A stretch of DNA of 64,000 nucleotides from Pantoea sp. CCBC3-3-1 (GTDB lineage Bacteria; Pseudomonadota; Gammaproteobacteria; Enterobacterales; Enterobacteriaceae). The notes beneath the pieces are model-generated. The model saw only the letters and a program-made list of their open reading frames with translations. It made no database searches and had not been told where the DNA came from. Both the position numbers and the translations under genes were made by a program. This document shows, piece after piece, positions 1-64,000 of the stretch. The stretch covers positions 3,038,001 through 3,102,000 of the forward strand of contig NZ_CP034363.1 in NCBI RefSeq assembly GCF_007981265.1, read 5' to 3'. Position 1 is the stretch's first letter; each line of letters opens with the position of its first letter.

Positions 1-725
1 ACGCCCACGCCCAGCCCAAGCTCGACGTACGTTTTTACCACGTCAGAATCCTGAGCGCTCAGCACGATATCTGGCGTCAGTCCCGCCGCATGAAATGCCC
101 GGTCAACACGCGAACGGCCGGTAATGCCCTGGCGGTAGGTAATCAACGGATAGCGGCTCAGTGCAGCCAGTGAAACAGGCTGTTCCTGCTCCAGTTCGTG
201 TCCCTTTGGCACCAGCAGCGCATGATGCCAGCTGAACCAGGGGAAAGCAGCAAGAGAAGGGTTATTAACTACCTGCTCGCTGGCAATCCCGATATCGGCT
301 TCCCCGGCCACCAGCATGGAGACGATTTCCTGCGGCGAGCCCTGATTTAATTCAAGGCGAACGTTGGGATAGAGCGCGCGAAAAGCCTTGATCACTTTCG
401 GCAGGCTGTAGCGTGCCTGAGTGTGCGTGGTGGCGATAGTCAGCACCCCACTGGATTCATTGGTGAACACGTCGGCCAGGCGACGGACCTTCCCTGCTTC
501 ATCGAGAATGCGTTCGGCAATATTCAACAGCGCTTTACCGGGTTCGGTCATACCGAGCAGACGCTTACCGCGGCGGATAAAGATCTCCACGCCCAGTTCA
601 TCTTCCAGATCGCGTATATGGCGACTGACCCCGGATTGGGAGGTGAACAGCGCATTCGCCACTTCGGTAAGATTAAACTCGCAGCGTGCCGCTTCCCTGA
701 TGATCTTAAGTTGCTGAAAATTCAC
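1..725 (-). CDS. cbl: LysR-family regulator Cbl (CysB-like), 3' end cut by window edge
   Basis: The first 241 residues of a LysR-type regulator are visible; the C-terminus lies beyond base 1. The N-terminus reads VNFQQLKIIREAARCEFNLT followed by a winged HTH (TEVANALFTSQSGVSRHIRDLE), then the CysB/Cbl-specific stretch RRGKRLLGMTEPGKALL and effector-domain signatures TTHTQARY and YRQGITGRSR. This matches Cbl of enteric bacteria, which activates ssu and tau sulfonate genes when sulfate is scarce and responds to adenosine phosphosulfate. The start is a GTG at 723-725. It lies 136 bp downstream of nac in the same direction, the arrangement known in E. coli. Its position close to an island full of sulfonate-type genes is suggestive. 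Paralogue CysB is the main alternative; the neighbouring nac favours Cbl. Confidence 0.9.
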   Translation of the reverse strand, partial: MNFQQLKIIREAARCEFNLTEVANALFTSQSGVSRHIRDLEDELGVEIFIRRGKRLLGMTEPGKALLNIAERILDEAGKVRRLADVFTNESSGVLTIATTHTQARYSLPKVIKAFRALYPNVRLELNQGSPQEIVSMLVAGEADIGIASEQVVNNPSLAAFPWFSWHHALLVPKGHELEQEQPVSLAALSRYPLITYRQGITGRSRVDRAFHAAGLTPDIVLSAQDSDVVKTYVELGLGVG

Positions 726-835
726 GTGCGCTCCTCCCTCTGTTATCTGTTGGTTTAGGTCATGTTAATGACGCTTATTGATAGCAACAAATAATAAAAA
801 GAGGTTTTATATGCTTTTTAGCGATAAAGAAGTGA

Positions 836-853
836 GGCGCGCGGTGGCGCGCC
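836..853 (-). terminator. GC hairpin between nac and cbl (weak terminator or processing site)
   Basis: Arms GGCGCGC and GCGCGCC form a 7-bp stem just after the nac stop codon. No run of T follows directly on the minus strand, so it may only attenuate transcription into cbl or be a chance GC palindrome. Confidence 0.3.
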
Positions 854-861
854 CAACGAGA

Positions 862-1779
862 TTAGCTCACTAACATCAGTTCGCGATCTTCAACCATCGG
901 CTTGTTCAGCAGCGACAGCAGAATATTTTTTACGGCCTGGGCCGATGGAGAAAGAGGCAGGCGGGCGGAGACGTTTAGCGACAGCGGCAGATTCAGCGTC
1001 GGACTGTTAATGCGCGCCATCCAGGCGTTGGTAGAACTGACCAGCGCGCGGGCGGCTGACTCAGGCAGAACGGTCACGCCCATTCCGCTGGAGACGGCGG
1101 CGGTTAGCGTTGCGATAGACTCAATTTCACCGATGATTCGGGCGCTAAGGCGGCGCAAGGAAAATGCCTCGTCGACGCGCTTACGCACTGCGCTGTAGTC
1201 ACGCGGCAGGAACAGGTTCATGGCTGCCACATCGGCCAGATCAACATTTTGTCCCGGGCAGTCGCTGGCACCAACCAGATAAAGTTCCTCTTTCATCAGC
1301 GGCGTGCTGGTGATCCCTGCCGTTGGCGCCCGGTCGTAAAGCACAGCCATATCAAGCTGGCCATTCATCACTTTTTCGTTTAGTGATGTGCCGCTGTTTT
1401 CGTGTAGATAAACCAGGATATCTGGAAACTGTTCACGTACGGTGTGCAGCAACGGCATGGTAAGCGATGAGGCTGCCGTGCCGGGAGCCAGCCCGATAGA
1501 GACCTGTCCATTCAGCGCCTGGCCTGCATTAATGACTGCCGTTTGTGCCTGTTCACACTGCCGTAAAATGGTACGGGCATGAGCATAAAGAATTTTGCCG
1601 GCTTCCGTTGGAGTCACGCCACGCTTGGTACGGATCAGCAGTTGCTGGTCCAGTTCATTCTCCAGCGTCGCGACCTGCTGACTGAGTGCAGGCTGTGCAA
1701 TATGCAGCACTTCTGCTGCCTGAGTCAGGCTGCCGATATCGACGATTTTTACAAAATACTTCAGTCGTCTTAAGTTCAT
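862..1779 (-). CDS. nac: Nitrogen assimilation regulatory protein Nac (LysR family)
   Basis: A 305-residue LysR regulator starting MNLRRLKYFVKIVDIGSLTQ, with the HTH AAEVLHIAQPALSQQVATLE and the substrate-binding domain typical of Nac (GMGVTVLPESAAR near residue 225). Nac couples sigma54/NtrC nitrogen control to sigma70 promoters such as hut, put, ure and gdhA; it binds DNA without a co-effector. An upstream in-frame ATG exists at 1899, but ATG 1779 is preceded by ACGGAGG and begins exactly where the family begins. The upstream DNA carries a sigma54-type promoter and an NtrC-like site, which independently supports the call. Confidence 0.93.
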   Translation of the reverse strand: MNLRRLKYFVKIVDIGSLTQAAEVLHIAQPALSQQVATLENELDQQLLIRTKRGVTPTEAGKILYAHARTILRQCEQAQTAVINAGQALNGQVSIGLAPGTAASSLTMPLLHTVREQFPDILVYLHENSGTSLNEKVMNGQLDMAVLYDRAPTAGITSTPLMKEELYLVGASDCPGQNVDLADVAAMNLFLPRDYSAVRKRVDEAFSLRRLSARIIGEIESIATLTAAVSSGMGVTVLPESAARALVSSTNAWMARINSPTLNLPLSLNVSARLPLSPSAQAVKNILLSLLNKPMVEDRELMLVS

Positions 1780-1857
1780 TTTGCCTCCGTCACGGATCCC
1801 GAATGCCATTGCTATGGCGGTAAGAAATAAGTTTTCTCTCTGGTACGGGAATGTTAT

Positions 1858-1873
1858 TGCAAGCGTCATGCCA
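1858..1873 (-). promoter_or_regulatory. Sigma54-type promoter of nac
   Basis: On the minus strand the sequence reads TGGCATGACGCTTGCA, with GG of the -24 element and GC of the -12 element separated by 10 bp, matching the RpoN consensus TGGCAY-N6-TTGCW closely. Transcription would start near 1847, giving a leader of about 68 nt to the nac ATG. Nac is known to be RpoN-dependent in Klebsiella and E. coli. Confidence 0.75.
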
Positions 1874-2001
1874 GAAGTTGCCAAATAAGCACCCGGCAAT
1901 GCGTAAGGTCGCTAACAGGCGGTTTAATAAGAGAATCTGATTATCACCGGGGGAGTAATCAATTTTATTCATAGTGTGGAGGAAAAGGCGCAACATGGGT
2001 C

Positions 2002-2018
2002 TGCACTGCGATGGTGCG
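2002..2018. promoter_or_regulatory. NtrC-like enhancer site upstream of nac
   Basis: TGCACTGCGATGGTGCG is close to the NtrC dyad TGCACC-N5-GGTGCA and lies about 160 bp upstream of the predicted nac start of transcription, a usual enhancer distance. Confidence 0.6.
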
Positions 2019-2118
2019 AAAAATGCTATCAGGGTGTGCATGTTAACGTTTACACCTGCGCGTTTGTATAACCTCTCTGCCCGGAAACCGACCTTTTGGC
2101 GTTGAAAAGCTCATGAAA

Positions 2119-2141
2119 GCCGGAGCACGCGCGTCTCCGGC
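2119..2141 (-). terminator. Hairpin after the sugar ABC operon
   Basis: Arms GCCGGAG (2119-2125) and CTCCGGC (2135-2141) enclose a 9-nt loop, 17 bp beyond the permease stop codon. On the minus strand the stem is followed by TTTC only, so termination may be partial. Confidence 0.5.
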
Positions 2142-2157
2142 AGACTTTCAGACAGGA

Positions 2158-3186
2158 TCAGCGTTTTTTACGGTTGCGGTACATATCGATTGAAACGGCG
2201 CTGACAATGATGATGCCTTTGATAATGTCCTGCACGTAAGCGTCTACACCCACAAAGGTGAACCCGCTTTTGATCAGCCCTAAAATCGCTGCGCCGATCA
2301 GCGTTCCGGTAATCCGCCCTACGCCCCCCATTAAACTGCTGCCGCCAATCACCGTTGCGGCAATGGCATCCAGTTCGTACGACATACCCATGCTGGACTG
2401 TCCGCTACTGACGCGCGCTGCCAGCACCACGCCGGCCAGCCCGGACAGGCCGCCTGCAATGGTATAGACGATCACCAGGTATTTATTGACGTTAATACCG
2501 GAGACTTTCGCCGAGGTCATGTTGCCGCCAATGGCGTAAACATATTTACCGTAGCGGGTATGTTTGAGCGCGATATGAAAGATCACCGCAACCACCAGGA
2601 AGATGATAACCGGCATCGCCCCCTGACCAATGGCCGTAAAGCTGTCGGAGAGAAAGCTGATGGGATTGCCCTGCGTATAGTACTGCGCCAGGCCGCGGGC
2701 CGAGACCATCATGCCCAGCGTAGCAATAAAGGGGGGAATACCGGTTTTAGTAATTAATACGCCGTTCACTACACCACAGAGGAAGCCAACCCCAATGCCC
2801 GCGACTATCGGTACAACGGCAGGCATATTGACCAGCGAGGGAAACATCGGCGACAGACTGTCGGAGGTCTGCGCCAGGCTGGCGGCCACTACCGCCGCTA
2901 AAGCAATCACCGAGCCTGAAGAAAGGTCGATGCCGGTGGTGATAATGACCTGCGTCACTCCAACGGCAATAATGCCGATAATGGCCACCTGTAAGATAAT
3001 CAGTACCAGCCGATTAGGATTCATCAGGAACGACTGGTCGCGAACGTACCAGCCAAATCCTTCAAAAATCAGCGCGATGCCGATCATCACCAGAAAAATG
3101 CCGGTATCTTTTGGCAATTTACCTTTCAGACTGCTGATAAAAGAAGCCGAGGGCTGCCGCTCAGTATTCATTTTTACATCACTCAT
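2158..3186 (-). CDS. Sugar ABC transporter permease (RbsC-like)
   Basis: A 342-residue integral membrane protein of the ribose/xylose/inositol permease family (BPD_transp_2). Segments such as VTQVIITTGIDLSSGSVIAL and the coupling region (GRITGTLIGAAILGLIKSG) are diagnostic. It would form the membrane channel for the ATPase and binding protein encoded just upstream in the same operon (16 bp after the ATPase stop). The exact sugar cannot be read from the permease; ribose, myo-inositol or a related pentose/polyol are plausible. Confidence 0.9.
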   Translation of the reverse strand: MSDVKMNTERQPSASFISSLKGKLPKDTGIFLVMIGIALIFEGFGWYVRDQSFLMNPNRLVLIILQVAIIGIIAVGVTQVIITTGIDLSSGSVIALAAVVAASLAQTSDSLSPMFPSLVNMPAVVPIVAGIGVGFLCGVVNGVLITKTGIPPFIATLGMMVSARGLAQYYTQGNPISFLSDSFTAIGQGAMPVIIFLVVAVIFHIALKHTRYGKYVYAIGGNMTSAKVSGINVNKYLVIVYTIAGGLSGLAGVVLAARVSSGQSSMGMSYELDAIAATVIGGSSLMGGVGRITGTLIGAAILGLIKSGFTFVGVDAYVQDIIKGIIIVSAVSIDMYRNRKKR

Positions 3187-3202
3187 AACTTAACCTCACA
3201 CC

Positions 3203-4687
3203 TTATTCGGATGCCAACGACAGTATGGTTTCCTGATCGGCTTCTTCTTTATTGAGGATGCCGGTGATGCGACCGCCGTGCATCACCATCACCCGGTCAC
3301 TCATGCCCAGAATTTCAGGCAGCTCTGAAGAGACCATAATGATGGCGACACCGCGGTTCGCCAGTTCGCTAATCAGTCGGTAAATTTCCGCTTTGGCACC
3401 CACATCGATACCGCGCGTTGGCTCATCCAGAATCAGGACTTTTGGCTGAGCCAGCAGCCAGCGGGCAATCAACACTTTTTGCTGGTTGCCGCCGCTGAGG
3501 TTATTGATAATTTGATCCATCGTGGGCGTTTTAATATTCAGCCGGCGGATCTGCTCCATGCAATCTTTCGCCATCTGCATATGGCTGACGAAGCCCGCTT
3601 TGCTGCTGTATTCCGGCATGTTGACGATGCTCATGTTTTCCATTACCGACAGCACCAGAAACAGCCCGGACTTCTTGCGATCTTCGGTAAGAAACGCCAG
3701 CCCCTTTTCAATTGCCGTTGAAGGAGAATCGATGTTAACCGGCACGCCATCAATCAGGATTTCGCCGCCGTCCAGGCTGGTCATGCCAAACAGGCTTTCC
3801 ATCACTTCACTGCGTCCCGCGCCAACCAGGCCGGCAACGCCGAGGATTTCTCCTCTGCGAACGCTGAAGTTGATGTCATGAAAAACATCTTTGCGATGCA
3901 GGTTGCGTACGGTCAGGACATCTTCACCGATATCATTATTGAATTTTGGGAACAGCTGGGTCAGCTCGCGTCCCACCATTTGGGTGATTAACGACTGGCG
4001 GGTATAGCTTTCGGTGGTATTGCTGGCCACCCATGCACCATCGCGAAAAACGCTTACTTCGTCGGTGATAGTAAAAATCTCATCCATTTTGTGGCTGATA
4101 TAGATGATGGCTTTGCCCTGCTCACGTAAATCGCGAATGATGGCGAACAGATGCGAGACTTCTGTTTCGGTCAGCGCTGAAGTCGGTTCATCCATAATCA
4201 CCACATCCGCATTCCACGAGACCGCTTTGGCGATTTCGACCATCTGCTGTGCCGCAATACTTAAATCTCCCACCTGCTGTTCGGGCTTCAGGCGGATATT
4301 CAGCTTACTTAGCAAATCACGCGTTAGCTTGTTCAGCTTTCCGTGGTCGACGAAACCGTATTTCATCGGCTCGCGGCCCAGCCAGATGTTTTCGGCCACG
4401 GTCATATAAGGCACCAGGTTGAGTTCCTGATGGATCATTGAGATCCCGGAACGTAGCGCATCCAGCGTGTCCTGAAACTGCACCGCCTCACCTTTAACCC
4501 GGATCTTGCCCTCATCGGGTCGATAAATCCCAATAAGGCATTTCATCAGCGTCGATTTCCCCGCCCCGTTCTCACCCATCAATGCGTGGACTGTGCCCGC
4601 CTTAACGCGCAGAGAGACATTATTTAAGGCTTTTACGCCCGGGAAAAACTTGCTGATCCCTTCGGCTTCCAGCGCATATGCGACCAT
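3203..4687 (-). CDS. Sugar ABC transporter ATP-binding protein (RbsA-like, double ATPase)
   Basis: 494 residues with two tandem ABC domains, as in RbsA/MglA/XylG. The first domain has a canonical Walker A (GENGAGKST, near residue 38) and the motif MDEPTSALTE; the second has the usual degenerate P-loop (GLVGAGRSE) with an intact LSGGNQQK signature and LDEPTRGIDVGAK. The ATG at 4685-4687 is preceded by GAGGTGA. It powers uptake of the sugar bound by the periplasmic protein at 4701-5624; the gap of 13 bp indicates co-transcription. Confidence 0.92.
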   Translation of the reverse strand: MVAYALEAEGISKFFPGVKALNNVSLRVKAGTVHALMGENGAGKSTLMKCLIGIYRPDEGKIRVKGEAVQFQDTLDALRSGISMIHQELNLVPYMTVAENIWLGREPMKYGFVDHGKLNKLTRDLLSKLNIRLKPEQQVGDLSIAAQQMVEIAKAVSWNADVVIMDEPTSALTETEVSHLFAIIRDLREQGKAIIYISHKMDEIFTITDEVSVFRDGAWVASNTTESYTRQSLITQMVGRELTQLFPKFNNDIGEDVLTVRNLHRKDVFHDINFSVRRGEILGVAGLVGAGRSEVMESLFGMTSLDGGEILIDGVPVNIDSPSTAIEKGLAFLTEDRKKSGLFLVLSVMENMSIVNMPEYSSKAGFVSHMQMAKDCMEQIRRLNIKTPTMDQIINNLSGGNQQKVLIARWLLAQPKVLILDEPTRGIDVGAKAEIYRLISELANRGVAIIMVSSELPEILGMSDRVMVMHGGRITGILNKEEADQETILSLASE

Positions 4688-4700
4688 ATATCACCTCGGG

Positions 4701-5624
4701 TTATTTCTGATTCATGGTGGTGAACTTCGCCATATTTTCTTTGGTAATCAGCTGGAATGGGATATCGACAAGCTTCTGAGCATTTTCACCTTTCGCCAGT
4801 TTGACCGCCGTCTGCACCGCGCCTTCGCCCTGCCCTTTGGCATCCTGGAAAACGGTAGCGACCATTTTGCCATTTTTGATCATCTGCAAGGCGTCAGGCG
4901 TACCATCCACACCGGCAACCAGGATGTGAGACGCATTTTTCCCCAATGCCTGAAGGGCACCGATGGCCATTTCATCATTGTTAGCCGCGATAGCCTGGAT
5001 ATCGTCACCGGCGGTCAGCCAGTTACTGACCACATCGACGGCATCGTTACGGGTGAATTTAGCGGTTTGCTGCTGGGTGATTTTCAGGCCGGGATAGTTA
5101 GCGATTACGGCTTTAACGCCTTTCGTACGCTCACGAGTAGATTCGTTCGCCAAATCGCCTAACAGAATGGCGACGTTGCCTTTGTAATTGAGGTTTTTCG
5201 CCAGCGCTTCCATTTGCAGACGACCGGCCAGCTCGGAATCCGAACCGACGTAGGCCATTTTGCCAGTCAGTTCTGCCGCGGGGCGACGGTTAACAAAGAT
5301 GAGCGGAACCCCTGCCTTACTGGCCTGATCCATAATCGGCTTAACCGCGTTGGTATCGACCGGGTTAACGATAATGGCATCAACGCCCTGCCCGATAAAA
5401 TTCTGTACCTGCTGTAACTGTTGAGCGACATCCCCTTTGGCATCTTCGATTTGGCCTTTAACCTGCTCTTTCTGCATCTCCTTTTGCATTGAGGTGCGAA
5501 CTATCGTCAGAAAGTTGTCATCGAACAAGGCCATCGATACGCCGATCTGGAGATCTTTCGCCAGGCAGACAACCGGTAACAGACACACTAACAGCGATGC
5601 TAAAATCTTGTGTTTCACGTTCAT
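4701..5624 (-). CDS. Periplasmic sugar-binding protein (RbsB-like)
   Basis: 307 residues: signal peptide (residues 1-22, ending VVCLA), then a type I periplasmic binding fold of the peripla_BP_4/RbsB class with the motifs GVDAIIVNPVDTNAV, IAANNDEMAIGALQAL and VAGVDGTPDAL. First gene of a binding protein-ATPase-permease operon, so it probably follows the promoter in the 5625-6000 region. It resembles inositol/ribose binders, but the ligand is not certain. No dedicated regulator or kinase gene lies beside it. Confidence 0.9.
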   Translation of the reverse strand: MNVKHKILASLLVCLLPVVCLAKDLQIGVSMALFDDNFLTIVRTSMQKEMQKEQVKGQIEDAKGDVAQQLQQVQNFIGQGVDAIIVNPVDTNAVKPIMDQASKAGVPLIFVNRRPAAELTGKMAYVGSDSELAGRLQMEALAKNLNYKGNVAILLGDLANESTRERTKGVKAVIANYPGLKITQQQTAKFTRNDAVDVVSNWLTAGDDIQAIAANNDEMAIGALQALGKNASHILVAGVDGTPDALQMIKNGKMVATVFQDAKGQGEGAVQTAVKLAKGENAQKLVDIPFQLITKENMAKFTTMNQK

Positions 5625-6082
5625 GGCAGGGCCCTTTTATCGTTAGCATGCGCGGCTGGCTGGACCTCGAATGAAAGATATCTTTTACATTCACTCAACT
5701 TCACCGGCGACTTTATGAGAATCCACAGGTTTTAAAACGTCTTGCAAGCGTCGCTACAGAGCGAGTGATCTTACATTTAATCTTTTTTAATCAATAAATT
5801 AAATTCAAAATGGCGTTTCACTTTTTGAGGCTTTTCTGAAGCTCACGGCAAGCCAGTTTGTTTGTTTCATAATTAACACGTTTGAAACATTTACTATGAA
5901 AGCACCGAAATGGCTGTTTTAAAAATGACAAATAACGAAAATTTGACAGACCTCTAACATCAGTGCGGCAATCGCATCAAAGTGGGATCTGGCGCATGAG
6001 ATTGGATTTTGTTCATTCGGGCGGCAAAAACGGCAGATTGCTGGTTTTACAGGCGTTCAGACGGGAAAGTTGCAATCGCCCT
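5625..6082. other. Intergenic region upstream of sugar operon and tRNA-Asn
   Basis: AT-rich DNA with no credible gene. It should hold the promoter of the sugar operon (minus strand). A dyad with arms GTTTCA (5864-5869) and TGAAAC (5883-5888), spacer 13 bp, could be an operator, but no regulator is encoded beside it. Confidence 0.4.
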
Positions 6083-6111
6083 TTGACATCCTTCGGGGCC
6101 ATCGCTAATAT
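6083..6111 (+). promoter_or_regulatory. Sigma70 promoter of tRNA-Asn
   Basis: A perfect -35 TTGACA (6083-6088) and -10 TAATAT (6106-6111) are separated by 17 bp and followed by a GC-rich discriminator (TCGCCCC), as expected for a strong, stringently controlled stable-RNA promoter. The tRNA begins 17 bp after the -10 box. Confidence 0.85.
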
Positions 6112-6128
6112 TCGCCCCACTAACCGAT

Positions 6129-6204
6129 TCCTCTGTAGTTCAGTCGGTAGAACGGCGGACTGTTAATCCGTATGTCACTGGTTCGAGTCCAGTCAGAGGA
6201 GCCA
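6129..6204 (+). tRNA. tRNA-Asn (anticodon GTT)
   Basis: A 76-nt cloverleaf with encoded CCA: acceptor arms TCCTCTG and CAGAGGA, discriminator G, anticodon GTT at 6162-6164 and T-loop GTTCGAGTC. As far as I recall it is identical to the E. coli asparagine tRNAs. Its 3' end is the left copy of the 17-bp repeat bounding the 36-kb island; asparagine tRNA genes are known integration sites, for example of the Yersinia high-pathogenicity island. Integration has kept the tRNA intact. Confidence 0.97.
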
Positions 6205-6206
6205 AA
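6190..6206 (+). repeat. Left direct repeat (attL) of the island
   Basis: CAGTCAGAGGAGCCAAA covers the last 15 nt of tRNA-Asn plus two bases and recurs exactly at 42226-42242. It is nearly the att core described for asn-tRNA islands of the Yersinia HPI type (CCAGTCAGAGGAGCCAA). Confidence 0.85.
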
Positions 6207-6214
6207 TTCGAGAA

Positions 6215-6244
6215 GCCTGCTCAGGAAACTGAGCGGGCTTTTTT
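6215..6244 (+). terminator. Intrinsic terminator after tRNA-Asn
   Basis: A 10-bp stem (GCCTGCTCAG / CTGAGCGGGC, one G-T pair) with a GAAA loop is followed by six T. A sister terminator with the same loop lies after the right repeat at 42252-42282. Confidence 0.9.
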
Positions 6245-6680
6245 CTTTTCTGACATCTGTTCAAATGTTCCACAACAAATGTTCAATGACAGTCAACACC
6301 ACAGAGAATAACTCACAGGGAAAGCAAGCCGCGATGCGTCATCATTCTTTTATCAGGCGAAGCCTGTTCTCTCTTTAATAAACTCTGATTGTGATGATGC
6401 CAGCCTGAAATGGGCAAGCGGGTAACTGATACCCACCCCGGACAACATTGCCTGACAAAAAAGCGCAATCAGTATCTCCTGCCAATGATATCGACCTGCT
6501 GATGCCTTATTTAACGCCGTAAAGCGTCAAAATATGACGTTAAAGCGAATCACTGTTAATAACGAATAAACAACGCCCTTTAAGGTCGCGTTTATTTTAA
6601 CAACATTCCCAATCCGGGTTGATAAATAACCTTAAGCCTGGATATGGATAAACTTTGCCATAATTAGTATTTCCCCTCGC
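6245..6680. other. Left end of island, no recognisable gene
   Basis: About 440 bp after the tRNA terminator in which P4-type islands usually carry an integrase gene. I find no integrase or excisionase remnant in any frame, only short ORFs without recognisable motifs. Confidence 0.5.
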
Positions 6681-6697
6681 AATAACCCTTTGTTATT
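6681..6697. promoter_or_regulatory. Dyad AATAAC-N5-GTTATT upstream of the SsuD-like gene
   Basis: Perfect 6-bp inverted arms with a 5-bp spacer; the inner TAAC/GTTA also makes a LysR-type T-N11-A box. It ends 36 bp before the GTG of the first island operon. The same arms, with other spacings, occur upstream of 11027 and of 63812. A CysB/Cbl or other LysR site is conceivable but unproven. Confidence 0.4.
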
Positions 6698-6733
6698 CCT
6701 TTGGTTCCTGTTTGTATTGCTTTGAGAACCACC

Positions 6734-7867
6734 GTGGAAATTTACTGGTATCTGACCGCGCCAGACGGTCATCAACCCTGGGCCGCCTCCGGCAGCCGGC
6801 AGGTCAACTACGCCTATTTCCAGCAGGTCGCCCGCGCGGTAGATCATCTGGGTTTTACCGGCGCGCTGCTGGCGACCGGTGCACATGATCCCTGGATTCT
6901 GGGGGCGTCACTTATTCCCTATACCGAACGCATGAAATTCCTGATTGCTATCCAGCCGGGTCTGATCTCACCCACCCTGCTTGCCAAAATGGCCGTGACG
7001 TTTAACCAGTTTTCGAAAGGCCGGGTGCTGCTCAACGTGGTCAGCGGTGATAAAAATACGCTGGGCGCTTACGGCATGCACCTGGATCATGATGCCCGAT
7101 ATGATCTCAGTGACGAATTTTTGCAGGTGTTACGTCCCCTGCTTAATGAAGAAAATGTCAGCTTCAAAGGGGAACACCTGGATATTGAGAACGCCAGGCT
7201 GGCATTGAGCAATGGCGGATATCCCCCGCCACCGCTGTGGTTTGGTGGCTCCTCTGAAGCGGCACAGGAAGTCGCGGCAAAGCACATCGACACCTATCTC
7301 TCCTGGGGGGAAACACCGCCGCAGGCCGCAGAGAAAATCGCCCAGGTGAGAGCCAGAGCCGATAAACACCATCGCCAGTTACGCTACGGCATTCGTCTTT
7401 ATGTGATCGTGCGTGAAACCGATGAGCTTGCGTGGCAGGCGGTAGACGCGCTTTATGCCTCGATGGACGACAGCGCCATTGCCGCCCGGCAGCACCTGGC
7501 CCGCGGTTCAGACTCCGTAGGCCAGTCCCGTATGAGTGCTCTGCACAATGACCAGAAACCCGCCGATCCGCGCGAGCTGGAGATCTACCCCGGACTGTGG
7601 GCGGGCATTGGCCTGGTGCGTCCCGGACCTGGCACCGCTATCGTCGGCAGTCCGGAAACGGTAGAACGCACCCTGCGAGCCTATCAGCAGGCGGGGGTTG
7701 AGGTGTTTATCCTGTCCGGTTTCCCCTTACTGGAGGAAGCCTATCGCTTTAGCGAACTGGTGATGCCACGACTGTCACTCACCCCGCCGGATGACGCGGC
7801 AAAGAATACCTTTACCTGGGGAAATCTGTGGGATCGTCCGGTCGGAAGTGGAGATCCAGCGCAATGA
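6734..7867 (+). CDS. LLM-class flavin monooxygenase, alkanesulfonate monooxygenase (SsuD)-like
   Basis: 377 residues of the bacterial luciferase-like family, subgroup SsuD. Shared signatures include the N-terminal strand VEIYWYLTAPDG, SPTLLAKMAVTFNQFSKGR, PPPPLWFGGSSEAAQEVAAK, IRLYVIVRETDELAW, ARGSDSVGQSRMSALHN, YPGLWAGIGLVRPGPGTAIVG and ILSGFPLLEEAYRF. Such enzymes use FMNH2 and O2 to split C-S bonds of sulfonates, releasing sulfite and an aldehyde. I chose GTG 6734, which aligns with the SsuD N-terminus; TTG at 6701 and 6722 are alternatives. First gene of an operon; its stop overlaps the next start (ATGA). No FMN reductase gene lies nearby, so a host reductase must supply FMNH2. Substrate unknown. 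Confidence 0.85.
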   Translation: MEIYWYLTAPDGHQPWAASGSRQVNYAYFQQVARAVDHLGFTGALLATGAHDPWILGASLIPYTERMKFLIAIQPGLISPTLLAKMAVTFNQFSKGRVLLNVVSGDKNTLGAYGMHLDHDARYDLSDEFLQVLRPLLNEENVSFKGEHLDIENARLALSNGGYPPPPLWFGGSSEAAQEVAAKHIDTYLSWGETPPQAAEKIAQVRARADKHHRQLRYGIRLYVIVRETDELAWQAVDALYASMDDSAIAARQHLARGSDSVGQSRMSALHNDQKPADPRELEIYPGLWAGIGLVRPGPGTAIVGSPETVERTLRAYQQAGVEVFILSGFPLLEEAYRFSELVMPRLSLTPPDDAAKNTFTWGNLWDRPVGSGDPAQ

Positions 7868-8718
7868 AAATCCGTCTGGGAAGCCATCCCAGTAATCTCT
7901 CGCTGTTTATTCTGCGCCATCGCGGTGTCATCGAACCTGCCGCCAGAGACCGGGGCTGGCAGCTGGAATGGTTCGACTATACCCAGGGCGCACGCAGCGG
8001 CGAGTGGCTGGTTGATGAACAGGTCGATGTGGTTGGCACCGGATCAACCCCGCCAATAAGTGCGCAGGCCACCGGGCTGGACGTCGCTTATCTCGCCAGC
8101 TCGCCGCCTCGTAATAACAACTGCGCGTTGCTGACATTGCAAAGCAACGCTATCTCCTCGCTGCGTGGTAAGCGACTGACGGGCATGCCCGGTTCTTTCA
8201 CCGATCATTTTCTGGCGCGTCTGCTGCAAAAACAGAACCTGCGCCGCACCGATGTCACCCTGCTGGACCTGCAGGGGCAGGATGCCATGACTGCCTTACT
8301 CAATGGCGACATTGATGGCTGGCTGGCAATCGATCCCTGGCTGACTCGGGCGTTACAGATAAAGGATGTCGTTGCGCGCTCCGCCGTCGGCGATGAAATC
8401 ATTAACCGTTCACTGTTCTGGACGCGTGCCGCCTGGCAGCAACGCTACCCCGAAGTCGCCGCCTGGATCGTGAAACAGTTGCGCGTAAATGATGCCTGGA
8501 TTGAGCAGCATCCGGTAGCCGCCGCGCAGATTCTTGCCGACAAGCTCAACCCGGCCATCCTGCCTGATGAGTGGCTGAAAACAATACGCGGGCGTCCCTG
8601 GGGTATCACCCCTGCCAGTGACGCTCTGTTAGCCGAACAGCAGCAGCAGGCTGACGATCTTTTTGCCGTGGGTTTCATCCCGATGGCTTTATCCCTGAAC
8701 GCCAGGAGACAGATATGA
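7864..8718 (+). CDS. Leaderless SsuA/NMT1-like protein (cytoplasmic binding-protein fold)
   Basis: 284 residues with the fold of sulfonate/nitrate binding proteins (IRLGSHPSNLSLFILRHRGVIEPAARDRG; VDVVGTGSTPPISAQATGLDVAYLA; SSLRGKRLTGMPGSFTDHFL; IDGWLAIDPW). There is no signal peptide or lipobox: the reading frame starts directly with the first beta strand, and the ATG overlaps the stop of the monooxygenase (ATGA), so no room for a leader exists. It is therefore probably cytoplasmic. DszB, a cytoplasmic desulfinase that works after flavin monooxygenases, has this fold too, but its catalytic Cys27 position is His here. Alternatives: a relic transporter subunit or a substrate carrier for the monooxygenase. 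Confidence 0.75.
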   Translation: MKIRLGSHPSNLSLFILRHRGVIEPAARDRGWQLEWFDYTQGARSGEWLVDEQVDVVGTGSTPPISAQATGLDVAYLASSPPRNNNCALLTLQSNAISSLRGKRLTGMPGSFTDHFLARLLQKQNLRRTDVTLLDLQGQDAMTALLNGDIDGWLAIDPWLTRALQIKDVVARSAVGDEIINRSLFWTRAAWQQRYPEVAAWIVKQLRVNDAWIEQHPVAAAQILADKLNPAILPDEWLKTIRGRPWGITPASDALLAEQQQQADDLFAVGFIPMALSLNARRQI

Positions 8719-9665
8719 CCCGCTGGATACCCCGTACCGCTGTTGCTGCACTGATACTGTGTGCCGGGATGGCAATGGCGACTGAACCGCTCACGCTGCG
8801 CATTGGTTTTCTGCGTGGCCCCACGGACTTAGCGCTGGCTAAAGAGAAAGGAACGCTGGAAAAAGCGCTGGCCGCGCATCAGGTGAACGTCGTCTGGTCG
8901 GGCCCGTTTGCGGCTGCCGCCCCTGCTTATGAAGCGTTAAATGCCGGTTCAATTGACATGACCACCGGCAGCTCCACAGCGTTTGTTACCGCCATCGCTG
9001 CGGGTTTGCCGTTGCGTTTTTTTGCTTATCAGGCCATGCCCGCCGAAGGTGAAGGGATTGTGGTACGCAATAGCAGTGATATCCATTCATTGCAGGATCT
9101 GCGCGGCAAAAAGGTGGCGGTGAATAAAGGCGGGACCGGCGAGTATCTGCTCTCACGCGCGCTGGATCGTGCCGGGATTCCGGAGCAGGAGGTGACCAAA
9201 GTTTATCTCAGCCCTTCCGACACCGGTACGGCATTTGTGGGGGGACATGTCGATGCCTGGGCGACATGGGACCCCTTCCTCTCTCTGGCCAGACAGAGTT
9301 ATGACGCCCGCCAGCTGAGTACGGGTCAGCAGATTGGTTCGGAAAATGCAGCAGGTTATTTCGTCAGCGAGGCGTTTTATCAGGCGCACCCCCAAGTGCT
9401 TAACTGGGTTTATGACGTATTGCAGCAAGAGAACCACTGGGCCAAAGCCCATCCGCTTGAGGCAGGTAAGATCTGGGCTTCACAAATGGGGCAGCAGGGA
9501 AACACACTGGCGGCACTGCTGGGCAAGGTCAACACCGTTCCCATCACGCCGGTCGATGACGCCGCGATAACCCATATCGGGCATATAGCCGACTGGTATA
9601 AGCAACAGGGTCTGATTGTCAGCCATCCAGATATTCGCCAGCATGTCGTCACGCTGACGCCTTAA
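8715..9665 (+). CDS. Periplasmic aliphatic sulfonate-type binding protein (SsuA-like)
   Basis: 316 residues: signal peptide (residues 1-22, cleavage after GMAMA), then an SsuA-family fold (LRIGFLRGPTDLALAKEKGTLEKAL; AALNAGSIDMTTGSSTAFVTAIAAGLPLR-type region; LQDLRGKKVAVNKGGTGEYLL; GHVDAWATWDPFLSLA). Its ATG overlaps the previous stop (ATGA), so it is translationally coupled to the leaderless homologue. No SsuB/SsuC partners are in this operon; the ATPase/permease pairs at 16970-18485 or 21842-23345, or host SsuBC, could serve it. Confidence 0.88.
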   Translation: MTRWIPRTAVAALILCAGMAMATEPLTLRIGFLRGPTDLALAKEKGTLEKALAAHQVNVVWSGPFAAAAPAYEALNAGSIDMTTGSSTAFVTAIAAGLPLRFFAYQAMPAEGEGIVVRNSSDIHSLQDLRGKKVAVNKGGTGEYLLSRALDRAGIPEQEVTKVYLSPSDTGTAFVGGHVDAWATWDPFLSLARQSYDARQLSTGQQIGSENAAGYFVSEAFYQAHPQVLNWVYDVLQQENHWAKAHPLEAGKIWASQMGQQGNTLAALLGKVNTVPITPVDDAAITHIGHIADWYKQQGLIVSHPDIRQHVVTLTP

Positions 9666-9688
9666 AGCCCCGTTATGAGTGAAACAGA

Positions 9689-10738
9689 ATGACGCAACCG
9701 GCTATCTCGCATATCTCGTTTCTGACACCCGGGAATTATCCTGATGATGCTCCGCTTCAGGGTCTTGAACAGACGTTGCAGCTGTTCGAACGCGGTGAAC
9801 AGCTGGGTTTTAACGGTGCATGGGTACGACAGCGTCATCTGGAGCATGGCGTATCGTCAGCCAGCACCTTTCTCGCGGCCGCCACGCAACGTACCCGCCA
9901 GATAGAACTGGGCAGCGCCGTGATTCAGATGGGTTATGAGAGTCCATTTCGTCTGGCCGAAGATCTGGCGACAGTGGATATTCTCGCAAGGGGACGGTTG
10001 AATGTCGGCCTGAGCGCAGGCGCGCCCAATCATCTTGAGTTAATCGGTCATTCTGTCTGGGGTGATGCCTGGCAGCAGCAGGATTTTTCTTACCAGCGCG
10101 TCCTGACTCTGCGCGATAACCTGAGTGGCCGGTTCTTCGGCGATGATAATACGGTCATTCTCTCACCCGGTAATACGCAACGCCCGCGTGTTCAGCCCTT
10201 TGCCGCCGGTCTGGTCGACAGATTGTGGTACGGCGGAGGATCACTTCGCTCGGCGCGCTGGGCAGGCAGCCACGGGTTTAATCTGCTCGCAGGCAATCTC
10301 ACCTCCGGTGAAGAAACGGACGATTTTTACCAGGCGCAGCGGGCACAAATCCAGCTGTATCGTGAAAACCTTGCGGCTTCCGGTCGGCGTGCGGCGCGCA
10401 TCGCCCTGGGACGCGTCATCATTCCCACCGACAGTGCGGATGCCACCACCCGCAGACATTATCAGCAGTTTGCCGCCAGCCGCTATCCACGCACTCTGGC
10501 ACCTCAGGGCTCCCGACGCACCTTGTTCTCTCAGGATATCGTGGGCAGTGCGGAGCAGATTATCGAACGGCTGTTCCACGATCCCGTCTTACGTCTGGTG
10601 AATGAGCTGAGAATCGAACTGCCTTATGAATTGCATTATGCGGAGTACAGCCAGATTATTAGCGATTTTGCGACGCTGATTGCGCCAGAGCTGGGCTGGA
10701 CAGCACTGCCGCATGTCTCACACGTTGGGCCCGACTGA
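9689..10738 (+). CDS. LLM-class flavin-dependent monooxygenase
   Basis: 349 residues of the luciferase-like monooxygenase family. Recognisable parts: ISFLTPGNYPDDAPLQGLEQ, the helix LQLFERGEQLGFNGAWVRQRHLE, AAATQRTRQIELGSAVIQMGYESPFRLAEDLATVDILARGRLNVGLSAG and a C-terminal SAEQIIERL. It differs from SsuD and is closer to the general LLM group. It follows the binding protein after 23 bp, so it is probably in the same operon and oxidises a related organosulfur or other heteroatom compound. FMN versus F420 use cannot be fixed here, but FMN is expected in this lineage. Confidence 0.82.
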   Translation: MTQPAISHISFLTPGNYPDDAPLQGLEQTLQLFERGEQLGFNGAWVRQRHLEHGVSSASTFLAAATQRTRQIELGSAVIQMGYESPFRLAEDLATVDILARGRLNVGLSAGAPNHLELIGHSVWGDAWQQQDFSYQRVLTLRDNLSGRFFGDDNTVILSPGNTQRPRVQPFAAGLVDRLWYGGGSLRSARWAGSHGFNLLAGNLTSGEETDDFYQAQRAQIQLYRENLAASGRRAARIALGRVIIPTDSADATTRRHYQQFAASRYPRTLAPQGSRRTLFSQDIVGSAEQIIERLFHDPVLRLVNELRIELPYELHYAEYSQIISDFATLIAPELGWTALPHVSHVGPD

Positions 10739-10904
10739 AATCCACAATGAAAGTCAGCGGCAAATGTCCTTTCCGCGGCATTCCGGCTTAACGCGTTAAA
10801 AATAGCACGGACGTCCGGATTCGTAACCGCTCTTTTTATTGTGCCGTAACGTTGATCTGAGTCGCATTCTTGTAATAAAGAAAATTATTTCCAAGCTTAT
10901 CCAT

Positions 10905-10931
10905 AAATAACATAAGGACATTTCGTTATTT
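10905..10931. promoter_or_regulatory. Dyad AAATAAC-N13-GTTATTT upstream of the SBP5 gene
   Basis: Perfect 7-bp inverted arms with a 13-bp spacer, about 95 bp upstream of the peptide-type binding protein. It has the same arm sequence as the dyad at 6681-6697, suggesting a shared regulator. Confidence 0.4.
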
Positions 10932-11026
10932 GTTATAGCGTTTGATTGTTAGACACCGGATCCGGGGAAGATTAATTTTCAGTTTTTGTAAATGAACATT
11001 GCCATTATATTTTTGAGGGATCTCTT

Positions 11027-12715
11027 TTGGTCAGTTTAATAAGCAAACAAAGCATGCAGTTCAGACTTAAAATAGCACTCTTCAGCAGTCTGGCAGCTTT
11101 CAGCGCCATGACGTTTGCCGACGATGTCCTAAAAGAGGGTATCACCCCGGCCACCGATTCCAGCCAGATTCCGGCAGCGGCGAAATTGCGCAAAGACACG
11201 GTGGTCGCGGGCATTTCTGAACCTCAGGGGATTTTTAACCCTTACTTTTTTGTCAACGGCTGGGATGAAAATGTCACCAACGTCATTTTTTCACGCCTGA
11301 TTGACTGGGACAGCCACGGCAATCTGGTGCCGGGTCTGGCGGAAAGCTGGTCGGTAAGCCCGGATAACAACGTCTATACCATTAAGCTACGCCCCGATCT
11401 GACGTTCAGCGACGGCTCCCCACTCACCGCCAAAGACGTCGCCTTTACCCTTACCGTCCTGTACGACCCGAAATATGATGGTGACACCGACATCACCCTC
11501 GCGAATATTGCCGGGGGCGCGGAATATAAAGCAGGTAAAGCCGACAGCGTCAGTGGCCTGAAAGTCATCGATCCCCTCACGCTCCAGATCACCACCACAC
11601 AACCCGGCGCAACCACACTGGCAAAAATTGGCGGGCCGGTGCTGTCGGAAGCTTATTACGGCAAAGGCTATCAGCGTGGCAATCTTGACTATCTGCGCAC
11701 ACTGCATGGCAAACCGCTGGGCAATGGCCCCTATGTCTATGACAAATACATCCCCGGGCAGGAAATTCGTTTTCATGCCAATAGCCACTTTTATCGTGGC
11801 ACACCGCCAACGCCTCGTTTTATTTATCGCGTCACTAACCCCTCAACCAATTTCCAGTTGTTCCAGACCGGTGAAACGGATTACGACGCCTTTACTTCAC
11901 GACCGGATGATATTGAACAGCTGAAACTGCTCGGCTTTGCCAATATCAACCTCTACGGGTCCAGTGATTACAGTAAAGTCGAGTTCAACGTTCGCCGCCC
12001 GGCGTTGCAGGACGCGAAGGTGCGTCAGGCGCTGATTTATGGGCTGGATCGTCAGAAGCTAATTGATGTGGTGTACCAGGGGTATGGCAAGGTTGCTATC
12101 GAACCTATCGCGCCCATCTCCTGGGCATATAACCCGGACGGCGTGAATCCCTACAAATACGATCCGGCACAGGCGAAAAAATTGCTTGATGAGGCGGGCT
12201 GGAAACCCGGTTCCGATGGTATTCGCGTAAAGGACGGCAAACGTCTTGAACTGACCTTACTGGCAAGCAAAAAAGTGCTGAACGACGCGCTCATCCCGAT
12301 CGCCAAAGAGGACTGGCAACAAATTGGCGTGCTGCTGAAACCCCAGGTGGTGGACTTCAATGCGCTGATGGCCCAGCGCAAAGCGGGCAATTACGACCTG
12401 GCGTCCTTTAGTACCAGCACGTTAAACGATCCGCATGACGGGGTATGGGATTACTACAGCACCGAGGCTAAGGAGTCCGGCTATAACAATCCTCAGGTGG
12501 ATAAGCTGATTAATGAAGGCAATGCAGTGCTGGATGTGGCACAGCGCAAACCGATTTACCACCAGCTGTACAAAGTGCTGGCAGATGACCCACCGGTGAT
12601 CCTGCTCGGCTATCGCCAGATTCTCTCCGCCAGCAGCGCCCGCGTGACCGGCTTTAAACCGGATATCTATAACGGCCTGACCGGCAGTCTGCCGGACGTC
12701 AAAATCGTTAAGTAA
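11027..12715 (+). CDS. Peptide/nickel-type ABC transporter substrate-binding protein (SBP family 5)
   Basis: 562 residues; the signal peptide (KIALFSSLAAFSAMTFA) is followed by the SBP_bac_5 fold: FSRLIDWDSHGNLVPGLAESW, YTIKLRPDLTFSDGSPLTAKDVAFTL, LGNGPYVYDKYIPGQEI, DAKVRQALIYGLDRQKLIDVV, YDPAQAKKLLDEAGW. The proposed start is TTG 11027, supported by GAGGGA 7 nt upstream; ATG 11054 is the alternative and lacks a good ribosome site. First gene of a complete Opp/Dpp-type importer. Family ligands include di/oligopeptides, glutathione and metal chelates; the LLM/sulfonate neighbours suggest a sulfur-containing ligand, which is inference. Confidence 0.9.
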   Translation: MVSLISKQSMQFRLKIALFSSLAAFSAMTFADDVLKEGITPATDSSQIPAAAKLRKDTVVAGISEPQGIFNPYFFVNGWDENVTNVIFSRLIDWDSHGNLVPGLAESWSVSPDNNVYTIKLRPDLTFSDGSPLTAKDVAFTLTVLYDPKYDGDTDITLANIAGGAEYKAGKADSVSGLKVIDPLTLQITTTQPGATTLAKIGGPVLSEAYYGKGYQRGNLDYLRTLHGKPLGNGPYVYDKYIPGQEIRFHANSHFYRGTPPTPRFIYRVTNPSTNFQLFQTGETDYDAFTSRPDDIEQLKLLGFANINLYGSSDYSKVEFNVRRPALQDAKVRQALIYGLDRQKLIDVVYQGYGKVAIEPIAPISWAYNPDGVNPYKYDPAQAKKLLDEAGWKPGSDGIRVKDGKRLELTLLASKKVLNDALIPIAKEDWQQIGVLLKPQVVDFNALMAQRKAGNYDLASFSTSTLNDPHDGVWDYYSTEAKESGYNNPQVDKLINEGNAVLDVAQRKPIYHQLYKVLADDPPVILLGYRQILSASSARVTGFKPDIYNGLTGSLPDVKIVK

Positions 12716-12729
12716 CCTTGCCCACTGTT

Positions 12730-12755
12730 CAGCCGTCGAGACTTCCTGACGGCTG
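12730..12755 (+). terminator. Hairpin between binding protein and permease genes
   Basis: An 8-bp perfect stem (CAGCCGTC / GACGGCTG) with a 10-nt loop and no following T-run. Such hairpins after the binding-protein gene usually stabilise its mRNA and lower expression of the permease genes. Confidence 0.55.
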
Positions 12756-12768
12756 ATATGAGAAGACC

Positions 12769-13728
12769 ATGAGAAATTTTATCCTGAGGCGGCTGCTGAA
12801 CACCCTGCCCATGCTGCTGTTTGCCTCTTTTATCATCTTTATGTTGTTTGCAAAGACACCCGGTGACTTTATTGATGGCAACGTGACGCTGACCGCCGCA
12901 CGCGCGGCTGAGCTGAAGGCGATTTACGGCCTTGATCAGCCGCTGCTCACCCGCTATCTGCACTGGCTCGGCCAGCTGTTACGGGGTGATTTGGGTTTCT
13001 CACTGCAATACCAGATTCCTGTCACTCAGTTGCTCAACCAATACGTCTGGAATTCCTTCCTGCTCGCCAGTGTCGCGCTGGTGTTTTACTGGGGAATTGG
13101 CCTTGCCGCCGGTATTGCGTCGGCAATCAAACCCAACTCGTGGTTCGATCATCTGGTCAGCGTGCTGGTGTTTGCCGCAATGTCTTTTCCAACCTTTTTT
13201 CTCTGCCTGCTGTTAATCAAATGGTTCGCGGTAGATCTGCACTGGTTGCCGGTCGGCGGCATGACCAACACCGGCAGTGATGACAGCGGCTGGGCCTATA
13301 TTGTGCAGGTGGCGGCCCACCTGATGCTGCCGGTGCTGGCACTGGTGATGTTGCAGGCGGGCAGCCTGACGCGCTATTTTCGCGCCAGCATGCTCGACGT
13401 CATCAAAATGGATTTTATCCGCACTGCCCGGGCAAAAGGTTTACGCGAACGCACGGTGATCATGAAACATGCGTTACGCAATGCGCTGCTGCCGATCATT
13501 ACCCTGCTCGGCTTTGAGCTGCCGGGATTGTTCTCGGGTGCCCTCATCACCGAAAAAGTCTTCAACTGGCCGGGTGCAGGACATATCCACATCGATTCGC
13601 TCGCTGCCCGTGACTATCCGGTGCTGATGGGTTTCACGCTGTTTCTGGCGGTATTAACTATCCTCGGCAATCTGCTGGCCGACGTGCTTTACGCGTGGGC
13701 TGACCCGCGTATTCGGGTGAGTTCATGA
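12769..13728 (+). CDS. ABC transporter permease (DppB/OppB-like)
   Basis: 319 residues with six predicted membrane segments. The N-terminus (RNFILRRLLNTLPMLLFASFIIFMLF) and the EAA coupling loop (IRTARAKGLRERTVIMKHALRNALLPI, near residues 222-248) are typical of the OppB/DppB class, and the family end motif YAWADPRIR is present. It pairs with the OppC-like protein whose ATG overlaps this stop codon. Confidence 0.92.
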   Translation: MRNFILRRLLNTLPMLLFASFIIFMLFAKTPGDFIDGNVTLTAARAAELKAIYGLDQPLLTRYLHWLGQLLRGDLGFSLQYQIPVTQLLNQYVWNSFLLASVALVFYWGIGLAAGIASAIKPNSWFDHLVSVLVFAAMSFPTFFLCLLLIKWFAVDLHWLPVGGMTNTGSDDSGWAYIVQVAAHLMLPVLALVMLQAGSLTRYFRASMLDVIKMDFIRTARAKGLRERTVIMKHALRNALLPIITLLGFELPGLFSGALITEKVFNWPGAGHIHIDSLAARDYPVLMGFTLFLAVLTILGNLLADVLYAWADPRIRVSS

Positions 13729-14675
13729 TGATCAGTTCACTTTTTTCCACGCAACGCCGCCTGCGCAAAGCGGTAATACCGGCACTGGCCCAGGCCACGA
13801 CCTCACCGTGGCGTCAGGCATGGCAGGCATTACGGCGCAATCCTCTGGCGATGGTGTGCCTGGTTTTACTGATTGTCATGGCGATCTGGTGCGTGCTGGG
13901 GCCGATCTGGTCGCCGTGGCAGAATGACGCCACGGATGCCCTGATGATCAACAAACCGCCAGGGGTGCAGCACTGGCTGGGAACCGATTTCCTGGGGCGG
14001 GACGTCTACACCCGTTTACTTCTTGCCGGGCGCATTTCGCTGACCATTGGCCTGCTGACGATGTTGCTGTCGGTGGCGCTGGGTTATCTGCTCGGTGCCG
14101 TATCGGGCTACGCGGGTGGCCTGACCGACAAGCTGATTATGCGTCTGGCCGATCTGGTCATGACTATTCCCAGCCTGCCGCTGCTGATTGTCGCCGGCGC
14201 CATGCTGTCGGAGCTCGATTTCTCTGCGGATGCGCGCATCTATATGGTGGTCATCATGCTGAGCCTGCTGGAGTGGCCTAAACTGGCGCGGCTGGTGCGT
14301 GGGCAAATCCTTTCGCTGCGCGAGCGTGATTTTATGCTGGCAACGCAGGTACTGGGGCTGTCATCACGTCGCCGCCTGTTTGGTCATCTGCTGCCCAATA
14401 CCATCCCGATTCTGGTGGTCATGGCGACGATGGCTGTGGCGAACGCCATTCTGAGCGAGTCGGCGCTGAGCTATCTCGGTCTTGGCGTCGTCCCGCCGAC
14501 CCCCTCCTGGGGCAATATGATGGATGCCGCCAATAGCCTGATCGACTTCCAGCGTCGCCCGTGGCTGTGGATGCCACCGGGCATCGCCATCTTTATCACC
14601 GTGGTTGCCATCAACGTACTGGGCGACGGCTTGCGTGATGCGCTCGATCCCCGCATGAAACGGAGCCAGAAATGA
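13725..14675 (+). CDS. ABC transporter permease (DppC/OppC-like)
   Basis: 316 residues with an OppC_N region (WRQAWQALRRNPLAMVCLVLL), the signature HWLGTDFLGRDVYTRLLLAGRISL, a coupling loop (LREREFMLATQVLGLSSRRRLFGHLLPN-like region) and the end DGLRDALDPRMKR. Start ATG 13725 overlaps the stop of the OppB-like gene; the stop overlaps the next ATG (ATGA). Second half of the membrane channel. Confidence 0.92.
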   Translation: MMISSLFSTQRRLRKAVIPALAQATTSPWRQAWQALRRNPLAMVCLVLLIVMAIWCVLGPIWSPWQNDATDALMINKPPGVQHWLGTDFLGRDVYTRLLLAGRISLTIGLLTMLLSVALGYLLGAVSGYAGGLTDKLIMRLADLVMTIPSLPLLIVAGAMLSELDFSADARIYMVVIMLSLLEWPKLARLVRGQILSLRERDFMLATQVLGLSSRRRLFGHLLPNTIPILVVMATMAVANAILSESALSYLGLGVVPPTPSWGNMMDAANSLIDFQRRPWLWMPPGIAIFITVVAINVLGDGLRDALDPRMKRSQK

Positions 14676-15652
14676 GCCAGCCACTGATCACCTTCGAACA
14701 GTTATCCGTCTCCTTTGCCGCCGAACAGGGGCGTGTGCAGGCCGTGCAGGAGGTCTCCTTTACTATTCATGCCGGACAGACCCTGGGTATTGTCGGCGAA
14801 TCCGGCTGTGGCAAAAGCGTTACCGCCATGTCGCTGATGGGACTGTTGCCGCCGCAGGCCGCACGTATTGACGGCGGAGCCATCCGCTTCCAGGGGCAGG
14901 ATCTGCTTACACTCAATCCCGCCAGGATGGCCGACCTGCGAGGCAACCAGCTGGCGATGATTTTTCAGGAACCAATGAGCGCCCTGAATCCGGTGCTGAC
15001 CATTGGCGAGCAGCTATGTGAGCCATTGATTCGCCATCGGGGGGAATCACCTAAAGCCGCCTGGCAGCAGGCGATCGCGCTGATTAGCCGCGTCGGGCTG
15101 GCGCGCGCGGAGAGTCTGATGACCCGCTACCCGCACCAGCTTTCCGGCGGCATGCTGCAACGCATCATGATTGCGATGGCACTCAGCTGCCAGCCGAAAC
15201 TGCTGATTGCCGACGAGCCAACCACCGCGCTGGACGTCACCGTTCAGGCCCAGATTCTGCGTCTGCTGCGCGATCAGGCCCGTGCCAGCCAGATGGCGCT
15301 GATGCTGATCACCCATGATCTGGGCGTCATTGCCCGGATGGCGGAGCAGGTAGTCGTGATGTATGCCGGGCGGGTTGTTGAATACGGCCCCACCGCAGAG
15401 GTACTGCGTAATCCGCTGCATCCCTATACCCAGGGCTTGATCGCCTCCCGACCGGTTCCCGGCGAGCGGCGACGTCGGCTCTACTCCATCCCCGGCCAGG
15501 TGCCGGACCTTGCCGCGCTGCCCGCATTCTGCGCTTTTTTTGACCGCTGCGATCGCGCCAGTGAAATCTGCCGGGCAGGCATACCGCCGCTGGTGGGTAC
15601 AGCGCGGCAGGCCGCCTGTTTTCACCGTGAAAAAGTGGAATCTTTCGCATGA
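14672..15652 (+). CDS. ABC transporter ATP-binding protein (DppD/OppD-like)
   Basis: 326 residues: Walker [10 protein letters not shown] (near residue 45), signature [15 protein letters not shown], Walker [21 protein letters not shown] and the C-terminal oligopeptide domain with a Cys-rich segment ([15 protein letters not shown]) that in OppD/DppD enzymes can hold an iron-sulfur cluster. ATGA overlaps on both sides place it firmly in the operon. Confidence 0.93.
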
Positions 15653-16629
15653 GTTCTGAATACATAATTGAAGTGGACGCGCTGAAGAAGCACTTCCCGA
15701 TACGCGATGGCCTGTTTGGTCAGGAAACCGGGCAGCTTCGTGCCGTTGACGGTGTCAGCTTTCGCATCCGCCCGGGTACCATCTTCGGTCTTGTCGGCGA
15801 ATCCGGCAGCGGCAAAACTACCGTAGGCCGCACAGTGCTGGGGTTACATGATAAAACCGCTGGCACGATTAAGTACCGGGGGCAGGACCTGTCGACGCTG
15901 ACGGCGCGGGAAATGCAGTCACTGCGGCCCAAAATCCAGCTGGTGTTTCAGGATCCCTACAGCTCCCTCAATCCGCGTATGCGTATCGGCGATGCCATTG
16001 GTGAGGCGCTACTGGCGCATAAACTCTGCACCCGAGCGGAGTTGTACGACAGGGTAATCGCGGTGATGAAGATATGCGGGTTGGCTCCACAGCATTACCC
16101 GCGTTTCCCGCACGAATTCTCGGGGGGACAACGCCAGCGCATTGGCATTGCACGGGCACTGATTCTCAACCCGGACTTTATTATCGCCGATGAGCCAATT
16201 TCAGCGCTGGATGTCTCCATTCAGGCGCAGATCATCAACCTGTTTTCCGATCTGCGCGATGACCATGGCGTCACCTTCCTGTTTATTTCGCACGATCTCG
16301 GCGTGGTGGAACATCTTTGCGATGACGTGGCTGTGATGTATCTCGGGCAACTGGTGGAGACAGCCAGCCGCGACGCCCTGTTTAGTCAGCCGCTGCATCC
16401 CTACACACAGGCGCTACTGGCCGCCGTACCGACGCTCGACCCACAACATGAACCCATCGCGGTGATTAACGGGGAGATTCCGGATCCGTCACGGCCTCCC
16501 TCCGGCTGCCGCTTCTCGTCACGCTGCCCGCAGGCAGAAGCGCAGTGCCGTGAGACGGTGCCGGAATTACGTGAAGTGTCGCCAGGGCACCGGGTGGCGT
16601 GTCATTTTATTCAGTTTAACAAAGATTAA
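15649..16629 (+). CDS. ABC transporter ATP-binding protein (DppF/OppF-like)
   Basis: 326 residues: Walker [11 protein letters not shown]-loop region [18 protein letters not shown], signature [15 protein letters not shown], Walker [20 protein letters not shown], and the C-terminal Cys motif ([14 protein letters not shown]). Last gene of the peptide-type importer. It ends at the stop codon of a decayed ABC gene on the opposite strand (16626-16862). Confidence 0.93.
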
Positions 16630-16862
16630 GCCTCACCAGACATCGCAAAGAGATGGCAATGGCGGTCACTTAATCTCAGTGATATCCGATCCCCAGCTTT
16701 GATCACGCTGTCACCCGGCAGGCGTCGCGTCAGCAGTTCTTTGATGCCGGGGATCTGATGATATGACAAGATTTCGTGGCCGGTTTTTTATACCAACACC
16801 GCATCAAAAATCAGGTAGTACAGCTTTTCATTGGTCAGAATGAGATGTTCAGGCCAAAACCT
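16626..16862 (-). pseudogene. Remnant of a CUT1-type ABC ATPase (MalK/UgpC-like TOBE C-terminus)
   Basis: On the minus strand one frame reads WPEHLILTNEKLYYLIFDAV, then an in-frame TAA, then KTGHEILSYHQIPGIKELL and [32 protein letters not shown] and stop. The combination RPEH-like, GDRISLRL and CHLF marks the TOBE domain ending sugar-type ABC ATPases. The nucleotide-binding domain is absent and a stop interrupts the remnant, so it is dead. It marks an old junction between the two flanking modules. Confidence 0.65.
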
Positions 16863-16969
16863 ATTTCAGAAAATCGACAACCCAAATTAAATTTTAAATG
16901 AATTTTCATAATCTTCACCATGTAATTAAACACATTTGAATGCATCTTTTAAACACCCCCAATTTTAGA

Positions 16970-17734
16970 TTAACGCTTTGTTAATACCTCCCAAAAAACA
17001 ACCTTACGCTGCAGTATTTTTACAAAATGAGCACCACATATGCCTATTACCGCCAATAGCAACACACCAGAAAACATCGTTGACAGGCTCATATTGACGG
17101 AGCTGGAAGCAATTAAATATCCCAAACCCTGTTGAGCTGACAAAAACTCGGCAACAACGGCTCCAATTAACGCCAGTGAAACACCAATCTGTAATCCAGA
17201 AAATATTTCACTGGCAGCCGATGGAAGTTTCACATGAATCAATAAGTAAACTTTCGAAGCTGAAAATGCCCGGCAGGTATCTAACAATTCATTATCCGTG
17301 CGACGAATGCCATTTACGGTATTAACGAACAACGGGAAAAAACACACGAGAGTGACCAAGACTACTTTGGAGGCGATGCCAAAACCGCACCACACCAGAA
17401 TAATGGGACCTAATGCGACTTTGGGCATCGCCTGCAAGGCGACCAGCAGCGGATAAACAAATCGTTCAAAGGTAGTGGATTCAGCCAGAACGATGCCGAG
17501 AGCGATAGCCAACAGACTTCCAAAGGTATAACCCAAGGCAATTTCACTTAATGTTGCAGCAATATGCGGCCAGATACTGGCATCCGCGAACCCCTGATAA
17601 AGGGCTGAGAACACCGCAGCTGGGCCGGGCAGAAGATAATCAGGAATAGCAAAAAGCCGTACCGAAAAGTCCCACAGCAGTAGCAGCACCGCCAAACTGA
17701 TGGTCGGGCAAAGGAATGGCATAATCTTACGCAT
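16970..17734 (-). CDS. ABC transporter permease (SsuC/TauC-like)
   Basis: 254 residues, six predicted membrane segments; typical parts are LLLLWDFSVRLFAIPDYLLPGP, LQAMPKVALGPIILVWCGFG and the coupling loop FSASKVYLLIHVKLPSAASEIFSGLQIGVSLALIG. Class: sulfonate/nitrate/taurine permeases. Last gene of a minus-strand operon (binding protein, BAAT-type hydrolase, ATPase, permease); it overlaps the ATPase by 8 bp. Confidence 0.9.
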   Translation of the reverse strand: MRKIMPFLCPTISLAVLLLLWDFSVRLFAIPDYLLPGPAAVFSALYQGFADASIWPHIAATLSEIALGYTFGSLLAIALGIVLAESTTFERFVYPLLVALQAMPKVALGPIILVWCGFGIASKVVLVTLVCFFPLFVNTVNGIRRTDNELLDTCRAFSASKVYLLIHVKLPSAASEIFSGLQIGVSLALIGAVVAEFLSAQQGLGYLIASSSVNMSLSTMFSGVLLLAVIGICGAHFVKILQRKVVFWEVLTKR

Positions 17735-18485
17735 GAGTAAAATAGCTCCTCAAATGCTGGCATAACTGCATAAAGTCCCGGTCGGCAAGCGTTTCAAGCG
17801 TTCGCGGACGCGGCAACGGAATGGTTAAATCTTCAACCAGCGTGCCAGGCCGTGGCGACATCACCAGCACGCGGTCGGCAAGAAACACCGCTTCCTGAAT
17901 ACTGTGGGTGATGAACAGCACGGATTTGCGCTGCTGTTCCCAGATACGCTGTAACTCCAGCATTAACGTTTCTCTTGAGAGCGCATCCAGTGCCGCAAAG
18001 GGTTCATCCATCAGCAATAGCTGCGGGTCATGTAAAAGCATTCGTGCAATACCCACTCGCTGTTGCATTCCGCCGGAGAGCTCAAAAGGATAGTTCGCTG
18101 CAAATTCCGCCAAGCCCACCAATTCCAGCATGTGGTAGGCCCGCAAGCGCGCTGGCACGATAGCCAGACCCAGTGTACGCGCCGGTAGCAGTACATTTTC
18201 TAGCACCGTTTTCCATGGCAACAGATTAGGCTTCTGGAAGACCACGCCGGTCTGTTTACCTGGACCTGACAGGGGATGGCCGCCAAGGGTTATCTCCCCA
18301 CCACTGGCGGGTAATAATCCCGCCGCAAGTTTGAGTAAGGTCGATTTGCCGCAGCCAGAAGGACCCAGAATGGCCACAAACTCCCCTTCCCGCACGGATA
18401 AATTCACGTTCGACAAGGCTTGGATCGTGCCACGACGTGTCGGATATGTAAGTTCAATATCCCGAAGTTGCAGTGCCTCAATCAT
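17727..18485 (-). CDS. ABC transporter ATP-binding protein (SsuB/TauB-like)
   Basis: 252 residues: Walker A GPSGCGKSTLL, Q-loop region GVVFQKPNLLPWKTVLENV, signature LSGGMQQRVGIARML, Walker B LLLMDEPFAALDALSRE. I chose ATG 18485 (MIEALQLRDIELTYP), which overlaps the upstream stop codon (ATGA), over the longer frame at 18533. Partner of the permease at 16970-17734. Confidence 0.92.
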   Translation of the reverse strand: MIEALQLRDIELTYPTRRGTIQALSNVNLSVREGEFVAILGPSGCGKSTLLKLAAGLLPASGGEITLGGHPLSGPGKQTGVVFQKPNLLPWKTVLENVLLPARTLGLAIVPARLRAYHMLELVGLAEFAANYPFELSGGMQQRVGIARMLLHDPQLLLMDEPFAALDALSRETLMLELQRIWEQQRKSVLFITHSIQEAVFLADRVLVMSPRPGTLVEDLTIPLPRPRTLETLADRDFMQLCQHLRSYFTHA

Positions 18486-19780
18486 GACTGAGCCGATGTT
18501 GCAGCAGCTAAAAATACCAGTACCCGCTCCCAACTACGTTGGTTGGCTCGTGCATTTTCCAGCGCGGTGCCACCGCCATCAATGACAACGCCGGCCACCG
18601 GATGCACACGCGCGATGTCAGTCGTCGGAACACCAGGAAAGCCAATGGCGTGGCCCGCACCGTTATTCTCCACATGTTCCACAGGCCAGCGATGCCGATG
18701 AGCCCGCAGCGTTTCTTCAATGCGACGGCAATAATCACGAGAAGGCCAAAACCCGTCATCGCTGCCAGAGATGAGCAGCACCGGTCCGGCAATACGCTCA
18801 ACAGGGATGCGTGCAGCTGTCAGGCTGGCAGCGTGTTGCTCAACAGCCACGAATGCAGGCGCCTGGCGGATAGGTGCACCGGGCTGCGGTGGATGATCAA
18901 AAGCATGCCAATCCGCTGCGGGGTTGTCCTGCCAGATGTTGCGTAAAGGTTGCCCCTGATAGGTCCAGGCGATGGCATCTCTTGGCTCGTCTGGGCGTCC
19001 AGCACGTAATGTGCCGTGCACTACAGCACTCGGCACATAACCCATCACCGCTGAAACCAGATCGGGATAAGTTGCACCTAACAGCAGCGCCAGCTCACCC
19101 CCTCGTGAGTGCCCTGCCACCGCGATAAAGTCAGCTCGCGGCTGTAATGCTTGCCGAGCCCAAATTAGCGCCTGCTCAAAATACTCAAGCGGCGTTTCGG
19201 ATATGTAATCAGGTCTGCCTGGCGCTTTGAAATATCCCAGTGCCAGTGATTGATAACCCTGCGCCGCAAACAGCGCCGCACGGGATTCAGGCATACCGCC
19301 GCCAGAACCATTAAGCACAATGACCAAGGGGAAAGGCCCGGTGCCTGACGGCGTGAACAGCGTGCCAGACAATCCTTGCTCGCGGACTTCGCGTCGAACA
19401 ACGCCGTCCGCGAGAATACGCTGCGTAAGTGTTGCCGTAGCGACCTCACCTTTCGCATCATGCAGCTGCAATTGCAATTCGCGCGGCGCCAGACTTTCAT
19501 TTGAACTGGGATCGTTAGTTCCAGATTGCTTTCGCAACGCCCAAATGAATGCTCCCGGTTCCGCTAGCGACCAGTCCCCCTCAATCGGTGCTGCCGTGTC
19601 GAGATTTAACACCCCCGATCCATCGATATCAAAGCGAGCAACACTTTGCCAGATGCTGCCATCAGCATGCACAAAGTCAGTGGTCAGCGTGGCGACGCCT
19701 TCAGCCAGACCCACTGCACGAATCTGGCGTGGTCGATCAATCAAATCGTCGGGATGGTCGATGAATAATTGAGCGCTCAT
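18482..19780 (-). CDS. Acyl-CoA thioester hydrolase / BAAT-family alpha/beta hydrolase
   Basis: 432 residues in two parts: an N-terminal beta-rich domain as in acyl-CoA thioesterase/bile-acid-CoA amino acid N-acyltransferases (about 1-125) and a C-terminal alpha/beta hydrolase. The nucleophile elbow is GHSRGGE (Ser225), with a likely acid in SGSDDGFWPS and the catalytic His in NGAGHAIGFP. Serine points to thioesterase or hydrolase activity; amidating BAAT enzymes carry Cys. It sits between a sulfonate-type binding protein and its ATPase with 4-bp overlaps on both sides, an unusual place for such an enzyme, suggesting that the imported ligand is an ester, thioester or acyl conjugate. No signal peptide, so cytoplasmic. 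Confidence 0.78.
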   Translation of the reverse strand: MSAQLFIDHPDDLIDRPRQIRAVGLAEGVATLTTDFVHADGSIWQSVARFDIDGSGVLNLDTAAPIEGDWSLAEPGAFIWALRKQSGTNDPSSNESLAPRELQLQLHDAKGEVATATLTQRILADGVVRREVREQGLSGTLFTPSGTGPFPLVIVLNGSGGGMPESRAALFAAQGYQSLALGYFKAPGRPDYISETPLEYFEQALIWARQALQPRADFIAVAGHSRGGELALLLGATYPDLVSAVMGYVPSAVVHGTLRAGRPDEPRDAIAWTYQGQPLRNIWQDNPAADWHAFDHPPQPGAPIRQAPAFVAVEQHAASLTAARIPVERIAGPVLLISGSDDGFWPSRDYCRRIEETLRAHRHRWPVEHVENNGAGHAIGFPGVPTTDIARVHPVAGVVIDGGGTALENARANQRSWERVLVFLAAATSAQS

Positions 19781-20841
19781 TTTGCCTCCTCGGCGCGTTT
19801 TTTCAGGGCTTGCTTATCAAAGTCATTAAAAGCGGCGACAAACTGGTTCGAGAAGATGCGATCGACGGGTACGTCAGCGCTGGGGAACTCACCGGCCTGG
19901 GCCATGGCGGTGACAGAAGAACGGATCACTTTCAGATCGTATTCACCCGGTCTCCGGCGCGAGCCGTCTTCCCTATAAAGCGTGCGATGCAGACGGCGTG
20001 AAAGAAGCGTGGTTGCATCAGCAAGTGCTTTGGCATCGGCATTTGCCGGCTTGTTTTCCGGGTTCTGGCGCCAAAACGCCTGCACGCAATAGGTTGGATT
20101 GATTTCACACACATAGTGCGCTTCGGTATAGGCACGGCCGAAGCGGCGGATGAGATCCGGATTATCTTTAAAGGTATCCTCATGGGCGATAAAGCCATTG
20201 CCGGCACTTTCCTGAAACACGTCAGGGTAAGCGATACGTCGAATCGGTGTTCCCGACAATTCCAGAATATCGTCCCAGCTACTGTTAAAATTCAGTGCAT
20301 CGACCCGCTTATTCCGTAAAGCAACAAATCCTGATCCCAGCGCTCCTACGGCGACGAACTGGACATTTTTACCGGGTTGCAATCCTGCCACCTTAAGCGC
20401 GGCTCTGCTGTTAGGAATCGTGCCCCACGTCAGTGCGCCTACACCAATATTTTTATCTTTGAGGTCAGATAGCGTTTTAATGGGTGAGTCGGCTAAAACC
20501 GCATATTCCATGGTTTGTGATGGCGTGCCGTTATAGAAAAAACGTAACGGAAAAGGATTTTTGCCGCTGAAATAGCTGGATATCACCGGCTCTGAAACAG
20601 GAAAACCAAAAGTCACGCGCTTGCTGGCAACTTGAGGTAATAAAGCGCCAGCACCCTGGAACACCACCAGATTTACCGCCAGATTCTGTTGCTTAAACAG
20701 TCCCAATTCCTGTGCTGCCGCGTAAGGTGCGCCATCATGTACGGCTAAGGGTATAGCCAGCGCAACCGTTACATTATCAACCGCTTTAGCCGGAACAACA
20801 CCTGCACATAAAAGCGAAAATAAAACCCACTGCAGTCGCAT
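19777..20841 (-). CDS. Periplasmic binding protein of the SsuA/TauA/NMT1 class
   Basis: 354 residues; signal peptide (LFSLLCAGVVPAKA), then an NMT1/SsuA-like fold: DGAPYAAAQELGLFKQQNL, VVFQGAGALLPQVASKRVTFGFP, LSDLKDKNIGVGALTWGTIP and ALRNKRVDALNFNSSWDDIL. Two cysteines (CEINPTYC) may form a disulfide. First gene of the minus-strand operon; upstream DNA holds two GntR-type palindromes shared with the divergent GntR gene. The ligand is unknown. Confidence 0.85.
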   Translation of the reverse strand: MRLQWVLFSLLCAGVVPAKAVDNVTVALAIPLAVHDGAPYAAAQELGLFKQQNLAVNLVVFQGAGALLPQVASKRVTFGFPVSEPVISSYFSGKNPFPLRFFYNGTPSQTMEYAVLADSPIKTLSDLKDKNIGVGALTWGTIPNSRAALKVAGLQPGKNVQFVAVGALGSGFVALRNKRVDALNFNSSWDDILELSGTPIRRIAYPDVFQESAGNGFIAHEDTFKDNPDLIRRFGRAYTEAHYVCEINPTYCVQAFWRQNPENKPANADAKALADATTLLSRRLHRTLYREDGSRRRPGEYDLKVIRSSVTAMAQAGEFPSADVPVDRIFSNQFVAAFNDFDKQALKKRAEEAK

Positions 20842-20999
20842 ATTTTATTTCCTGGGTAATGAGTATTGGTCACCAGGGTAAAGGAGTGATTTTGAATCAA
20901 GAACAAATAACTTTATCTATTTATGTGCATTTCCTGGATGAAGTGGGATGCTCAGAATAATTAAAGCGAATTTAATCAGTAAAATGCTAAGTGTCTGTG

Positions 21000-21014
21000 T
21001 GTGAGCAGCCCACA
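21000..21014. promoter_or_regulatory. GntR-type operator copy 1
   Basis: TGTGAGCAGCCCACA, one base different from the perfect palindrome at 21111-21125. Centre-to-centre distance is 111 bp. It lies in the middle of the divergent intergenic region and could serve both operons. Confidence 0.6.
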
Positions 21015-21110
21015 CTATGCATTTTTATAGATTAGATTACTGATTTAATTATTAGGAAATGACGATATGTTTAATTAAGAATGCGCTAACTCATCTCTTC
21101 AACCTCGCCC

Positions 21111-21125
21111 TGTGAGCAGCTCACA
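21111..21125. promoter_or_regulatory. GntR-type operator copy 2
   Basis: TGTGAGCAGCTCACA is a perfect 7-1-7 palindrome ending 21 bp before the GTG of the GntR gene, a good position for autorepression. Confidence 0.65.
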
Positions 21126-21146
21126 AGGGCATACTGAGAGGCCAGC

Positions 21147-21845
21147 GTGACTGATTTTTTATCTCTAAGTGATAAGGCATACCATACGATTCGCCGCGAT
21201 GTATTGACCTGCCGCTTGCTGCCGGGATCGCTGGTGACTGAATCTGAATTAATGGAGCGTTATCACACCGGTAAGAGCACGATTCGTCTGGCGTTGACCC
21301 GACTAAGCCATGAAAAACTTGTCGTTTCCCGACCGCGCAAGGGCTATCGCATTGCACCGGTTTCTGTGCAAGACGTAGAAGAGATCTTCACGGTGCGCGC
21401 CGCGCTCGAACCGCTTGCAGCACGCCTTGCTGTGGGGAAAGTGGATATTGAGTTGCTTAAATCGCTGGAAGCGCAGTGCCGCGTTGAAGTGGCTGCTCCG
21501 CTCTCTACGCGCATCGATGTTTTTATGAATGCTAATAAACGCTTTCACCTCACCATCGCGGAAGCAACGGGCAATCAACACCTGATTAATACCTTGTCAG
21601 GGCTGATGGATGAAATGTCGCGCCTGGTGGCACTGGGATTTAATGTTCAGCGAATTAAACCCGAAATTAAACATGACCATAATGCCATGATTGAGGCGTT
21701 TATAGAGGGTGATGCAAAACGCGTTGAAACTATTGCACGCCGACATATTGAGACTTTCCAGGCGATGACGCTGGAAAAAATATATGCCACCCTGAGCAAA
21801 AAAGGCACCTTATTACCTGTGTTGCCGCGGGAGATATTTGAATGA
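21147..21845 (+). CDS. GntR-family transcriptional regulator (FadR subfamily, FCD domain)
   Basis: 232 residues: N-terminal winged HTH (residues about 8-70: AYHTIRRDVLTCRLLPGSLV, ESELMERYHTGKSTIRLALT, LVVSRPRKGYRIAP) and a C-terminal all-helical FCD ligand domain (VEEIFTVRAALEPLAARLA; NKRFHLTIAEATGNQHL; HDHNAMIEAFIEGDAKRVE). The metal-type His residues of FCD domains (FH, H..H) are visible. GTG start preceded by GAGAGG. The stop overlaps the next ATG, so it heads its own operon; FadR-type GntR proteins usually bind an organic acid inducer. Confidence 0.9.
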   Translation: MTDFLSLSDKAYHTIRRDVLTCRLLPGSLVTESELMERYHTGKSTIRLALTRLSHEKLVVSRPRKGYRIAPVSVQDVEEIFTVRAALEPLAARLAVGKVDIELLKSLEAQCRVEVAAPLSTRIDVFMNANKRFHLTIAEATGNQHLINTLSGLMDEMSRLVALGFNVQRIKPEIKHDHNAMIEAFIEGDAKRVETIARRHIETFQAMTLEKIYATLSKKGTLLPVLPREIFE

Positions 21846-22576
21846 GCGCGGCCATAGAGTTAAAGGATGTCAGTAAATCCTTCGCCCACCAGCCTGTTCT
21901 GGAAAAAATTTCATTAAGCATTCAAAATGCAGAGATTGTCGCTCTGCTTGGTGCCTCTGGAGGTGGAAAAAGCACGTTGCTCAATCTCATTTCCGGTCTG
22001 CTTGATGCCGATGGTGGCGACATTCTTATTCAGGGAACAGCAGCGAAGCATTTTCAGCAATGGCAACAGGTAGCCTACTTGTTTCAGGAGGACAGACTGC
22101 TACCCTGGCGCTCAGTCCAACAAAACGTGCATTTTGGCCTGGAAAATAGCGCACTGAGCAAATCTGAGAAGCAGCAACGCGTCAGTGATGCTTTAAAGCT
22201 GGTGGGACTCGCAGATTATGCCCAGCACTGGCCTCATCAATTGTCTGGCGGCATGCGCAGCCGTGTTGCGCTGGCGCGCAGCCTGGTGGTGCAGCCGCAA
22301 ATCATGCTGATGGATGAGCCTTTTTCACGTCTTGATCCTCAAACGCGCAGTACGCTACACAACGAACTCTTACGCATCCAGGCGCTAACGGCAATGACCA
22401 TTATTATCGTGACGCATGATGTTGAAGAAGCCGTTGTATTAGCCGATCGGGTCGTTGTGCTGAAGCCGCACCCAGGTCGTATTCACTCGCAAACGGCATT
22501 GTCCTTACCGCGACCGCGCATTGCCACTCTCCCTGACGTCAATGAACAGATTCGTTTGCTCAGGCTGGAGGTGTGA
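21842..22576 (+). CDS. ABC transporter ATP-binding protein (SsuB/TauB-like)
   Basis: 244 residues: Walker A GASGGGKSTLL, LFQEDRLLPWRSVQQNV, signature LSGGMRSRVALARSL, Walker B IMLMDEPFSRLDPQTR. Overlaps the GntR stop by 4 bp. It forms an importer with the permease (22578) and binding protein (23372) that follow. Confidence 0.92.
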   Translation: MSAAIELKDVSKSFAHQPVLEKISLSIQNAEIVALLGASGGGKSTLLNLISGLLDADGGDILIQGTAAKHFQQWQQVAYLFQEDRLLPWRSVQQNVHFGLENSALSKSEKQQRVSDALKLVGLADYAQHWPHQLSGGMRSRVALARSLVVQPQIMLMDEPFSRLDPQTRSTLHNELLRIQALTAMTIIIVTHDVEEAVVLADRVVVLKPHPGRIHSQTALSLPRPRIATLPDVNEQIRLLRLEV

Positions 22577-22577
22577 A

Positions 22578-23345
22578 ATGACATTACTTTCACGCACGCT
22601 CAGTCTGCTCATCCAACGTCTGGTCCTGATGGGTATTTTTCTGCTGGCATGGTGGCAAGGTTCGCAGCACCTGCCGACGTTTATTTTACCCAGCCCTGGT
22701 GCGACCTGGCAGGCTCTGCTTGGGTTGTGGCATACCGGCACCTTATTTCATGACATTGGCGTAACGCTGGGGCGTGTGGTGTCAGGTTTTGCGCTGGCCG
22801 CACTTATCGGCACGCTTTGCGGCTTGGTGCTCGGTGCCAATCCGCGTGTCGCACGATTCTGTGAACCGCTGCTGGCAGTCCTCAATACGGTCTCTTCAGC
22901 CATCTGGGCCATTTTTGCCATCATCTGGTTTGGCATATCAGACGCCACCACGGTGTTCGTGGTGTTTATGACAGCGATGCCGCTGATTTTAACCAACGTC
23001 TGGCAGGGCGCGCTGAATGTGGAAACCCAGTTTGTGGAGCTGGCACGCAGTTTCCGCATGAGCCGCAGACAACTGCTGTCAAAAATTTATTTTCCTTCAA
23101 TTTTGCCCTACTTCTTCTCCGGTGCGCGTCTGGCGTTTGGTTTCGGCTGGCGCGTGTCTCTGGTGGCTGAAACGCTCGGTTCATCGGATGGGATCGGTTA
23201 CCGCCTGCGCCAGGCCGGCGACCTGGTGCAAACCAGCCAGGTTTTCGCCTGGACACTACTACTCGTCGCACTGATGTTGTTGCTGGAAGGTGGTCTGTTG
23301 AAGCCACTGGAGCGACACCTTTTCCGCTGGAAAAAACGTATATAA
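22578..23345 (+). CDS. ABC transporter permease (SsuC/TauC-like)
   Basis: 255 residues, starting MTLLSRTLSLLIQRLVLMGI; the ATG lies 1 bp after the ATPase stop and is preceded by GGAGG. A longer frame from 22521 overlaps the ATPase and is unlikely. Family features: LPTFILPSPGATWQALL, the coupling loop FRMSRRQLLSKIYFPSILPYFFSGARLAFGF and GWRVSLVAETLGSSDGIG. Confidence 0.9.
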   Translation: MTLLSRTLSLLIQRLVLMGIFLLAWWQGSQHLPTFILPSPGATWQALLGLWHTGTLFHDIGVTLGRVVSGFALAALIGTLCGLVLGANPRVARFCEPLLAVLNTVSSAIWAIFAIIWFGISDATTVFVVFMTAMPLILTNVWQGALNVETQFVELARSFRMSRRQLLSKIYFPSILPYFFSGARLAFGFGWRVSLVAETLGSSDGIGYRLRQAGDLVQTSQVFAWTLLLVALMLLLEGGLLKPLERHLFRWKKRI

Positions 23346-23371
23346 CTCATTCTTTTCATCAGGGGTATGTC

Positions 23372-24349
23372 ATGAAAAAGCTGCTTGTCTTGTTCACGCT
23401 GCTGGCCACGCTGTTGCCGCAGCTTAGCTTTGCCAACACAAAAATTCGTATCGGATACTGGACCTCGGGCGTCAGCCTCGGTTACGGCGCAGTGCTTGAA
23501 AACCAGGCGTTTCTTAAGAAGCGCGGGATCGATGCAGAGTTCGTGCATTTCCCGGATGTAAACGCACCGTTAAAGGCATTAGCTTCGGGATCGATTGATT
23601 TAGCATTCGGCGCACCGGTTGCTGGCGTATTTAGCATGGCTTCAGAAGGTGTGCCGGTCAAAATCATTGCCGCTACCCAGCCCGCCGACGTGGCCTTTGT
23701 TGTGCCGCAAGGTTCGCCCATTACCTCGCTAGCTCAGTTGAAAGGTAAAAAAATAGGCATGTCTCCGGCAGGCTCATCGGTGGCGGTAATTGGCACCACT
23801 CTGTTACAAGAAAATGCCGGCATCACGGCCAATGACTTTGCCTTGATTGGTGGCAACGAGTCCCGCCTCGCGCAGTTCTTGTCGCAAAAACAAATTGATG
23901 CCGCAGCCCTGCGTACGCTGACCGTTCAGCAACTTCCAGAGCTGAAATTGCGCGTCATCGCGACCTATGCCGACGAATGGAAAAAGCTTACCCATAGCGA
24001 TGCGCTGCCGTATATCGGCGTCGGCACCGCACGCAGCGAGCTGATCGCACAGCACCCTGAAGCCGTTGCCCAGGTTATTGCCGCCTTGCGTGACACGCTG
24101 GCGTGGGGCCGCACCCATCCCGACCAGGTCCTGAAAATTCTTCAGACTCAAGCAAATCTGCCGGAAGACCAGGCCCGTGCCTATGTCGGCCTGTGGGATC
24201 GCATGAACCAGATGTCATTTGAAACAGCCGACATTGACACGCTGAAGCGTGAGCATGCGGTACTGCTCAGTAGCGGCGCAGTCAAAGGTGCATTGAACAA
24301 TCAGCTGTTTGATAACCGCCCTTACCTTCAATCCAAAACCCTGAACTAA
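23372..24349 (+). CDS. Periplasmic binding protein of the SsuA/NMT1 class
   Basis: 325 residues; signal peptide (KKLLVLFTLLATLLPQLSFA), then an SsuA-like fold: IRIGYWTSGVSLGYGAVLENQ, DVNAPLKALASGSIDLAFGAPVAG, LAQLKGKKIGMSPAGSSVAV and AQFLSQKQIDAAALRTLTVQ. Third part of the importer encoded by this operon. Ligand not readable; neighbours (oxidoreductase, thioesterase, acyl-CoA ligase, gamma-glutamyltransferase) suggest a carboxylic compound rather than a simple sulfonate. Confidence 0.88.
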   Translation: MKKLLVLFTLLATLLPQLSFANTKIRIGYWTSGVSLGYGAVLENQAFLKKRGIDAEFVHFPDVNAPLKALASGSIDLAFGAPVAGVFSMASEGVPVKIIAATQPADVAFVVPQGSPITSLAQLKGKKIGMSPAGSSVAVIGTTLLQENAGITANDFALIGGNESRLAQFLSQKQIDAAALRTLTVQQLPELKLRVIATYADEWKKLTHSDALPYIGVGTARSELIAQHPEAVAQVIAALRDTLAWGRTHPDQVLKILQTQANLPEDQARAYVGLWDRMNQMSFETADIDTLKREHAVLLSSGAVKGALNNQLFDNRPYLQSKTLN

Positions 24350-24364
24350 ACCGGAGTACAACTC

Positions 24365-25387
24365 ATGAAAGCGCTGGTATTAAACCAACACGGCGACCTT
24401 GACCAATTGCAGATTGATCCTGACAAGCCCCAGCCACTTGTCCAGGCGGGCCACGTGGTGGTGCAGGTTCACTCTTCCTCTTTCAACTATCACGATGTGT
24501 TCACCGTTCAGGGCATGCCGGGCATCAAGATTCCGTTGCCGGTTGTGCCAGGGCTGGATTTAGCCGGCACCATCGCCAGCGTGGGTGAGGATGTCGCTGA
24601 CTGGGCCATCGGCGATCGCGTGTTGGTGAATCCACTGAAACCCGGCGTCGGTTTGATGGGCGAGATGATTGATGGCGGCATGGCCGAGTATGCGCTGGTT
24701 GAGGCCAGCCAGCTGATAGCCATCCCTGAAAAGGTGAGCTTCGAACATGCGGCGGCCCTGCCCGTGGCCTATGGCACGGCGCACCGTATGCTAATAACCC
24801 ACAATACCGTGAAAGCGGGTGACAAGGTGCTGATCTTAGGCGCCAGCGGCGGTGTTGGCACGGCCTGTGTGGTGCTGGCGAAACACCTTGGTGCGGAAGT
24901 GATTGCCTGTGCGGGCAGTGATGAAAAAGCCACAGCGCTGAAAGCTTTAGGTGCCGACCATGTGGTGAATTATCGCGAGCAGGACTTCTCGCGCTGGGCG
25001 ATCGAAAAATATGGAAAACCGCAGCGCCGCACGCATGAAGGGGGCGTTGATGTGGTGATTAACTTTACCGGTGGAGAAACCTGGCGCCCCTCGCTGAAGT
25101 GCCTGAAACGCGGCGGTACGCTACTGGTATGTGGTGCAACTGCGGGTTACGACCCAAAAGAAGATTTACGTTATGTCTGGAGTTTTGAGCTGAATATCAA
25201 AGGCTCAAACAGTTTCTATAAGGAAGATTTAACCGCGCTGCTGCACATGGTTGCCAACGGCCAGATTACACCATTAATCGATCGCGTTTTACCTCTTGAA
25301 CAAGCCGCTGAAGGGTTACGTTTGATTCGCGACCGTGAAGTGCTCGGCAAAGTCATTGTTAATCCCTCATCAGGAGCTCAGTCATGA
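24365..25387 (+). CDS. Zinc-independent MDR oxidoreductase (quinone oxidoreductase-like)
   Basis: 340 residues of the medium-chain dehydrogenase/reductase superfamily, NADPH:quinone oxidoreductase branch: a GroES-like N-terminus (residues 1-120; VPGLDLAGTIASVGEDVADW; IGDRVLVNP) and a Rossmann domain with GASGGVGTACVVLAKHLGAEV. The Cys ligands of structural or catalytic zinc sites are missing, so it is a zinc-free reductase of enones or quinones. Fifteen bp after the binding protein; the stop overlaps the next ATG (ATGA). Confidence 0.88.
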   Translation: MKALVLNQHGDLDQLQIDPDKPQPLVQAGHVVVQVHSSSFNYHDVFTVQGMPGIKIPLPVVPGLDLAGTIASVGEDVADWAIGDRVLVNPLKPGVGLMGEMIDGGMAEYALVEASQLIAIPEKVSFEHAAALPVAYGTAHRMLITHNTVKAGDKVLILGASGGVGTACVVLAKHLGAEVIACAGSDEKATALKALGADHVVNYREQDFSRWAIEKYGKPQRRTHEGGVDVVINFTGGETWRPSLKCLKRGGTLLVCGATAGYDPKEDLRYVWSFELNIKGSNSFYKEDLTALLHMVANGQITPLIDRVLPLEQAAEGLRLIRDREVLGKVIVNPSSGAQS

Positions 25388-25794
25388 ATGCACATGAAGT
25401 CGAACAAAAACTGCTGCAAGGCCCCTATCATCAATGGCTGGGATTGAAAGTATTCAACGTAGCGGAAGGGGAAATTACGCTACAGGTTCCGTTTCGCGCT
25501 GAGTTTGTGGTCAATCCTGCGGGTGGCTACATTCATGGTGGAATTCTGGCGACGCTGATTGACCTTGCAGCTGACTGGGCGTTGGTTGCCTGGACACAAA
25601 AAGGCGTGCCAACGCTGAATCTGCACGTGGATTACCATCGCCCTGCACGCGGTGATCTTACGGTAAGCGCCAAAGTCATCAAACACGGCAAACTCGCCTC
25701 CAGTGCGGAAGCCTGGATCCATGATGCGGAAGGTCGACTGGTCGCAAGCGGACGGGGTCTTTATGCCACGCCGGTCACACAGGGGGTAGCATGA
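25384..25794 (+). CDS. PaaI-family hotdog thioesterase
   Basis: 136 residues, one hotdog domain: FRAEFVVNPAGGYIHGGILA followed by TLIDLAADWALVAW (catalytic region of the 4HBT/PaaI group) and LNLHVDYHRPARGDLTVSAKVIKHGK. Hydrolyses aryl- or acyl-CoA thioesters in catabolic operons. Overlaps the neighbours by 4 bp on both sides, so it is part of a tightly coupled pathway with the acyl-CoA ligase two genes downstream. Confidence 0.88.
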   Translation: MNAHEVEQKLLQGPYHQWLGLKVFNVAEGEITLQVPFRAEFVVNPAGGYIHGGILATLIDLAADWALVAWTQKGVPTLNLHVDYHRPARGDLTVSAKVIKHGKLASSAEAWIHDAEGRLVASGRGLYATPVTQGVA

Positions 25795-26560
25795 TCCTGC
25801 CATTGGATCATTTGGTGATTAATAGCCATTTTGCGCTGGATGACAGCGCAAAGCTGTTTGCAGACCTGGGCTTCCACTTAACCCCGCGCGGATATCACAG
25901 CCTGGGGTCGATTAATCATCTGATCATGTTTGAGCATCATTTCTGGAGCTGATTGGTCTGCCAGATCAGCGCGACCCCTTGCGACGCGAACTCCTGGAGA
26001 GCCCGGTCGGTATTGATGGGTTAGTGTTTGCCACGACAGATGCCGCCCAAACTGAAAATACGCTACGTCAGTCAGGATTCGCCGTACAACCGGTACAACA
26101 CATCTCACGAGAGGTCGTCAGCGCTCAGGCCAGTGGCGAAGCACGCTTCAGCACGATGCGCCTGCAAGCCGGTAGCTTTAGCGCAGGTCGTGTTTACTTT
26201 TGTCAGCACCATACCCCTGAGTGGGTCTGGCGTGACGAATGGCTTCAGCCGGGCAGAATAAAGTCGCTGATTGTGGTCGCAAAAGAGGTTGTCGCCACCG
26301 CACAGCAATACGCGCGTCTTGGGCAAACCGATCTTTTACACGTCATCAGTCCAGCGGAATGGCACCAAGAATACGGTGTGCTGCTGCCGTTGGCGACTGA
26401 ACGTGAAAGCTGGTTTGCTGCCATACAGATTTCGGGGCGAGACCTGACACTGGTATCACAAGTGGCAGCAGCGATTGGCCTTCCGCATGAGCAGCGTACA
26501 GGACAACTTCGTGTTGCGATTCCGGCTCTGCAAATGGTGCTGGAGTTTACCGATGACTAA
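25791..26560 (+). pseudogene. VOC/glyoxalase-like gene with a single frameshift
   Basis: The frame from ATG 25791 (ILPLDHLVINSHFALDDSAK... SINHLIMFEHHF) is that of a Glyoxalase_3-type VOC protein, but it runs into TGA at 25950-25952. Sliding the frame after about 25930 restores the expected continuation LELIGLPDQRDPLRRELLES and the rest of the protein to 26560. One base appears to be missing between the codons for HH and LEL. The result is either a disrupted gene or a sequencing error in an otherwise intact operon; no other damage is seen. Both neighbours overlap it in ATGA style, which argues that the gene was recently intact. Confidence 0.8.
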
Positions 26561-28079
26561 CAAGACATTTTTAGACTGGCCAGAAAACCTCGGCGTGTTT
26601 CACGCCAGCCTGCGTGAAAGCGATCGGATCGCGTTTCTGATGCCGCAGGATGAGCGACAAAATACCATCACATTCCGCACGTTAAATACCCGTGCAGATG
26701 CCATCGGACTTGGCTTGCAACAGTACGGGTGGCCAGCAGGGAGCCGCGTTGCGCTTCTGGCACGTAACTCGATTGAGTATATTGCTTGCCTGCTGGGCAT
26801 CATGCGCGCGGGTTTGGTGGCGGTACCGATTAATTTTCGTTTTCCGGTTAGCACGATTGAACGCATTCTCACTGACAGCGGCAGCGAACTGCTGCTGGGT
26901 GACAGCGATCAACTTGCACGCGTCAGTACGGATTTGCCACAGGTAGCTTTTGGCAGCGCGCTGACTACGCTGGAACGTAACGGTGAATTCACCGCCTGGC
27001 TTCCCAAGGCCGATGATCTGGCTTTAATGCTCTATACCTCGGGTTCTACCGGCATGCCGAAAGGCGTTCGTTTAACCCACGCCAGTCACCGTTGGGTAGT
27101 ACAAACCCGGTTGACCGCGCAGGAACTGACGGGCGAGAAAGTGCTGATTGCGGCGCCCTTCTATCATATGAATGCCCTTGCGCTGGCGTTATTAACGCTC
27201 GCCAGCCATGTCACCACCGTCCTGCTGCCGCAATTTGAAGCCCGAGCCTATTTACAAGCGGTTGATCGCTACCGATGCAGTTGGCTGACGGCCGTCCCCC
27301 CCATGCTGGCGATGATGTTGCAGGAAAAAGCATTGTTAGCCTCAGTCGATCTCTCCTGCGTAAGGGTGATTCGCATGGGTTCAGCACCCGTCAGCGATAG
27401 CCTCTACAAGGCACTGCGTCAGTGGTTACCACAAGCGCGCATTATCAATGCGTATGGCACCACCGAGGCTGGACCGGTGGTCTTCAGTTCGCATCCTGAT
27501 GGTTTGCCAACACCGCCGGGATCACCGGGTTATCCTCATCCCGCCATTAGCGTGAGACTGCAGAGCAGAAAGGATAAACCCGCACAAGAAGGCGTATTAG
27601 AGATGAAAAGCCCAGCGCTGATGCTGGGATATCATCAACGGCCTGATGTCTCCCCTCCTTTTACATCTGACGGTTGGTACATCACAGGGGATGTTTTCCG
27701 CCGTGATGAGCAGGGGTTTTACTGGTTTGTCGGTCGCCATGATGACATGTTTGTCAGTGGTGGCGAAAACATCTGGCCTGGTGAGGTGGAAAAGTTGCTC
27801 GAAAGCCATCCGCAGGTACAACAAGCCTGTGTCGTACCGGTGACAGATGATATCAAAGGGCAAAAACCGGTTGCGTGGGTCATTCCACGCGCGGGTGAGC
27901 AACTGGATCCCCAAGCGCTTAAAGCATGGGCTTTAGCGCATGGACCCGCCTATCAGCATCCGCGTCATATCTGGCTGACCGACGGTTTCCCCCTTGCCGG
28001 AACCAATAAAGTGGACCGACGGGCATTGCAACTCACCGCTGAAGAGCGTGTGCAACAGAGGAAAGAGCATGGCGTTTAA
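26553..28079 (+). CDS. AMP-dependent acyl-CoA synthetase/ligase
   Basis: 508 residues of the ANL superfamily: P-loop LMLYTSGSTGMPKGVRLTHA (near residue 160), AYGTTEAGPV, YITGDVFRRDEQGFYWFVGR and the C-terminal lysine motif GTNKVDRRAL. It activates a carboxylic acid to its adenylate and CoA thioester. ATG 26553 (MTNKTFLDWPENLG) overlaps the previous stop by 8 bp; a longer frame at 26475 lies inside the VOC gene. The substrate cannot be told; with the hotdog thioesterase and the MDR reductase it suggests CoA-dependent breakdown of an imported acid. Confidence 0.9.
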   Translation: MTNKTFLDWPENLGVFHASLRESDRIAFLMPQDERQNTITFRTLNTRADAIGLGLQQYGWPAGSRVALLARNSIEYIACLLGIMRAGLVAVPINFRFPVSTIERILTDSGSELLLGDSDQLARVSTDLPQVAFGSALTTLERNGEFTAWLPKADDLALMLYTSGSTGMPKGVRLTHASHRWVVQTRLTAQELTGEKVLIAAPFYHMNALALALLTLASHVTTVLLPQFEARAYLQAVDRYRCSWLTAVPPMLAMMLQEKALLASVDLSCVRVIRMGSAPVSDSLYKALRQWLPQARIINAYGTTEAGPVVFSSHPDGLPTPPGSPGYPHPAISVRLQSRKDKPAQEGVLEMKSPALMLGYHQRPDVSPPFTSDGWYITGDVFRRDEQGFYWFVGRHDDMFVSGGENIWPGEVEKLLESHPQVQQACVVPVTDDIKGQKPVAWVIPRAGEQLDPQALKAWALAHGPAYQHPRHIWLTDGFPLAGTNKVDRRALQLTAEERVQQRKEHGV

Positions 28080-29691
28080 CTGGGAAAACCTTTATCTGAC
28101 CGCACGTACGCCTGTTTTTGCGCGCAACGTGGTTTCGACTTCGCATCCGCTGGCTGCCCAGGCAGGCAACCGAGTCCTGCTGGAGGGCGGTAATGCGGTA
28201 GATGCTGCTATCGCGACAGCAGCTACCTTAACCATCGTCGAGCCTGTATCTAATGGATTGGGCAGCGATGCCTTTGCGCTTGTCTGGGCAGATGGGCAAT
28301 TGCACGGTCTCAACGCGTCCGGCCCTGCCCCTGCCGCGTGGGATCTCAACTATTTCCGTCAACGTTATGGTGACAATGCCAGCGGACACGCAAATAGACC
28401 CGAACGCGGTTGGGACTCCGTTACTGTACCGGGAGCCATCGCCGGCTGGGATGCACTGCATCGCCGATTTGGCAAATTGCCCTTCTCCCGTTTAATGCAG
28501 AGCGCATTAGAGATCGCCGAGCGTGGCGTCACGGTCGCACCCATGGTGGCCAAGAAATGGCGGGCAGCCGTCCCGATTCTGGCGGAGCAGCCAGGTTTTG
28601 CAGACGCTTTTATGCCAAATGGCCGTGCGCCCCAAGTAGGGGAAGCGTTTCGTTTTTCTGCGGCGGCAAAAACGTTGGGCATTCTTGCTGACCAAGGCGC
28701 ACGAGCCTTCTATGAGGGAGAATTAGCCGAAAAAATTGTGAAGTGGGCACAAAAAACCGGCGGCAACCTGACATTAGAAGATTTACGTCGCTATCAGCCA
28801 GAATGGGTAACACCGGTCAGCCAGTCTTATCGTGGCTATGAGGTGCATGAAATCCCACCCAATGGACAGGGTATTGCCGCACTGATTGCGCTGGGCATTT
28901 TGGAAAACTTTGACCTTGCCAGCCTGCCGCTGGACAGCGTTGATAGCCAGCACTTACAAATCGAGGCCATGAAGCTGGCCTTTGCAGATGTCTACCGTTA
29001 TGTGGCTGACCCAACATCAATGGAAGTCACGCCCGAGCAGATGCTGGATCCCACCTATCTTAAACAGAGGGCTGCCCAGATTGATATTTCTCGCGCCAGC
29101 TTACCCGTGGCGGGGATCCCGCGCAGCGGTGGTACCGTTTATCTGACCACCACAGATGAGAGCGGCATGATGGTGTCCTTTATTCAGTCTAACTATATGG
29201 GCTTTGGTTCAGGCGTGGTGGTGCCGGAATATGGCATCAGCTTACAAAACCGGGGGGCAGGTTTTTCTAGCGATCCTAAATCAGCCAATGTGCTAGCGCC
29301 GGGTAAACGCCCTTTCCATACCATCATTCCGGCGTTCCTCACGCAAAATGGTCAGCCACAGATGAGTTTCGGCGTAATGGGCGGGGATATGCAGCCACAG
29401 GGGCATGTGCAAACGGTGGTTCGCATGCTGGATTATCAGCAACAACCGCAAGCTGCCTGCGATGCTCCACGCTGGAAAGTGAATCGCGATTTCACACTGG
29501 ACCTGGAAAACCGTTTTGACACTGATGTGACACAGCAACTAAAGGATCGCGGACATCAGTTGAAATCCATTTACGATCCCTACATGGATTTCGGTGCCGG
29601 GCAGTTTATCTGGCGACTTTCAGAGAGTCCTGACCACGGCTATGTCGCGGCCAGCGACAGCCGACGTGATGGGCAAGCGCTAGGATTTTAA
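28069..29691 (+). CDS. Gamma-glutamyltransferase family protein (cytoplasmic type)
   Basis: 540 residues of the Ntn-hydrolase GGT family: FARNVVSTSHPLAAQAGNRV, GGNAVDAAIATAATLTIVEP, GLGSDAFALVW, and the autoprocessing site SGGTVYLTTTDESG, where Thr356 should become the N-terminal nucleophile of the small subunit. There is no signal peptide, unlike enteric Ggt, so it acts in the cytoplasm as in YwrD-like proteins. Family members cleave or transfer gamma-glutamyl groups of glutathione and its S-conjugates, or act as acylases. Last gene of the operon; its ATG overlaps the ligase stop by 11 bp. Confidence 0.88.
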   Translation: MAFNWENLYLTARTPVFARNVVSTSHPLAAQAGNRVLLEGGNAVDAAIATAATLTIVEPVSNGLGSDAFALVWADGQLHGLNASGPAPAAWDLNYFRQRYGDNASGHANRPERGWDSVTVPGAIAGWDALHRRFGKLPFSRLMQSALEIAERGVTVAPMVAKKWRAAVPILAEQPGFADAFMPNGRAPQVGEAFRFSAAAKTLGILADQGARAFYEGELAEKIVKWAQKTGGNLTLEDLRRYQPEWVTPVSQSYRGYEVHEIPPNGQGIAALIALGILENFDLASLPLDSVDSQHLQIEAMKLAFADVYRYVADPTSMEVTPEQMLDPTYLKQRAAQIDISRASLPVAGIPRSGGTVYLTTTDESGMMVSFIQSNYMGFGSGVVVPEYGISLQNRGAGFSSDPKSANVLAPGKRPFHTIIPAFLTQNGQPQMSFGVMGGDMQPQGHVQTVVRMLDYQQQPQAACDAPRWKVNRDFTLDLENRFDTDVTQQLKDRGHQLKSIYDPYMDFGAGQFIWRLSESPDHGYVAASDSRRDGQALGF

Positions 29692-29741
29692 GATCAGCGC
29701 GGCACACATTTTGGCCTGCAGTACCCAGCTTTCAGAACGGT

Positions 29742-31040
29742 TCACTGCAGACCCAAATGGCCGCGTAAAGTGTCGTGTTCATAGGCTTCCCTGAAAATTC
29801 CTCTTTCCTGTAAAAGTGGAATAACGTGATTAAAAAAGGCCTCTGCCGCCCCGGGCCAGGGTGGCATGATCACAAATCCATCCACTGCACGCTGCTGGTA
29901 CCAAAGCGCCATGCGCTCTGCGAGGCTTTCAGCCGTGCCTGCCACAATAAAGCCACTTCTCGCTATCCATTTCGTGAACTGACGCAGCGTCATGCCCTGC
30001 TCTCTTGCGTGATCCAGCATCGGAGCAAAACGTTCACGCCGACTTAGATGGGGGAGAATATCCGGCATGGCTTCATCCAGTGAGTGTTGTGACCAGTCAT
30101 AATCCATGGTGTTTGAAAGGTGCGTCAGCGTCGCCAGGGGATGATGCAACTGACTGAGTTCAGCCAGTAACTCGTCTGCTTCCTTTTGTGTCGCCCCGAT
30201 AATCGGCTGCAACCCCGGCAATACTTTTAGGCTATTGGCGGAGCGTCCATACTGCACAACTTTGGCTTTGATTGCTGCGTAGTAGGCTTGCGCTGCAGCA
30301 AGACTGGGCTTTTCCGAAGCAAAAATGGCGTCCGCGCGCTGGGCCGCCAGCTCGGTAAAGGCCCCTGACCCACCAGCCTGAATCGTTACCGGGCGGCCCT
30401 GTGGAGCGCGCGAGAGGTTTAACGGTCCTTGCACGTTGAACCATTTGTTGCTGATGTCAGCGTAATGAATTTTACGGGCATCGGCATAAATTCCCTTTTC
30501 TCGATCGCCCACTATGGCACCATCCTCCCAGCTGTCCCATAAGCGGAACACCGCTTCAATAAAGGAATCGGCCTTATGGTAGCGTTGATCATGGCTCAGC
30601 AACGGCACCCCAAAGTTCCTGGCTTCACCTCCGCTGGTTGAAGTCACCACATTCCACCCTGCTCGGCCTTGAGAGAGATGGTCAAGCGTCGCCAGCGTGC
30701 GTGCCGCCGCAAACGGGCTAGCGAAGGAACTTGAGATCGTTCCCGCGAGGCCGATCTTTTCCGTGACCGCACTCAATGCAGAGAGCACCGAAAAAGGATC
30801 GGGCCGTTCGGTGACACGGTGGGTGACGGCTTCGGCAAAATGATTGCCATAGATATCATCGACCGACAATTTATCGGCCATAAACACCAGATCAAACTTT
30901 GCCTGCTCGGCTTGCATCGCCAACGCTTTGAGCTGTTTGAAATCAGCGGGATGCGGTACAGGTTGAGATGAGGGCATACGCCAACCCGCATAATGGCAAC
31001 CGGTGGTTTCGAGAAACAAGGCGAGGTGTAAAGAGGACAT
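29742..31040 (-). CDS. LLM-class monooxygenase of the NtaA/SnaA/DszA/YtnJ group
   Basis: 432 residues of the FMNH2-dependent group that oxidises nitrilotriacetate, pristinamycin, dibenzothiophene sulfone or S-substituted N-acetylcysteines. Signatures: HPADFKQLKALAMQAEQAKF, FMADKLS, FAAARTLATLDHLSQGRAGW followed by NVVTS, HEGRYF-like HDQRYHKADSFIEAVFRLWD, and RPVTIQAGGSGAFTELAAQR. It lies 2 bp behind a cystine-type ABC transporter, as YtnJ (CmoJ) lies with TcyJKLMN in Bacillus, so a role in C-S cleavage of S-alkylcysteine derivatives is likely but inferred. Convergent with the gamma-glutamyltransferase gene. Confidence 0.85.
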   Translation of the reverse strand: MSSLHLALFLETTGCHYAGWRMPSSQPVPHPADFKQLKALAMQAEQAKFDLVFMADKLSVDDIYGNHFAEAVTHRVTERPDPFSVLSALSAVTEKIGLAGTISSSFASPFAAARTLATLDHLSQGRAGWNVVTSTSGGEARNFGVPLLSHDQRYHKADSFIEAVFRLWDSWEDGAIVGDREKGIYADARKIHYADISNKWFNVQGPLNLSRAPQGRPVTIQAGGSGAFTELAAQRADAIFASEKPSLAAAQAYYAAIKAKVVQYGRSANSLKVLPGLQPIIGATQKEADELLAELSQLHHPLATLTHLSNTMDYDWSQHSLDEAMPDILPHLSRRERFAPMLDHAREQGMTLRQFTKWIARSGFIVAGTAESLAERMALWYQQRAVDGFVIMPPWPGAAEAFFNHVIPLLQERGIFREAYEHDTLRGHLGLQ

Positions 31041-31042
31041 GA

Positions 31043-31834
31043 TTAATTCTGCCCTCCTGCTGGCGCGTGACTGAGGTCCTGATCAAACCATTTTTCCGAA
31101 ATGGATTTTAGCGTACCGTCATTACGCAATTGGTCGAGCGCAGCATCCACTTTTTTCCGTAACTTGTCTCCTTGCGCATCTTTGCGGAACGGCAATGCCA
31201 CCTGACGCACGCCAAAAGGCTCGCCTACGACTTTAAGTGGCAGTCTTTTTTGTTTGATTTGTCCCAGCAGGATGACCTGGCCTGAAATAAATGCATCGGC
31301 TTTACCTTGCGCGACCGCATTCACCACCACGTCCCTGCCTTCATAGGTCACCAGATTGATTTTATGCTCAGGATCTGACTCCTTTAATACGTTGGCGTAG
31401 TTAGAACCCAGTTCCGCTGCCACGGTTTTACCGTTCAAATCGCTCAGGCCATGCACCCAGTTATTGTTTTTACTGACTGCAAGCTGTGCCGCTGAATAGT
31501 AATAAGGTGTGGAAAAATTATAGGCTTTACGACGTTCTGGTGTGTCGGCGAAGTTACCCACGGTATCCACTTTTCCGGTCTGGAGAGAGCCCAGCACACC
31601 GACCCAATCTGAAGTAACCCACTCAACTTTGAGTCCCGCTTTCTTCGCGACCGCATTCAGCACATCGACGCTGAAGCCCTTAAGCTCACCGCCTTCCTTA
31701 AAGTAGTGTGGGTAACCATCTGGTGTCGCACCCACACGCAATACATCCTGAGCATCGCTCGTCTGCTTACTTTGATCGCATGCGCTCAACAACACTGCTG
31801 CACACAGGCACATCACCAATCCGCCTAACTTCAT
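31043..31834 (-). CDS. Polar amino acid/cystine-type binding lipoprotein
   Basis: 263 residues with a lipoprotein signal (lipobox LLSAC, Cys19) and the SBP_bac_3 fold: LRVGATPDGYPHYFKEGGELKGFSVDV, VEWVTSDWVGVLGSLQTGKVDTV, FADTPERRKAYNFSTPYYYS and LNGKTVAAELGSNYANVLKE. It belongs with the permease at 31848 and the ATPase at 32533. Closest in character to FliY/TcyJ-type cystine binders; an S-substituted cysteine is a reasonable ligand given the monooxygenase neighbour. Confidence 0.9.
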   Translation of the reverse strand: MKLGGLVMCLCAAVLLSACDQSKQTSDAQDVLRVGATPDGYPHYFKEGGELKGFSVDVLNAVAKKAGLKVEWVTSDWVGVLGSLQTGKVDTVGNFADTPERRKAYNFSTPYYYSAAQLAVSKNNNWVHGLSDLNGKTVAAELGSNYANVLKESDPEHKINLVTYEGRDVVVNAVAQGKADAFISGQVILLGQIKQKRLPLKVVGEPFGVRQVALPFRKDAQGDKLRKKVDAALDQLRNDGTLKSISEKWFDQDLSHAPAGGQN

Positions 31835-31847
31835 ACCGACTCCTGAA

Positions 31848-32516
31848 TTATTGTTGATAGGGTTTGCCCAGATGGGTTTCCAGTTGCCGCTGCAGTAATG
31901 AGAGCAGGAAGGTCACTCCCCAATAGACCAATGCAACAGCGGTATAAGCTTCGAAGAATTTAAGCGAGGCAGTGGCTTCAAGTTTTCCTGCCGACAGCAA
32001 CTCGGTGACACCGAGTGTAAAAGCCAGTGAGGAGTTTTTAATCAGCCCGATATACATGTTGCCTGTTGCCGGGATCGCATTGCGACAAATTTGCGGAAAC
32101 AAAATGCGCCAGCAAGCAACGGGTAGGCTTAAGCCGCTAGCCAGTGCAGCTTCAATTTGCCCGCGGTCCACTGAATCAATCCCCGCGCGGAATATCTCAG
32201 CCAAATATGCAGCAGTGTTAAAACTCAATCCGGCGATAACCGCGTAAACGGGCCCAACGGAATTCAATACTGGAAATAGTTGTGGCAAACCAAAATAGAT
32301 AATCAGTAATTGAACCAGTACTGGAGTGCCTCTGAAAAAGGAAATATACAGCCGAGCGACACCACGCAGTAGCTTTCCGCCACGCAGCATGAGTGCGAGT
32401 AGCAAACCCAGTAAGGTGGCTACAATGATTGAAGCTCCCGAGATCAGCAAAGTGATTGGCAGATAGCCCAGAATGGCGGGAATCAATTTGAACATATAGA
32501 TCAGGTCAAAATTCAT
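31848..32516 (-). CDS. Polar amino acid ABC transporter permease
   Basis: 222 residues of the HisM/GlnP/TcyL family: SGASIIVATLLGLLLALMLR, YISFFRGTPVLVQLLIIYFG, EIFRAGIDSVDRGQIEAALA, FPQICRNAIPATGNMYIGLIKNSSL (coupling loop; written here in overlapping pieces). It sits 13 bp from the binding protein gene and 16 bp from the ATPase gene. Confidence 0.92.
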   Translation of the reverse strand: MNFDLIYMFKLIPAILGYLPITLLISGASIIVATLLGLLLALMLRGGKLLRGVARLYISFFRGTPVLVQLLIIYFGLPQLFPVLNSVGPVYAVIAGLSFNTAAYLAEIFRAGIDSVDRGQIEAALASGLSLPVACWRILFPQICRNAIPATGNMYIGLIKNSSLAFTLGVTELLSAGKLEATASLKFFEAYTAVALVYWGVTFLLSLLQRQLETHLGKPYQQ

Positions 32517-32532
32517 GGTCTAGTTTCCTGAC

Positions 32533-33285
32533 TTATATTTCGTAGTCGTTTACAAAGGCGTCAATTCGGCTTCCCACATCACCTTGAATGATCTCATCGG
32601 GTGCACCCTGAGCGATGATTCTGCCTTGCTCCATAAAAAAGAGCCGATCTGAAATTTCTCGGGCAAAATTCATTTCATGAGTCACGATAGCCAGGGTGAT
32701 ATTCTGCGTCGCAATTTCGGCAATCAGTTTTAATATGCCGCGGCGCATTTCAGGATCGAGTGAGGAAGTGGGCTCATCCATCAGAATGACTTCAGGTTCC
32801 AGACTGAGCGCACGTGCAATTCCCACCCGCTGCTGTTGCCCTCCCGATAACATCGCCGGATATGATGACGCTTTATCATGCAGCCCGACACGATGGAGAT
32901 ATTCCAGGGCTTTTTCATCCGCTTCCTTGCGACCTAGTTTTTTAGCGAAACGCAGGACCTCAGTAATATTTTCCTGTGCGGTTTTATTTCGAAAAAGATT
33001 GTAATGCTGGAATACCATTGAGTTTTTACTGCGCAGCGTATTGATCTGTTTTCGCTGGACATGCTGTGCATCTATAGATGCGTTACCGATTGAAATCTTC
33101 CCCGAATCGGGCAGGACCAGAAGATTCAACGTACGTAAAAGCGTGGACTTTCCCGAACCTGACGGGCCAATGATGGAAACCACCTCTCGTGGTTGCACAT
33201 CGAAACTGATATTGTCGAGTGCCTGGAAGCCGCGAAACGATTTACTTATCCCTGAGACATTTATCATTGATTTATCGGCATACAT
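32533..33285 (-). CDS. Polar amino acid ABC transporter ATP-binding protein
   Basis: 250 residues: Walker A GPSGSGKSTLL, MVFQHYNLFRNKTAQENI, signature [15 protein letters not shown], Walker B VILMDEPTSSLDPEMRRG. An internal ATG at 33267 (MINVSGISKSF) is an alternative start; neither has a strong ribosome site. It follows the M20 hydrolase gene after 105 bp, which may hold a separate promoter. Confidence 0.92.
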   Translation of the reverse strand: MYADKSMINVSGISKSFRGFQALDNISFDVQPREVVSIIGPSGSGKSTLLRTLNLLVLPDSGKISIGNASIDAQHVQRKQINTLRSKNSMVFQHYNLFRNKTAQENITEVLRFAKKLGRKEADEKALEYLHRVGLHDKASSYPAMLSGGQQQRVGIARALSLEPEVILMDEPTSSLDPEMRRGILKLIAEIATQNITLAIVTHEMNFAREISDRLFFMEQGRIIAQGAPDEIIQGDVGSRIDAFVNDYEI

Positions 33286-33390
33286 TAAGAGTCAGCAGCC
33301 GATTATCAACAGGTCATTAAATCAGACAAAATGCTTAATAGTGCGAAGCATATGTTTTAATTTGCTAACGCATATTAAGTTAACGAGAAT

Positions 33391-34629
33391 TTACTCGCTT
33401 TCATTCGCCGCAATGATAATCGTTCGAAAGAGTGTATTAGCCCCTTTCTCTGACCATTCTGGCAAAATAGCTTCTGCCTCGTTGTGGCTAATCCCTTTTA
33501 CACAAGGAATAAAAATAATAGCCGTGGGTGCTACATGTTGAATATAACAAGCATCATGGCCGGCCCCGGAGACCATATTGCTATGACTGAACCCCAAATG
33601 TTCCACCGCCTTTTCAATGCGAGCCACACAACACTGATCAAACTTAATCGGTGCATAATCAAAAATTTTCTCAACGTGAACTGTCAGATGACGATGGGAT
33701 AATGTGTTCAGTGCATCATGCAAACCTGATTCCATGACTTCCAGACTCTTTGATTCAGGATGACGAAACTCAACGGTGAAGAAAACTTCACCCGGTACAA
33801 CGTTACGGGAATTAGGCACCACCCGAGACATGCCAATTGTACCCCGACCATCCTTGCCGCTTTGTTGTGCAATCTTCTCGACAGCCAGCACAATTTCCGC
33901 AAAACCGCACATCGCATCCTGACGTAAATCCATTGGTGTGGTGCCCGCATGCGCGGCAAAACCCTGAAGGGTGACTTCAAACCATCGCTGCCCCATGGCG
34001 GCATGAACAATACCAATATCCGTGCGAGTTTTTTCGAGGATCGGGCCTTGTTCAATATGCAATTCATAGCAGGCATGAAGGTCAATTGGTTGTACTTTGT
34101 GACGACCTTGATAGCCGATCGTTTCCAACGCCTCAGCAACGGAGATACCCGCACTATCCAGGCGGCTCAGTGCAAAGGCCTTAGAGAAGACACCGGCCCA
34201 AACTCCCGAGGCCAACATGGCTGGCGCAAATCGCGCGCCCTCTTCATTGGTCCAGTTAACCAGCAGAATATCGCGCTCGGTTTGGATTTCGTGATCATTG
34301 AGGGTGCGCAACACCTCCAACCCGGCCAGTACGCCATAGACACCATCATAATTGCCTCCCTGCGGTTGTGAATCAGCATGAGAGCAGATCATGACGGGCG
34401 CCAGCCCGGCATTTTTACCGGGGCGTCTGATGAACATGCTACCCAACTCATCAATCTCGCAGGAAAAACCCGCTTCAGCGGCCCAGCGCTTCAGGGTATC
34501 TCGCCCCTGACGGTCTTCTTCACTTAGCGTAAGACGCGTCACACCGCCAGCAGGGGTCGCACCAAAAGTGGCAAAGGTTTCGAGGGATTGCCACAGTCGT
34601 TGCGCGTTGATACGGGCTGTGATACTCAT
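33391..34629 (-). CDS. M20-family Zn hydrolase, N-carbamoyl-L-amino acid hydrolase type (AtcC-like)
   Basis: 412 residues of the allantoate/N-carbamoyl-amino-acid amidohydrolase group. Metal ligands are in ICSHADSQPQGGNYDG (His and Asp), LVNWTNEEGARF (Glu-Glu pair), ELHIEQGPILE (His) and, near the end, SGAGHDA (His). The dimerisation domain contains GFAAHAGTTPMDLRQDA. Its ATG overlaps the stop of the thiazoline hydrolase gene (ATGA). In Pseudomonas the AtcB-AtcC pair converts L-2-amino-thiazoline-4-carboxylate to N-carbamoyl-L-cysteine and then to L-cysteine, CO2 and ammonia; the same pairing here makes this the likely second step. Confidence 0.85.
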   Translation of the reverse strand: MSITARINAQRLWQSLETFATFGATPAGGVTRLTLSEEDRQGRDTLKRWAAEAGFSCEIDELGSMFIRRPGKNAGLAPVMICSHADSQPQGGNYDGVYGVLAGLEVLRTLNDHEIQTERDILLVNWTNEEGARFAPAMLASGVWAGVFSKAFALSRLDSAGISVAEALETIGYQGRHKVQPIDLHACYELHIEQGPILEKTRTDIGIVHAAMGQRWFEVTLQGFAAHAGTTPMDLRQDAMCGFAEIVLAVEKIAQQSGKDGRGTIGMSRVVPNSRNVVPGEVFFTVEFRHPESKSLEVMESGLHDALNTLSHRHLTVHVEKIFDYAPIKFDQCCVARIEKAVEHLGFSHSNMVSGAGHDACYIQHVAPTAIIFIPCVKGISHNEAEAILPEWSEKGANTLFRTIIIAANESE

Positions 34630-35105
34630 GATTTTACCCGATAGCGAAAGTCACAACGCGGCGCACCAGACATCACTGTGGTGGTGCGCGTTAGCTCAAC
34701 TTCAGGTGCATAACCGACAATAAACTTGTCATCCCGCGCACAAGAAAGGAGATGCCCAATCTCGCCTAAGCCCATCTCGTGATACATCTCGGCATAGCGA
34801 CAGCGGGTGACGTCATAGTTATAGCGTTGCCCGTCGTCATCGAGCACTTTAACGTCTAATGCATTGTCTTTTTCCCAGAGATATTGCAGATTGACGAAAC
34901 TTCGCAGATCTGCCTTTTTGGGCTCTTTTTTGGCAAACTCTTGCCCCGCCTGGATAGCCGCGCTTTCAATGGCTTCTCCAATCAGCGCTTGCGCCTGAGC
35001 CTTCCCGAGCTCTCGCACCAGGACGTCATAAATCGGTTTGATAATTTCGGCTTCAATCTTACGCCGGGCAAGAATGCCCAGCTCTTCGTTTTGATGACAA
35101 CTCAT
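34626..35105 (-). CDS. L-2-amino-thiazoline-4-carboxylic acid hydrolase (AtcB-like)
   Basis: 159 residues matching the L-ATC hydrolase family: an N-terminal helix with ARRKIEAEIIKPIYDVLVRE, then YNYDVTRCRYAEMYHEMGLG, LLSCARDDKFIVGYAPEVEL and the end GAPRCDFRYRVKS. The conserved cysteines and the TRCRYAE signature are in place. The enzyme opens the thiazoline ring to give N-carbamoyl-L-cysteine; the M20 protein encoded next would finish the path to L-cysteine. ATC forms chemically from cystine and cyanide, so cyanide-adduct recycling is also conceivable. The gene lies 12 bp after a branched-chain-type binding protein. Confidence 0.82.
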   Translation of the reverse strand: MSCHQNEELGILARRKIEAEIIKPIYDVLVRELGKAQAQALIGEAIESAAIQAGQEFAKKEPKKADLRSFVNLQYLWEKDNALDVKVLDDDGQRYNYDVTRCRYAEMYHEMGLGEIGHLLSCARDDKFIVGYAPEVELTRTTTVMSGAPRCDFRYRVKS

Positions 35106-35117
35106 TATGTTCTCCCG

Positions 35118-36269
35118 TTACTTTGCAGCACCACCCACGACGGTCTGTGGCTGCCATTTACCGTTCACGACTTTGTAAACAGTGAAGGATGGATTTTTGA
35201 GGTTGCCTTGCGCATCAAAGGCGATTTGTCCGCTCACGCCGGCATAATTGATGTTACGCAGTACCGGCAGGTATTGGCTTGCATCCGCAGAATTGGCCTC
35301 TTCAATCGCAGCAATCAACACGCGTGTAGCGTCGTAGGCAAATGGCGCATGCAGTTCAATGTGAGTGTGATAGCGAGACTGGTAAGCTTGCTCAAAGGCT
35401 TTACCACCCGGCATTTGATCTACCGGTAAGCCCGGTTCCAGCGCAACAACACCGTCCCCTTCTTTTTGCGCCAGTGTCAGGAAGGTCTGACTAACAAACC
35501 CACCCGCACCCATTAATGTTGCGTTCATACCAAGCTGTTTAATGCGGCGCGCCAGCGGTGCGGCTTGGCTGTCAACGCCTCCGAAAAACACCAAGTCAGC
35601 ATTTTTGCTACGAATAGCCGTAAGTACTGCACTGAAGTCTACAGTTTTATCGTCCACATACTGGCGGTCAACGATTTTGACGCCCTGCGATTCCAGCGAT
35701 TTGATGAACTCATCCGCCAGCCCTTGGCCAAAAGCAGTGCGATCGTCGATGACTGCAATACGCTTCGCTTTTAGCGTTTTAACTGCATACTGACCTGCAT
35801 AGTTACCGCCATCATCATCATGACCCATGACGCGGAAGCTGGTATCAAAGCCTTGCTGCGTGTAGGCGTGCCCTGTGGCGACCGGAGCCACCTGCGCGAT
35901 GCCAGCATCATGATAAATCCGCGCGGCAGGGATACTGGTTCCTGTATTCCAGTGTCCCACCACCCCGGCCACACCGCTGTCAACTAAGCGCTGTGCAACG
36001 GCAACCGCAACACGTGGATCAGACTGATCATCTTCCGACTGCAATTTGAAGGTCACAGCTTTGCCACCCACGGTCGGGTGCGCTTTATTGGCATCATCGA
36101 TCGCCAGTTGAGCACCGTTCTCCAAATCCTTGCCGATACGCGCTGAAGGTCCCGTGAGTGGGCCCGCCAGACCGATCAGGATGGTTTCGTCAGCATGTAC
36201 AGGCACCGAAGCAGCCATACCCGCCAGAAGCAGTGCAGTGCTGATGGTACTCATTTTGATTGTTTTCAT
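35118..36269 (-). CDS. Branched-chain amino acid-type periplasmic binding protein (LivK-like)
   Basis: 383 residues; signal peptide (STALLLAGMAASVPVHA), then the Peripla_BP_6 fold: ETILIGLAGPLTGPSARIGK, GHWNTGTSIPAARIYHDAGI, KRIAVIDDRTAFGQGLADEF and DLVFFGGVDSQAAPLARRIK. I used ATG 36269 (MKTIKMSTIST), preceded by AGGGA; the longer frame to 36395 runs into the LivF-like gene. It probably binds the amino acid or heterocycle handled by the hydrolases encoded downstream. Confidence 0.9.
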   Translation of the reverse strand: MKTIKMSTISTALLLAGMAASVPVHADETILIGLAGPLTGPSARIGKDLENGAQLAIDDANKAHPTVGGKAVTFKLQSEDDQSDPRVAVAVAQRLVDSGVAGVVGHWNTGTSIPAARIYHDAGIAQVAPVATGHAYTQQGFDTSFRVMGHDDDGGNYAGQYAVKTLKAKRIAVIDDRTAFGQGLADEFIKSLESQGVKIVDRQYVDDKTVDFSAVLTAIRSKNADLVFFGGVDSQAAPLARRIKQLGMNATLMGAGGFVSQTFLTLAQKEGDGVVALEPGLPVDQMPGGKAFEQAYQSRYHTHIELHAPFAYDATRVLIAAIEEANSADASQYLPVLRNINYAGVSGQIAFDAQGNLKNPSFTVYKVVNGKWQPQTVVGGAAK

Positions 36270-36292
36270 AGTGTTCCCTGATGTTGGTGAAG

Positions 36293-37015
36293 TTAAATGG
36301 GCAATTCGCCCAGGTAAATTTGTTGAATACGATCGTCGTTCAGCAACGCATCCGAGCGCCCCTGATAGGGTATGGTTCCACTGTCCATCACCCAAGCGTG
36401 GTCGGTGGCTTGCAGCGCCAGCCGCGCGTTTTGCTCGATCAGCAGTAATGTGATGCCAGTGGTACGCAGAGAGTGAATAACCTCGAAGATGCGCTCCACC
36501 ATGATGGGCGCCAGCCCCATGGAGGGTTCGTCCAGGATGAGTAATTTCGGATTGCTGAGCAGTGCTCGGGCAATCGCTAAAAGCTGCTGTTCCCCACCGG
36601 AAAGCAGCCCAGCCAGCTGCTGTTTTCGTTCAGCAAGGCGAGGAAACTGTTCCATTAGCTGCGCAATGTGGTGGCGAACATGGGTGCGGTCACGGCGGTG
36701 CCAGGCTCCCATTTGCAGATTCTCCAGCACTGTCATGCGCGTAAAAATTCCGCGTCCTTCCGGTACCAGCACAATGCCTTTTTGGACCAACTCATTGGGA
36801 TGCAAACCTTTGATGGATTGCCCCTGCCAGAAAATCTCGCCGGAGTAAGGCTGCAAACCGCAGATAGCGCGTACGGTGGAGCTTTTACCTGCGCCGTTCG
36901 CGCCGATAAGCGTGCCCCGCTCTCCCGGCTGCAAACTTATATTGATGCTTCGTACGGCCTGTATGCCGCCGTAATGCACGCTAAGATCCTTGATCTGTAA
37001 CGCAGGCTCAGACAT
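36293..37015 (-). CDS. Branched-chain-type ABC ATPase (LivF-like)
   Basis: 240 residues: Walker A GANGAGKSST, VPEGRGIFTRMTVLENL (LivF hallmark), signature LSGGEQQLLAIARAL, Walker B LLILDEPSMGLAPIM. ATG 37015 ([10 protein letters not shown]) has GGGAGG at proper distance (8 nt); ATG 37021 is only 2 nt from it. Confidence 0.92.
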   Translation of the reverse strand: MSEPALQIKDLSVHYGGIQAVRSINISLQPGERGTLIGANGAGKSSTVRAICGLQPYSGEIFWQGQSIKGLHPNELVQKGIVLVPEGRGIFTRMTVLENLQMGAWHRRDRTHVRHHIAQLMEQFPRLAERKQQLAGLLSGGEQQLLAIARALLSNPKLLILDEPSMGLAPIMVERIFEVIHSLRTTGITLLLIEQNARLALQATDHAWVMDSGTIPYQGRSDALLNDDRIQQIYLGELPI

Positions 37016-37775
37016 GTGCATGGCCTCCCAGATAAGCTTTGATCACCGCAGGATGGCGACGCACCGTCTCTGGATGGCCAGATGCAATCACTTTGCCGTA
37101 GTCCAGTACCGAGATGTGATCGCACAATCCCATCATCAATTTCACATCGTGCTCAATAATCAGCAGCGTTTTACCATCGTCCCGAATGCGGCGCAGCAAA
37201 CCACCTAGCGCGACTTTTTCTGCCGCATTCATGCCCGCTGCGGGTTCATCCAGCGCCAGCAGTTTGGGATCCGATGCCAACGCCCTGGCGATTTCCAACC
37301 GGCGCTGATGGCCGTAAGCCAGGTCGCAAGCGCGATAGTGGGCAAACTGAGCAATACCGGTGTATTCAAGCCACTGCCATGCCAGTGTTTCGGTCTCACG
37401 CTCTTCAGCACGCGCGCGGCGATGGCGGGAGAGAGCGGCCCACAAACCGTTACGTGTCCGGACATGCCTGCCGATCATCACGTTTTCCAGCACACTCATC
37501 TCGTTGAATAAACGCAGATTCTGAAAAGTACGCGCGATACCCGCTTGCGTGACTTTTTCTATTCTTTGCGGGGTATAGGGTTTTCCCGCAAGGTCAAATT
37601 CGCCACTGTCAGCTCGGTATAACCCGGTGATGAGATTAAAACAGGTGGTTTTGCCAGCACCATTCGGCCCAATTAGCCCATAAATGTCGCCCGCCTTAAC
37701 GTTCAGGCTGACATCATCAACCGCTTTAATACCGCCAAAGTTTTTATGCAAATGACGCACGCTCAGCAGATTCAT
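37008..37775 (-). CDS. Branched-chain-type ABC ATPase (LivG-like)
   Basis: 255 residues: Walker [51 protein letters not shown] (degenerate signature usual in LivG), [19 protein letters not shown] 37775 overlaps the LivM-like stop (ATGA); a longer frame to 37805 lies inside that gene. Confidence 0.92.
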
Positions 37776-38875
37776 GATGCCACCCCCGGATGACGCACCG
37801 GCCAAAGGCCATGCGGCCTGAACAGCATCACCAGTACCAGCGCCAGGCCATAAAACAGCTGACGTAAAATTTCCGGTTCAATGATCACGCTACCAAACAG
37901 TGCCTGCTGCAATGGAATCGCCTGGCTTCTCAGTACTTCGGGCAATGCAGAGAGCAACACTGCACCAAGAATGACGCCCGGCACATGCCCAATTCCGCCC
38001 AAGACCACCATGGCGAGAACCACGATTGACTCGTTCAACGTAAACGACTCCGGTGAGACAAACCCCTGGAAAGACGCGAACATCACCCCGGCTACGCCAC
38101 CGAATGACGCCCCAAGCGCAAATGCCAGCAGCTTGAAGTTACGGACGTTGATACCCATGGCACGCGCCACATCCTCATCTTCACGAATTGCGTGCCAGGC
38201 GCGGCCAATGCGCGAATGTTGCAACCGTAAACAGATAAAGATGATGACCGCGATGAGCAGCGCGAAAAGGTAATACCATAAATAGAGTGCCGGAATTTTT
38301 TGGCCCAGCAGGTGGTAAGTGCCACTGAATTTCAGGCCAAACAGATTCAGGGAATCAATACCTGAAATGCCTTTTGCACCATTCGTGATATTGACCGGAC
38401 GATCGAGGTTACGCATCAAAATACGGATGATTTCACCAAACCCCAGTGTGACGATCGCCAGATAGTCACCACGTAATCCCAGCGTGGGTGCGCCCAGCAG
38501 AATGCCGCAGATACCCGCAACAAAAGCGCCTAACGGCACCAGCCACAAATAGGAGGTATGCATGCCATGGGAGAACATGGGCTGCAAGGCGGGAAAGGCA
38601 TCCAGAAGATGCGGTGACGCCAGAAGCGCCGCGAGATAGGCACCCACGGCATAAAAGGCAATAAACCCCATATCCAGCAGGCCCGTAAAGCCCACAACAA
38701 TATTCAACCCTAATGCCAACATGATGTAGAGCAGAGTAAAATCAATCACCCTGACCCAGTAATTACCACCCGTGGCAGATGCAAGCCAAGGCGCAATGAG
38801 CATGCCCACGATCAGTAATAACAGGCCTGAATTGAGGCGGCGTTTGGGTACATTTTCAAATGAAATAGCGCTCAT
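37772..38875 (-). CDS. Branched-chain-type ABC permease (LivM-like)
   Basis: 367 residues, about nine membrane segments: LGLNIVVGFTGLLDMGFIAF, LRGDYLAIVTLGFGEIIRIL, RAWHAIREDEDVARAMGINV, and FQGFVSPESFTLNESIVVLA. ATG 38875 follows GAGGA at 7 nt; GTG 38893 is an alternative. Confidence 0.92.
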   Translation of the reverse strand: MSAISFENVPKRRLNSGLLLLIVGMLIAPWLASATGGNYWVRVIDFTLLYIMLALGLNIVVGFTGLLDMGFIAFYAVGAYLAALLASPHLLDAFPALQPMFSHGMHTSYLWLVPLGAFVAGICGILLGAPTLGLRGDYLAIVTLGFGEIIRILMRNLDRPVNITNGAKGISGIDSLNLFGLKFSGTYHLLGQKIPALYLWYYLFALLIAVIIFICLRLQHSRIGRAWHAIREDEDVARAMGINVRNFKLLAFALGASFGGVAGVMFASFQGFVSPESFTLNESIVVLAMVVLGGIGHVPGVILGAVLLSALPEVLRSQAIPLQQALFGSVIIEPEILRQLFYGLALVLVMLFRPHGLWPVRHPGVAS

Positions 38876-38885
38876 AGTCTTATCC

Positions 38886-39836
38886 TCAGGCACGCTGTGC
38901 CACGCGTTCGCCTAACAACCCTGCTGGTCGGAACACCAACACCAGAATTAAGACAATGAAAGCAAAAACATCCTGATAATTACTGCCAAAGACGCCATGC
39001 GTTAGCTCTCCCAGATAGCCCGCGCCCAGCGATTCAATAATACCCAGCAGTACTCCGCCCACCATGGCACCACGAATATTGCCAATCCCGCCCAGAACCG
39101 CAGCAGTAAAGGCTTTGATTCCCGGTAAGAATCCCATCGAGAATCCGGCATTGCCGTAGTTACTTGCCATCATGACTCCTGCCAGAGCGGCGAAAACACC
39201 CCCGATGGCAAAGGTCAACGTGATGATGCGGTTTGGGTTGACGCCCATCAGGCTGGCTACGCGAGGGTTTTCAGCAACGGCACGCATACCGCGCCCCAGC
39301 CGAGTAAACTCCACCAGCAACCACAACCCTGCCATGGCGCTCAAGGCCAGCAGGAAGGTGACAATACCGGTAACAGTAATAATGGCAGGGGGATGCTGTG
39401 CATCACCGGCGGTGATCGCTATCGGATCCATCGATAAAACTTGCGGGAACATCAGCGGATTGCGGCTCCAGATGATCATCGCGCAGGTCTGGAGCAGGAC
39501 AGAAAGGCCAATACCACTGATCAACGGTGCCAGGCGCGGAGCATTGCGCAAGCGGCGGTAAGCAAAGCGCTCAATACCCATTGCTAGTAGCGCGCAAACA
39601 CCCATTGACAGCAGAGTGGCAATCGTTAGTACGACCAGTGCATTTAAGTGTGGGAAATGTTGAGTAAGCAACTGCATCCCAGACAGGGTAGTCAGTGCCC
39701 CAGTCATCAAAATGTCGCCGTGTGCAAAATTAATGATGCGCAAAATTCCGTACACCATGGTGTATCCAAGCGCTATCAGGCCATAAATGCTGCCAAGCAT
39801 CAGGCCATTAATCAGTTGTTGTATAAATGTATCCAC
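38886..39836 (-). CDS. Branched-chain-type ABC permease (LivH-like)
   Basis: 316 residues: N-terminus INGLMLGSIYGLIALGYTMV followed by YGILRIINFAHGD, later RAVAENPRVASLMGVNPNRI and KAFTAAVLGGIGNIRGAMVG. First gene of the minus-strand run that may extend to 29742. The promoter must lie in the 160 bp shared with the divergent LysR gene. Confidence 0.92.
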   Translation of the reverse strand: MDTFIQQLINGLMLGSIYGLIALGYTMVYGILRIINFAHGDILMTGALTTLSGMQLLTQHFPHLNALVVLTIATLLSMGVCALLAMGIERFAYRRLRNAPRLAPLISGIGLSVLLQTCAMIIWSRNPLMFPQVLSMDPIAITAGDAQHPPAIITVTGIVTFLLALSAMAGLWLLVEFTRLGRGMRAVAENPRVASLMGVNPNRIITLTFAIGGVFAALAGVMMASNYGNAGFSMGFLPGIKAFTAAVLGGIGNIRGAMVGGVLLGIIESLGAGYLGELTHGVFGSNYQDVFAFIVLILVLVFRPAGLLGERVAQRA

Positions 39837-40005
39837 AGTAGTTATCCGGAATTAGCGGTTGCGCGCTTAACATCCGATAATTGAGCAAAATTGTAAAATA
39901 CGTATATATTCTTACTTATGGCAAAATGAATTACCTATAACCATATGATTTAAGTTAACTTATTTTCAACCAGAGAGTTTCCACCGCTGAGAAATAGTGG
40001 TTTAT

Positions 40006-40965
40006 ATGAGAAAAACAGAACAATCAATCGATGATGATTTCGCATCACATACAGAGTTTTCGGATGATCCACCTTTACGCGCTGTACGCGTGTTCGAAGC
40101 CATCGCGCGTTTAGGTAGCTTGAGTGCAGCGGCGCAAGAGCTAAATATCTCGCCTTCTGCGGTGAGCCATCAGCTTCGTGTGTTGGAAAACTTTTTGCAG
40201 CTGCCGCTAACCGATCGCCAAGGCCGCCGGCTGGTTCTTAGTTCGTCGGGCAGGGAATATTACCGCTCCATTCGTTCTGCATTTTCGGTACTCCGACAAG
40301 CGACAGGGCATATCATGGAGCAAAATCCCTCACGCAAAGTGACTATCAGCCTGATTCCCCTTTTTGGCATGAGTTGGTTTATTCCCAGGCTGCCTAAATT
40401 CTCGAATATCCATTCGCAAATTGAAATTAACGTGGTGTATGCCAATCACCGTAATTATCACAGCGATGCCTCTGACCTTTCTATTCGCTTCGGTACCGGA
40501 CAATGGGCGGGATACAATGCAGAAAAGCTGATCTCCGGGAAAATGGTGCCAGTTGCCAGCAAGGATTTTTTACGCACACATGGCTATATCGATACTCCTG
40601 AAATCCTGGCACAAACAAAAAAAGTGCATGATGAGGAGAGGAATGCATGGCAGCAGTGGTTCAACAGTCTCGATATCACGCATTTCAGGAAAGAGGGTCC
40701 CATCTTTGAAGATGGGTTGCTGACGTTGGCTGCGGTGCGCGCCGGTCTGGGATGTGGCCTGTTGAGGGAGCCGATGATCGCCCCTTTTCTTGCATCAGGC
40801 GAACTGGTGAAGCTTTTCGACCACGAAATCGATGATGGCAGGGACTATTATTTATGTACTCGACAGAATATGGATCTGTCTGAAGACAGTCGATTGCTGC
40901 AGAGATGGTTGTACGGTGAAGCAAAGGGTTCAGAGATGAATCAAATCATAATAAACGCTAAATAA
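40006..40965 (+). CDS. LysR-family regulator (GcvA-like)
   Basis: 319 residues: HTH in PPLRAVRVFEAIARLGSLSA and AAQELNISPSAVSHQLRVLE, followed by FLQLPLTDRQGRRLVLSSSG and a GcvA-type effector domain (LIPLFGMSWFIPRLPKFSNI; SDLSIRFGTGQWAGY; AAVRAGLGCGLLREPMIAPF). ATG 40006 is chosen; GTG 39997 is possible. Divergent from the LivH-like gene, so it likely controls the 29742-39836 block. The ligand is unknown. Confidence 0.88.
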   Translation: MRKTEQSIDDDFASHTEFSDDPPLRAVRVFEAIARLGSLSAAAQELNISPSAVSHQLRVLENFLQLPLTDRQGRRLVLSSSGREYYRSIRSAFSVLRQATGHIMEQNPSRKVTISLIPLFGMSWFIPRLPKFSNIHSQIEINVVYANHRNYHSDASDLSIRFGTGQWAGYNAEKLISGKMVPVASKDFLRTHGYIDTPEILAQTKKVHDEERNAWQQWFNSLDITHFRKEGPIFEDGLLTLAAVRAGLGCGLLREPMIAPFLASGELVKLFDHEIDDGRDYYLCTRQNMDLSEDSRLLQRWLYGEAKGSEMNQIIINAK

Positions 40966-41187
40966 CTCACAGGTTGTCAGCGCAGCTGACAAGATTATAC
41001 CTACATACACGATGCATTATATGATGATCAACCTATGTGTGACATGAATTCTATAAGCCTCGAAACGTTGGTGAAATCAAGTCAACCGCGCCATCGGTAA
41101 TGGCAGCCTCTCTTGACCTGCTTCCCATTGATTAACACACCGCAAGGTTAGCAATATCTTCATCCGTCAAATGAGTACATCCTCATG

Positions 41188-41285
41188 AAGAATCCTTTTC
41201 CGACGATAATGTCATCAATATTGTCCGCGAGGCCGAACCCGGGGTTACGGCCCTGAAACTCTGCCGCAAGCATGCTATTTCAGGT
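41188..41285 (+). pseudogene. IS3-family OrfA N-terminal fragment
   Basis: ATG AAG at 41184 opens the gene, one A appears lost, and the next frame reads ESFSDDNVINIVREAEPGVT then ALKLCRKHAIS, which is the HTH start of IS3-family OrfA (consensus F-EEQI--ILREAE-G---ELCRKHGIS). It stops where the IS110-like sequence begins. Confidence 0.7.
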
Positions 41286-41706
41286 GGCTCTGGGCCGAAA
41301 AGATCCAGTTTGCCAAATATTGCAATCTGTTCCGGGAGTGGGTGTTCTGACAGCATTAAGTTTTAAAACGTCAATTGACGACCCCTTTCGCTTCAGACGT
41401 GTAAGCGATGCCGGAGCCTTCCTCGGATTAACACCCAAAAAGTACCAATCCGGCGAGGTTGACAGAAATGGGGGGATCTCAAAGCAGGGAAACCGAATGA
41501 CACGCACGCTTCTCTACGAAGCAGCATCATGCCTTTTAACCCGTTACGGCACTGATACAAGCCTGGCAATATGGGCAAATGAGCTCCGACACAGAATGGG
41601 CTATAAGAAGGTTATTGTTGCATTGGCAAGGAAACTGGCAACATTGATGTTGAGTATGTGGAAGTCAGAAACTTTTTATAATGAACGCCTTAACGCGGTA
41701 AATTAA
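41272..41706 (+). pseudogene. IS110-family transposase, C-terminal fragment
   Basis: An open frame of 144 codons whose residues 6-140 match the Transposase_20 domain of IS110/IS116/IS902 enzymes: LQSVPGVGVLTALSFKTSID, FRRVSDAGAFLGLTPKKYQS and GGISKQGNRMTRTLLYEAAS. The catalytic DEDD N-terminal domain (about 200 residues) is missing, so it cannot transpose. The first codons derive from the OrfA fragment. Confidence 0.85.
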
Positions 41707-41897
41707 TAAGCGAAAAGTCATGATCAATTAGAGTGAGCTCGTCTTTAAATTCAATTCCGGGACACGCTTTGCAGGGTAAAAGCCTTGCGAGAATCACATA
41801 GGAATGAAGACGATGTCTTGCAACATGTTGTAGCATCAACAGATGACTACGAAGACGACAAAGACCCCATCTGACCCTGATATTGACTGATTAGACA

Positions 41898-41987
41898 ACA
41901 AGCGGGTATACCGCATTTATAACCTTAACGGCTGGGGTGTAAAACGCAGGCGACGCCGTAAGGGTCTGCCGACTGATTGCAGCTGAC
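41898..41987 (+). pseudogene. IS3-family OrfB fragment
   Basis: One frame reads NKRVYRIYNLNGWGVKRRRR then RKGLPTDCS and stop. This is the conserved linker HKRVYRIY--EGL-VR-RRRK before the DDE domain of IS3-family transposases. No DDE domain follows. Confidence 0.65.
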
Positions 41988-42029
41988 ATGAAGCCGGTTA
42001 TGCCTAGATCATATTCGGGGGCAGGGTCA

Positions 42030-42225
42030 ACAACCCGATATTACAAACTGACGTTGTTATCTACTACTTGGGGCGTCAGTGACAATAGTAGCGATCACCA
42101 AATGCACGAGGCCGCACACATCAGTTTGTAGAACCTGCTTCGATTGGTGGTCATTCTGGTGGTCTTGACAGGGAGAGCTTTCAGCATTAGCTTACTTATT
42201 AGCCAGTTACTGGCAAAGGCGATCT
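42030..42225. other. Right end of island, no recognisable gene
   Basis: 196 bp between the IS remnant and the right repeat. No integrase, excisionase or tRNA sequence beyond the repeat is recognisable. Confidence 0.4.
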
Positions 42226-42242
42226 CAGTCAGAGGAGCCAAA
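42226..42242 (+). repeat. Right direct repeat (attR) of the island
   Basis: CAGTCAGAGGAGCCAAA, identical to 6190-6206 and 36,036 bp away. Upstream bases do not continue the tRNA, so it is a repeat of the tRNA 3' end and not a second gene. Confidence 0.85.
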
Positions 42243-42251
42243 TTAGAAAAG

Positions 42252-42282
42252 CCCGCTTAAGGAAACTTAAGCGGGCTTTTTG
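42252..42282 (+). terminator. Intrinsic terminator after the right repeat
   Basis: A perfect 11-bp stem (GCCCGCTTAAG / CTTAAGCGGGC), GAAA loop and T-tract. Probably the original tRNA-Asn terminator, displaced from its gene by the island. Confidence 0.9.
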
Positions 42283-42402
42283 CTTTTACTAAAATCAGTA
42301 CCAGCAGCAGCTGTGGTGCGGTAGAAGTCCCCCGCAAGCTACTCAGTACCAAAATCCTGCTTAATATCACAGGATTTCGGCACGGGTTCAGCCTGACTGC
42401 TT

Positions 42403-42885
42403 TCAGACCTTGAGCAGTTTTACCGTGGCATCCACGTCTATCTCATCTTCCGAAAAGATGAGCGTCCCGCCCTGGAAGGTGGTGATCGCCAGTTTTTTTA
42501 GCGTGCGCATTTCATCTGGCTTCGCGGCTGTTTTCGGCTTGATGCTGTTCATCAGTACGCCAACAGAGAGCACCGTATTTTCTTTATCAATACGGGTATT
42601 GGCAGGGACTTCTTCGCTGTAAACCAGGTAAGATTTGATCGCCGTGAGCTTAAGGCGCTCGCCCGCGATATAGATATATTTGCTTTCCGGCAGGACTTTT
42701 ACCGCATAGGCCGACAAACCCTTGTTGTTGGTCGTGGGTTCGAACGTTACCGCCGCATCTTTTTTAATCAGATCAGGGTTGGCGACCTTAATCACATGGA
42801 AGTAACGGTTGTCACCGTTCTCATCTTTGATAAATCCAAAACCTTTTTCTTTAAACCAGGTTGTGATCGTTCCGTTCATCGCCAT
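42403..42885 (-). CDS. Cold-shock-domain protein with C-terminal extension
   Basis: 160 residues: a cold-shock domain at 1-65 with the RNP-1 motif KGFGFI and NRYFHVIKV (RNP-2 like), then an extension of about 95 residues (YIYIAGERLKLTAIKSYLVY; MRTLKKLAITTFQGGTLIFS) that I do not recognise. It probably binds single-stranded nucleic acid. ATG 42879 (MNGTITTW) is 8 nt from AGGCGG and is an equally good start. Confidence 0.82.
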   Translation of the reverse strand: MAMNGTITTWFKEKGFGFIKDENGDNRYFHVIKVANPDLIKKDAAVTFEPTTNNKGLSAYAVKVLPESKYIYIAGERLKLTAIKSYLVYSEEVPANTRIDKENTVLSVGVLMNSIKPKTAAKPDEMRTLKKLAITTFQGGTLIFSEDEIDVDATVKLLKV

Positions 42886-43079
42886 TACCGCCTACTTAAT
42901 CGTTTATCTACTGAGTTTTTTGCAGCGCGCAGTGTAAATCACAATGCCTGCGCAGACTACGTCTTTGCTTTAAGTCTGGACGATAAATTTCAGCTCTGCG
43001 AGAGAGTCACGGCCAGCCGGATTCGTCAGTCGACTGAAAATCCGTTATCATCCGCTCCCCTTCTTCATCCGGTAGCCTG

Positions 43080-43778
43080 ATGTCTGCGATTTTCGATAGC
43101 TTTATTGCCCCGCCGTGCCATGACCAGATAGAGATGCTCTGGCAGGATGAGCATCTGGCTTTGATCAATAAACCGGCCGGGTTGCTCAGCCTTTCGGGGA
43201 AAAATCCGCAAAACCTTGATTCGGTACATCATCGGCTGGTGCAGCTATTTCCCGGCTGCACCCTCGTTCACCGCCTGGATTTTGGCACTTCCGGACTGAT
43301 GGTAATCGCACGAAATAAAGCGGTTAATGCCGCGCTCTGCCAGCAGTTTAGCCAGCGCGCCGTCACCAAAAGGTACAGCGCATTGCTCTGCGGACATCTC
43401 GAAGACAACGAAGGCGTGATCGAGGCGGCGATTGCCAAAGATCCGGCGCTGTTCCCGCTGATGTCGATTTGCGCAATCAACGGCAAGCCCGCGCGTTCGT
43501 GCTATCGGGTCATTGAGCGGTTTTATAAGGAGCTGGAGGATGGGACGTTACTGCCGTTGACGCGGGTACAGCTCACCCCGGAGACCGGGCGCACCCATCA
43601 GCTACGCATTCACTGCCAGCTGCTGGGCCACCCTATTTTGGGCTGTGACCTGTATGGCGGTCTTCTGTTGCCAGGCACTGCACAGACGCCACGGCTGATG
43701 CTGCACGCCAGCGAGCTGGATTTTGTTCATCCCGTTAGCGGAGAGCAAATCAACGGCCGCAGCGTGAGCCCGTTCTGA
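43080..43778 (+). CDS. RluA-family pseudouridine synthase
   Basis: 232 residues. The catalytic motif is HRLDFGTSG with the nucleophile Asp67 (the family usually has HRLD--TSG); further parts are LALINKPAGLLS and LTPETGRTHQLRIHCQLLGH followed by PILGCDLYGG. It lacks an S4 domain. It isomerises uridines in rRNA or tRNA; which position is modified cannot be told. Confidence 0.9.
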   Translation: MSAIFDSFIAPPCHDQIEMLWQDEHLALINKPAGLLSLSGKNPQNLDSVHHRLVQLFPGCTLVHRLDFGTSGLMVIARNKAVNAALCQQFSQRAVTKRYSALLCGHLEDNEGVIEAAIAKDPALFPLMSICAINGKPARSCYRVIERFYKELEDGTLLPLTRVQLTPETGRTHQLRIHCQLLGHPILGCDLYGGLLLPGTAQTPRLMLHASELDFVHPVSGEQINGRSVSPF

Positions 43779-44318
43779 TTACCACATCAAATCATCAGGC
43801 ACTTTAAAGTCAGCATAGGGATCTTCTTCATCCTGCTCTTCCTGACTCAGCGTGCTGTTTAATACGATGCTGCTTGCGTCACGCTGCGCGATTTTATCGG
43901 CCACGCTCGCTGGGATAATCGCGTATTGTTTCTCGCCGCTGTTTTCAGCAACCAAACAGGCAATGGCGAGACGACCGCTAATCAGCTGTGCCTGCGTCGC
44001 CTTATCCACAACGATTTTTTTAATTAAATTATTATCGGTGAAGTTAAAATCAATATTGCCTTTTGAAATGACAATTTTGTTCATTTCAATCAGCTGTTTC
44101 ACCTGAGCTTTGTATTCTTTCGACAAGGCAGCTTGTTTTTGCTGTTCACTCAGCTGCTTATCACGCTCCAGCTGCGCTTTTTTATTCTCTTCCACCGCTT
44201 CTCTGGCCTCACGAGCCTGAACCCGTGATTTTTTAGCCGTCCTTTGAATTTTGTCCATTTTTTTGCTGGTCACTAATCCAGCTTTTAGCATCTGCTCTTG
44301 TAAGGTGAGTTTTGTCAT
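43779..44318 (-). CDS. yaiL: DUF2058 protein YaiL
   Basis: 179 residues closely matching enterobacterial YaiL: TKLTLQEQMLKAGLVTSKKM, then a highly charged helical segment (residues 20-75, KKSRVQAREAREAVEENKKA) with coiled-coil character, a small beta-rich domain (NFTDNNLIKKIVVDKATQAQ, YAIIPASVADKIAQRDASSI) and the conserved acidic end EEDPYADFKVPDDLMW. Function not established; described as nucleoprotein/polysaccharide-associated in old annotations. Its stop abuts the pseudouridine synthase stop on the other strand. Confidence 0.93.
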   Translation of the reverse strand: MTKLTLQEQMLKAGLVTSKKMDKIQRTAKKSRVQAREAREAVEENKKAQLERDKQLSEQQKQAALSKEYKAQVKQLIEMNKIVISKGNIDFNFTDNNLIKKIVVDKATQAQLISGRLAIACLVAENSGEKQYAIIPASVADKIAQRDASSIVLNSTLSQEEQDEEDPYADFKVPDDLMW

Positions 44319-44378
44319 TTTCGTATCTAAGCCTGTTGAAGAATGCGTGGGATTATACCTGTAAATGGTGAGCAGCCC

Positions 44379-44951
44379 TTAGTTTTTAGCCAGCACGCGT
44401 TTATGTTCTTCATCATAATTAAATGATATCTGTGCACCATGTTCGTTTGGCAACCTGCGCGCTTCAAGAAAAACAGATTTCCAGTACACGTTATCCAGTG
44501 AGGATCGCATCACGCCCTGGCTGGCGGAAGCGTGCAGGAAATAACGTTCGGTATCGTAAAAACCGACGTGCATCTGTCGATTAATACGGAAAAAAACCAG
44601 GTCGCCGGGCTGCAAACGATCGGGATCGATACGTTTACCCATCTGAATTAACTGACTGGTGGTCACGCGTTTCATCGGCAGGTTGAAGCGATCTTTAAGA
44701 GTGCGCCAGACAAAGCCAGAGCAGTCCATGCCCGAAAGCTTTGTGCCTCCCCATTCATAGGGCGTGCCTTCCCACGCGTACATTTGGTCATGTAATGCTG
44801 CGATGACCGGGATAAGATCCGGCTCGCTGGCCCGATGGGCCGTTTTATCTTTTGCGCGGCTGTCTGCTTCTTCAGGAGTATGGGAGGAACAACCCGCCAC
44901 AATCATAAGGGCCAACGCCGTTATCGTACGAAAGAGGGTTAAATGATGCAT
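44379..44951 (-). CDS. NlpC/P60-family peptidoglycan endopeptidase lipoprotein
   Basis: 190 residues: lipoprotein signal with lipobox IVAGC (Cys21), and an NlpC/P60 domain with Cys77 in GMDCSGFVW, His128 in QMHVGFY and His140 in YFLHASAS as the catalytic triad. Such enzymes cut gamma-D-glutamyl-diaminopimelate bonds in the cell wall. Position +2 of the mature lipoprotein is Ser, which predicts sorting to the outer membrane. Confidence 0.92.
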   Translation of the reverse strand: MHHLTLFRTITALALMIVAGCSSHTPEEADSRAKDKTAHRASEPDLIPVIAALHDQMYAWEGTPYEWGGTKLSGMDCSGFVWRTLKDRFNLPMKRVTTSQLIQMGKRIDPDRLQPGDLVFFRINRQMHVGFYDTERYFLHASASQGVMRSSLDNVYWKSVFLEARRLPNEHGAQISFNYDEEHKRVLAKN

Positions 44952-45063
44952 CTTTTGTTTGTTGACTCCTGAATATTAGCCCTGAATAACAGGGAAATAG
45001 CGACAAATTTTGGGAAACATCATCGGTTTGCCATTGTTATAAAGCATTCATTTTTACTTAAAT

Positions 45064-46863
45064 TTACAGCAGATCCTGCCACGTCATAATCAGCTTCGCG
45101 GGTAGCGGTTGCGCCAGCAGTGCGGCATCCGGCTGCCAGCTATCCCAGTCACGGAAAGCACTAAAATTAAGGCCGGTCAGGGTTTCCAGCGCGCTGACGG
45201 AGACACGGTATTCATCCACATTGGGCACCGTTTCGGGCTGCGCCCGCGGTAACACGCGGCGCGGCTCATCCAGTAGTTTGTCCTGACTGACCAGCAGCGC
45301 AGTGGCCTGAGGCTTCCCTTGTGGCCCGGTACGCAGAACGACTTTCCAGAACATCAGCGGCACCTGTAAATCTGCATACTGCCGGCTCCGATCGTTAAGC
45401 ACCGGGCCGGTAAGAACGCTGATCCGTTTTTTTGACTGCAATACGCCGAATTCAAGAATATAGCGCTCAACGCCCTGCCAGTACTGCACACTTTGATTGA
45501 AGCGGAAATGCTGCGGAGAGCAATTGGTAAAGTGAAAGGTGTCTTTGTTAGCGCGAACGGCTTCGGCGGCGCTGCCCCAGGTCGGATCGCTACGACGGGT
45601 AAGATGACCGCGATCGAACCAGCGGCTGAACTCGCTGTAAAAAGCCTGTCCGGTCACGTAGCGGCTGTCGATGCGGCTGTCTTCATACCAGCGGTCTCCC
45701 TCCGGTAACAACGAAGGCTGCCCGCTGTCGCGATCGATGTTGATGTAGCTGGCCCCATCAATGTTGGTTGCGGTAAAAAAGGCCAGTTTTCGTTCGGCGC
45801 TCATTAACAGCGAAAAATGCTGATAGTCGAGCCTGGCTTCAGCGCCTTTGCTACCGTCGCGCAAGGGTGCCACTTCCGCTACACGCGGTGCGATGATAGC
45901 GGCAATATCAACAGATGTACCAAGAAAATCCGCCTGAAAGCCATCGCGATTGCGGTAATTTTCATCCGGTGGCGCAGCACTGGCAACAGACCGCAGCGGC
46001 GTGGCATCAGAGGTTAACGCCTGCATCAGCTGCGTCTGCATTGCAACAGAAAGCTGCGGCAGTTCGCCTTTCAGCCAGTCGGTTAACGCGCTGAGACGAA
46101 TGCCTTCGTTAACCCACTTGCCGTTGTCTTCAACGCCACCATGATGTAGCGCCACCAGCTGCCAGCCGTCATTAAATACGGGTGCGCCGGACGATCCGCC
46201 CTCGCTGTCGGCCTCGTAATGCAGAAACTGCTCGTGCCGTGCCAGCAATGCGTTGTTGCGCAGCGTGATCTGCTGTGGCGCGCCGCCCGGATGATGAATC
46301 AGATTCAGGTTGATACCCAGCGCATGCTTATCGTTGCGATCGTTAAGCGACAGCGGCAATGGCGCCTCGCCGCTGCCGTTAACGGCTTCGCCCAGCGCGA
46401 TCAGCGTGCAGTCATACTCTTCTGTCGGGCTGGTAAGCCAGAAGCGGTCCGCGTCCACCGTATAAAGTCGGCCATCAATGATTTCGCCCGTTTCGCTTTG
46501 ACGATAGCCGAACTGCACGGTTATGACACCCTGCGCAGACGGTTCAGGTAATAAATGGTGATTAGTGATAAAGAGGTTGCCATGCGTCAGAAATCCACTG
46601 CCCTTCGGCACGCCATCTTCCCTGATCAACGCCACCGCTCGCGCCGAAGTTATCCCCTGCTGCAAAAAAGAAACCGGCAGCAGATCGTTAGTATCCCCCA
46701 CGATCACGCTTTGCCGGGTCCGTTGCTGAAAAGCGTAGCGCTGCGCGCGTCGCCGATCCGGCTCTGCCTGCTTTCCCTGTGCAAGCGCTGCGCGCGTCTG
46801 TTGTCGTTGCTCTGCGGTTAGCGCCAGTCGTGAAGCGATCAGCGCTGCATTGTGGTTAGTCAT
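45064..46863 (-). CDS. Trypsin-like serine protease fused to a DNA/RNA non-specific endonuclease
   Basis: 599 residues. The N-terminal half is a V8/trypsin-like protease: GSGFLTHGNLFITNHHLLP (catalytic His about 102/103), EEYDCTLIAL (Asp) and EGGSSGAPVFND (Ser225). The C-terminal half (about 340-599) is a ColE1-independent EndoG/NUC-type nuclease with the motif FDRGHLTRRSDP (His about 420) and FTNCSPQHFRFNQ. There is no signal peptide, so both domains are cytoplasmic. ATG 46863 has GGAG upstream; the frame is open to 46902. Protease-nuclease fusions of this kind are candidates for stress- or phage-triggered effectors, where proteolysis gates the nuclease. No partner gene is obvious beside it. 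Confidence 0.85.
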   Translation of the reverse strand: MTNHNAALIASRLALTAEQRQQTRAALAQGKQAEPDRRRAQRYAFQQRTRQSVIVGDTNDLLPVSFLQQGITSARAVALIREDGVPKGSGFLTHGNLFITNHHLLPEPSAQGVITVQFGYRQSETGEIIDGRLYTVDADRFWLTSPTEEYDCTLIALGEAVNGSGEAPLPLSLNDRNDKHALGINLNLIHHPGGAPQQITLRNNALLARHEQFLHYEADSEGGSSGAPVFNDGWQLVALHHGGVEDNGKWVNEGIRLSALTDWLKGELPQLSVAMQTQLMQALTSDATPLRSVASAAPPDENYRNRDGFQADFLGTSVDIAAIIAPRVAEVAPLRDGSKGAEARLDYQHFSLLMSAERKLAFFTATNIDGASYINIDRDSGQPSLLPEGDRWYEDSRIDSRYVTGQAFYSEFSRWFDRGHLTRRSDPTWGSAAEAVRANKDTFHFTNCSPQHFRFNQSVQYWQGVERYILEFGVLQSKKRISVLTGPVLNDRSRQYADLQVPLMFWKVVLRTGPQGKPQATALLVSQDKLLDEPRRVLPRAQPETVPNVDEYRVSVSALETLTGLNFSAFRDWDSWQPDAALLAQPLPAKLIMTWQDLL

Positions 46864-47004
46864 TTGCCTCTCCATGATAAAGGTGTGCCGCCCTTTAACC
46901 ATAGCTGCTGCTTTTCATCCCATGGTATATCGTTCTCTACGCCGGTAGCGCCTACATCATATCGAGAAACCGCAGAGGCAAGGCCACTGTAATATGTGAG
47001 TATG

Positions 47005-47268
47005 TCACCCTACTTTGTTCAGGCGTTTTTCAATCATTCGCACGGTAAATTTGTAAACAACGGCAGCAAGAACAAGGTTGATCAGCCCAAGACTCATCAT
47101 GATAAATCCTTCAAGATCGGTATCACCAAACAGGTCCGCGGTCGCTTCCCAGAAGTGAGAGTGTTCATAGCTGGCCGTACCAAGCCATTGGAGAATGAAG
47201 AACAGAACGATAAGGGCAGCGGCAAAAATAGAGAGTTTTAAGCCGGTCGGTATACGTTTATTTTCCAT
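47005..47268 (-). CDS. Two-helix membrane protein, likely immunity protein for the DUF2778 effector
   Basis: 87 residues with two hydrophobic segments (about 11-29 and 55-74) joined by an acidic loop (HSHFWEATADLFGDTDLEG). Its ATG overlaps the stop region of the upstream effector gene by 11 bp, so the two are translationally coupled. I do not recognise a family; the role as immunity protein is inferred from size, membrane topology and coupling to a Tlde1-like toxin. Confidence 0.6.
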   Translation of the reverse strand: MENKRIPTGLKLSIFAAALIVLFFILQWLGTASYEHSHFWEATADLFGDTDLEGFIMMSLGLINLVLAAVVYKFTVRMIEKRLNKVG

Positions 47269-47764
47269 CAGTGATTACCTCAATCGTGCCATACGTTAAA
47301 AGTCCCTTAGACAGTTTTTGGGGCTGAGTACTTAACAGGCTTTGACGGATAGCCAGAAAGTCAGTACGGTTTTTCAACGTAATGCAACCTTCAGAAATCC
47401 CTAATGGGCCCGGCGGATGTAGACGAAAATTTCCCCGTTTCACGCCATTTATCCAGGTAAAATCATCAATCCTTCCATCCTGCCTGTAAAGAGCAAACCA
47501 TTCGGCTTTAATCACAGGGGGTGAGGTTGGCCATGAGTAAAAATCATGGAGGTCAGTTCGAATAACGCCTTTCCAACCGCCGGTTGGCCGGTCAACAATA
47601 TAATATTTCCCAGGGGGGATTGGACCTTGCATAGGAACGGCTACGTCGCTGACCCGGTTGCGGGATTCTTTATTCCCTGAGTATGCAGCAAAGGTGCCCA
47701 CACCAAACATGGTGAGCGCTGACATTTCCTGATTATTAATAACAAACTTGCCCGGTATTGGCAT
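47258..47764 (-). CDS. DUF2778 protein, Tlde1-like L,D-transpeptidase effector
   Basis: 168 residues from ATG 47764 (MPIPGKFVINNQ), with AAGGTAAGGG upstream. Family parts: LTMFGVGTFAAYSGNKESRN, GPIPPGKYYIVDRPTGGWKG, and the catalytic signature RLHPPGPLGISEGCITL with His116, Ser124, Gly126 and Cys127, matching the H-X7-S-X-G-C pattern of L,D-transpeptidase-type effectors. Tlde1 of Salmonella is delivered by a type VI secretion system and damages peptidoglycan by carboxypeptidase and D-amino-acid exchange activity. No T6SS structural gene or VgrG lies in this window, so it would be an orphan effector. No Sec signal is present, as in Tlde1. Confidence 0.78.
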   Translation of the reverse strand: MPIPGKFVINNQEMSALTMFGVGTFAAYSGNKESRNRVSDVAVPMQGPIPPGKYYIVDRPTGGWKGVIRTDLHDFYSWPTSPPVIKAEWFALYRQDGRIDDFTWINGVKRGNFRLHPPGPLGISEGCITLKNRTDFLAIRQSLLSTQPQKLSKGLLTYGTIEVITDGK

Positions 47765-48173
47765 TTTTCCCTTACCTTTCTTACAATTTAAGTGCTGGAT
47801 TATCATAACACTGCTAAAAAAATGTCCTGAAAATTTCCCTTTTGGTACCAGGTGCTTAGCAGGCCTGCATGCACGTGACAGGAATTACGACAGGAAACGT
47901 TTGTCACACCCGTTCAGTCAGCAGCTCGTTGCTTCCTGGCAGTGCACAGGCGTTCATGCGGGGATCCAGTGGCAAAGAGAAACCTGCAAACCCACCAGCC
48001 TCGATCATGAAAATGGCTCATGTTCGTTGAATTTATATCACTTTCACTTAATCAATGACTTAGGTATAAAATAGACAATATTATTAACCATAAACAACAT
48101 TAAAAACTCTGAATAAAACCAGAAACTCCGGAAATAAATAAATTCAGTTTTATCTCAGAAATTAGGGTAGCGG
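47765..48173. other. Divergent intergenic region upstream of mesX
   Basis: About 410 bp without a gene. A possible sigma70 promoter for mesX has TTCACT (48043-48048) and TATAAA (48065-48070) with a 16-bp spacer. I see no tandem MetJ boxes (AGACGTCT-like). Confidence 0.35.
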
Positions 48174-49157
48174 ATGACGATGAATAAAGACTTTGCATTT
48201 ACCATTAAGCGTACTTCTCTCGATGAGAATTATAACCCTTCCAAAAACACGCGCATCACGACCAACTTCGCTAACCTGGCCCGGGGCGAGAACCGCCAGG
48301 GGAACTTGCGCAACGCTTTAATGATGATTGACAATCGTTTCAATTCCCTGGCGCATTGGGATAATCCCAAAGGCGATCGTTACTCTGTTGAGCTTGAAAT
48401 CATTTCCGCAGAAATTGATGTTGAAGGCAACGGTAAGACCTTCCCGGTGATTGAAATCTTAAAAACGAATATCGTTGATAAAAAAACCAACGAACGTCTT
48501 GAAGGCATTGTCGGCAACAATTTCTCCTCTTACGTACGGGATTATGATTTTAGCGTGTTGCTGCCTGAGCATAATAAAAACAGAGCCGAATTCGTTATTC
48601 CTGACAGCTTTGGTGATTTGCACGGTAACATCTTTAAATGCTTCGTAAATTCAAATAACTACAAAGAACAGTTCAGTAAACAGCCGGTTATTTGTCTGAG
48701 TGTATCAAGTAAAAATACCTATTACCGTACGGGTAACGAGCATCCGGTGTTGGGCATCGAATATGCGCAGGATGAACCTTCCCTGACCGATCACTATTTC
48801 TCTAAAATGGGATTGCAGGCTCGCTACTTTATGCCTGCAAACAGCGTCGCGCCTTTGGCCTTCTATTTTAGCGGCGATTTACTCGGCGATTACACTAATC
48901 TTGAGCTTATCAGTACCATCAGCACGATGGAGACATTCCAAAAGATTTACCGGCCTGAGATTTACAATGCTAATTCTGCAGCAGCAAAACACTATCAACC
49001 AAAGTTGAACCACCAGGATTATTCTTTAACTCGCATCGTTTATGATCGAGAAGAACGTAGCCAGCTGGCAATCGAACAGGGAAAGTTTACCGAAGAGCAG
49101 TTCATCAAACCTTATCACGCTATTCTTGCGCAATGGTCTGCTGATTCCGTTCTTTGA
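48174..49157 (+). CDS. mesX: MesX (DUF1852), putative oxygen-dependent partner of methionine synthase MesD
   Basis: 327 residues of the DUF1852 family: DFAFTIKRTSLDENYNPSKN, TRITTNFANLARGENRQGNL, ALMMIDNRFNSLAHWDNPKG and RNLEITAEIDV-like text (ELEIISAEIDVEGNGKTFP). DUF1852 proteins are encoded next to MesD-type synthases and are required with oxygen for methionine formation by them, as found by genetic work in Acinetobacter and relatives; the chemistry is unknown. ATG 48174 with AGGGTAGCGG upstream. The next gene, mesD, follows after 30 bp. Confidence 0.85.
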   Translation: MTMNKDFAFTIKRTSLDENYNPSKNTRITTNFANLARGENRQGNLRNALMMIDNRFNSLAHWDNPKGDRYSVELEIISAEIDVEGNGKTFPVIEILKTNIVDKKTNERLEGIVGNNFSSYVRDYDFSVLLPEHNKNRAEFVIPDSFGDLHGNIFKCFVNSNNYKEQFSKQPVICLSVSSKNTYYRTGNEHPVLGIEYAQDEPSLTDHYFSKMGLQARYFMPANSVAPLAFYFSGDLLGDYTNLELISTISTMETFQKIYRPEIYNANSAAAKHYQPKLNHQDYSLTRIVYDREERSQLAIEQGKFTEEQFIKPYHAILAQWSADSVL

Positions 49158-49187
49158 TTAACCCAATATACAAGGTCATCTATTATT

Positions 49188-50219
49188 ATGAAAAAGTTAT
49201 TACCTACGTCGACTGCTGGCAGTTTACCTAAACCTTCCTGGCTTGCTCAACCTGAGACACTCTGGTCTCCCTGGAAACTCCAGGATCAGGAATTAATTGA
49301 TGGCAAACAAGATGCTCTGCGTTTGTGTCTTGAGGATCAGCTGCGGGCAGGTATTGATATCGTCAGTGATGGCGAGCAAACGCGCCAGCATTTTGTTACG
49401 ACCTTCATTGAACACCTTGACGGGGTTGATTTCCAGAAGCGTGAGATCGTTAAAATTCGTAACCGCTATGAGGCGAGTGTGCCATCAGTCGTCGGTCCGG
49501 TATCACGTCAGAAGCCTGTCTTTGTTGAAGATGCCAAACTCCTGCGTCAGCAGACCGATCGGCCAATTAAATGGGCGCTGCCTGGTCCGATGACGATGAT
49601 TGATACGCTCTATGACGGCCACTATAAAAGTCGTGAAAAGCTTGCCTGGGAATTCGCTAAAATTCTTAATCAGGAAGCCAAAGAATTAGAAGCTGTGGGC
49701 GTTGATATTATCCAGTTCGACGAGCCTGCATTTAATGTGTTCTTTGATGAGGTAAACGACTGGGGCATTGCCGCCTTAGAAAGAGCCATTGAAGGACTGA
49801 AGTGTGAAACCGCCGTGCACATTTGTTACGGCTATGGCATTAAAGCCAATACGGACTGGAAAAAGACGTTGGGCTCAGAGTGGCGCCAATATGAAGAAAT
49901 TTTCCCGAAATTGCAGACATCTAATATCGACATCATCTCACTGGAGTGTCAAAACTCTCATGTTCCCATGGAGCTTATTGAGCTACTCCGTGGCAAGAAA
50001 GTGATGGTTGGCGCGATTGACGTGGCAACCAATACCATTGAAACGCCAGAAGAAGTCGCGGCGACTTTACGTAAAGCACTACAGTTCGTCGATGCTGACA
50101 AGCTCTATCCTTGCACCAACTGTGGCATGATTCCCCTGTCTCGTCAGGTCGCAACAGGTAAGTTAAATGCCTTGAGTGCAGGCGCAGAAATCGTCAGAAA
50201 AGAACTGCTGGCTAAATAA
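49188..50219 (+). CDS. mesD: MesD-type folate-independent methionine synthase (MetE C-terminal family)
   Basis: 343 residues homologous to the catalytic half of MetE only; the folate-binding N-terminal half is absent. Visible: LPTSTAGSLPKPSWLAQPET, ALPGPMTMIDTLYD, VDIIQFDEPAFNVF and the zinc ligands His211/Cys213 (AVHICYG) and Cys309 (YPCTNCGM). It should methylate homocysteine with a donor other than 5-methyltetrahydrofolate, together with MesX. It would give a cobalamin- and folate-independent, oxygen-dependent route to methionine beside the standard MetE/MetH. Confidence 0.85.
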   Translation: MKKLLPTSTAGSLPKPSWLAQPETLWSPWKLQDQELIDGKQDALRLCLEDQLRAGIDIVSDGEQTRQHFVTTFIEHLDGVDFQKREIVKIRNRYEASVPSVVGPVSRQKPVFVEDAKLLRQQTDRPIKWALPGPMTMIDTLYDGHYKSREKLAWEFAKILNQEAKELEAVGVDIIQFDEPAFNVFFDEVNDWGIAALERAIEGLKCETAVHICYGYGIKANTDWKKTLGSEWRQYEEIFPKLQTSNIDIISLECQNSHVPMELIELLRGKKVMVGAIDVATNTIETPEEVAATLRKALQFVDADKLYPCTNCGMIPLSRQVATGKLNALSAGAEIVRKELLAK

Positions 50220-50251
50220 CTTCGCCAAATCAGTTCCCTTAATGAAAAACT

Positions 50252-50308
50252 CAGTCCGGGTTGAGCGATATGGATAATCGTCAACTATCTCAGGAATTTC
50301 CCGGACTG
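50252..50308 (+). terminator. Long two-stage hairpin after mesD
   Basis: Outer arms CAGTCCGGG (50252-50260) and CCCGGACTG (50300-50308) enclose a smaller stem (TTGA/TCAA and CGAT/ATCG, about 50261-50284). A weak T-rich run follows. Probably the mesXD terminator, though the nested form is unusual. Confidence 0.5.
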
Positions 50309-50489
50309 ATTAATATGTTTTTATATTCAATACGATACTTCCATCCTGAGTGATTTTCCTGCCCCTTTCGACGCTATTCCACTTCACTATTGCCCGTTGT
50401 GCCGGTTACGCGGATCGTGATCAATACACTCTGGACTGTTCATGCGTGGTATTCAGCTGAAGCTATGCTTAACGGAGGAGGGAAATACT

Positions 50490-51170
50490 ATGTGTGGACG
50501 TTTTGCGCAATACCGCAGTCGTGATGAATACTTTGATCTCCTCGGCCTTGGCGACGGTGAAATCATTCATGACCCTGAACCTGTCGGGCGGTACAACGTC
50601 GCGCCGGGTACGAAGGTGCTCTTGCTGAATGAACGCGACCATGATTTGCATCTGGATCCTGTGCTGTGGGGATATGCGCCGGAATGGTGGGACAAGCAGC
50701 CGCTGATCAACGCCCGTGGCGAAACGGCGGCTACCGGCAGAATGTTTAAACCTTTATGGAATCATGGTCGGGCTGTCGTTCCAGCCGATGGCTGGTTTGA
50801 ATGGAAAAAAGACGGTAAAAATAAGCAACCTTACTTCATTCATCATAAAAATGATGAGCCCCTCTTTTTTGCTGCCATCGGTAAGGCACCTTACGATAAG
50901 GAACGTGCCGCAGAGGGATTCGTGATTGTGACCGCGGCCAGCGCTGGGAGCATGGTAGATATACACGATCGAAGACCACTGGTACTCACTGCTGATGCAG
51001 TCAAAGAGTGGTTGAGTCAGGAGACCTCATCCTCTCGCGCCCAGAAAATTGCAGCAGAGGCAGCGCTTCCGGAAAGTGCTTTCCGCTGGCATCCGGTGAC
51101 CAGCAAGGTTGGCAATATTCACAACCAGGGCAAAGAGCTTATTGAAGAGATTGAAGAGCCACTGGTTTGA
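50490..51170 (+). CDS. yedK: SRAP/HMCES abasic-site-shielding protein YedK
   Basis: 226 residues. The start is set by function: Cys2 (ATG TGT, MCGRFAQY) must become the N-terminal residue to form a thiazolidine crosslink with abasic sites in single-stranded DNA. AGGAGG lies 7 nt upstream. Other active-site parts: PVGRYNVAPGT (Asn), PADGWFEWKK (Glu) and WHPVTSKVGN (His). It protects replication forks from abasic-site breakage. Confidence 0.95.
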   Translation: MCGRFAQYRSRDEYFDLLGLGDGEIIHDPEPVGRYNVAPGTKVLLLNERDHDLHLDPVLWGYAPEWWDKQPLINARGETAATGRMFKPLWNHGRAVVPADGWFEWKKDGKNKQPYFIHHKNDEPLFFAAIGKAPYDKERAAEGFVIVTAASAGSMVDIHDRRPLVLTADAVKEWLSQETSSSRAQKIAAEAALPESAFRWHPVTSKVGNIHNQGKELIEEIEEPLV

Positions 51171-51363
51171 GGTAAAAACTGAGATGCGAATTTATGAGCG
51201 TCGCAATCTGACATTGTTATTATTCACGACTAAAACGCCCGCAAATTCAGGCCTTCTAAATCTTTCCTCTTGATCTCTCAACTGAAATTTGATCATTGAG
51301 CTTCATGCTTTCACTTAAAAATATTAAACTGCTCATAAACTAAATCTGACATGGAGAATTACA

Positions 51364-51507
51364 ATGGATGCGGCGCTACTCACAATGATGCAGTCCGGAG
51401 GAAGAAATAAGTACTGGGCTGAAACGATGGTGAACCTGGAAGCCCGTAAGCTGATAAACGTTGCCAATACGATTTCTTCATTTCATCTGCGTGACATAGA
51501 AAAATAG
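51364..51507 (+). CDS. Small ORF of 47 codons, unknown
   Basis: Starts MDAALLTMMQSGGRNKYWAE after GGAG and ends HLRDIEK. Downstream, after two stops, another frame reads PKLTMKIVGYGVKAKVIFDL up to 51608, which has the look of the end of a small HTH/antitoxin-like protein. The pair may be a broken gene. No family recognised. Confidence 0.3.
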   Translation: MDAALLTMMQSGGRNKYWAETMVNLEARKLINVANTISSFHLRDIEK

Positions 51508-51604
51508 ATTCTTTAACTCGTCCTAAACTGACGATGAAAATCGTAGGTTATGGAGTCAAAGCAAAAGTGATCTTTGACCTGTTAACGGTTGATGGCGACA
51601 AAAA

Positions 51605-51919
51605 TTAACAGCGGTTATTTCTCCAGTAACGCCATGACTTGTAGGAGAGTATCGGGGGTTGTGCAAACATCATAATGGCAATGCCAAAAACGAAGGCCAC
51701 GCCCCCAGCGATAATTTTCACAGGCGAGCTAAAAACCACCAAAAGTATGAATATCACTGCACAAACAGCAGTAATCCAGGTCAAAAGCCTGAAGCGGCAG
51801 GCCAGATCCTGGATAGCCACATCAAGCGTTCCACCGAATCTTTCCACGTTAATCTTAATTTTTCGCAGTTCTTTTTGCGTGAAACCTGACTGCAAAAGTT
51901 TCTCCTGGCTAATGTTCAC
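51605..51919 (-). CDS. Small membrane protein of unknown function
   Basis: 104 residues: a soluble helical N-terminus (1-40, with QKELRKIKINVERFGGTLDV) and two adjacent membrane segments (about 46-64 and 67-87). No conserved family recognised. GAAGA upstream of the ATG is an acceptable ribosome site. Confidence 0.55.
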   Translation of the reverse strand: MNISQEKLLQSGFTQKELRKIKINVERFGGTLDVAIQDLACRFRLLTWITAVCAVIFILLVVFSSPVKIIAGGVAFVFGIAIMMFAQPPILSYKSWRYWRNNRC

Positions 51920-52226
51920 TCTCTTCTTCCTTAAAAAGGATAATTATCAAATGCCTGAATGGCGAGCAGCTCAAGTGTAACATTTTTATCCTGGCCCACA
52001 ATGGTGAATATATCTCACTACACAATCGGCTGGTCGAGACGCATGCGCAATACTGCCCCACCAATGCAAAACATGGACGTAACCAGTTATATATGAATCA
52101 CATTACAAATGAATATCGCGCCAGAAGGCATTCATTATGGTTACCTTAACGCGTTGTTCCCCCGTCTGTGAGGGATATATTCACAACATGGCTGCCTGAA
52201 AATTCCACGCCCGTAACAACGCTTCT
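51920..52226. other. Gene-free stretch of about 300 bp
   Basis: No supported gene. Downstream of the small protein at 52227-52496, in the same minus-strand frame after its stop, a short open piece (VVTGVEFSGSHVVNISLTDG, ending at 52146) faintly recalls the C-terminus of short-chain dehydrogenases; I give it low weight. Confidence 0.3.
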
Positions 52227-52496
52227 TTATGAACCTTGCTCGCCGGGGACGTCAAGTATGTTCTGGACAATGAATTGCCCTTTAGCCGGGAACCGATAAA
52301 AGTTAGGTGAAATGCAAAGTTCTCCATTTTTAACGGTCAGATTGGCCAAGTCTGTTACCGACAGCTTCTGTGGCGGCGTACCTCTGGGGTTTATAGCAAT
52401 CAGGGAAGGCTGATAACTTTTGGCATTTAAAACCTGGAAACGGACATCCTCTCCAGCCTTACTGACTGATGTTGTTTCGTCAGTATTGGCTGTCAC
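52227..52496 (-). CDS. Hypothetical protein, 89 residues
   Basis: Begins TANTDETTSVSKAGEDVRFQ and ends NILDVPGEQGS; no membrane segment or known motif. Its ATG overlaps the stop of the SDR gene (ATGA), which supports expression as the second gene of that operon. Confidence 0.55.
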   Translation of the reverse strand: MTANTDETTSVSKAGEDVRFQVLNAKSYQPSLIAINPRGTPPQKLSVTDLANLTVKNGELCISPNFYRFPAKGQFIVQNILDVPGEQGS

Positions 52497-53386
52497 CGGG
52501 TATGGATACGCACTTGCTTAAGATCGCCGATCAAATCGGGTCCCTGCGGCTGCCATTTTAGTTGCTGCTGCGTGATTGCACTTGAAGCCGACATGTCCTG
52601 AGCGACAAATTTACTCATCCAGCCGAAATGCTCTGCTGCTTTGGCTGCGTCAATGCTTATGGCCGGCACGTTAAGAATATAGCCAATGGTTTCAGCAATC
52701 TTGCGCATCGTAATACCCTCTTCTGCCACGGCATGATATCGACTTCCCGGGCTATTTTTTTCCAGCGCCAGAACATACAGCAAAGCCGCATCGCTGAGAT
52801 GGACTGCCGACCAGCAATTCTGGCCCTCTTCGATAAAGGCGGAAAATCCTTTTTGCCGGGCAATCTCAATCAGTGGCGTAATTAAACCTTGCTTTAAGGG
52901 ATTATGAACCTGCGAAAGCCGGATCACAGAGACATTAACGCCCTCTTTTAATGCATTGATACCTGCCAGCTCTGACGCCTTACGCGGGTTCTGATGTTCA
53001 GCATTAAAATGGTTTTCAACAGCCAGCACGTTCTGCCCTGATGACCCCAGCCCGACGGCAGAAGTAATAATCAACGGCCGCTGCGTTCCCTTCAGCGCAC
53101 TGGCCATGGCGTCAATAACCCGGCGGTCCGTTTCACAGTTCGCAAGAAAGGTGGAAAAATCGTGATTAAATGCGGTATGTATTACGCCATCACTTAACGC
53201 AGCGCCGCTTCGCAGACTGTCAGGATCCGCAAGGTCGCCGAAATGAGCCTCAACGCCTGCGGCAGATAGCGCTGCTGCCCCCTGCTGGCTTCGGGCAAGC
53301 CCGATGACCTGATAGCCGGCAGCAATCAGCTGAGCGGCAACAGCCGTGCCAATAAAACCGGTCGCACCCGTGAGAAAAATACGCAT
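52493..53386 (-). CDS. Atypical SDR / NAD(P)-binding epimerase-like protein
   Basis: 297 residues with an N-terminal Rossmann glycine motif (MRIFLTGATGFIGTAVAAQL) and AHFGDLADPDSLR, of the extended/atypical SDR type related to NAD-dependent epimerases. The usual YxxxK catalytic pair is not clear, so activity is uncertain. Divergent from an AraC regulator 125 bp away that probably controls it. Confidence 0.85.
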   Translation of the reverse strand: MRIFLTGATGFIGTAVAAQLIAAGYQVIGLARSQQGAAALSAAGVEAHFGDLADPDSLRSGAALSDGVIHTAFNHDFSTFLANCETDRRVIDAMASALKGTQRPLIITSAVGLGSSGQNVLAVENHFNAEHQNPRKASELAGINALKEGVNVSVIRLSQVHNPLKQGLITPLIEIARQKGFSAFIEEGQNCWSAVHLSDAALLYVLALEKNSPGSRYHAVAEEGITMRKIAETIGYILNVPAISIDAAKAAEHFGWMSKFVAQDMSASSAITQQQLKWQPQGPDLIGDLKQVRIHTR

Positions 53387-53511
53387 CTTCAGCCCGCCCT
53401 TATGTCAGTAATGGATTGCTGTTACAACCCGGTACGGCTACTTTAGGGGTAAGCTGTAATACGATCTATGTTACAGAGTCGCTGTTTTATGTCTAATCGT
53501 CCGGAGCAGGT

Positions 53512-54462
53512 ATGGATCCGCTTTCTCAGCTGCTATCGCTACTTAAACCTGAAAGCTATGTTTCAGGCGGAGTCGTCCTGAACCCTCAACGGGCGGTGCA
53601 ATGGCCGTCACATGACGGGGTGAAATGTTATGCCGTGGTGTCAGGCGCGTGTTGGCTGTCAGTGGAGGGTCTTGCCGAGCCTGTACGGCTTACTGCCGGT
53701 GATTGCTATCTGTTGCCCCCTGGCCCGCCTTTCCAACTGGCGACCGATTTATCGTTGCAACCGATCGACTTTCAGGCTGTTCGTACCGAAATGGTTTCAG
53801 ATATAGCCGCAAAAGCTGACGAAAAGTCGGCCTGTTTTCTTGTCGGCGGTCATTTTCTGCTGGCTGGCCGCCCTGCGCAGATGCTTTTACGTTCACTGCC
53901 ACCCGTTGTGCATATTCAGAAAAGCTCAGACCGGGCAGCAATGTACTGGGCGCTTGAAAGGATGGCGGAGGAGGTGCGGGATCCTCAGCCTGGCAGCGGG
54001 CTGATCGTGCAACAGCTGGCGTTTATGCTGTTAATCCAGGCGCTGCGTCTACACGTGAATGACAGATCTGAGACGAAGAGCGGCTGGCTTATTGCGTTGA
54101 AGGATAAACAACTGAGCGTCGCAATTGCCTGTATGCACGATAACCCCGGGCATAACTGGACGCTGGAAAAGCTTGCAAAACAGGCTGGTATGTCCCGTTC
54201 AGCCTTTGCAAAACACTTTAAGGAAACGGTAGGTACTGCACCGATTGAATACCTGACGCAATGGAAAATGATGCTGGCCTGCGACCGGTTACAGAATTCA
54301 GATGATTCCATCCTGCGCATTTCAACATCATTAGGCTATGAATCAGTAAGCGCTTTTGGAAAAGCGTTTAAACGCGTTATTGGCTGCTCTCCGGGAAGGT
54401 TGTCCAACAAGATTACCGATCGCCAAAATCTCTCACGTCAGTCATCAACAACGCCTCTTTAA
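53512..54462 (+). CDS. AraC-family regulator with cupin N-terminus
   Basis: 316 residues: an N-terminal cupin sensor (CYAVVSGACWLSVEGLAEPV, LTAGDCYLLPPGPPFQLATD) and two C-terminal HTH motifs (WTLEKLAKQAGMSRSAFAKH; ISTSLGYESVSAFGKAFKRV). This architecture is common in repressor/activators of adjacent SDR or oxidoreductase genes. Its 3' end overlaps that of the convergent dehydrogenase gene by 50 bp. Confidence 0.9.
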   Translation: MDPLSQLLSLLKPESYVSGGVVLNPQRAVQWPSHDGVKCYAVVSGACWLSVEGLAEPVRLTAGDCYLLPPGPPFQLATDLSLQPIDFQAVRTEMVSDIAAKADEKSACFLVGGHFLLAGRPAQMLLRSLPPVVHIQKSSDRAAMYWALERMAEEVRDPQPGSGLIVQQLAFMLLIQALRLHVNDRSETKSGWLIALKDKQLSVAIACMHDNPGHNWTLEKLAKQAGMSRSAFAKHFKETVGTAPIEYLTQWKMMLACDRLQNSDDSILRISTSLGYESVSAFGKAFKRVIGCSPGRLSNKITDRQNLSRQSSTTPL

Positions 54463-55498
54463 GCGCCGGTTGCGTGAGGGTAAACGGCAAATCGCCCAGA
54501 CTGGCTGTGGGAAAGTGAATGGCGGCGGCAATCTGCTCAATACGCTCAGCGCGATCGCCCTGCAAAGCGGGCAAACGTAGCGGACTGCCAAAATGACGCA
54601 GCAGCGCCAGTAGTTCAGCATCGGGTTGATCGTTGCGGTTCGCCACCAGCGACTGGATTAGCAGGCTGAACCCCACCTTTTCACCGTGCAGCCAGCCGTG
54701 TAATTCGGGCTGATGCGTTAGCGCATCGTGGATGACATGCGCAAAGCCCGGCGTATCCAGGGAGCCGCGCACGCTGTTTGCCAGCCCGGCCAGCACGATA
54801 TTCGCTTCAATGACCTTTTCCAGCGCCTGCGTAACCTGCTGCTGTTGATTATCCCGCACCGCCTCCTCGCCCCAGCGTTGGAAAATCTCAACGGCCTGCC
54901 ATGCCGCCGACACCTTTACATCCAGCGCCAGCTGATGCGGGTTGTGCCGCTGATAAGGTTCAAACTCAATCCATTTTGCCAGTGCATCAACGATCCCTGC
55001 GCGCAGATAGCGCACATCGCTTTGCGCAATCACCTCGCTGTCGACCAGGATCAGTGCCGGCATCGCGTCCAGCGGCTGGCTTCTGAGATGGCCGCCCGCC
55101 GCGTTATACACGATCGCCAGCGGCGACCAGGCTGCACAGGTTGCTGCCAGCGTCGGCAACGCAATCAGTACACGATCGCCCAGCGCGTTATTAACCGCTT
55201 TTGCCGTATCCAGCACGCGACCGCCGCCAATGGCCAGAATGCCTTCTGCGCCCTGTTCGAGCAGCTTTTGCTGAAACCGCGCGATATTGTCGTCTGTGCA
55301 TTCCCCGGACAAATAGTCGAGCTGCCAGCGGATCCCGGTGCGATCCAGGCTTTCACTCAGCGACGGGTTCACCGCCCGCCAGGCACGCGGTGAAGTCAGA
55401 ATGCGTAAGTGAGCGGCCAGCGGACGGATCAGTTCACCCGCCTGATGACGTAGCCCGGCCTGCTGTTCATAGCGAGCTGGGGATTTTATGGTAAACAT
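54413..55498 (-). CDS. Iron-containing alcohol dehydrogenase-like oxidoreductase (YbdH/HcxA-like)
   Basis: 361 residues of the GldA/YbdH branch: EGILAIGGGRVLDTAKAVNN (NAD-binding GGG), VLIALPTLAATCAAWSPLAI, LRAGIVDALAKWIEFEPYQR (Asp ligand), and the metal His residues in FAHVIHDALTHQPELHGWLH and GEKVGF. YbdH reduces 2-oxo acids such as 2-oxobutyrate and 2-oxo-4-methylthiobutyrate-like compounds; with the methionine transporter genes upstream, a role in methionine-derived oxo acids is attractive. It is 17 bp behind the permease gene. Confidence 0.82.
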   Translation of the reverse strand: MFTIKSPARYEQQAGLRHQAGELIRPLAAHLRILTSPRAWRAVNPSLSESLDRTGIRWQLDYLSGECTDDNIARFQQKLLEQGAEGILAIGGGRVLDTAKAVNNALGDRVLIALPTLAATCAAWSPLAIVYNAAGGHLRSQPLDAMPALILVDSEVIAQSDVRYLRAGIVDALAKWIEFEPYQRHNPHQLALDVKVSAAWQAVEIFQRWGEEAVRDNQQQQVTQALEKVIEANIVLAGLANSVRGSLDTPGFAHVIHDALTHQPELHGWLHGEKVGFSLLIQSLVANRNDQPDAELLALLRHFGSPLRLPALQGDRAERIEQIAAAIHFPTASLGDLPFTLTQPALKEALLMTDVRDFGDR

Positions 55499-55515
55499 GC
55501 CGACATCCTTATAAT

Positions 55516-56184
55516 TTAGCGACGATAAGCTAATGAACGAACCAGACGATCGCCTGATTTCTGCACGAGAAGTACCAGCAGCAGCAGTACGATTACCGTC
55601 GCCGCCATCAGCGTGTTATCGAAGCGTTGATAACCATAGCGAATAGCCAGATCGCCTAATCCGCCGCCGCCCACCACACCGGCCATGGCAGAAAAGCCAA
55701 TCAGCATCACCGTCGTCAGGGTGATGCCGGCAACCAATGCAGGAAGCGCCTCCGGCAGCAGCACGCGGCTCACAATATGCCAGTGGCTGCCGCCCATCGA
55801 AATCACGGCCTCAATACGACCGCGATCGACCTCATCCAGCGCGTTTTCCACGATGCGGGAAAAAAAAGGGAATGCGCCAAGCGTAATCGGCACCACGGCG
55901 GCGGTGCTGCCCAGCGCCGTGCCGACAATCAGCCGCGTTACCGGGATCATGGCAATCAGCAGAATCACAAAGGGTAGCGCACGACCGATATTCACCACGC
56001 AATTCAGCACGATGGACAGAGTACGGTTTGGAATAATGCCTTCTTTGCGGGTCAAAAACAGCAACACGCCCACGGGCAAACCGATGGCCACGGTAAAGAT
56101 CGCTGCCAGCGCCACCATGTAAAGCGTTTCCAGCGTGGCGTTGAGCATCAAATCCTGAAAACGATCCCAATTTACGCTACGCAT
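55516..56184 (-). CDS. D/L-methionine-type ABC permease (MetI-like), copy 2
   Basis: 222 residues, five membrane segments: [60 protein letters not shown] (coupling loop) and [20 protein letters not shown] followed by YQRFD, all typical of MetI. Overlaps the ATPase gene by 13 bp. About 222 residues long, like copy 1. Confidence 0.9.
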
Positions 56185-56960
56185 CGCGTCTCCACCTCCA
56201 CCCGATGTTTTGCCAGAAACGCCCGGTCGGTCTCGCCATCCTGCAACAGCATCTCCCGCAGCCGCCCATTTTTGTGCGCCATAATCTGATCCAGCGTGCC
56301 GCTTTCAATCAGTCTGCCCTGCTCCAGCAGCGCGGCACCGTGGCAAATACGTTTTACCACGGTCATTTCATGGGTAATCAGAACGACCGTGATGTTGAGC
56401 TGCTGCTGAATGTCCGCCAGCAGGTCGAGAATGGAGCGCGTTGTTTCGGGGTCGAGCGCGCTGGTGGCCTCATCGCACAGCAGATAGTTCGGCTCGGCCG
56501 CCAGCGCCCGGGCAATGCCGACGCGCTGTTTTTGGCCGCCAGAGAGTTGCGAAGGCCAGGCATCGCCAAACTTTTCCAGCCCGACCAGCTTCAGCAAGGC
56601 GGCCACTCGCGCCTGCCGCGCTTTTACCGGCACGCCCGCGATTTCCAGCGGCAAATCAATGTTGTCATTAACGGTACGGGAGTGCAGCAGATTGAAATGC
56701 TGGAATATCATGCCAGTCTGCTGACGCTGTTGGCGCAGCTGCTTTACGCTGAGCTGGCTGATATCCTTCCCGTCAACGATCACGCGCCCGGAGGTCGGCT
56801 GTTCCAGCCGGTTCAGGCAGCGTAACAGGGTGCTTTTTCCCGCGCCGCTGCGGCCCACAATGCCAAAAATGGTGCGTGCTTCTATGGTCAGCGAGATATC
56901 CGCTAACGCCGGCGCTGCTGCGCCGGGATACCTTTTACTGATGTTCTCGAGTTTAATCAT
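56172..56960 (-). CDS. Methionine-type ABC ATPase (MetN-like) lacking the NIL domain
   Basis: 262 residues: Walker [31 protein letters not shown], signature [16 protein letters not shown], Walker [17 protein letters not shown]. MetN is normally about 340 residues with a C-terminal NIL (ACT-like) domain that binds methionine and shuts transport; this one ends shortly after the ATPase domain, so it should escape that feedback. ATG 56960 ([13 protein letters not shown]) overlaps the binding-protein stop by 8 bp. Confidence 0.9.
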
Positions 56961-57759
56961 GTTTAAGGCCTTCAACCGGGATCACCGATCCGTTGTAATT
57001 TTTACGGATAAACTCGGCCACCTGCGGCGAAGTCAGATCTTTCGCTAACTCCGCGATGCGGGGATCTTTCAGTCGTTCAGGCGTTGTCACCAGCAGGTTG
57101 GCATACGGATTATGATCGGCCGATTCCAACGCTAACGCGTCTTTCGCCGGAACCAGACCCGCTTCCAGCGCATAGTTACCGTTGATGATCGCCGCATCAA
57201 CATCATCCAGCGCACGCGGGATCTGCGGCGATTCGATCTGGATTATTTTAAGTTTTTTCGGGTTATCGCTGATATCCGCTGGCGTCACCAGCGTCGAAGC
57301 GGCATCGCCGACAGACTTCAGTTTCAGCAATCCGTTTTTCTGTAGCAGCCACAATGAACGGCTCAGGTTTGGCGCATTATTGGGTACCGCAATGCTGGCC
57401 CCTTCAGGCAATGCTGCCAACGACTTCACCTTATGTGAATAAAGGCCCAAAGGTTCGATGTGCACCGCTGCGGCAACGCTAAAGGTTTTGCCCAACGCTT
57501 TTTCCTGATCTTTTAAATAAGGCAGGTGCTGAAAATAGTTAGCATCAACTTCACCTGAAGCTAATAATTCATTCGGATTGATACCGCCGCTGCTCATTTC
57601 AATAATTTTCAAATCCAGTTTCGGATCGATCGTTTTTACGTATTCCAGAATTTCCGCATGGGGAACCGGATCGGCGGCCACGCGCAAGGGTGCAGCATGA
57701 AGCGTTTGTGCAACAAATAAAGCGGTCCCGGCTAATGTATAAAAAGCAGCTTTCATCAT
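56953..57759 (-). CDS. NLPA-family binding protein (MetQ-like), copy 2
   Basis: 268 residues: signal peptide ([17 protein letters not shown]) without a lipobox Cys, then the NLPA fold: [60 protein letters not shown] and [12 protein letters not shown]. MetQ of E. coli is a lipoprotein; this one should be soluble in the periplasm. The ligand is likely methionine or a related sulfur compound. Confidence 0.88.
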
Positions 57760-57761
57760 TT

Positions 57762-58787
57762 TTATTTTCTCAGTGTGTTATTTAAATATTCCGCATAAAA
57801 GCGGTTGGCGACGTCAGGATGGGAACGTAAACGGCCTTTTAAATAATTCCAGCCGACCTCACGTAATAACGGATTTAACGGATCGCTGGTTGGCCCCTGC
57901 GCCAGTTTCGCCAGCGATTCAGACAGCTGATAAACCGGCACCACGGCATTCAGCTGCGCGCCAAGGAAAAAGGCCACTGACAGTCGTTCGCGATTGCCCT
58001 GCGGCGATACCACACGGTGCACGGTGGCCCGCAGATAGCCGTTGGTGGCCAGTTCCAGAAGCTCGCCAATGTTCACCACAAAAGATCCCGGCAACGGCGC
58101 GGCATCCACCCAGTTTTCCGGCGTCACCTCAACCTGTAAGCCAGCCTGGTCATCCTGCAACAGCAGCGTTAAAAAACCGGAATCTTTATGCGCGCCGACG
58201 CCCTGACGAGATTCGCCATCGGCACGGCCGGGATAGCGGATCAGTTTGATATGTTCGTTGGGAAACTCACCGTACAGGTCGTCGAAGGCATTGCGCGGCA
58301 GCGACAGCGCCTCGGCAAAGGCACGCAGCAGTTCCAGCGCCACGCTGGTCATCTCCTGCTGCCAGCGGGTCAGTAAGCTGCGCAGTTCGGGCAAGGTTTC
58401 AGGCCACTGATTGGGGCCTTGCAGGCGCTCCCACGGCGCGTCAGGATTGTCGATGGCCGGGCGTTCCGCACCGATATCAAACTGTTCCCGATAGTCCGGC
58501 TGGCTGCGGGTAATTTCGGAACCCGCGCGGTTATAGCCGCGGAAATGCGGCGAGTTGGCCATTTGTACGCTGAGCTTTTCCTGCTCTGGCAGCGCAAAGA
58601 ACTGGCGGGAGACACGTTGCACATCATCTAATAACCGCTGAGAAATACCGTGGCCGGTCAGATAAAAGAATCCAACGTCACGAGCGGCGTTATTTAATTT
58701 TTCCAGGAAAGCTTTACGTTGTCCGTAATCGCCATTTAGTTGAGTAAGATCAATCACCGGCAAGGATAATGTCTGCGCTGTGCTCAT
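57762..58787 (-). CDS. Isopenicillin-N-synthase-like 2-oxoglutarate/Fe(II) oxygenase
   Basis: 341 residues: DIOX_N region (LPVIDLTQLNGDYGQRKAFL; DVGFFYLTGHGIS) and the jelly-roll core with the iron triad His200-X-Asp202 (GVGAHKDSGFLTLLLQD) and His257 (ATVHRVVSP), plus RLSVAFF, the Arg-X-Ser pair for the 2-oxoglutarate carboxylate. It lies 2 bp before the MetQ-like gene, so the imported ligand or a product is probably hydroxylated or desulfurised by it; TauD-type desulfurisation is one possibility though TauD belongs to another branch. Confidence 0.87.
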   Translation of the reverse strand: MSTAQTLSLPVIDLTQLNGDYGQRKAFLEKLNNAARDVGFFYLTGHGISQRLLDDVQRVSRQFFALPEQEKLSVQMANSPHFRGYNRAGSEITRSQPDYREQFDIGAERPAIDNPDAPWERLQGPNQWPETLPELRSLLTRWQQEMTSVALELLRAFAEALSLPRNAFDDLYGEFPNEHIKLIRYPGRADGESRQGVGAHKDSGFLTLLLQDDQAGLQVEVTPENWVDAAPLPGSFVVNIGELLELATNGYLRATVHRVVSPQGNRERLSVAFFLGAQLNAVVPVYQLSESLAKLAQGPTSDPLNPLLREVGWNYLKGRLRSHPDVANRFYAEYLNNTLRK

Positions 58788-58946
58788 CTTGTTTCGCCCT
58801 GCTTATTTAGAAGGTTTTACCTTGCCATTTCGTCATGGGCTGTACTACGAAGTTATCGTTCTTTCGATATGCAAAAGCTTTATGAGTCTGATGCGGCTAA
58901 TGATTCAGCCAGACCCATTTTGGGGAAATGGCATGCACGTTAAAAT

Positions 58947-61298
58947 TTATGGCGACCATTTCACAAATTGCGGCGGCTGCCAGGCGGTAATTTCCGGCAG
59001 CGGTAAATCAAAGCGCTCAATATCAACGAAGCAGGTTTGTGCGCTGCATCCCTGGCCTAAGCGCGAGCTGCCAGTATCCGTTGTTAATACGTTGGGATTA
59101 CCGTGTTTATCCAGCGAACGCGCCTGCTGAGGATCTAACGGATCGTACCAGGCTCCGGTAGATATCTGTACTACACCCGGTAAAATGTCAGGCGTTAAAA
59201 TAACGCCCGCCAGCAGCTCGCCGCGATCGTTAAAAACTTTGACGATCTCGCCATCGCGAATGTCCCGTGCCGCGGCATCCTGCGGGTGCATCCATAGCGG
59301 TTCTCGCCCGTGGATTTTGCTCTGCTGACTAACCAGGCCGTGATCGTACTGGCTGTGCAAGCGCGTACGCGGCTGGCTGGAGAGCAGATGCAGCGGCCAG
59401 CGCCGTTTTTGTTCCTGCTGCGCCGCCTGTTCCGGTGCATGCCAGTAAGCGTGTCCAGGTGCTTCCTCATAACCCCAGGCCGCGACCGTAGCGGAAAACA
59501 GCTCGATTTTACCTGACGGCGTGCTGAGTGGCGCAGCATCGGGATTGTCGCGAAAAGCCTTGAGCAGGATTTGCGGTTCCGACGGGCGTGCGTACTCCAG
59601 CTTGCCCTGCGCCCAAAACGTCGCGAAATCAGGCAGGGCAATGCCTTCCGCTTCTGCGCGTGGACGGGACGCCTGATAAATATTTTCCAGCCAGCCACGG
59701 ACATCGCGCCCTTCGGTAAAGCGGCTGCCGAAGCCCAGCTTGTCGGCCAGCAAAGAGAAAATGGTATAGTCGTCACGCGCTTCGGCGAACGGCGGCAGGT
59801 GCTGGCGCATGGCGATCATAAAGCCGTCGTTGCTGGCGCTGCCAATATCCTCCCGCTCCAGCGAAGTGGTGGCTGGCAGTACGATATCGGCGAATTTAGC
59901 CTGTGCCGTCCAGTACTGCTCATGCACCACGACCGTTTCCGGCCGCCGCCATCCCTCGATCAGGCGGTTAAGATCCTGATGATGATGAAAGGTGTTGCCG
60001 CCGGCCCAATAGACCAGGCGAATATCAGGGTAAGTTCGCGTCTTCCCGTCAAACTCATAGGCGTCACCAGGATGCAGCAACATATCGGCGATACGCGCCA
60101 CGGGAATACGCGTATCGACCGCGTTGTCGCCTGCGGGCATGCGCGGGCCGGAAAATCGTCGCCGATCCGCCCCCGCCAGATTGGTGGAGGCATAGCCAAA
60201 ACCGATGCCGCCGCCGGGCGTGCCTATCTGCCCCAGCAGCGCCGTCACGGCAACCAGCGCCCAATAAGCCTGTTCGCCCTGCCGTGCACGCTGTACCGAC
60301 CAGGCCATATTAATCAGGGTCTTTTTCTTCGCCATTTGCCTCGCCAGCTGGCGTATGGCCGTCGCCTCCAGTCCGGTGATTGGCGCGGCCCATTCCGGCG
60401 TTTTGGCTTCGCCTTGTTGATCGCCACGCAGATAAGCCGCATAGCGCTCAAACCCTACCGTATAGCGTGCGACAAAATCGTGCTGAAAGAGATCTTCTTC
60501 AATCAGTACCTGGCAAATCGCCAGCAGCAGCGCGGTATCACTGCCAGGCCGGATCGCCAGCCACTTCGCATCCGGCACGCCGGCCAGATCGTTGCGCACC
60601 GGGCTGACGTTAATGAACTGACAGCCGTTGTCGCTCAGCCTTTGCAACCAGTAGCCAAGCGCGTGATCGTTGGCCCCTCCGCCATTGACCTGAGCATTGC
60701 GCAGCGGCAGTCCGCCTATGGCGACGAACAGCTCACAGTGCTGCGCCAACTCCGCCCAATGCGTGTGCTGGCGCTGAAGCTCGTCGAGATCGCCCAGGAT
60801 ATGCGGCAACACGCGTTCTCCGGCGGCAATGCTGTAGGTGTTGGTGCTGGCCGTGTAACCGCCAAACTGGTTTAAGAACCGGTGCAGCTGGCTCTGGGCA
60901 TGATGGAAACGGCCCGCGCTTGACCAGCCGTAAGAGCCGCCATAGATCGCCTGATTGCCGTGCTCTGTTTTCACTCGTTCAAGTTCGCTTGCTACCAGCG
61001 TCAGCGCCTGTTCCCAGCTCACTTCCACAAACGGCTCTTTACCGCGTCCTTCACGATTGTCGGGCTTGCCCTGAAGATAGCCAAGCCGCACTGCCGGGAG
61101 CCGTACGCGACTGTTACCCTGTACGGCCCCCGGCAGCGACAGACCGATTTTTGACGGCTGCCTGTCCCATGCAACCGGCTCAACGGCGGTCAGCAAGCCA
61201 TTATCGGTGGTGACGCGATACGTTCCCCAGTGGGTGACGGTGAGCTGATGTTCAGCCGCTGCCCGATCGTCGTCAGAGGGATGGCTTACCGTTGACAT
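58947..61298 (-). CDS. Cytoplasmic molybdopterin oxidoreductase, BisC/TorA (DMSO reductase family)-like
   Basis: 783 residues without a Tat signal, so cytoplasmic as BisC. Signs: LTVTHWGTYRVTTDNGLLTA, SKIGLSLPGAVQGNSRVRLP AVRLGYL (start of the cofactor region), NTYSIAAGERVLPHILGDLD with Ser156 as the expected Mo ligand, GSDTALLLAICQVLIEEDLF, WAGGNTFHHHQDLN and a C-terminal molydop_binding domain (RTRLHSQYDHGL; LWMHPQDAAARDIRDGE). No N-terminal Fe-S cluster cysteines. BisC reduces biotin sulfoxide and free methionine-S-sulfoxide; the flanking methionine transporters make methionine sulfoxide or a related S-oxide the likely substrate. Confidence 0.88.
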   Translation of the reverse strand: MSTVSHPSDDDRAAAEHQLTVTHWGTYRVTTDNGLLTAVEPVAWDRQPSKIGLSLPGAVQGNSRVRLPAVRLGYLQGKPDNREGRGKEPFVEVSWEQALTLVASELERVKTEHGNQAIYGGSYGWSSAGRFHHAQSQLHRFLNQFGGYTASTNTYSIAAGERVLPHILGDLDELQRQHTHWAELAQHCELFVAIGGLPLRNAQVNGGGANDHALGYWLQRLSDNGCQFINVSPVRNDLAGVPDAKWLAIRPGSDTALLLAICQVLIEEDLFQHDFVARYTVGFERYAAYLRGDQQGEAKTPEWAAPITGLEATAIRQLARQMAKKKTLINMAWSVQRARQGEQAYWALVAVTALLGQIGTPGGGIGFGYASTNLAGADRRRFSGPRMPAGDNAVDTRIPVARIADMLLHPGDAYEFDGKTRTYPDIRLVYWAGGNTFHHHQDLNRLIEGWRRPETVVVHEQYWTAQAKFADIVLPATTSLEREDIGSASNDGFMIAMRQHLPPFAEARDDYTIFSLLADKLGFGSRFTEGRDVRGWLENIYQASRPRAEAEGIALPDFATFWAQGKLEYARPSEPQILLKAFRDNPDAAPLSTPSGKIELFSATVAAWGYEEAPGHAYWHAPEQAAQQEQKRRWPLHLLSSQPRTRLHSQYDHGLVSQQSKIHGREPLWMHPQDAAARDIRDGEIVKVFNDRGELLAGVILTPDILPGVVQISTGAWYDPLDPQQARSLDKHGNPNVLTTDTGSSRLGQGCSAQTCFVDIERFDLPLPEITAWQPPQFVKWSP

Positions 61299-61316
61299 AA
61301 TTGGCTCTCCTGAAGG

Positions 61317-61985
61317 TTATTCACGACGTATTCGACGCGCCAGACGCGTGCCGAGCGTCTGTAGTAGCTGCACGATGACAATGAGCACCAGCGCGGTGGT
61401 GAGCGTGGTAAAGGCATCAAATCGCTGATAGCCATAGGTAATGGCTAAATCGCCAATGCCGCCGCCGCCCACGGTGCCCGCCATTGCCGTTGCGCCCAGC
61501 AGGCCGATGGTGGCCGTGGTTAGCGCCAGGATGAGCGAGGAGGCGGCTTCGGGCAGCATAAAATGCCAGAGGGTTTGCCAGGTACTCGCGCCCATGGCAT
61601 TGGCCGATTCCAGAATGCCCTCGTCAACCTCCAGCAGCGAACTTTCTACCAGTCTTGCAATGTAAGGCGCGATAAACACCACCAGCGGCACAATCGCGCC
61701 CGCCGTGCCGATAGTGGTGCCGACCAGCCAGCGCGTCAGCGGCAAGATGGTGATTAATAAAATAATAAAAGGCAGCGAACGCAGAACGTTAACCAGCGGA
61801 TTTAACAGTTGATGAAGCACCCGATTGGGTAAAATACCGCCGGGCCGACAGACCACCACTACCATCCCCAGCGGGATGCCGAGCAGCGATCCAAACCCCA
61901 GCGAAATGCCGATCATGACCAGCGTGTCGTGCAGCGCCAGCAGAAACTGCTCGCCGGTAACGGCGGTATCAAAGAATTCAAACAT
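61317..61985 (-). CDS. Methionine-type ABC permease (MetI-like), copy 1
   Basis: 222 residues: LALHDTLVMIGISLGFGSLL, NVLRSLPFIILLITILPLTR, ESANAMGASTWQTLWHFMLP (coupling loop), TAMAGTVGGGGIGDLAITYG followed by YQRFDAF. Overlaps the MetN-like gene by 8 bp. Confidence 0.92.
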   Translation of the reverse strand: MFEFFDTAVTGEQFLLALHDTLVMIGISLGFGSLLGIPLGMVVVVCRPGGILPNRVLHQLLNPLVNVLRSLPFIILLITILPLTRWLVGTTIGTAGAIVPLVVFIAPYIARLVESSLLEVDEGILESANAMGASTWQTLWHFMLPEAASSLILALTTATIGLLGATAMAGTVGGGGIGDLAITYGYQRFDAFTTLTTALVLIVIVQLLQTLGTRLARRIRRE

Positions 61986-63003
61986 CGCTGATTTTCACTC
62001 CTGCCTGATGGAGATAGCGAATGGCCGCCTCGGTATCTGCCGTTTTGCCGCCAATCTGCACAATCATAAAACCCAGGATTGTGCTCTGTACTTCAGACAT
62101 ATTGGCAAACAGGATATTCACCTCAACCGGAAACTTGCGCATCAACTGACTGATGATCGGCTGCTGAGCCGTCTGGCCGATAAACTCCAGCCGCAGCGCG
62201 CGACTGTGGCCCTGCTGCCTAATCCGCGCCAGAGTTTGCTCCGGCAAGCGATCGTGGATCACCGATCGCACAAAGCTGGCGGTGACGGCGTCCTGGGGCT
62301 GACCGAAAAGCGACAGCACGCTGCCCTGCTCGACTATTCGCCCGTGCGCCATCACGGCAACTTTGTGACAAATTTTCTGCACCACCGACATTTCGTGGGT
62401 AATCAGCACTATGGTGATGCCGTAGCGCTTGTTAATCTCCTGTAACAACAGCAGAATTTGTACCGTCGTGTGCGGATCGAGTGCCGATGTTGCCTCGTCA
62501 CACAGCAGAATAGACGGGTTGGTCGCCAGCGCGCGGGCAATGCCGACCCGCTGCTTCTGCCCACCCGACAGTTCGTTGGGATAGCGCTGCGCTTTGTCGC
62601 TGAGATTGACGAAAGCCAGCAGTTCATTCACCCGCTGCCGAATAAAGTGTTTATCACGCCCCTGTAAAATCAGCGGGATCGCCACGTTATGAAACACCGT
62701 GCGGGAATTCAACAAATTGAAGTGTTGAAAGATCATCCCAATATCTTTCTTTACCGCATTGAGCTGTTTTTTAGTAATGTGCTGTAGCGAGACATCATTA
62801 ATCCGCACCTCGCCACGATCGGGCACTTCCAGATGGTTAATTAAGCGCAGCAGCGTGCTTTTCCCCGCGCCGCTCGCACCAATAACGCCAAAGATATCAC
62901 CCTGATGGATAGTCAGGCTGACCTCTTCTAACGCCAGCAAATTTTCTCCCTTGCGCGAGAAGGTTTTGCTGACTGAGTTAAATGTAATAACGGGCTGGCT
63001 CAT
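61978..63003 (-). CDS. Methionine-type ABC ATPase (MetN-like) with NIL domain
   Basis: 341 residues: Walker [31 protein letters not shown], signature [16 protein letters not shown], Walker [17 protein letters not shown], and a C-terminal NIL domain (about 265-341; LRLEFIGQTAQQPIISQLMR, VNILFANMSEVQSTILGFMI). Full MetN length, so it should be subject to substrate trans-inhibition. ATG overlaps the MetQ-like stop (ATGA). Confidence 0.92.
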   Translation of the reverse strand: MSQPVITFNSVSKTFSRKGENLLALEEVSLTIHQGDIFGVIGASGAGKSTLLRLINHLEVPDRGEVRINDVSLQHITKKQLNAVKKDIGMIFQHFNLLNSRTVFHNVAIPLILQGRDKHFIRQRVNELLAFVNLSDKAQRYPNELSGGQKQRVGIARALATNPSILLCDEATSALDPHTTVQILLLLQEINKRYGITIVLITHEMSVVQKICHKVAVMAHGRIVEQGSVLSLFGQPQDAVTASFVRSVIHDRLPEQTLARIRQQGHSRALRLEFIGQTAQQPIISQLMRKFPVEVNILFANMSEVQSTILGFMIVQIGGKTADTEAAIRYLHQAGVKISDV

Positions 63004-63812
63004 TTGAAATAGTCAGGCAGCAGATAACCATCATATTGATGGTGCGAACGAATATAGTTTTTAAAATCATCGGAGCGGTACCCTGCCACAATATCTTTGG
63101 CAAACGCCGCCTGCTGGTTTTTCCCGGCTACGGTGACAACGTTAATAAACTGGCTGGTGGGGGCTTCCAGCTTTAGCGCAGAATCCAGTTTCATCCCGCT
63201 GGAAACGGCAAAATTTCCCTGAATCAGGCCAAAATCGACATCCGGCAGCGCGCGCACCTGCTGGGCATTGTCCATCTCTTTCAGTACGATTTTGTAGGGG
63301 TTTTCACTGATGAATTTTTGAGAGAAGGTGGCCGGGTCGCTGTCCGGGCGGATTTTCAGCCAGCCTAAACTTTGCAAGACCAGCGCCGCACGATATTCAT
63401 TAGGCGCCTGATTGGGAACGGAAATAACGGTGCCGGGCTTAGGTGTCTCCAGCGTGGTTATTTTGCCGCCATAAAGGCCCATTGGTGGCGTAGGCACCTG
63501 CACGATCCCCACATTATCAATACCCAGACGCTCATTTACCGACTTCAGATAGACCGGATGCTGCATGATATTGGCTTCGATATTGCCACGGCTGACCGCA
63601 TCGTTAACCTGAATGCCGTCGCTAAAGTCTTTATATTCTATTTTATAGCCTTTCTTTACCAGCCAGGGCGCAACGCCCTGCTGAAACTGGTCTTTATACG
63701 GCCCTGGATTAAAACCAATACGAATTAATTTATCATCCGCCTGCGCCGCTGAAAAAAGCGCAGCAGAAGAAAGTAAAGCCACAACTAATTTACTCATCAA
63801 TGTCATGCGCAT
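63000..63812 (-). CDS. NLPA-family binding protein (MetQ-like), copy 1
   Basis: 270 residues: signal peptide (MSKLVVALLSSAALFSAAQA) without a lipobox Cys; NLPA fold with LIRIGFNPGPYKDQFQQGVA, SRGNIEANIMQHPVYLKSVN and GTVISVPNQAPNEYRAALVL. First gene of the long minus-strand run 63812-54413. ATG 63812 has AGAGAG upstream; ATG 63797 is also possible. It is quite diverged from the second copy, so the two importers probably take different ligands. Confidence 0.88.
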   Translation of the reverse strand: MRMTLMSKLVVALLSSAALFSAAQADDKLIRIGFNPGPYKDQFQQGVAPWLVKKGYKIEYKDFSDGIQVNDAVSRGNIEANIMQHPVYLKSVNERLGIDNVGIVQVPTPPMGLYGGKITTLETPKPGTVISVPNQAPNEYRAALVLQSLGWLKIRPDSDPATFSQKFISENPYKIVLKEMDNAQQVRALPDVDFGLIQGNFAVSSGMKLDSALKLEAPTSQFINVVTVAGKNQQAAFAKDIVAGYRSDDFKNYIRSHHQYDGYLLPDYFK

Positions 63813-63925
63813 AAAAATCTCTCTACGTGAATAATCAAGGCGATTAAATCACAGAGTGACTGACTGTAAGAAGCCTAAACCGGGCTGTACTTATGGCTTT
63901 ATTGCGCTAAGGATATTCAGATTAC

Positions 63926-63947
63926 GTTATTGCATTTGCTGAATAAC
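63926..63947. promoter_or_regulatory. Dyad GTTATT-N10-AATAAC upstream of the MetQ-like gene
   Basis: 6-bp arms in the opposite order to the AATAAC/GTTATT dyads in the island, 114 bp upstream of the start. It may be an operator for a sulfur regulator such as CysB or Cbl; AT-rich promoter DNA makes chance occurrence possible. Confidence 0.35.
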
Positions 63948-64000
63948 ATTATCTCATTTATTGCTTCCCGATGCGCTGCAATTCGGTTTTCTGCCGCAAT

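Follow-up and report, generated by a model that had tools for sequence, protein, structure and literature searches.

Does the repeat-bounded island of about 36 kb that lies at a tRNA-Asn gene of an Erwinia-group bacterium hold one package for scavenging organic sulfur, or was it put together from separate nutrient sets? A first-pass annotation of the window (the whole stretch of 64,000 nucleotides that was analysed) took the former view. The reading preferred here, to which an even chance is given, is that the island was likely built from at least three uptake-and-breakdown sets, and that its SsuD-like enzyme and a leaderless SsuA-fold protein (cytoSsuA) likely form a cytoplasmic pair that would free sulfite from a sulfonate-like compound taken up by the cell. 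New here is a family of leaderless SsuA-fold proteins encoded beside a distinct SsuD-like clade, the two being, as judged from sequence comparison, likely a cytoplasmic two-protein desulfonation unit.

Boundaries and gene content of the island

Direct repeats of the tRNA 3′ end, the mark of a tRNA-targeted island, begin at 6189 and 42226 (Table 1) and bear out the earlier description of the region as mobile. None of the genome's 23 phage-integrase (PF00589) matches falls between the repeats, where the sole mobility-type gene is the IS110-type transposase remnant. Megablast searches of E. coli genomes with the left flank and with window positions 6734-31700 each returned 0 matches.

Table 1. 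Features of the island and its integration site (positions in the window)
Feature	Position	Strand	Remark
tRNA-Asn (gtt), integration site	6129..6204	+	ARAGORN and Rfam
attL, repeat of the tRNA-Asn 3′ end, CAGTCAGAGGAGCCAAATT	6189..6207	+	
Module A: SsuD-like FMN monooxygenase, separate clade	6734..7867	+	
Module A: SsuA-fold protein without leader (cytoSsuA)	7864..8718	+	start overlaps stop of monooxygenase gene
Module A: SsuA-family binding protein with hydrophobic leader	8715..9665	+	SsuA_fam 190.7 vs 163.5
Module A: LLM monooxygenase, subfamily undefined	9689..10738	+	Pfam Bac_luciferase
Opp4-like oligopeptide-type importer, five genes	11027..16629	+	
Module B: permease, ATPase, Ser-type BAAT/ACOT-family hydrolase (18482-19780), binding protein	16970..20841	-	
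Module C: GntR, ATPase, permease, binding protein, MDR oxidoreductase, hotdog thioesterase, glyoxalase-like, acyl-CoA ligase, GGT-family hydrolase (28069-29691)	21147..29691	+	
Module D: NtaA-family monooxygenase (29742-31040) and cystine-type importer	29742..33285	-	
Module E: carbamoylase, ATC hydrolase (34626-35105), Liv-type importer	33391..39836	-	
GcvA-like LysR regulator, travels with module E	39997..40965	+	
IS110-family transposase remnant	41272..41706	+	PF02371
attR, second copy of the tRNA-Asn 3′-end repeat CAGTCAGAGGAGCCAAATT	42226..42244	+	

The inventory drawn up in the first-pass annotation holds: three LLM monooxygenases (6734-7867, 9689-10738 and 29742-31040), several SsuA-class binders, two SsuBC pairs (here Ssu/Tau-type ATPase/permease pairs), Opp, Liv and cystine-type importers, thiazoline and N-carbamoyl hydrolases and a γ-glutamyltransferase (GGT)-family protein are all present, with most of the transporter calls (Ssu/Tau-type pairs, Opp, cystine-type, Liv) lying below the curated cut-offs for single transporters. 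There are four SsuA/NMT1-type binders (starting at 7864, 8715, 19777 and 23372), and only the one at 8715-9665 passes the curated SsuA_fam cut-off of 163.5, the other three scoring 117.2, 46.7 and 125, respectively. The binders at the host's own two SsuD loci score 153 and 179 bits. The second monooxygenase of module A (9689-10738) meets no NCBIfam cut-off, its best model being TIGR04027 (93.3 vs 412.9), and the Opp4-like importer is also found on Pantoea plasmids (about 81%).

A distinct SsuD-like clade

The best NCBIfam model for the first monooxygenase of module A (6734-7867) is that of alkanesulfonate monooxygenase, yet the protein misses both curated SsuD cut-offs (434.1 bits vs 510, and 419.9 vs 518.2). 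It is 50% identical to the SsuD of the host, and it falls within a clade of 17 members that is distinct from SsuD (support 100/99) in a tree that omits one locus with a truncated frame (L056). The Streptomyces partner of cytoSsuA is a long branch in this tree. Trp195, Arg225 and Arg296 (MsuD numbering) are sulfonate-binding residues according to PMC8234197, and their equivalents are kept in 17/17 clade members. The sulfonate loop RGGA is replaced by RPGP in all 17; His10 is lost and Tyr330 replaced in every member, His227 has become Tyr in 16 of the 17, and the active-site Cys position is also changed relative to SsuD/MsuD. PMC8234197 also records that SsuD tolerates mutation at the His10 and His227 equivalents. 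Since the RPGP loop is universal in the clade and the SsuD cut-offs are missed, the island enzyme may have a substrate other than a sulfonate. Among the island genes none was recognised as a flavin reductase; one related operon (L113) includes an MsuE-type FMN reductase.

A leaderless SsuA-fold partner

The protein encoded at 7864-8718 has the SsuA fold and no recognisable signal peptide. A misassigned start codon concealing a leader was considered and rejected, as the frame opens just 12 codons upstream and 77/77 aligned family members begin at the mature fold or within about 15 residues of it. The leaderless call is one of hydropathy and reading-frame limits; in the frame-based comparison two leaderless frames (L074 and L076) are over-extended upstream, their annotated starts being at or near the fold, and several authentic frames are likewise over-extended. 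The family search gave 78 protein matches, of which 44 were aligned with the window protein (alignment A1), while the count of 77 omits one match of 171 aa and includes one partial protein of 254 aa.

Three residues of cytoSsuA, namely His8, Ser80 and Arg182, are strictly invariant in the 77 sequences. The invariant His8 aligns to Gln36 (X. citri numbering) of SsuA, a residue that contacts the sulfonate according to PMC3839906. The single Cys (Cys87 in the window protein) lies outside the conserved columns. Non-enzyme binders (TauA, CmpA and NrtA) rank above enzymes in the list of related structures, and the fold is thus no argument for catalysis.

The cytoSsuA gene lies beside a gene of the SsuD-like clade in 10/10 loci opened outside the genus and in 10 of the 14 opened within it, the other four Erwinia loci having no SsuD-like gene inside about 1.5 kb; gene context was read in a minority of the 78 proteins. 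The family is rare, with at least 2 of 295 genomes of the order (at most 5 to 8 candidates per genome scored) and at least 3 of 398 genomes of the phylum (at most 6 candidates per genome scored) carrying it, the host included in each, and few lineages therefore stand behind the pairing. Carriers of the pair include marine and plant-associated bacteria as well as an Agrobacterium Ti plasmid; the six plasmid records are those from the binder search and are not independent. The importers of operons related to module A vary: several have TRAP importers and some have Ssu-type importers. The L115 permease, the L115 and L116 binders and the L113 TRAP gene were assigned by profile scan; for the R. lusitanum and G884 operons the permease and ATPase, and for G892 the permease/ATPase order, were identified from reading frames; and the remaining ATPases and TRAP genes take their names from the annotation of the records or from similarity. 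In the open-access literature no system was found in which a cytoplasmic SsuA protein accompanies SsuD, or a signal-less binder a flavin monooxygenase.

Proposed function of the pair

In the scheme proposed, the substrate would enter through the secreted binder (8715) or Opp, a host reductase would supply FMNH2, and the SsuD-like enzyme would attack the carbon next to sulfur. The cytoSsuA protein would then bind a sulfonate, a sulfinate or another intermediate in an oxyanion pocket bearing the invariant His, and may finish or assist the step, by analogy with DszB acting behind DszA. A bolder version, offered tentatively, is that the pair represents a new two-protein desulfonation system, in which an SsuD-derived monooxygenase would work with a cytoplasmic enzyme evolved from a sulfonate-binding protein, an invariant His having taken the place of the substrate-contacting Gln, in parallel to but independently of DszA/DszB.

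On a similarly tentative footing stands the alternative that cytoSsuA is no enzyme and binds what the SsuD-like monooxygenase consumes or produces, so as to store, deliver or sense it. Its sequence and structure are nearest to transport binders, and of the four positions that contact the sulfonate it keeps two, each a glycine; set against this, the invariance of His8, Ser80 and Arg182 exceeds what loose binding would need, which is not in itself proof of catalysis.

It is unlikely that the substrate of the SsuD-like clade is a compound without sulfur, for instance a carboxylate or a phosphonate, and that module A is unconnected with sulfur. The RPGP loop, the loss of His10, Cys and Tyr330 and the TRAP importers of several related operons speak for such a substrate, whereas the three retained sulfonate-binding residues, the MsuE-type reductase in L113 and the SsuA_fam binders above the cut-off in the window, L115 and L116 argue for sulfur. 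The retained residues and the reductase also make an organosulfur role for module A plausible.

The remaining modules and the probable assembly of the island

The organosulfur scavenging claimed for the island as a whole is plausible and best founded for modules A and E, and it finds no support in B and C. For module E the role is plausible because of its ATC hydrolase (PF14196, 142.5 bits vs 28.1) and carbamoylase (TIGR01879, 409.6 vs 204) families; the two genes adjoin (33391-35105), as in the L-ATC pathway, and the module may separately convert L-ATC, which forms from cyanide and cystine, to cysteine. The monooxygenase of module D (29742-31040) belongs to the NtaA/DmoA family (450 vs a cut-off of 279.7), with DszA (287.9), CmoJ/YtnJ (YtnJ 283.9) and NTA monooxygenase all within 14 bits of each other.

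Modules B and C (16970-29691) make up 13 of the 34 island genes and encode CoA-ester enzymes, none of them sulfur-specific; they may import an acyl or amide compound for CoA activation, with no tie to sulfur seen. Bile-acid-type N-acyltransferases use a Cys nucleophile, and such an assignment was rejected for 18482-19780, where a Ser stands in the GxSRGGE motif in 15/15 aligned members, the window's included. The GGT-family protein (28069-29691) passes its model (373.7 vs 357.85), though it is leaderless, and among solved structures 2nlz, titled cephalosporin acylase, comes closest to it (508.7 bits; next 243.1).

The claim of a single package fails on distribution. Module A with Opp (6734-16629) is a stand-alone att-bounded island in another genus, the module A trio stands alone in other Erwinia genomes, B and C are found again, with neither A nor E, in beta- and gammaproteobacteria, and E recurs alone in other genomes. 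The same stand-alone units B+C and E make it quite improbable that all 36 kb came in by a single event and that genome G437, which has both ends in common with the window at high identity, lost the middle by a 25-kb deletion; nor did the samples searched (in some, at most 5 to 8 candidates per genome scored) yield a third genome with the complete set. No island described for alkanesulfonate monooxygenase in Erwinia was found in the open-access literature.

The nearness to cbl, remarked on earlier as that to the sulfonate regulator, is real and uninformative. The first reading frame of the window encodes Cbl, truncated at the window edge (482.3 bits vs 491 over 241/316 positions). Of 8 Erwinia relatives in which cbl was located, 7 were opened; all 7 show the order cbl, nac, three sugar-ABC genes and tRNA-Asn, and none has island genes over the 2 to 4 kb that follow the tRNA. 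E. coli K-12 has cbl and nac between two tRNA-Asn genes, again without the island. The nearness is thus a property of the site, and control by cbl as inferred from position was rejected. One co-selected organosulfur package under the neighbouring Cbl is accordingly very improbable: A, E and possibly D do group sulfur-type enzymes together, but A+Opp, B+C and E are found without each other, B+C has no sulfur-specific enzyme, cbl keeps its place where the island is absent, and E and C have their own LysR and GntR genes.

Significance

Where their source names them, cytoSsuA proteins are called ABC transporter or sulfonate substrate-binding protein, names that would imply the wrong side of the membrane. 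Should the two proteins indeed form a desulfonation unit in the cytoplasm, a binder from transport would have been drawn into metabolism alongside a monooxygenase, and marine and plant-associated bacteria, as well as an Agrobacterium Ti plasmid, would have an added route of organosulfur use. The B+C cassette is a conserved 13-gene unit, predicted to serve CoA-dependent breakdown. The island shows that nutrient cassettes can accumulate at one tRNA site, and that a regulator nearby need not mean regulation by that regulator.

Comparison with known systems

Module E resembles the pathway from L-ATC to L-cysteine of Pseudomonas, as outlined in PMC10821248, in its adjoining ATC hydrolase family and carbamoylase genes; it differs in adding a Liv-type importer and a GcvA-like LysR gene, and no racemase of that pathway was recognised in the island. 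Module D recalls CmoJ/YtnJ S-alkylcysteine salvage in coupling an NtaA-family monooxygenase with a cystine-type importer, whereas DszA scores about equally for its enzyme, and neither of the CmoJ/YtnJ partners (acetyltransferase and CmoO) was recognised within the island.

With the Ssu/Msu systems module A shares an enzyme of the same LLM lineage that keeps the Trp195, Arg225 and Arg296 equivalents, a secreted SsuA-family binder and, in some related operons, Ssu-type importers. It differs in that the enzyme falls in a separate clade with RPGP in place of RGGA and changes at the Cys, His10, His227 and Tyr330 positions, and in that the pair includes a second SsuA-fold protein, which is leaderless. 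The difference from DszA/DszB lies in both partners: the LLM enzyme is SsuD-like and not NtaA/DszA-like, and the catalytic Cys in the N-terminal loop of DszB, Cys27 (the title of 2de3 names a C27S mutant), has no counterpart in cytoSsuA, whose His8 coincides with DszB position 27 or is about one residue away in the aligned ranges of 2de2 and 2de3.

Island setting and gene content

The island lies within a 5.0 Mb chromosome (window site G000:C1:3038001-3102000, where G000 is the host genome) and is bounded by CAGTCAGAGGAGCCAAATT, which comprises the end of a tRNA-Asn gene and the bases that follow it, and by a second copy of this repeat. The host is taken to be an Erwinia as GTDB defines the genus, since one of the 37 genomes in its genus group carries a 4278-base stretch that matches Erwinia oleae DAPP-PG531 exactly. 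Between the repeats 34 genes were counted, arranged as five modules, an Opp importer and a LysR gene, and every part listed in the first-pass annotation was found among them. The phage-integrase matches of the host genome include no integrase between the two tRNA-Asn repeats.

Features of the island and its surroundings (window coordinates)
Feature	Position	Content
tRNA-Asn	6129-6204	
Module A	6734-10738	SsuD-like enzyme (6734-7867), leaderless SsuA-like protein (7864-8718), secreted SsuA-family protein (8715-9665), luciferase-like monooxygenase
Opp	11027-16629	five genes, after module A
Module B	16970-20841	permease, ATPase, BAAT/ACOT-family hydrolase, binding protein
Module C	21147-29691	GntR, ATPase, permease, binding protein, MDR oxidoreductase, hotdog thioesterase, glyoxalase-like protein, acyl-CoA ligase, GGT-family hydrolase
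Module D	29742-33285	NtaA-family monooxygenase, cystine-type importer
Module E	33391-39836	carbamoylase, ATC hydrolase, Liv-type importer; accompanying LysR gene at 39997-40965
IS110-type remnant	41272-41706	
Second repeat copy	42226	
Cluster outside the island	54413-63812	two putative ABC importers, 2OG-Fe oxygenase, iron alcohol dehydrogenase, BisC/TorA-type molybdenum S/N-oxide reductase (score below its cut-off)

Elsewhere in the host, an extra attR-like copy some 30 kb upstream of where the window begins (G000:C1:3008090-3008153; L065 5997-6152), 87% identical to window 42132-42287, suggests another tRNA-Asn island or remnant. Another tRNA-Asn copy (G000:C1:2912102-2913516) is followed at less than 1 kb by an integrase gene, whose product might act on the att ends of the present island.

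Nearness to cbl is a property of the tRNA-Asn site. The order cbl, nac, three sugar-ABC genes, tRNA-Asn is identical in all seven Erwinia genomes opened (cbl was found in eight), and in none of the seven does an island gene (>45% identity) occur in the 2 to 4 kb covered past tRNA-Asn. E. coli K-12 has its cbl and nac genes between asnU and asnV. Four genes of the cluster outside the island have relatives near cbl in another sampled genome (G007, locus L129).

Probable assembly from separate modules

The reading of the island as a single package holds only in part. In G437, whose genus (g146) is not the host's but belongs to its family, window 6081-15002 is present at 96.7% DNA identity at that genome's own tRNA-Asn, and window 15003-16654 at 94.7%; the bases that follow match the attR end (window 42125-42282) at 75%. 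With tRNA-Asn at one end and an attR-like match directly after Opp, module A and Opp thus form a complete island in G437.

Modules B and C (window 16970-29691) form a 13-gene cassette conserved across beta- and gammaproteobacteria, with altered gene order in Burkholderiales. Among 12 loci of 11 to 21 kb, obtained from named genomes with the BAAT-like gene as query, the cassette was complete in five and retained 11 genes in four; the others comprised one with 11 genes at a contig end, one with only the four B genes, and one cut by a contig end. The hosts are Symbiopectobacterium, Biostraticola, Escherichia sp. ESNIH1, Superficieibacter, Corticimicrobacter, Erwinia oleae, three Cupriavidus, a Ralstonia, a Leclercia MAG and an Enterobacterales MAG. 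For none of the 12 loci was a match to module A or E listed. In one Cupriavidus (L017) the cassette is bordered by an NtaA-type gene (40-42%), and some cassettes have a weak match (27-46%) to the module D permease nearby. Three genomes of a single other genus carry module E and its LysR gene on their own (64-87% protein identity), and in G280 a carbamoylase/ATC-hydrolase pair adjoins a cystine-type importer. When at most 5 to 8 candidates per genome were scored in the other 294 of 295 genomes of the order, there was no relative of the module D enzyme at E 1e-110 and none of the gene used for module B at E 1e-50.

The simplest reading is that the island was built by accretion at one site; less probably, G437 lost the middle by deletion.

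The organic-sulfur theme is likewise partly upheld: the enzyme families fit it in modules A and E, but no sulfur-specific enzyme was recognised among the 13 genes of B and C. Their hydrolase is of the Ser-type ACOT/BAAT kind (15 of 15 aligned), accompanied by an acyl-CoA ligase, a hotdog thioesterase and a GGT-family hydrolase. Ketogulonicigenium, too, has a BAAT-like gene next to a GGT-like one. The module D enzyme scores similarly against DszA (287.9 bits), YtnJ (283.9) and NTA monooxygenase (274.6). In module E, PF14196 and the carbamoylase families support a predicted conversion of L-ATC to cysteine, and since ATCA is reported to form from cyanide and cystine (PMC10575699), the module may serve to salvage a product of cyanide.

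A leaderless SsuA-like protein beside an SsuD-like enzyme

What merits pursuit in the island is the pairing of the SsuD-like enzyme with a leaderless SsuA-like protein; the two likely constitute a cytoplasmic two-protein desulfonation unit. This proposal draws on the gene pair, the missing leader, a separate clade and retained sulfonate residues. We infer the substrate class, the sequence of the reaction and what the SsuA-like protein does; it would be either an enzyme (DszB-like) or a binder.

Outside the genus the two genes adjoin in 10 of 10 loci, these being all matches at the search cut-offs: two Thioclava (adjacency in the second taken from match coordinates), Streptomyces, an Agrobacterium Ti plasmid, Marinibacterium, Rhizobium lusitanum, a Terrarubrum plasmid, and the sampled genomes G437, G704 and G646. 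A reverse search in the family of G704 found the leaderless gene beside all five SsuD-like loci, four of them new. Six plasmid records carry the SsuD-like gene at at least 70% identity, all the same as from the binder search; the next three, at 51% or less, comprise two annotated ssuD and one lacking annotation. Within the genus the leaderless family occurs in 12 of 37 genomes, and the trio with the secreted binder in 10 of 14 loci; the other four (L049, L083, L091, L092) have no SsuD-like gene within about 1.5 kb. These gene-context counts cover a minority of the 78 family proteins.

The operons of R. lusitanum, G892 and G884 also encode a permease, an ATPase and a secreted SsuA-family protein, and other related operons have a TRAP importer. 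As each complete importer in view has its own binder, the leaderless protein is not needed for import. At control loci of authentic SsuD (L023-L046, family search), a neighbouring binder occurs in 23 of 24; these binders score 151-171 bits to the leaderless profile, against 302-431 for the leaderless family, and their fold begins at residue 28 or later.

Several neighbourhoods may be recorded separately. A second leaderless gene of the host (G000:C1:2236883-2237740; L062 8841-9755; 48% identity) adjoins a TIGR04027-type monooxygenase, an alkylhydroperoxidase-domain protein and another Opp-type importer, and its locus is without an SsuD-like gene. On the Agrobacterium plasmid pTiQ15_94 (L075 5995-7979), an octopine/nopaline-dehydrogenase-family gene and iaaH lie a few kb from the pair. 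In Thioclava (L073 13947-15539), the pair and a TRAP importer are followed by a GGT-family gene, 37% identical to the GGT-family protein of the island, which may tie module A functionally to module C. The related operon at L113 includes an MsuE-type FMN reductase (226.7 bits, cut-off 212.5), together with an ArsR-family gene that falls short of the BigR cut-off (82.4 against 155).

Comparison with authentic SsuD

In a tree of 44 rows, the 17 SsuD-like enzymes with a leaderless partner fall into a single group (100/99 support). The island enzyme shares 55-65% identity with five named alphaproteobacterial partners, 44% with the Streptomyces partner and 47-50% with the host's own SsuD enzymes. 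Trp195, Arg225 and Arg296, each needed for sulfite release by MsuD (PMC8234197), are kept in 17 of 17 members. The clade differs from authentic SsuD elsewhere: His10 and the Cys of RSCED are lost, RGGA becomes RPGP and Tyr330 becomes Phe, Met or Asn in all 17, and His227 becomes Tyr in 16, whereas His10, Cys, His227, Ala299 and Tyr330 are kept in 26 of 26 authentic enzymes, among which the first Gly of the RGGA loop varies in five.
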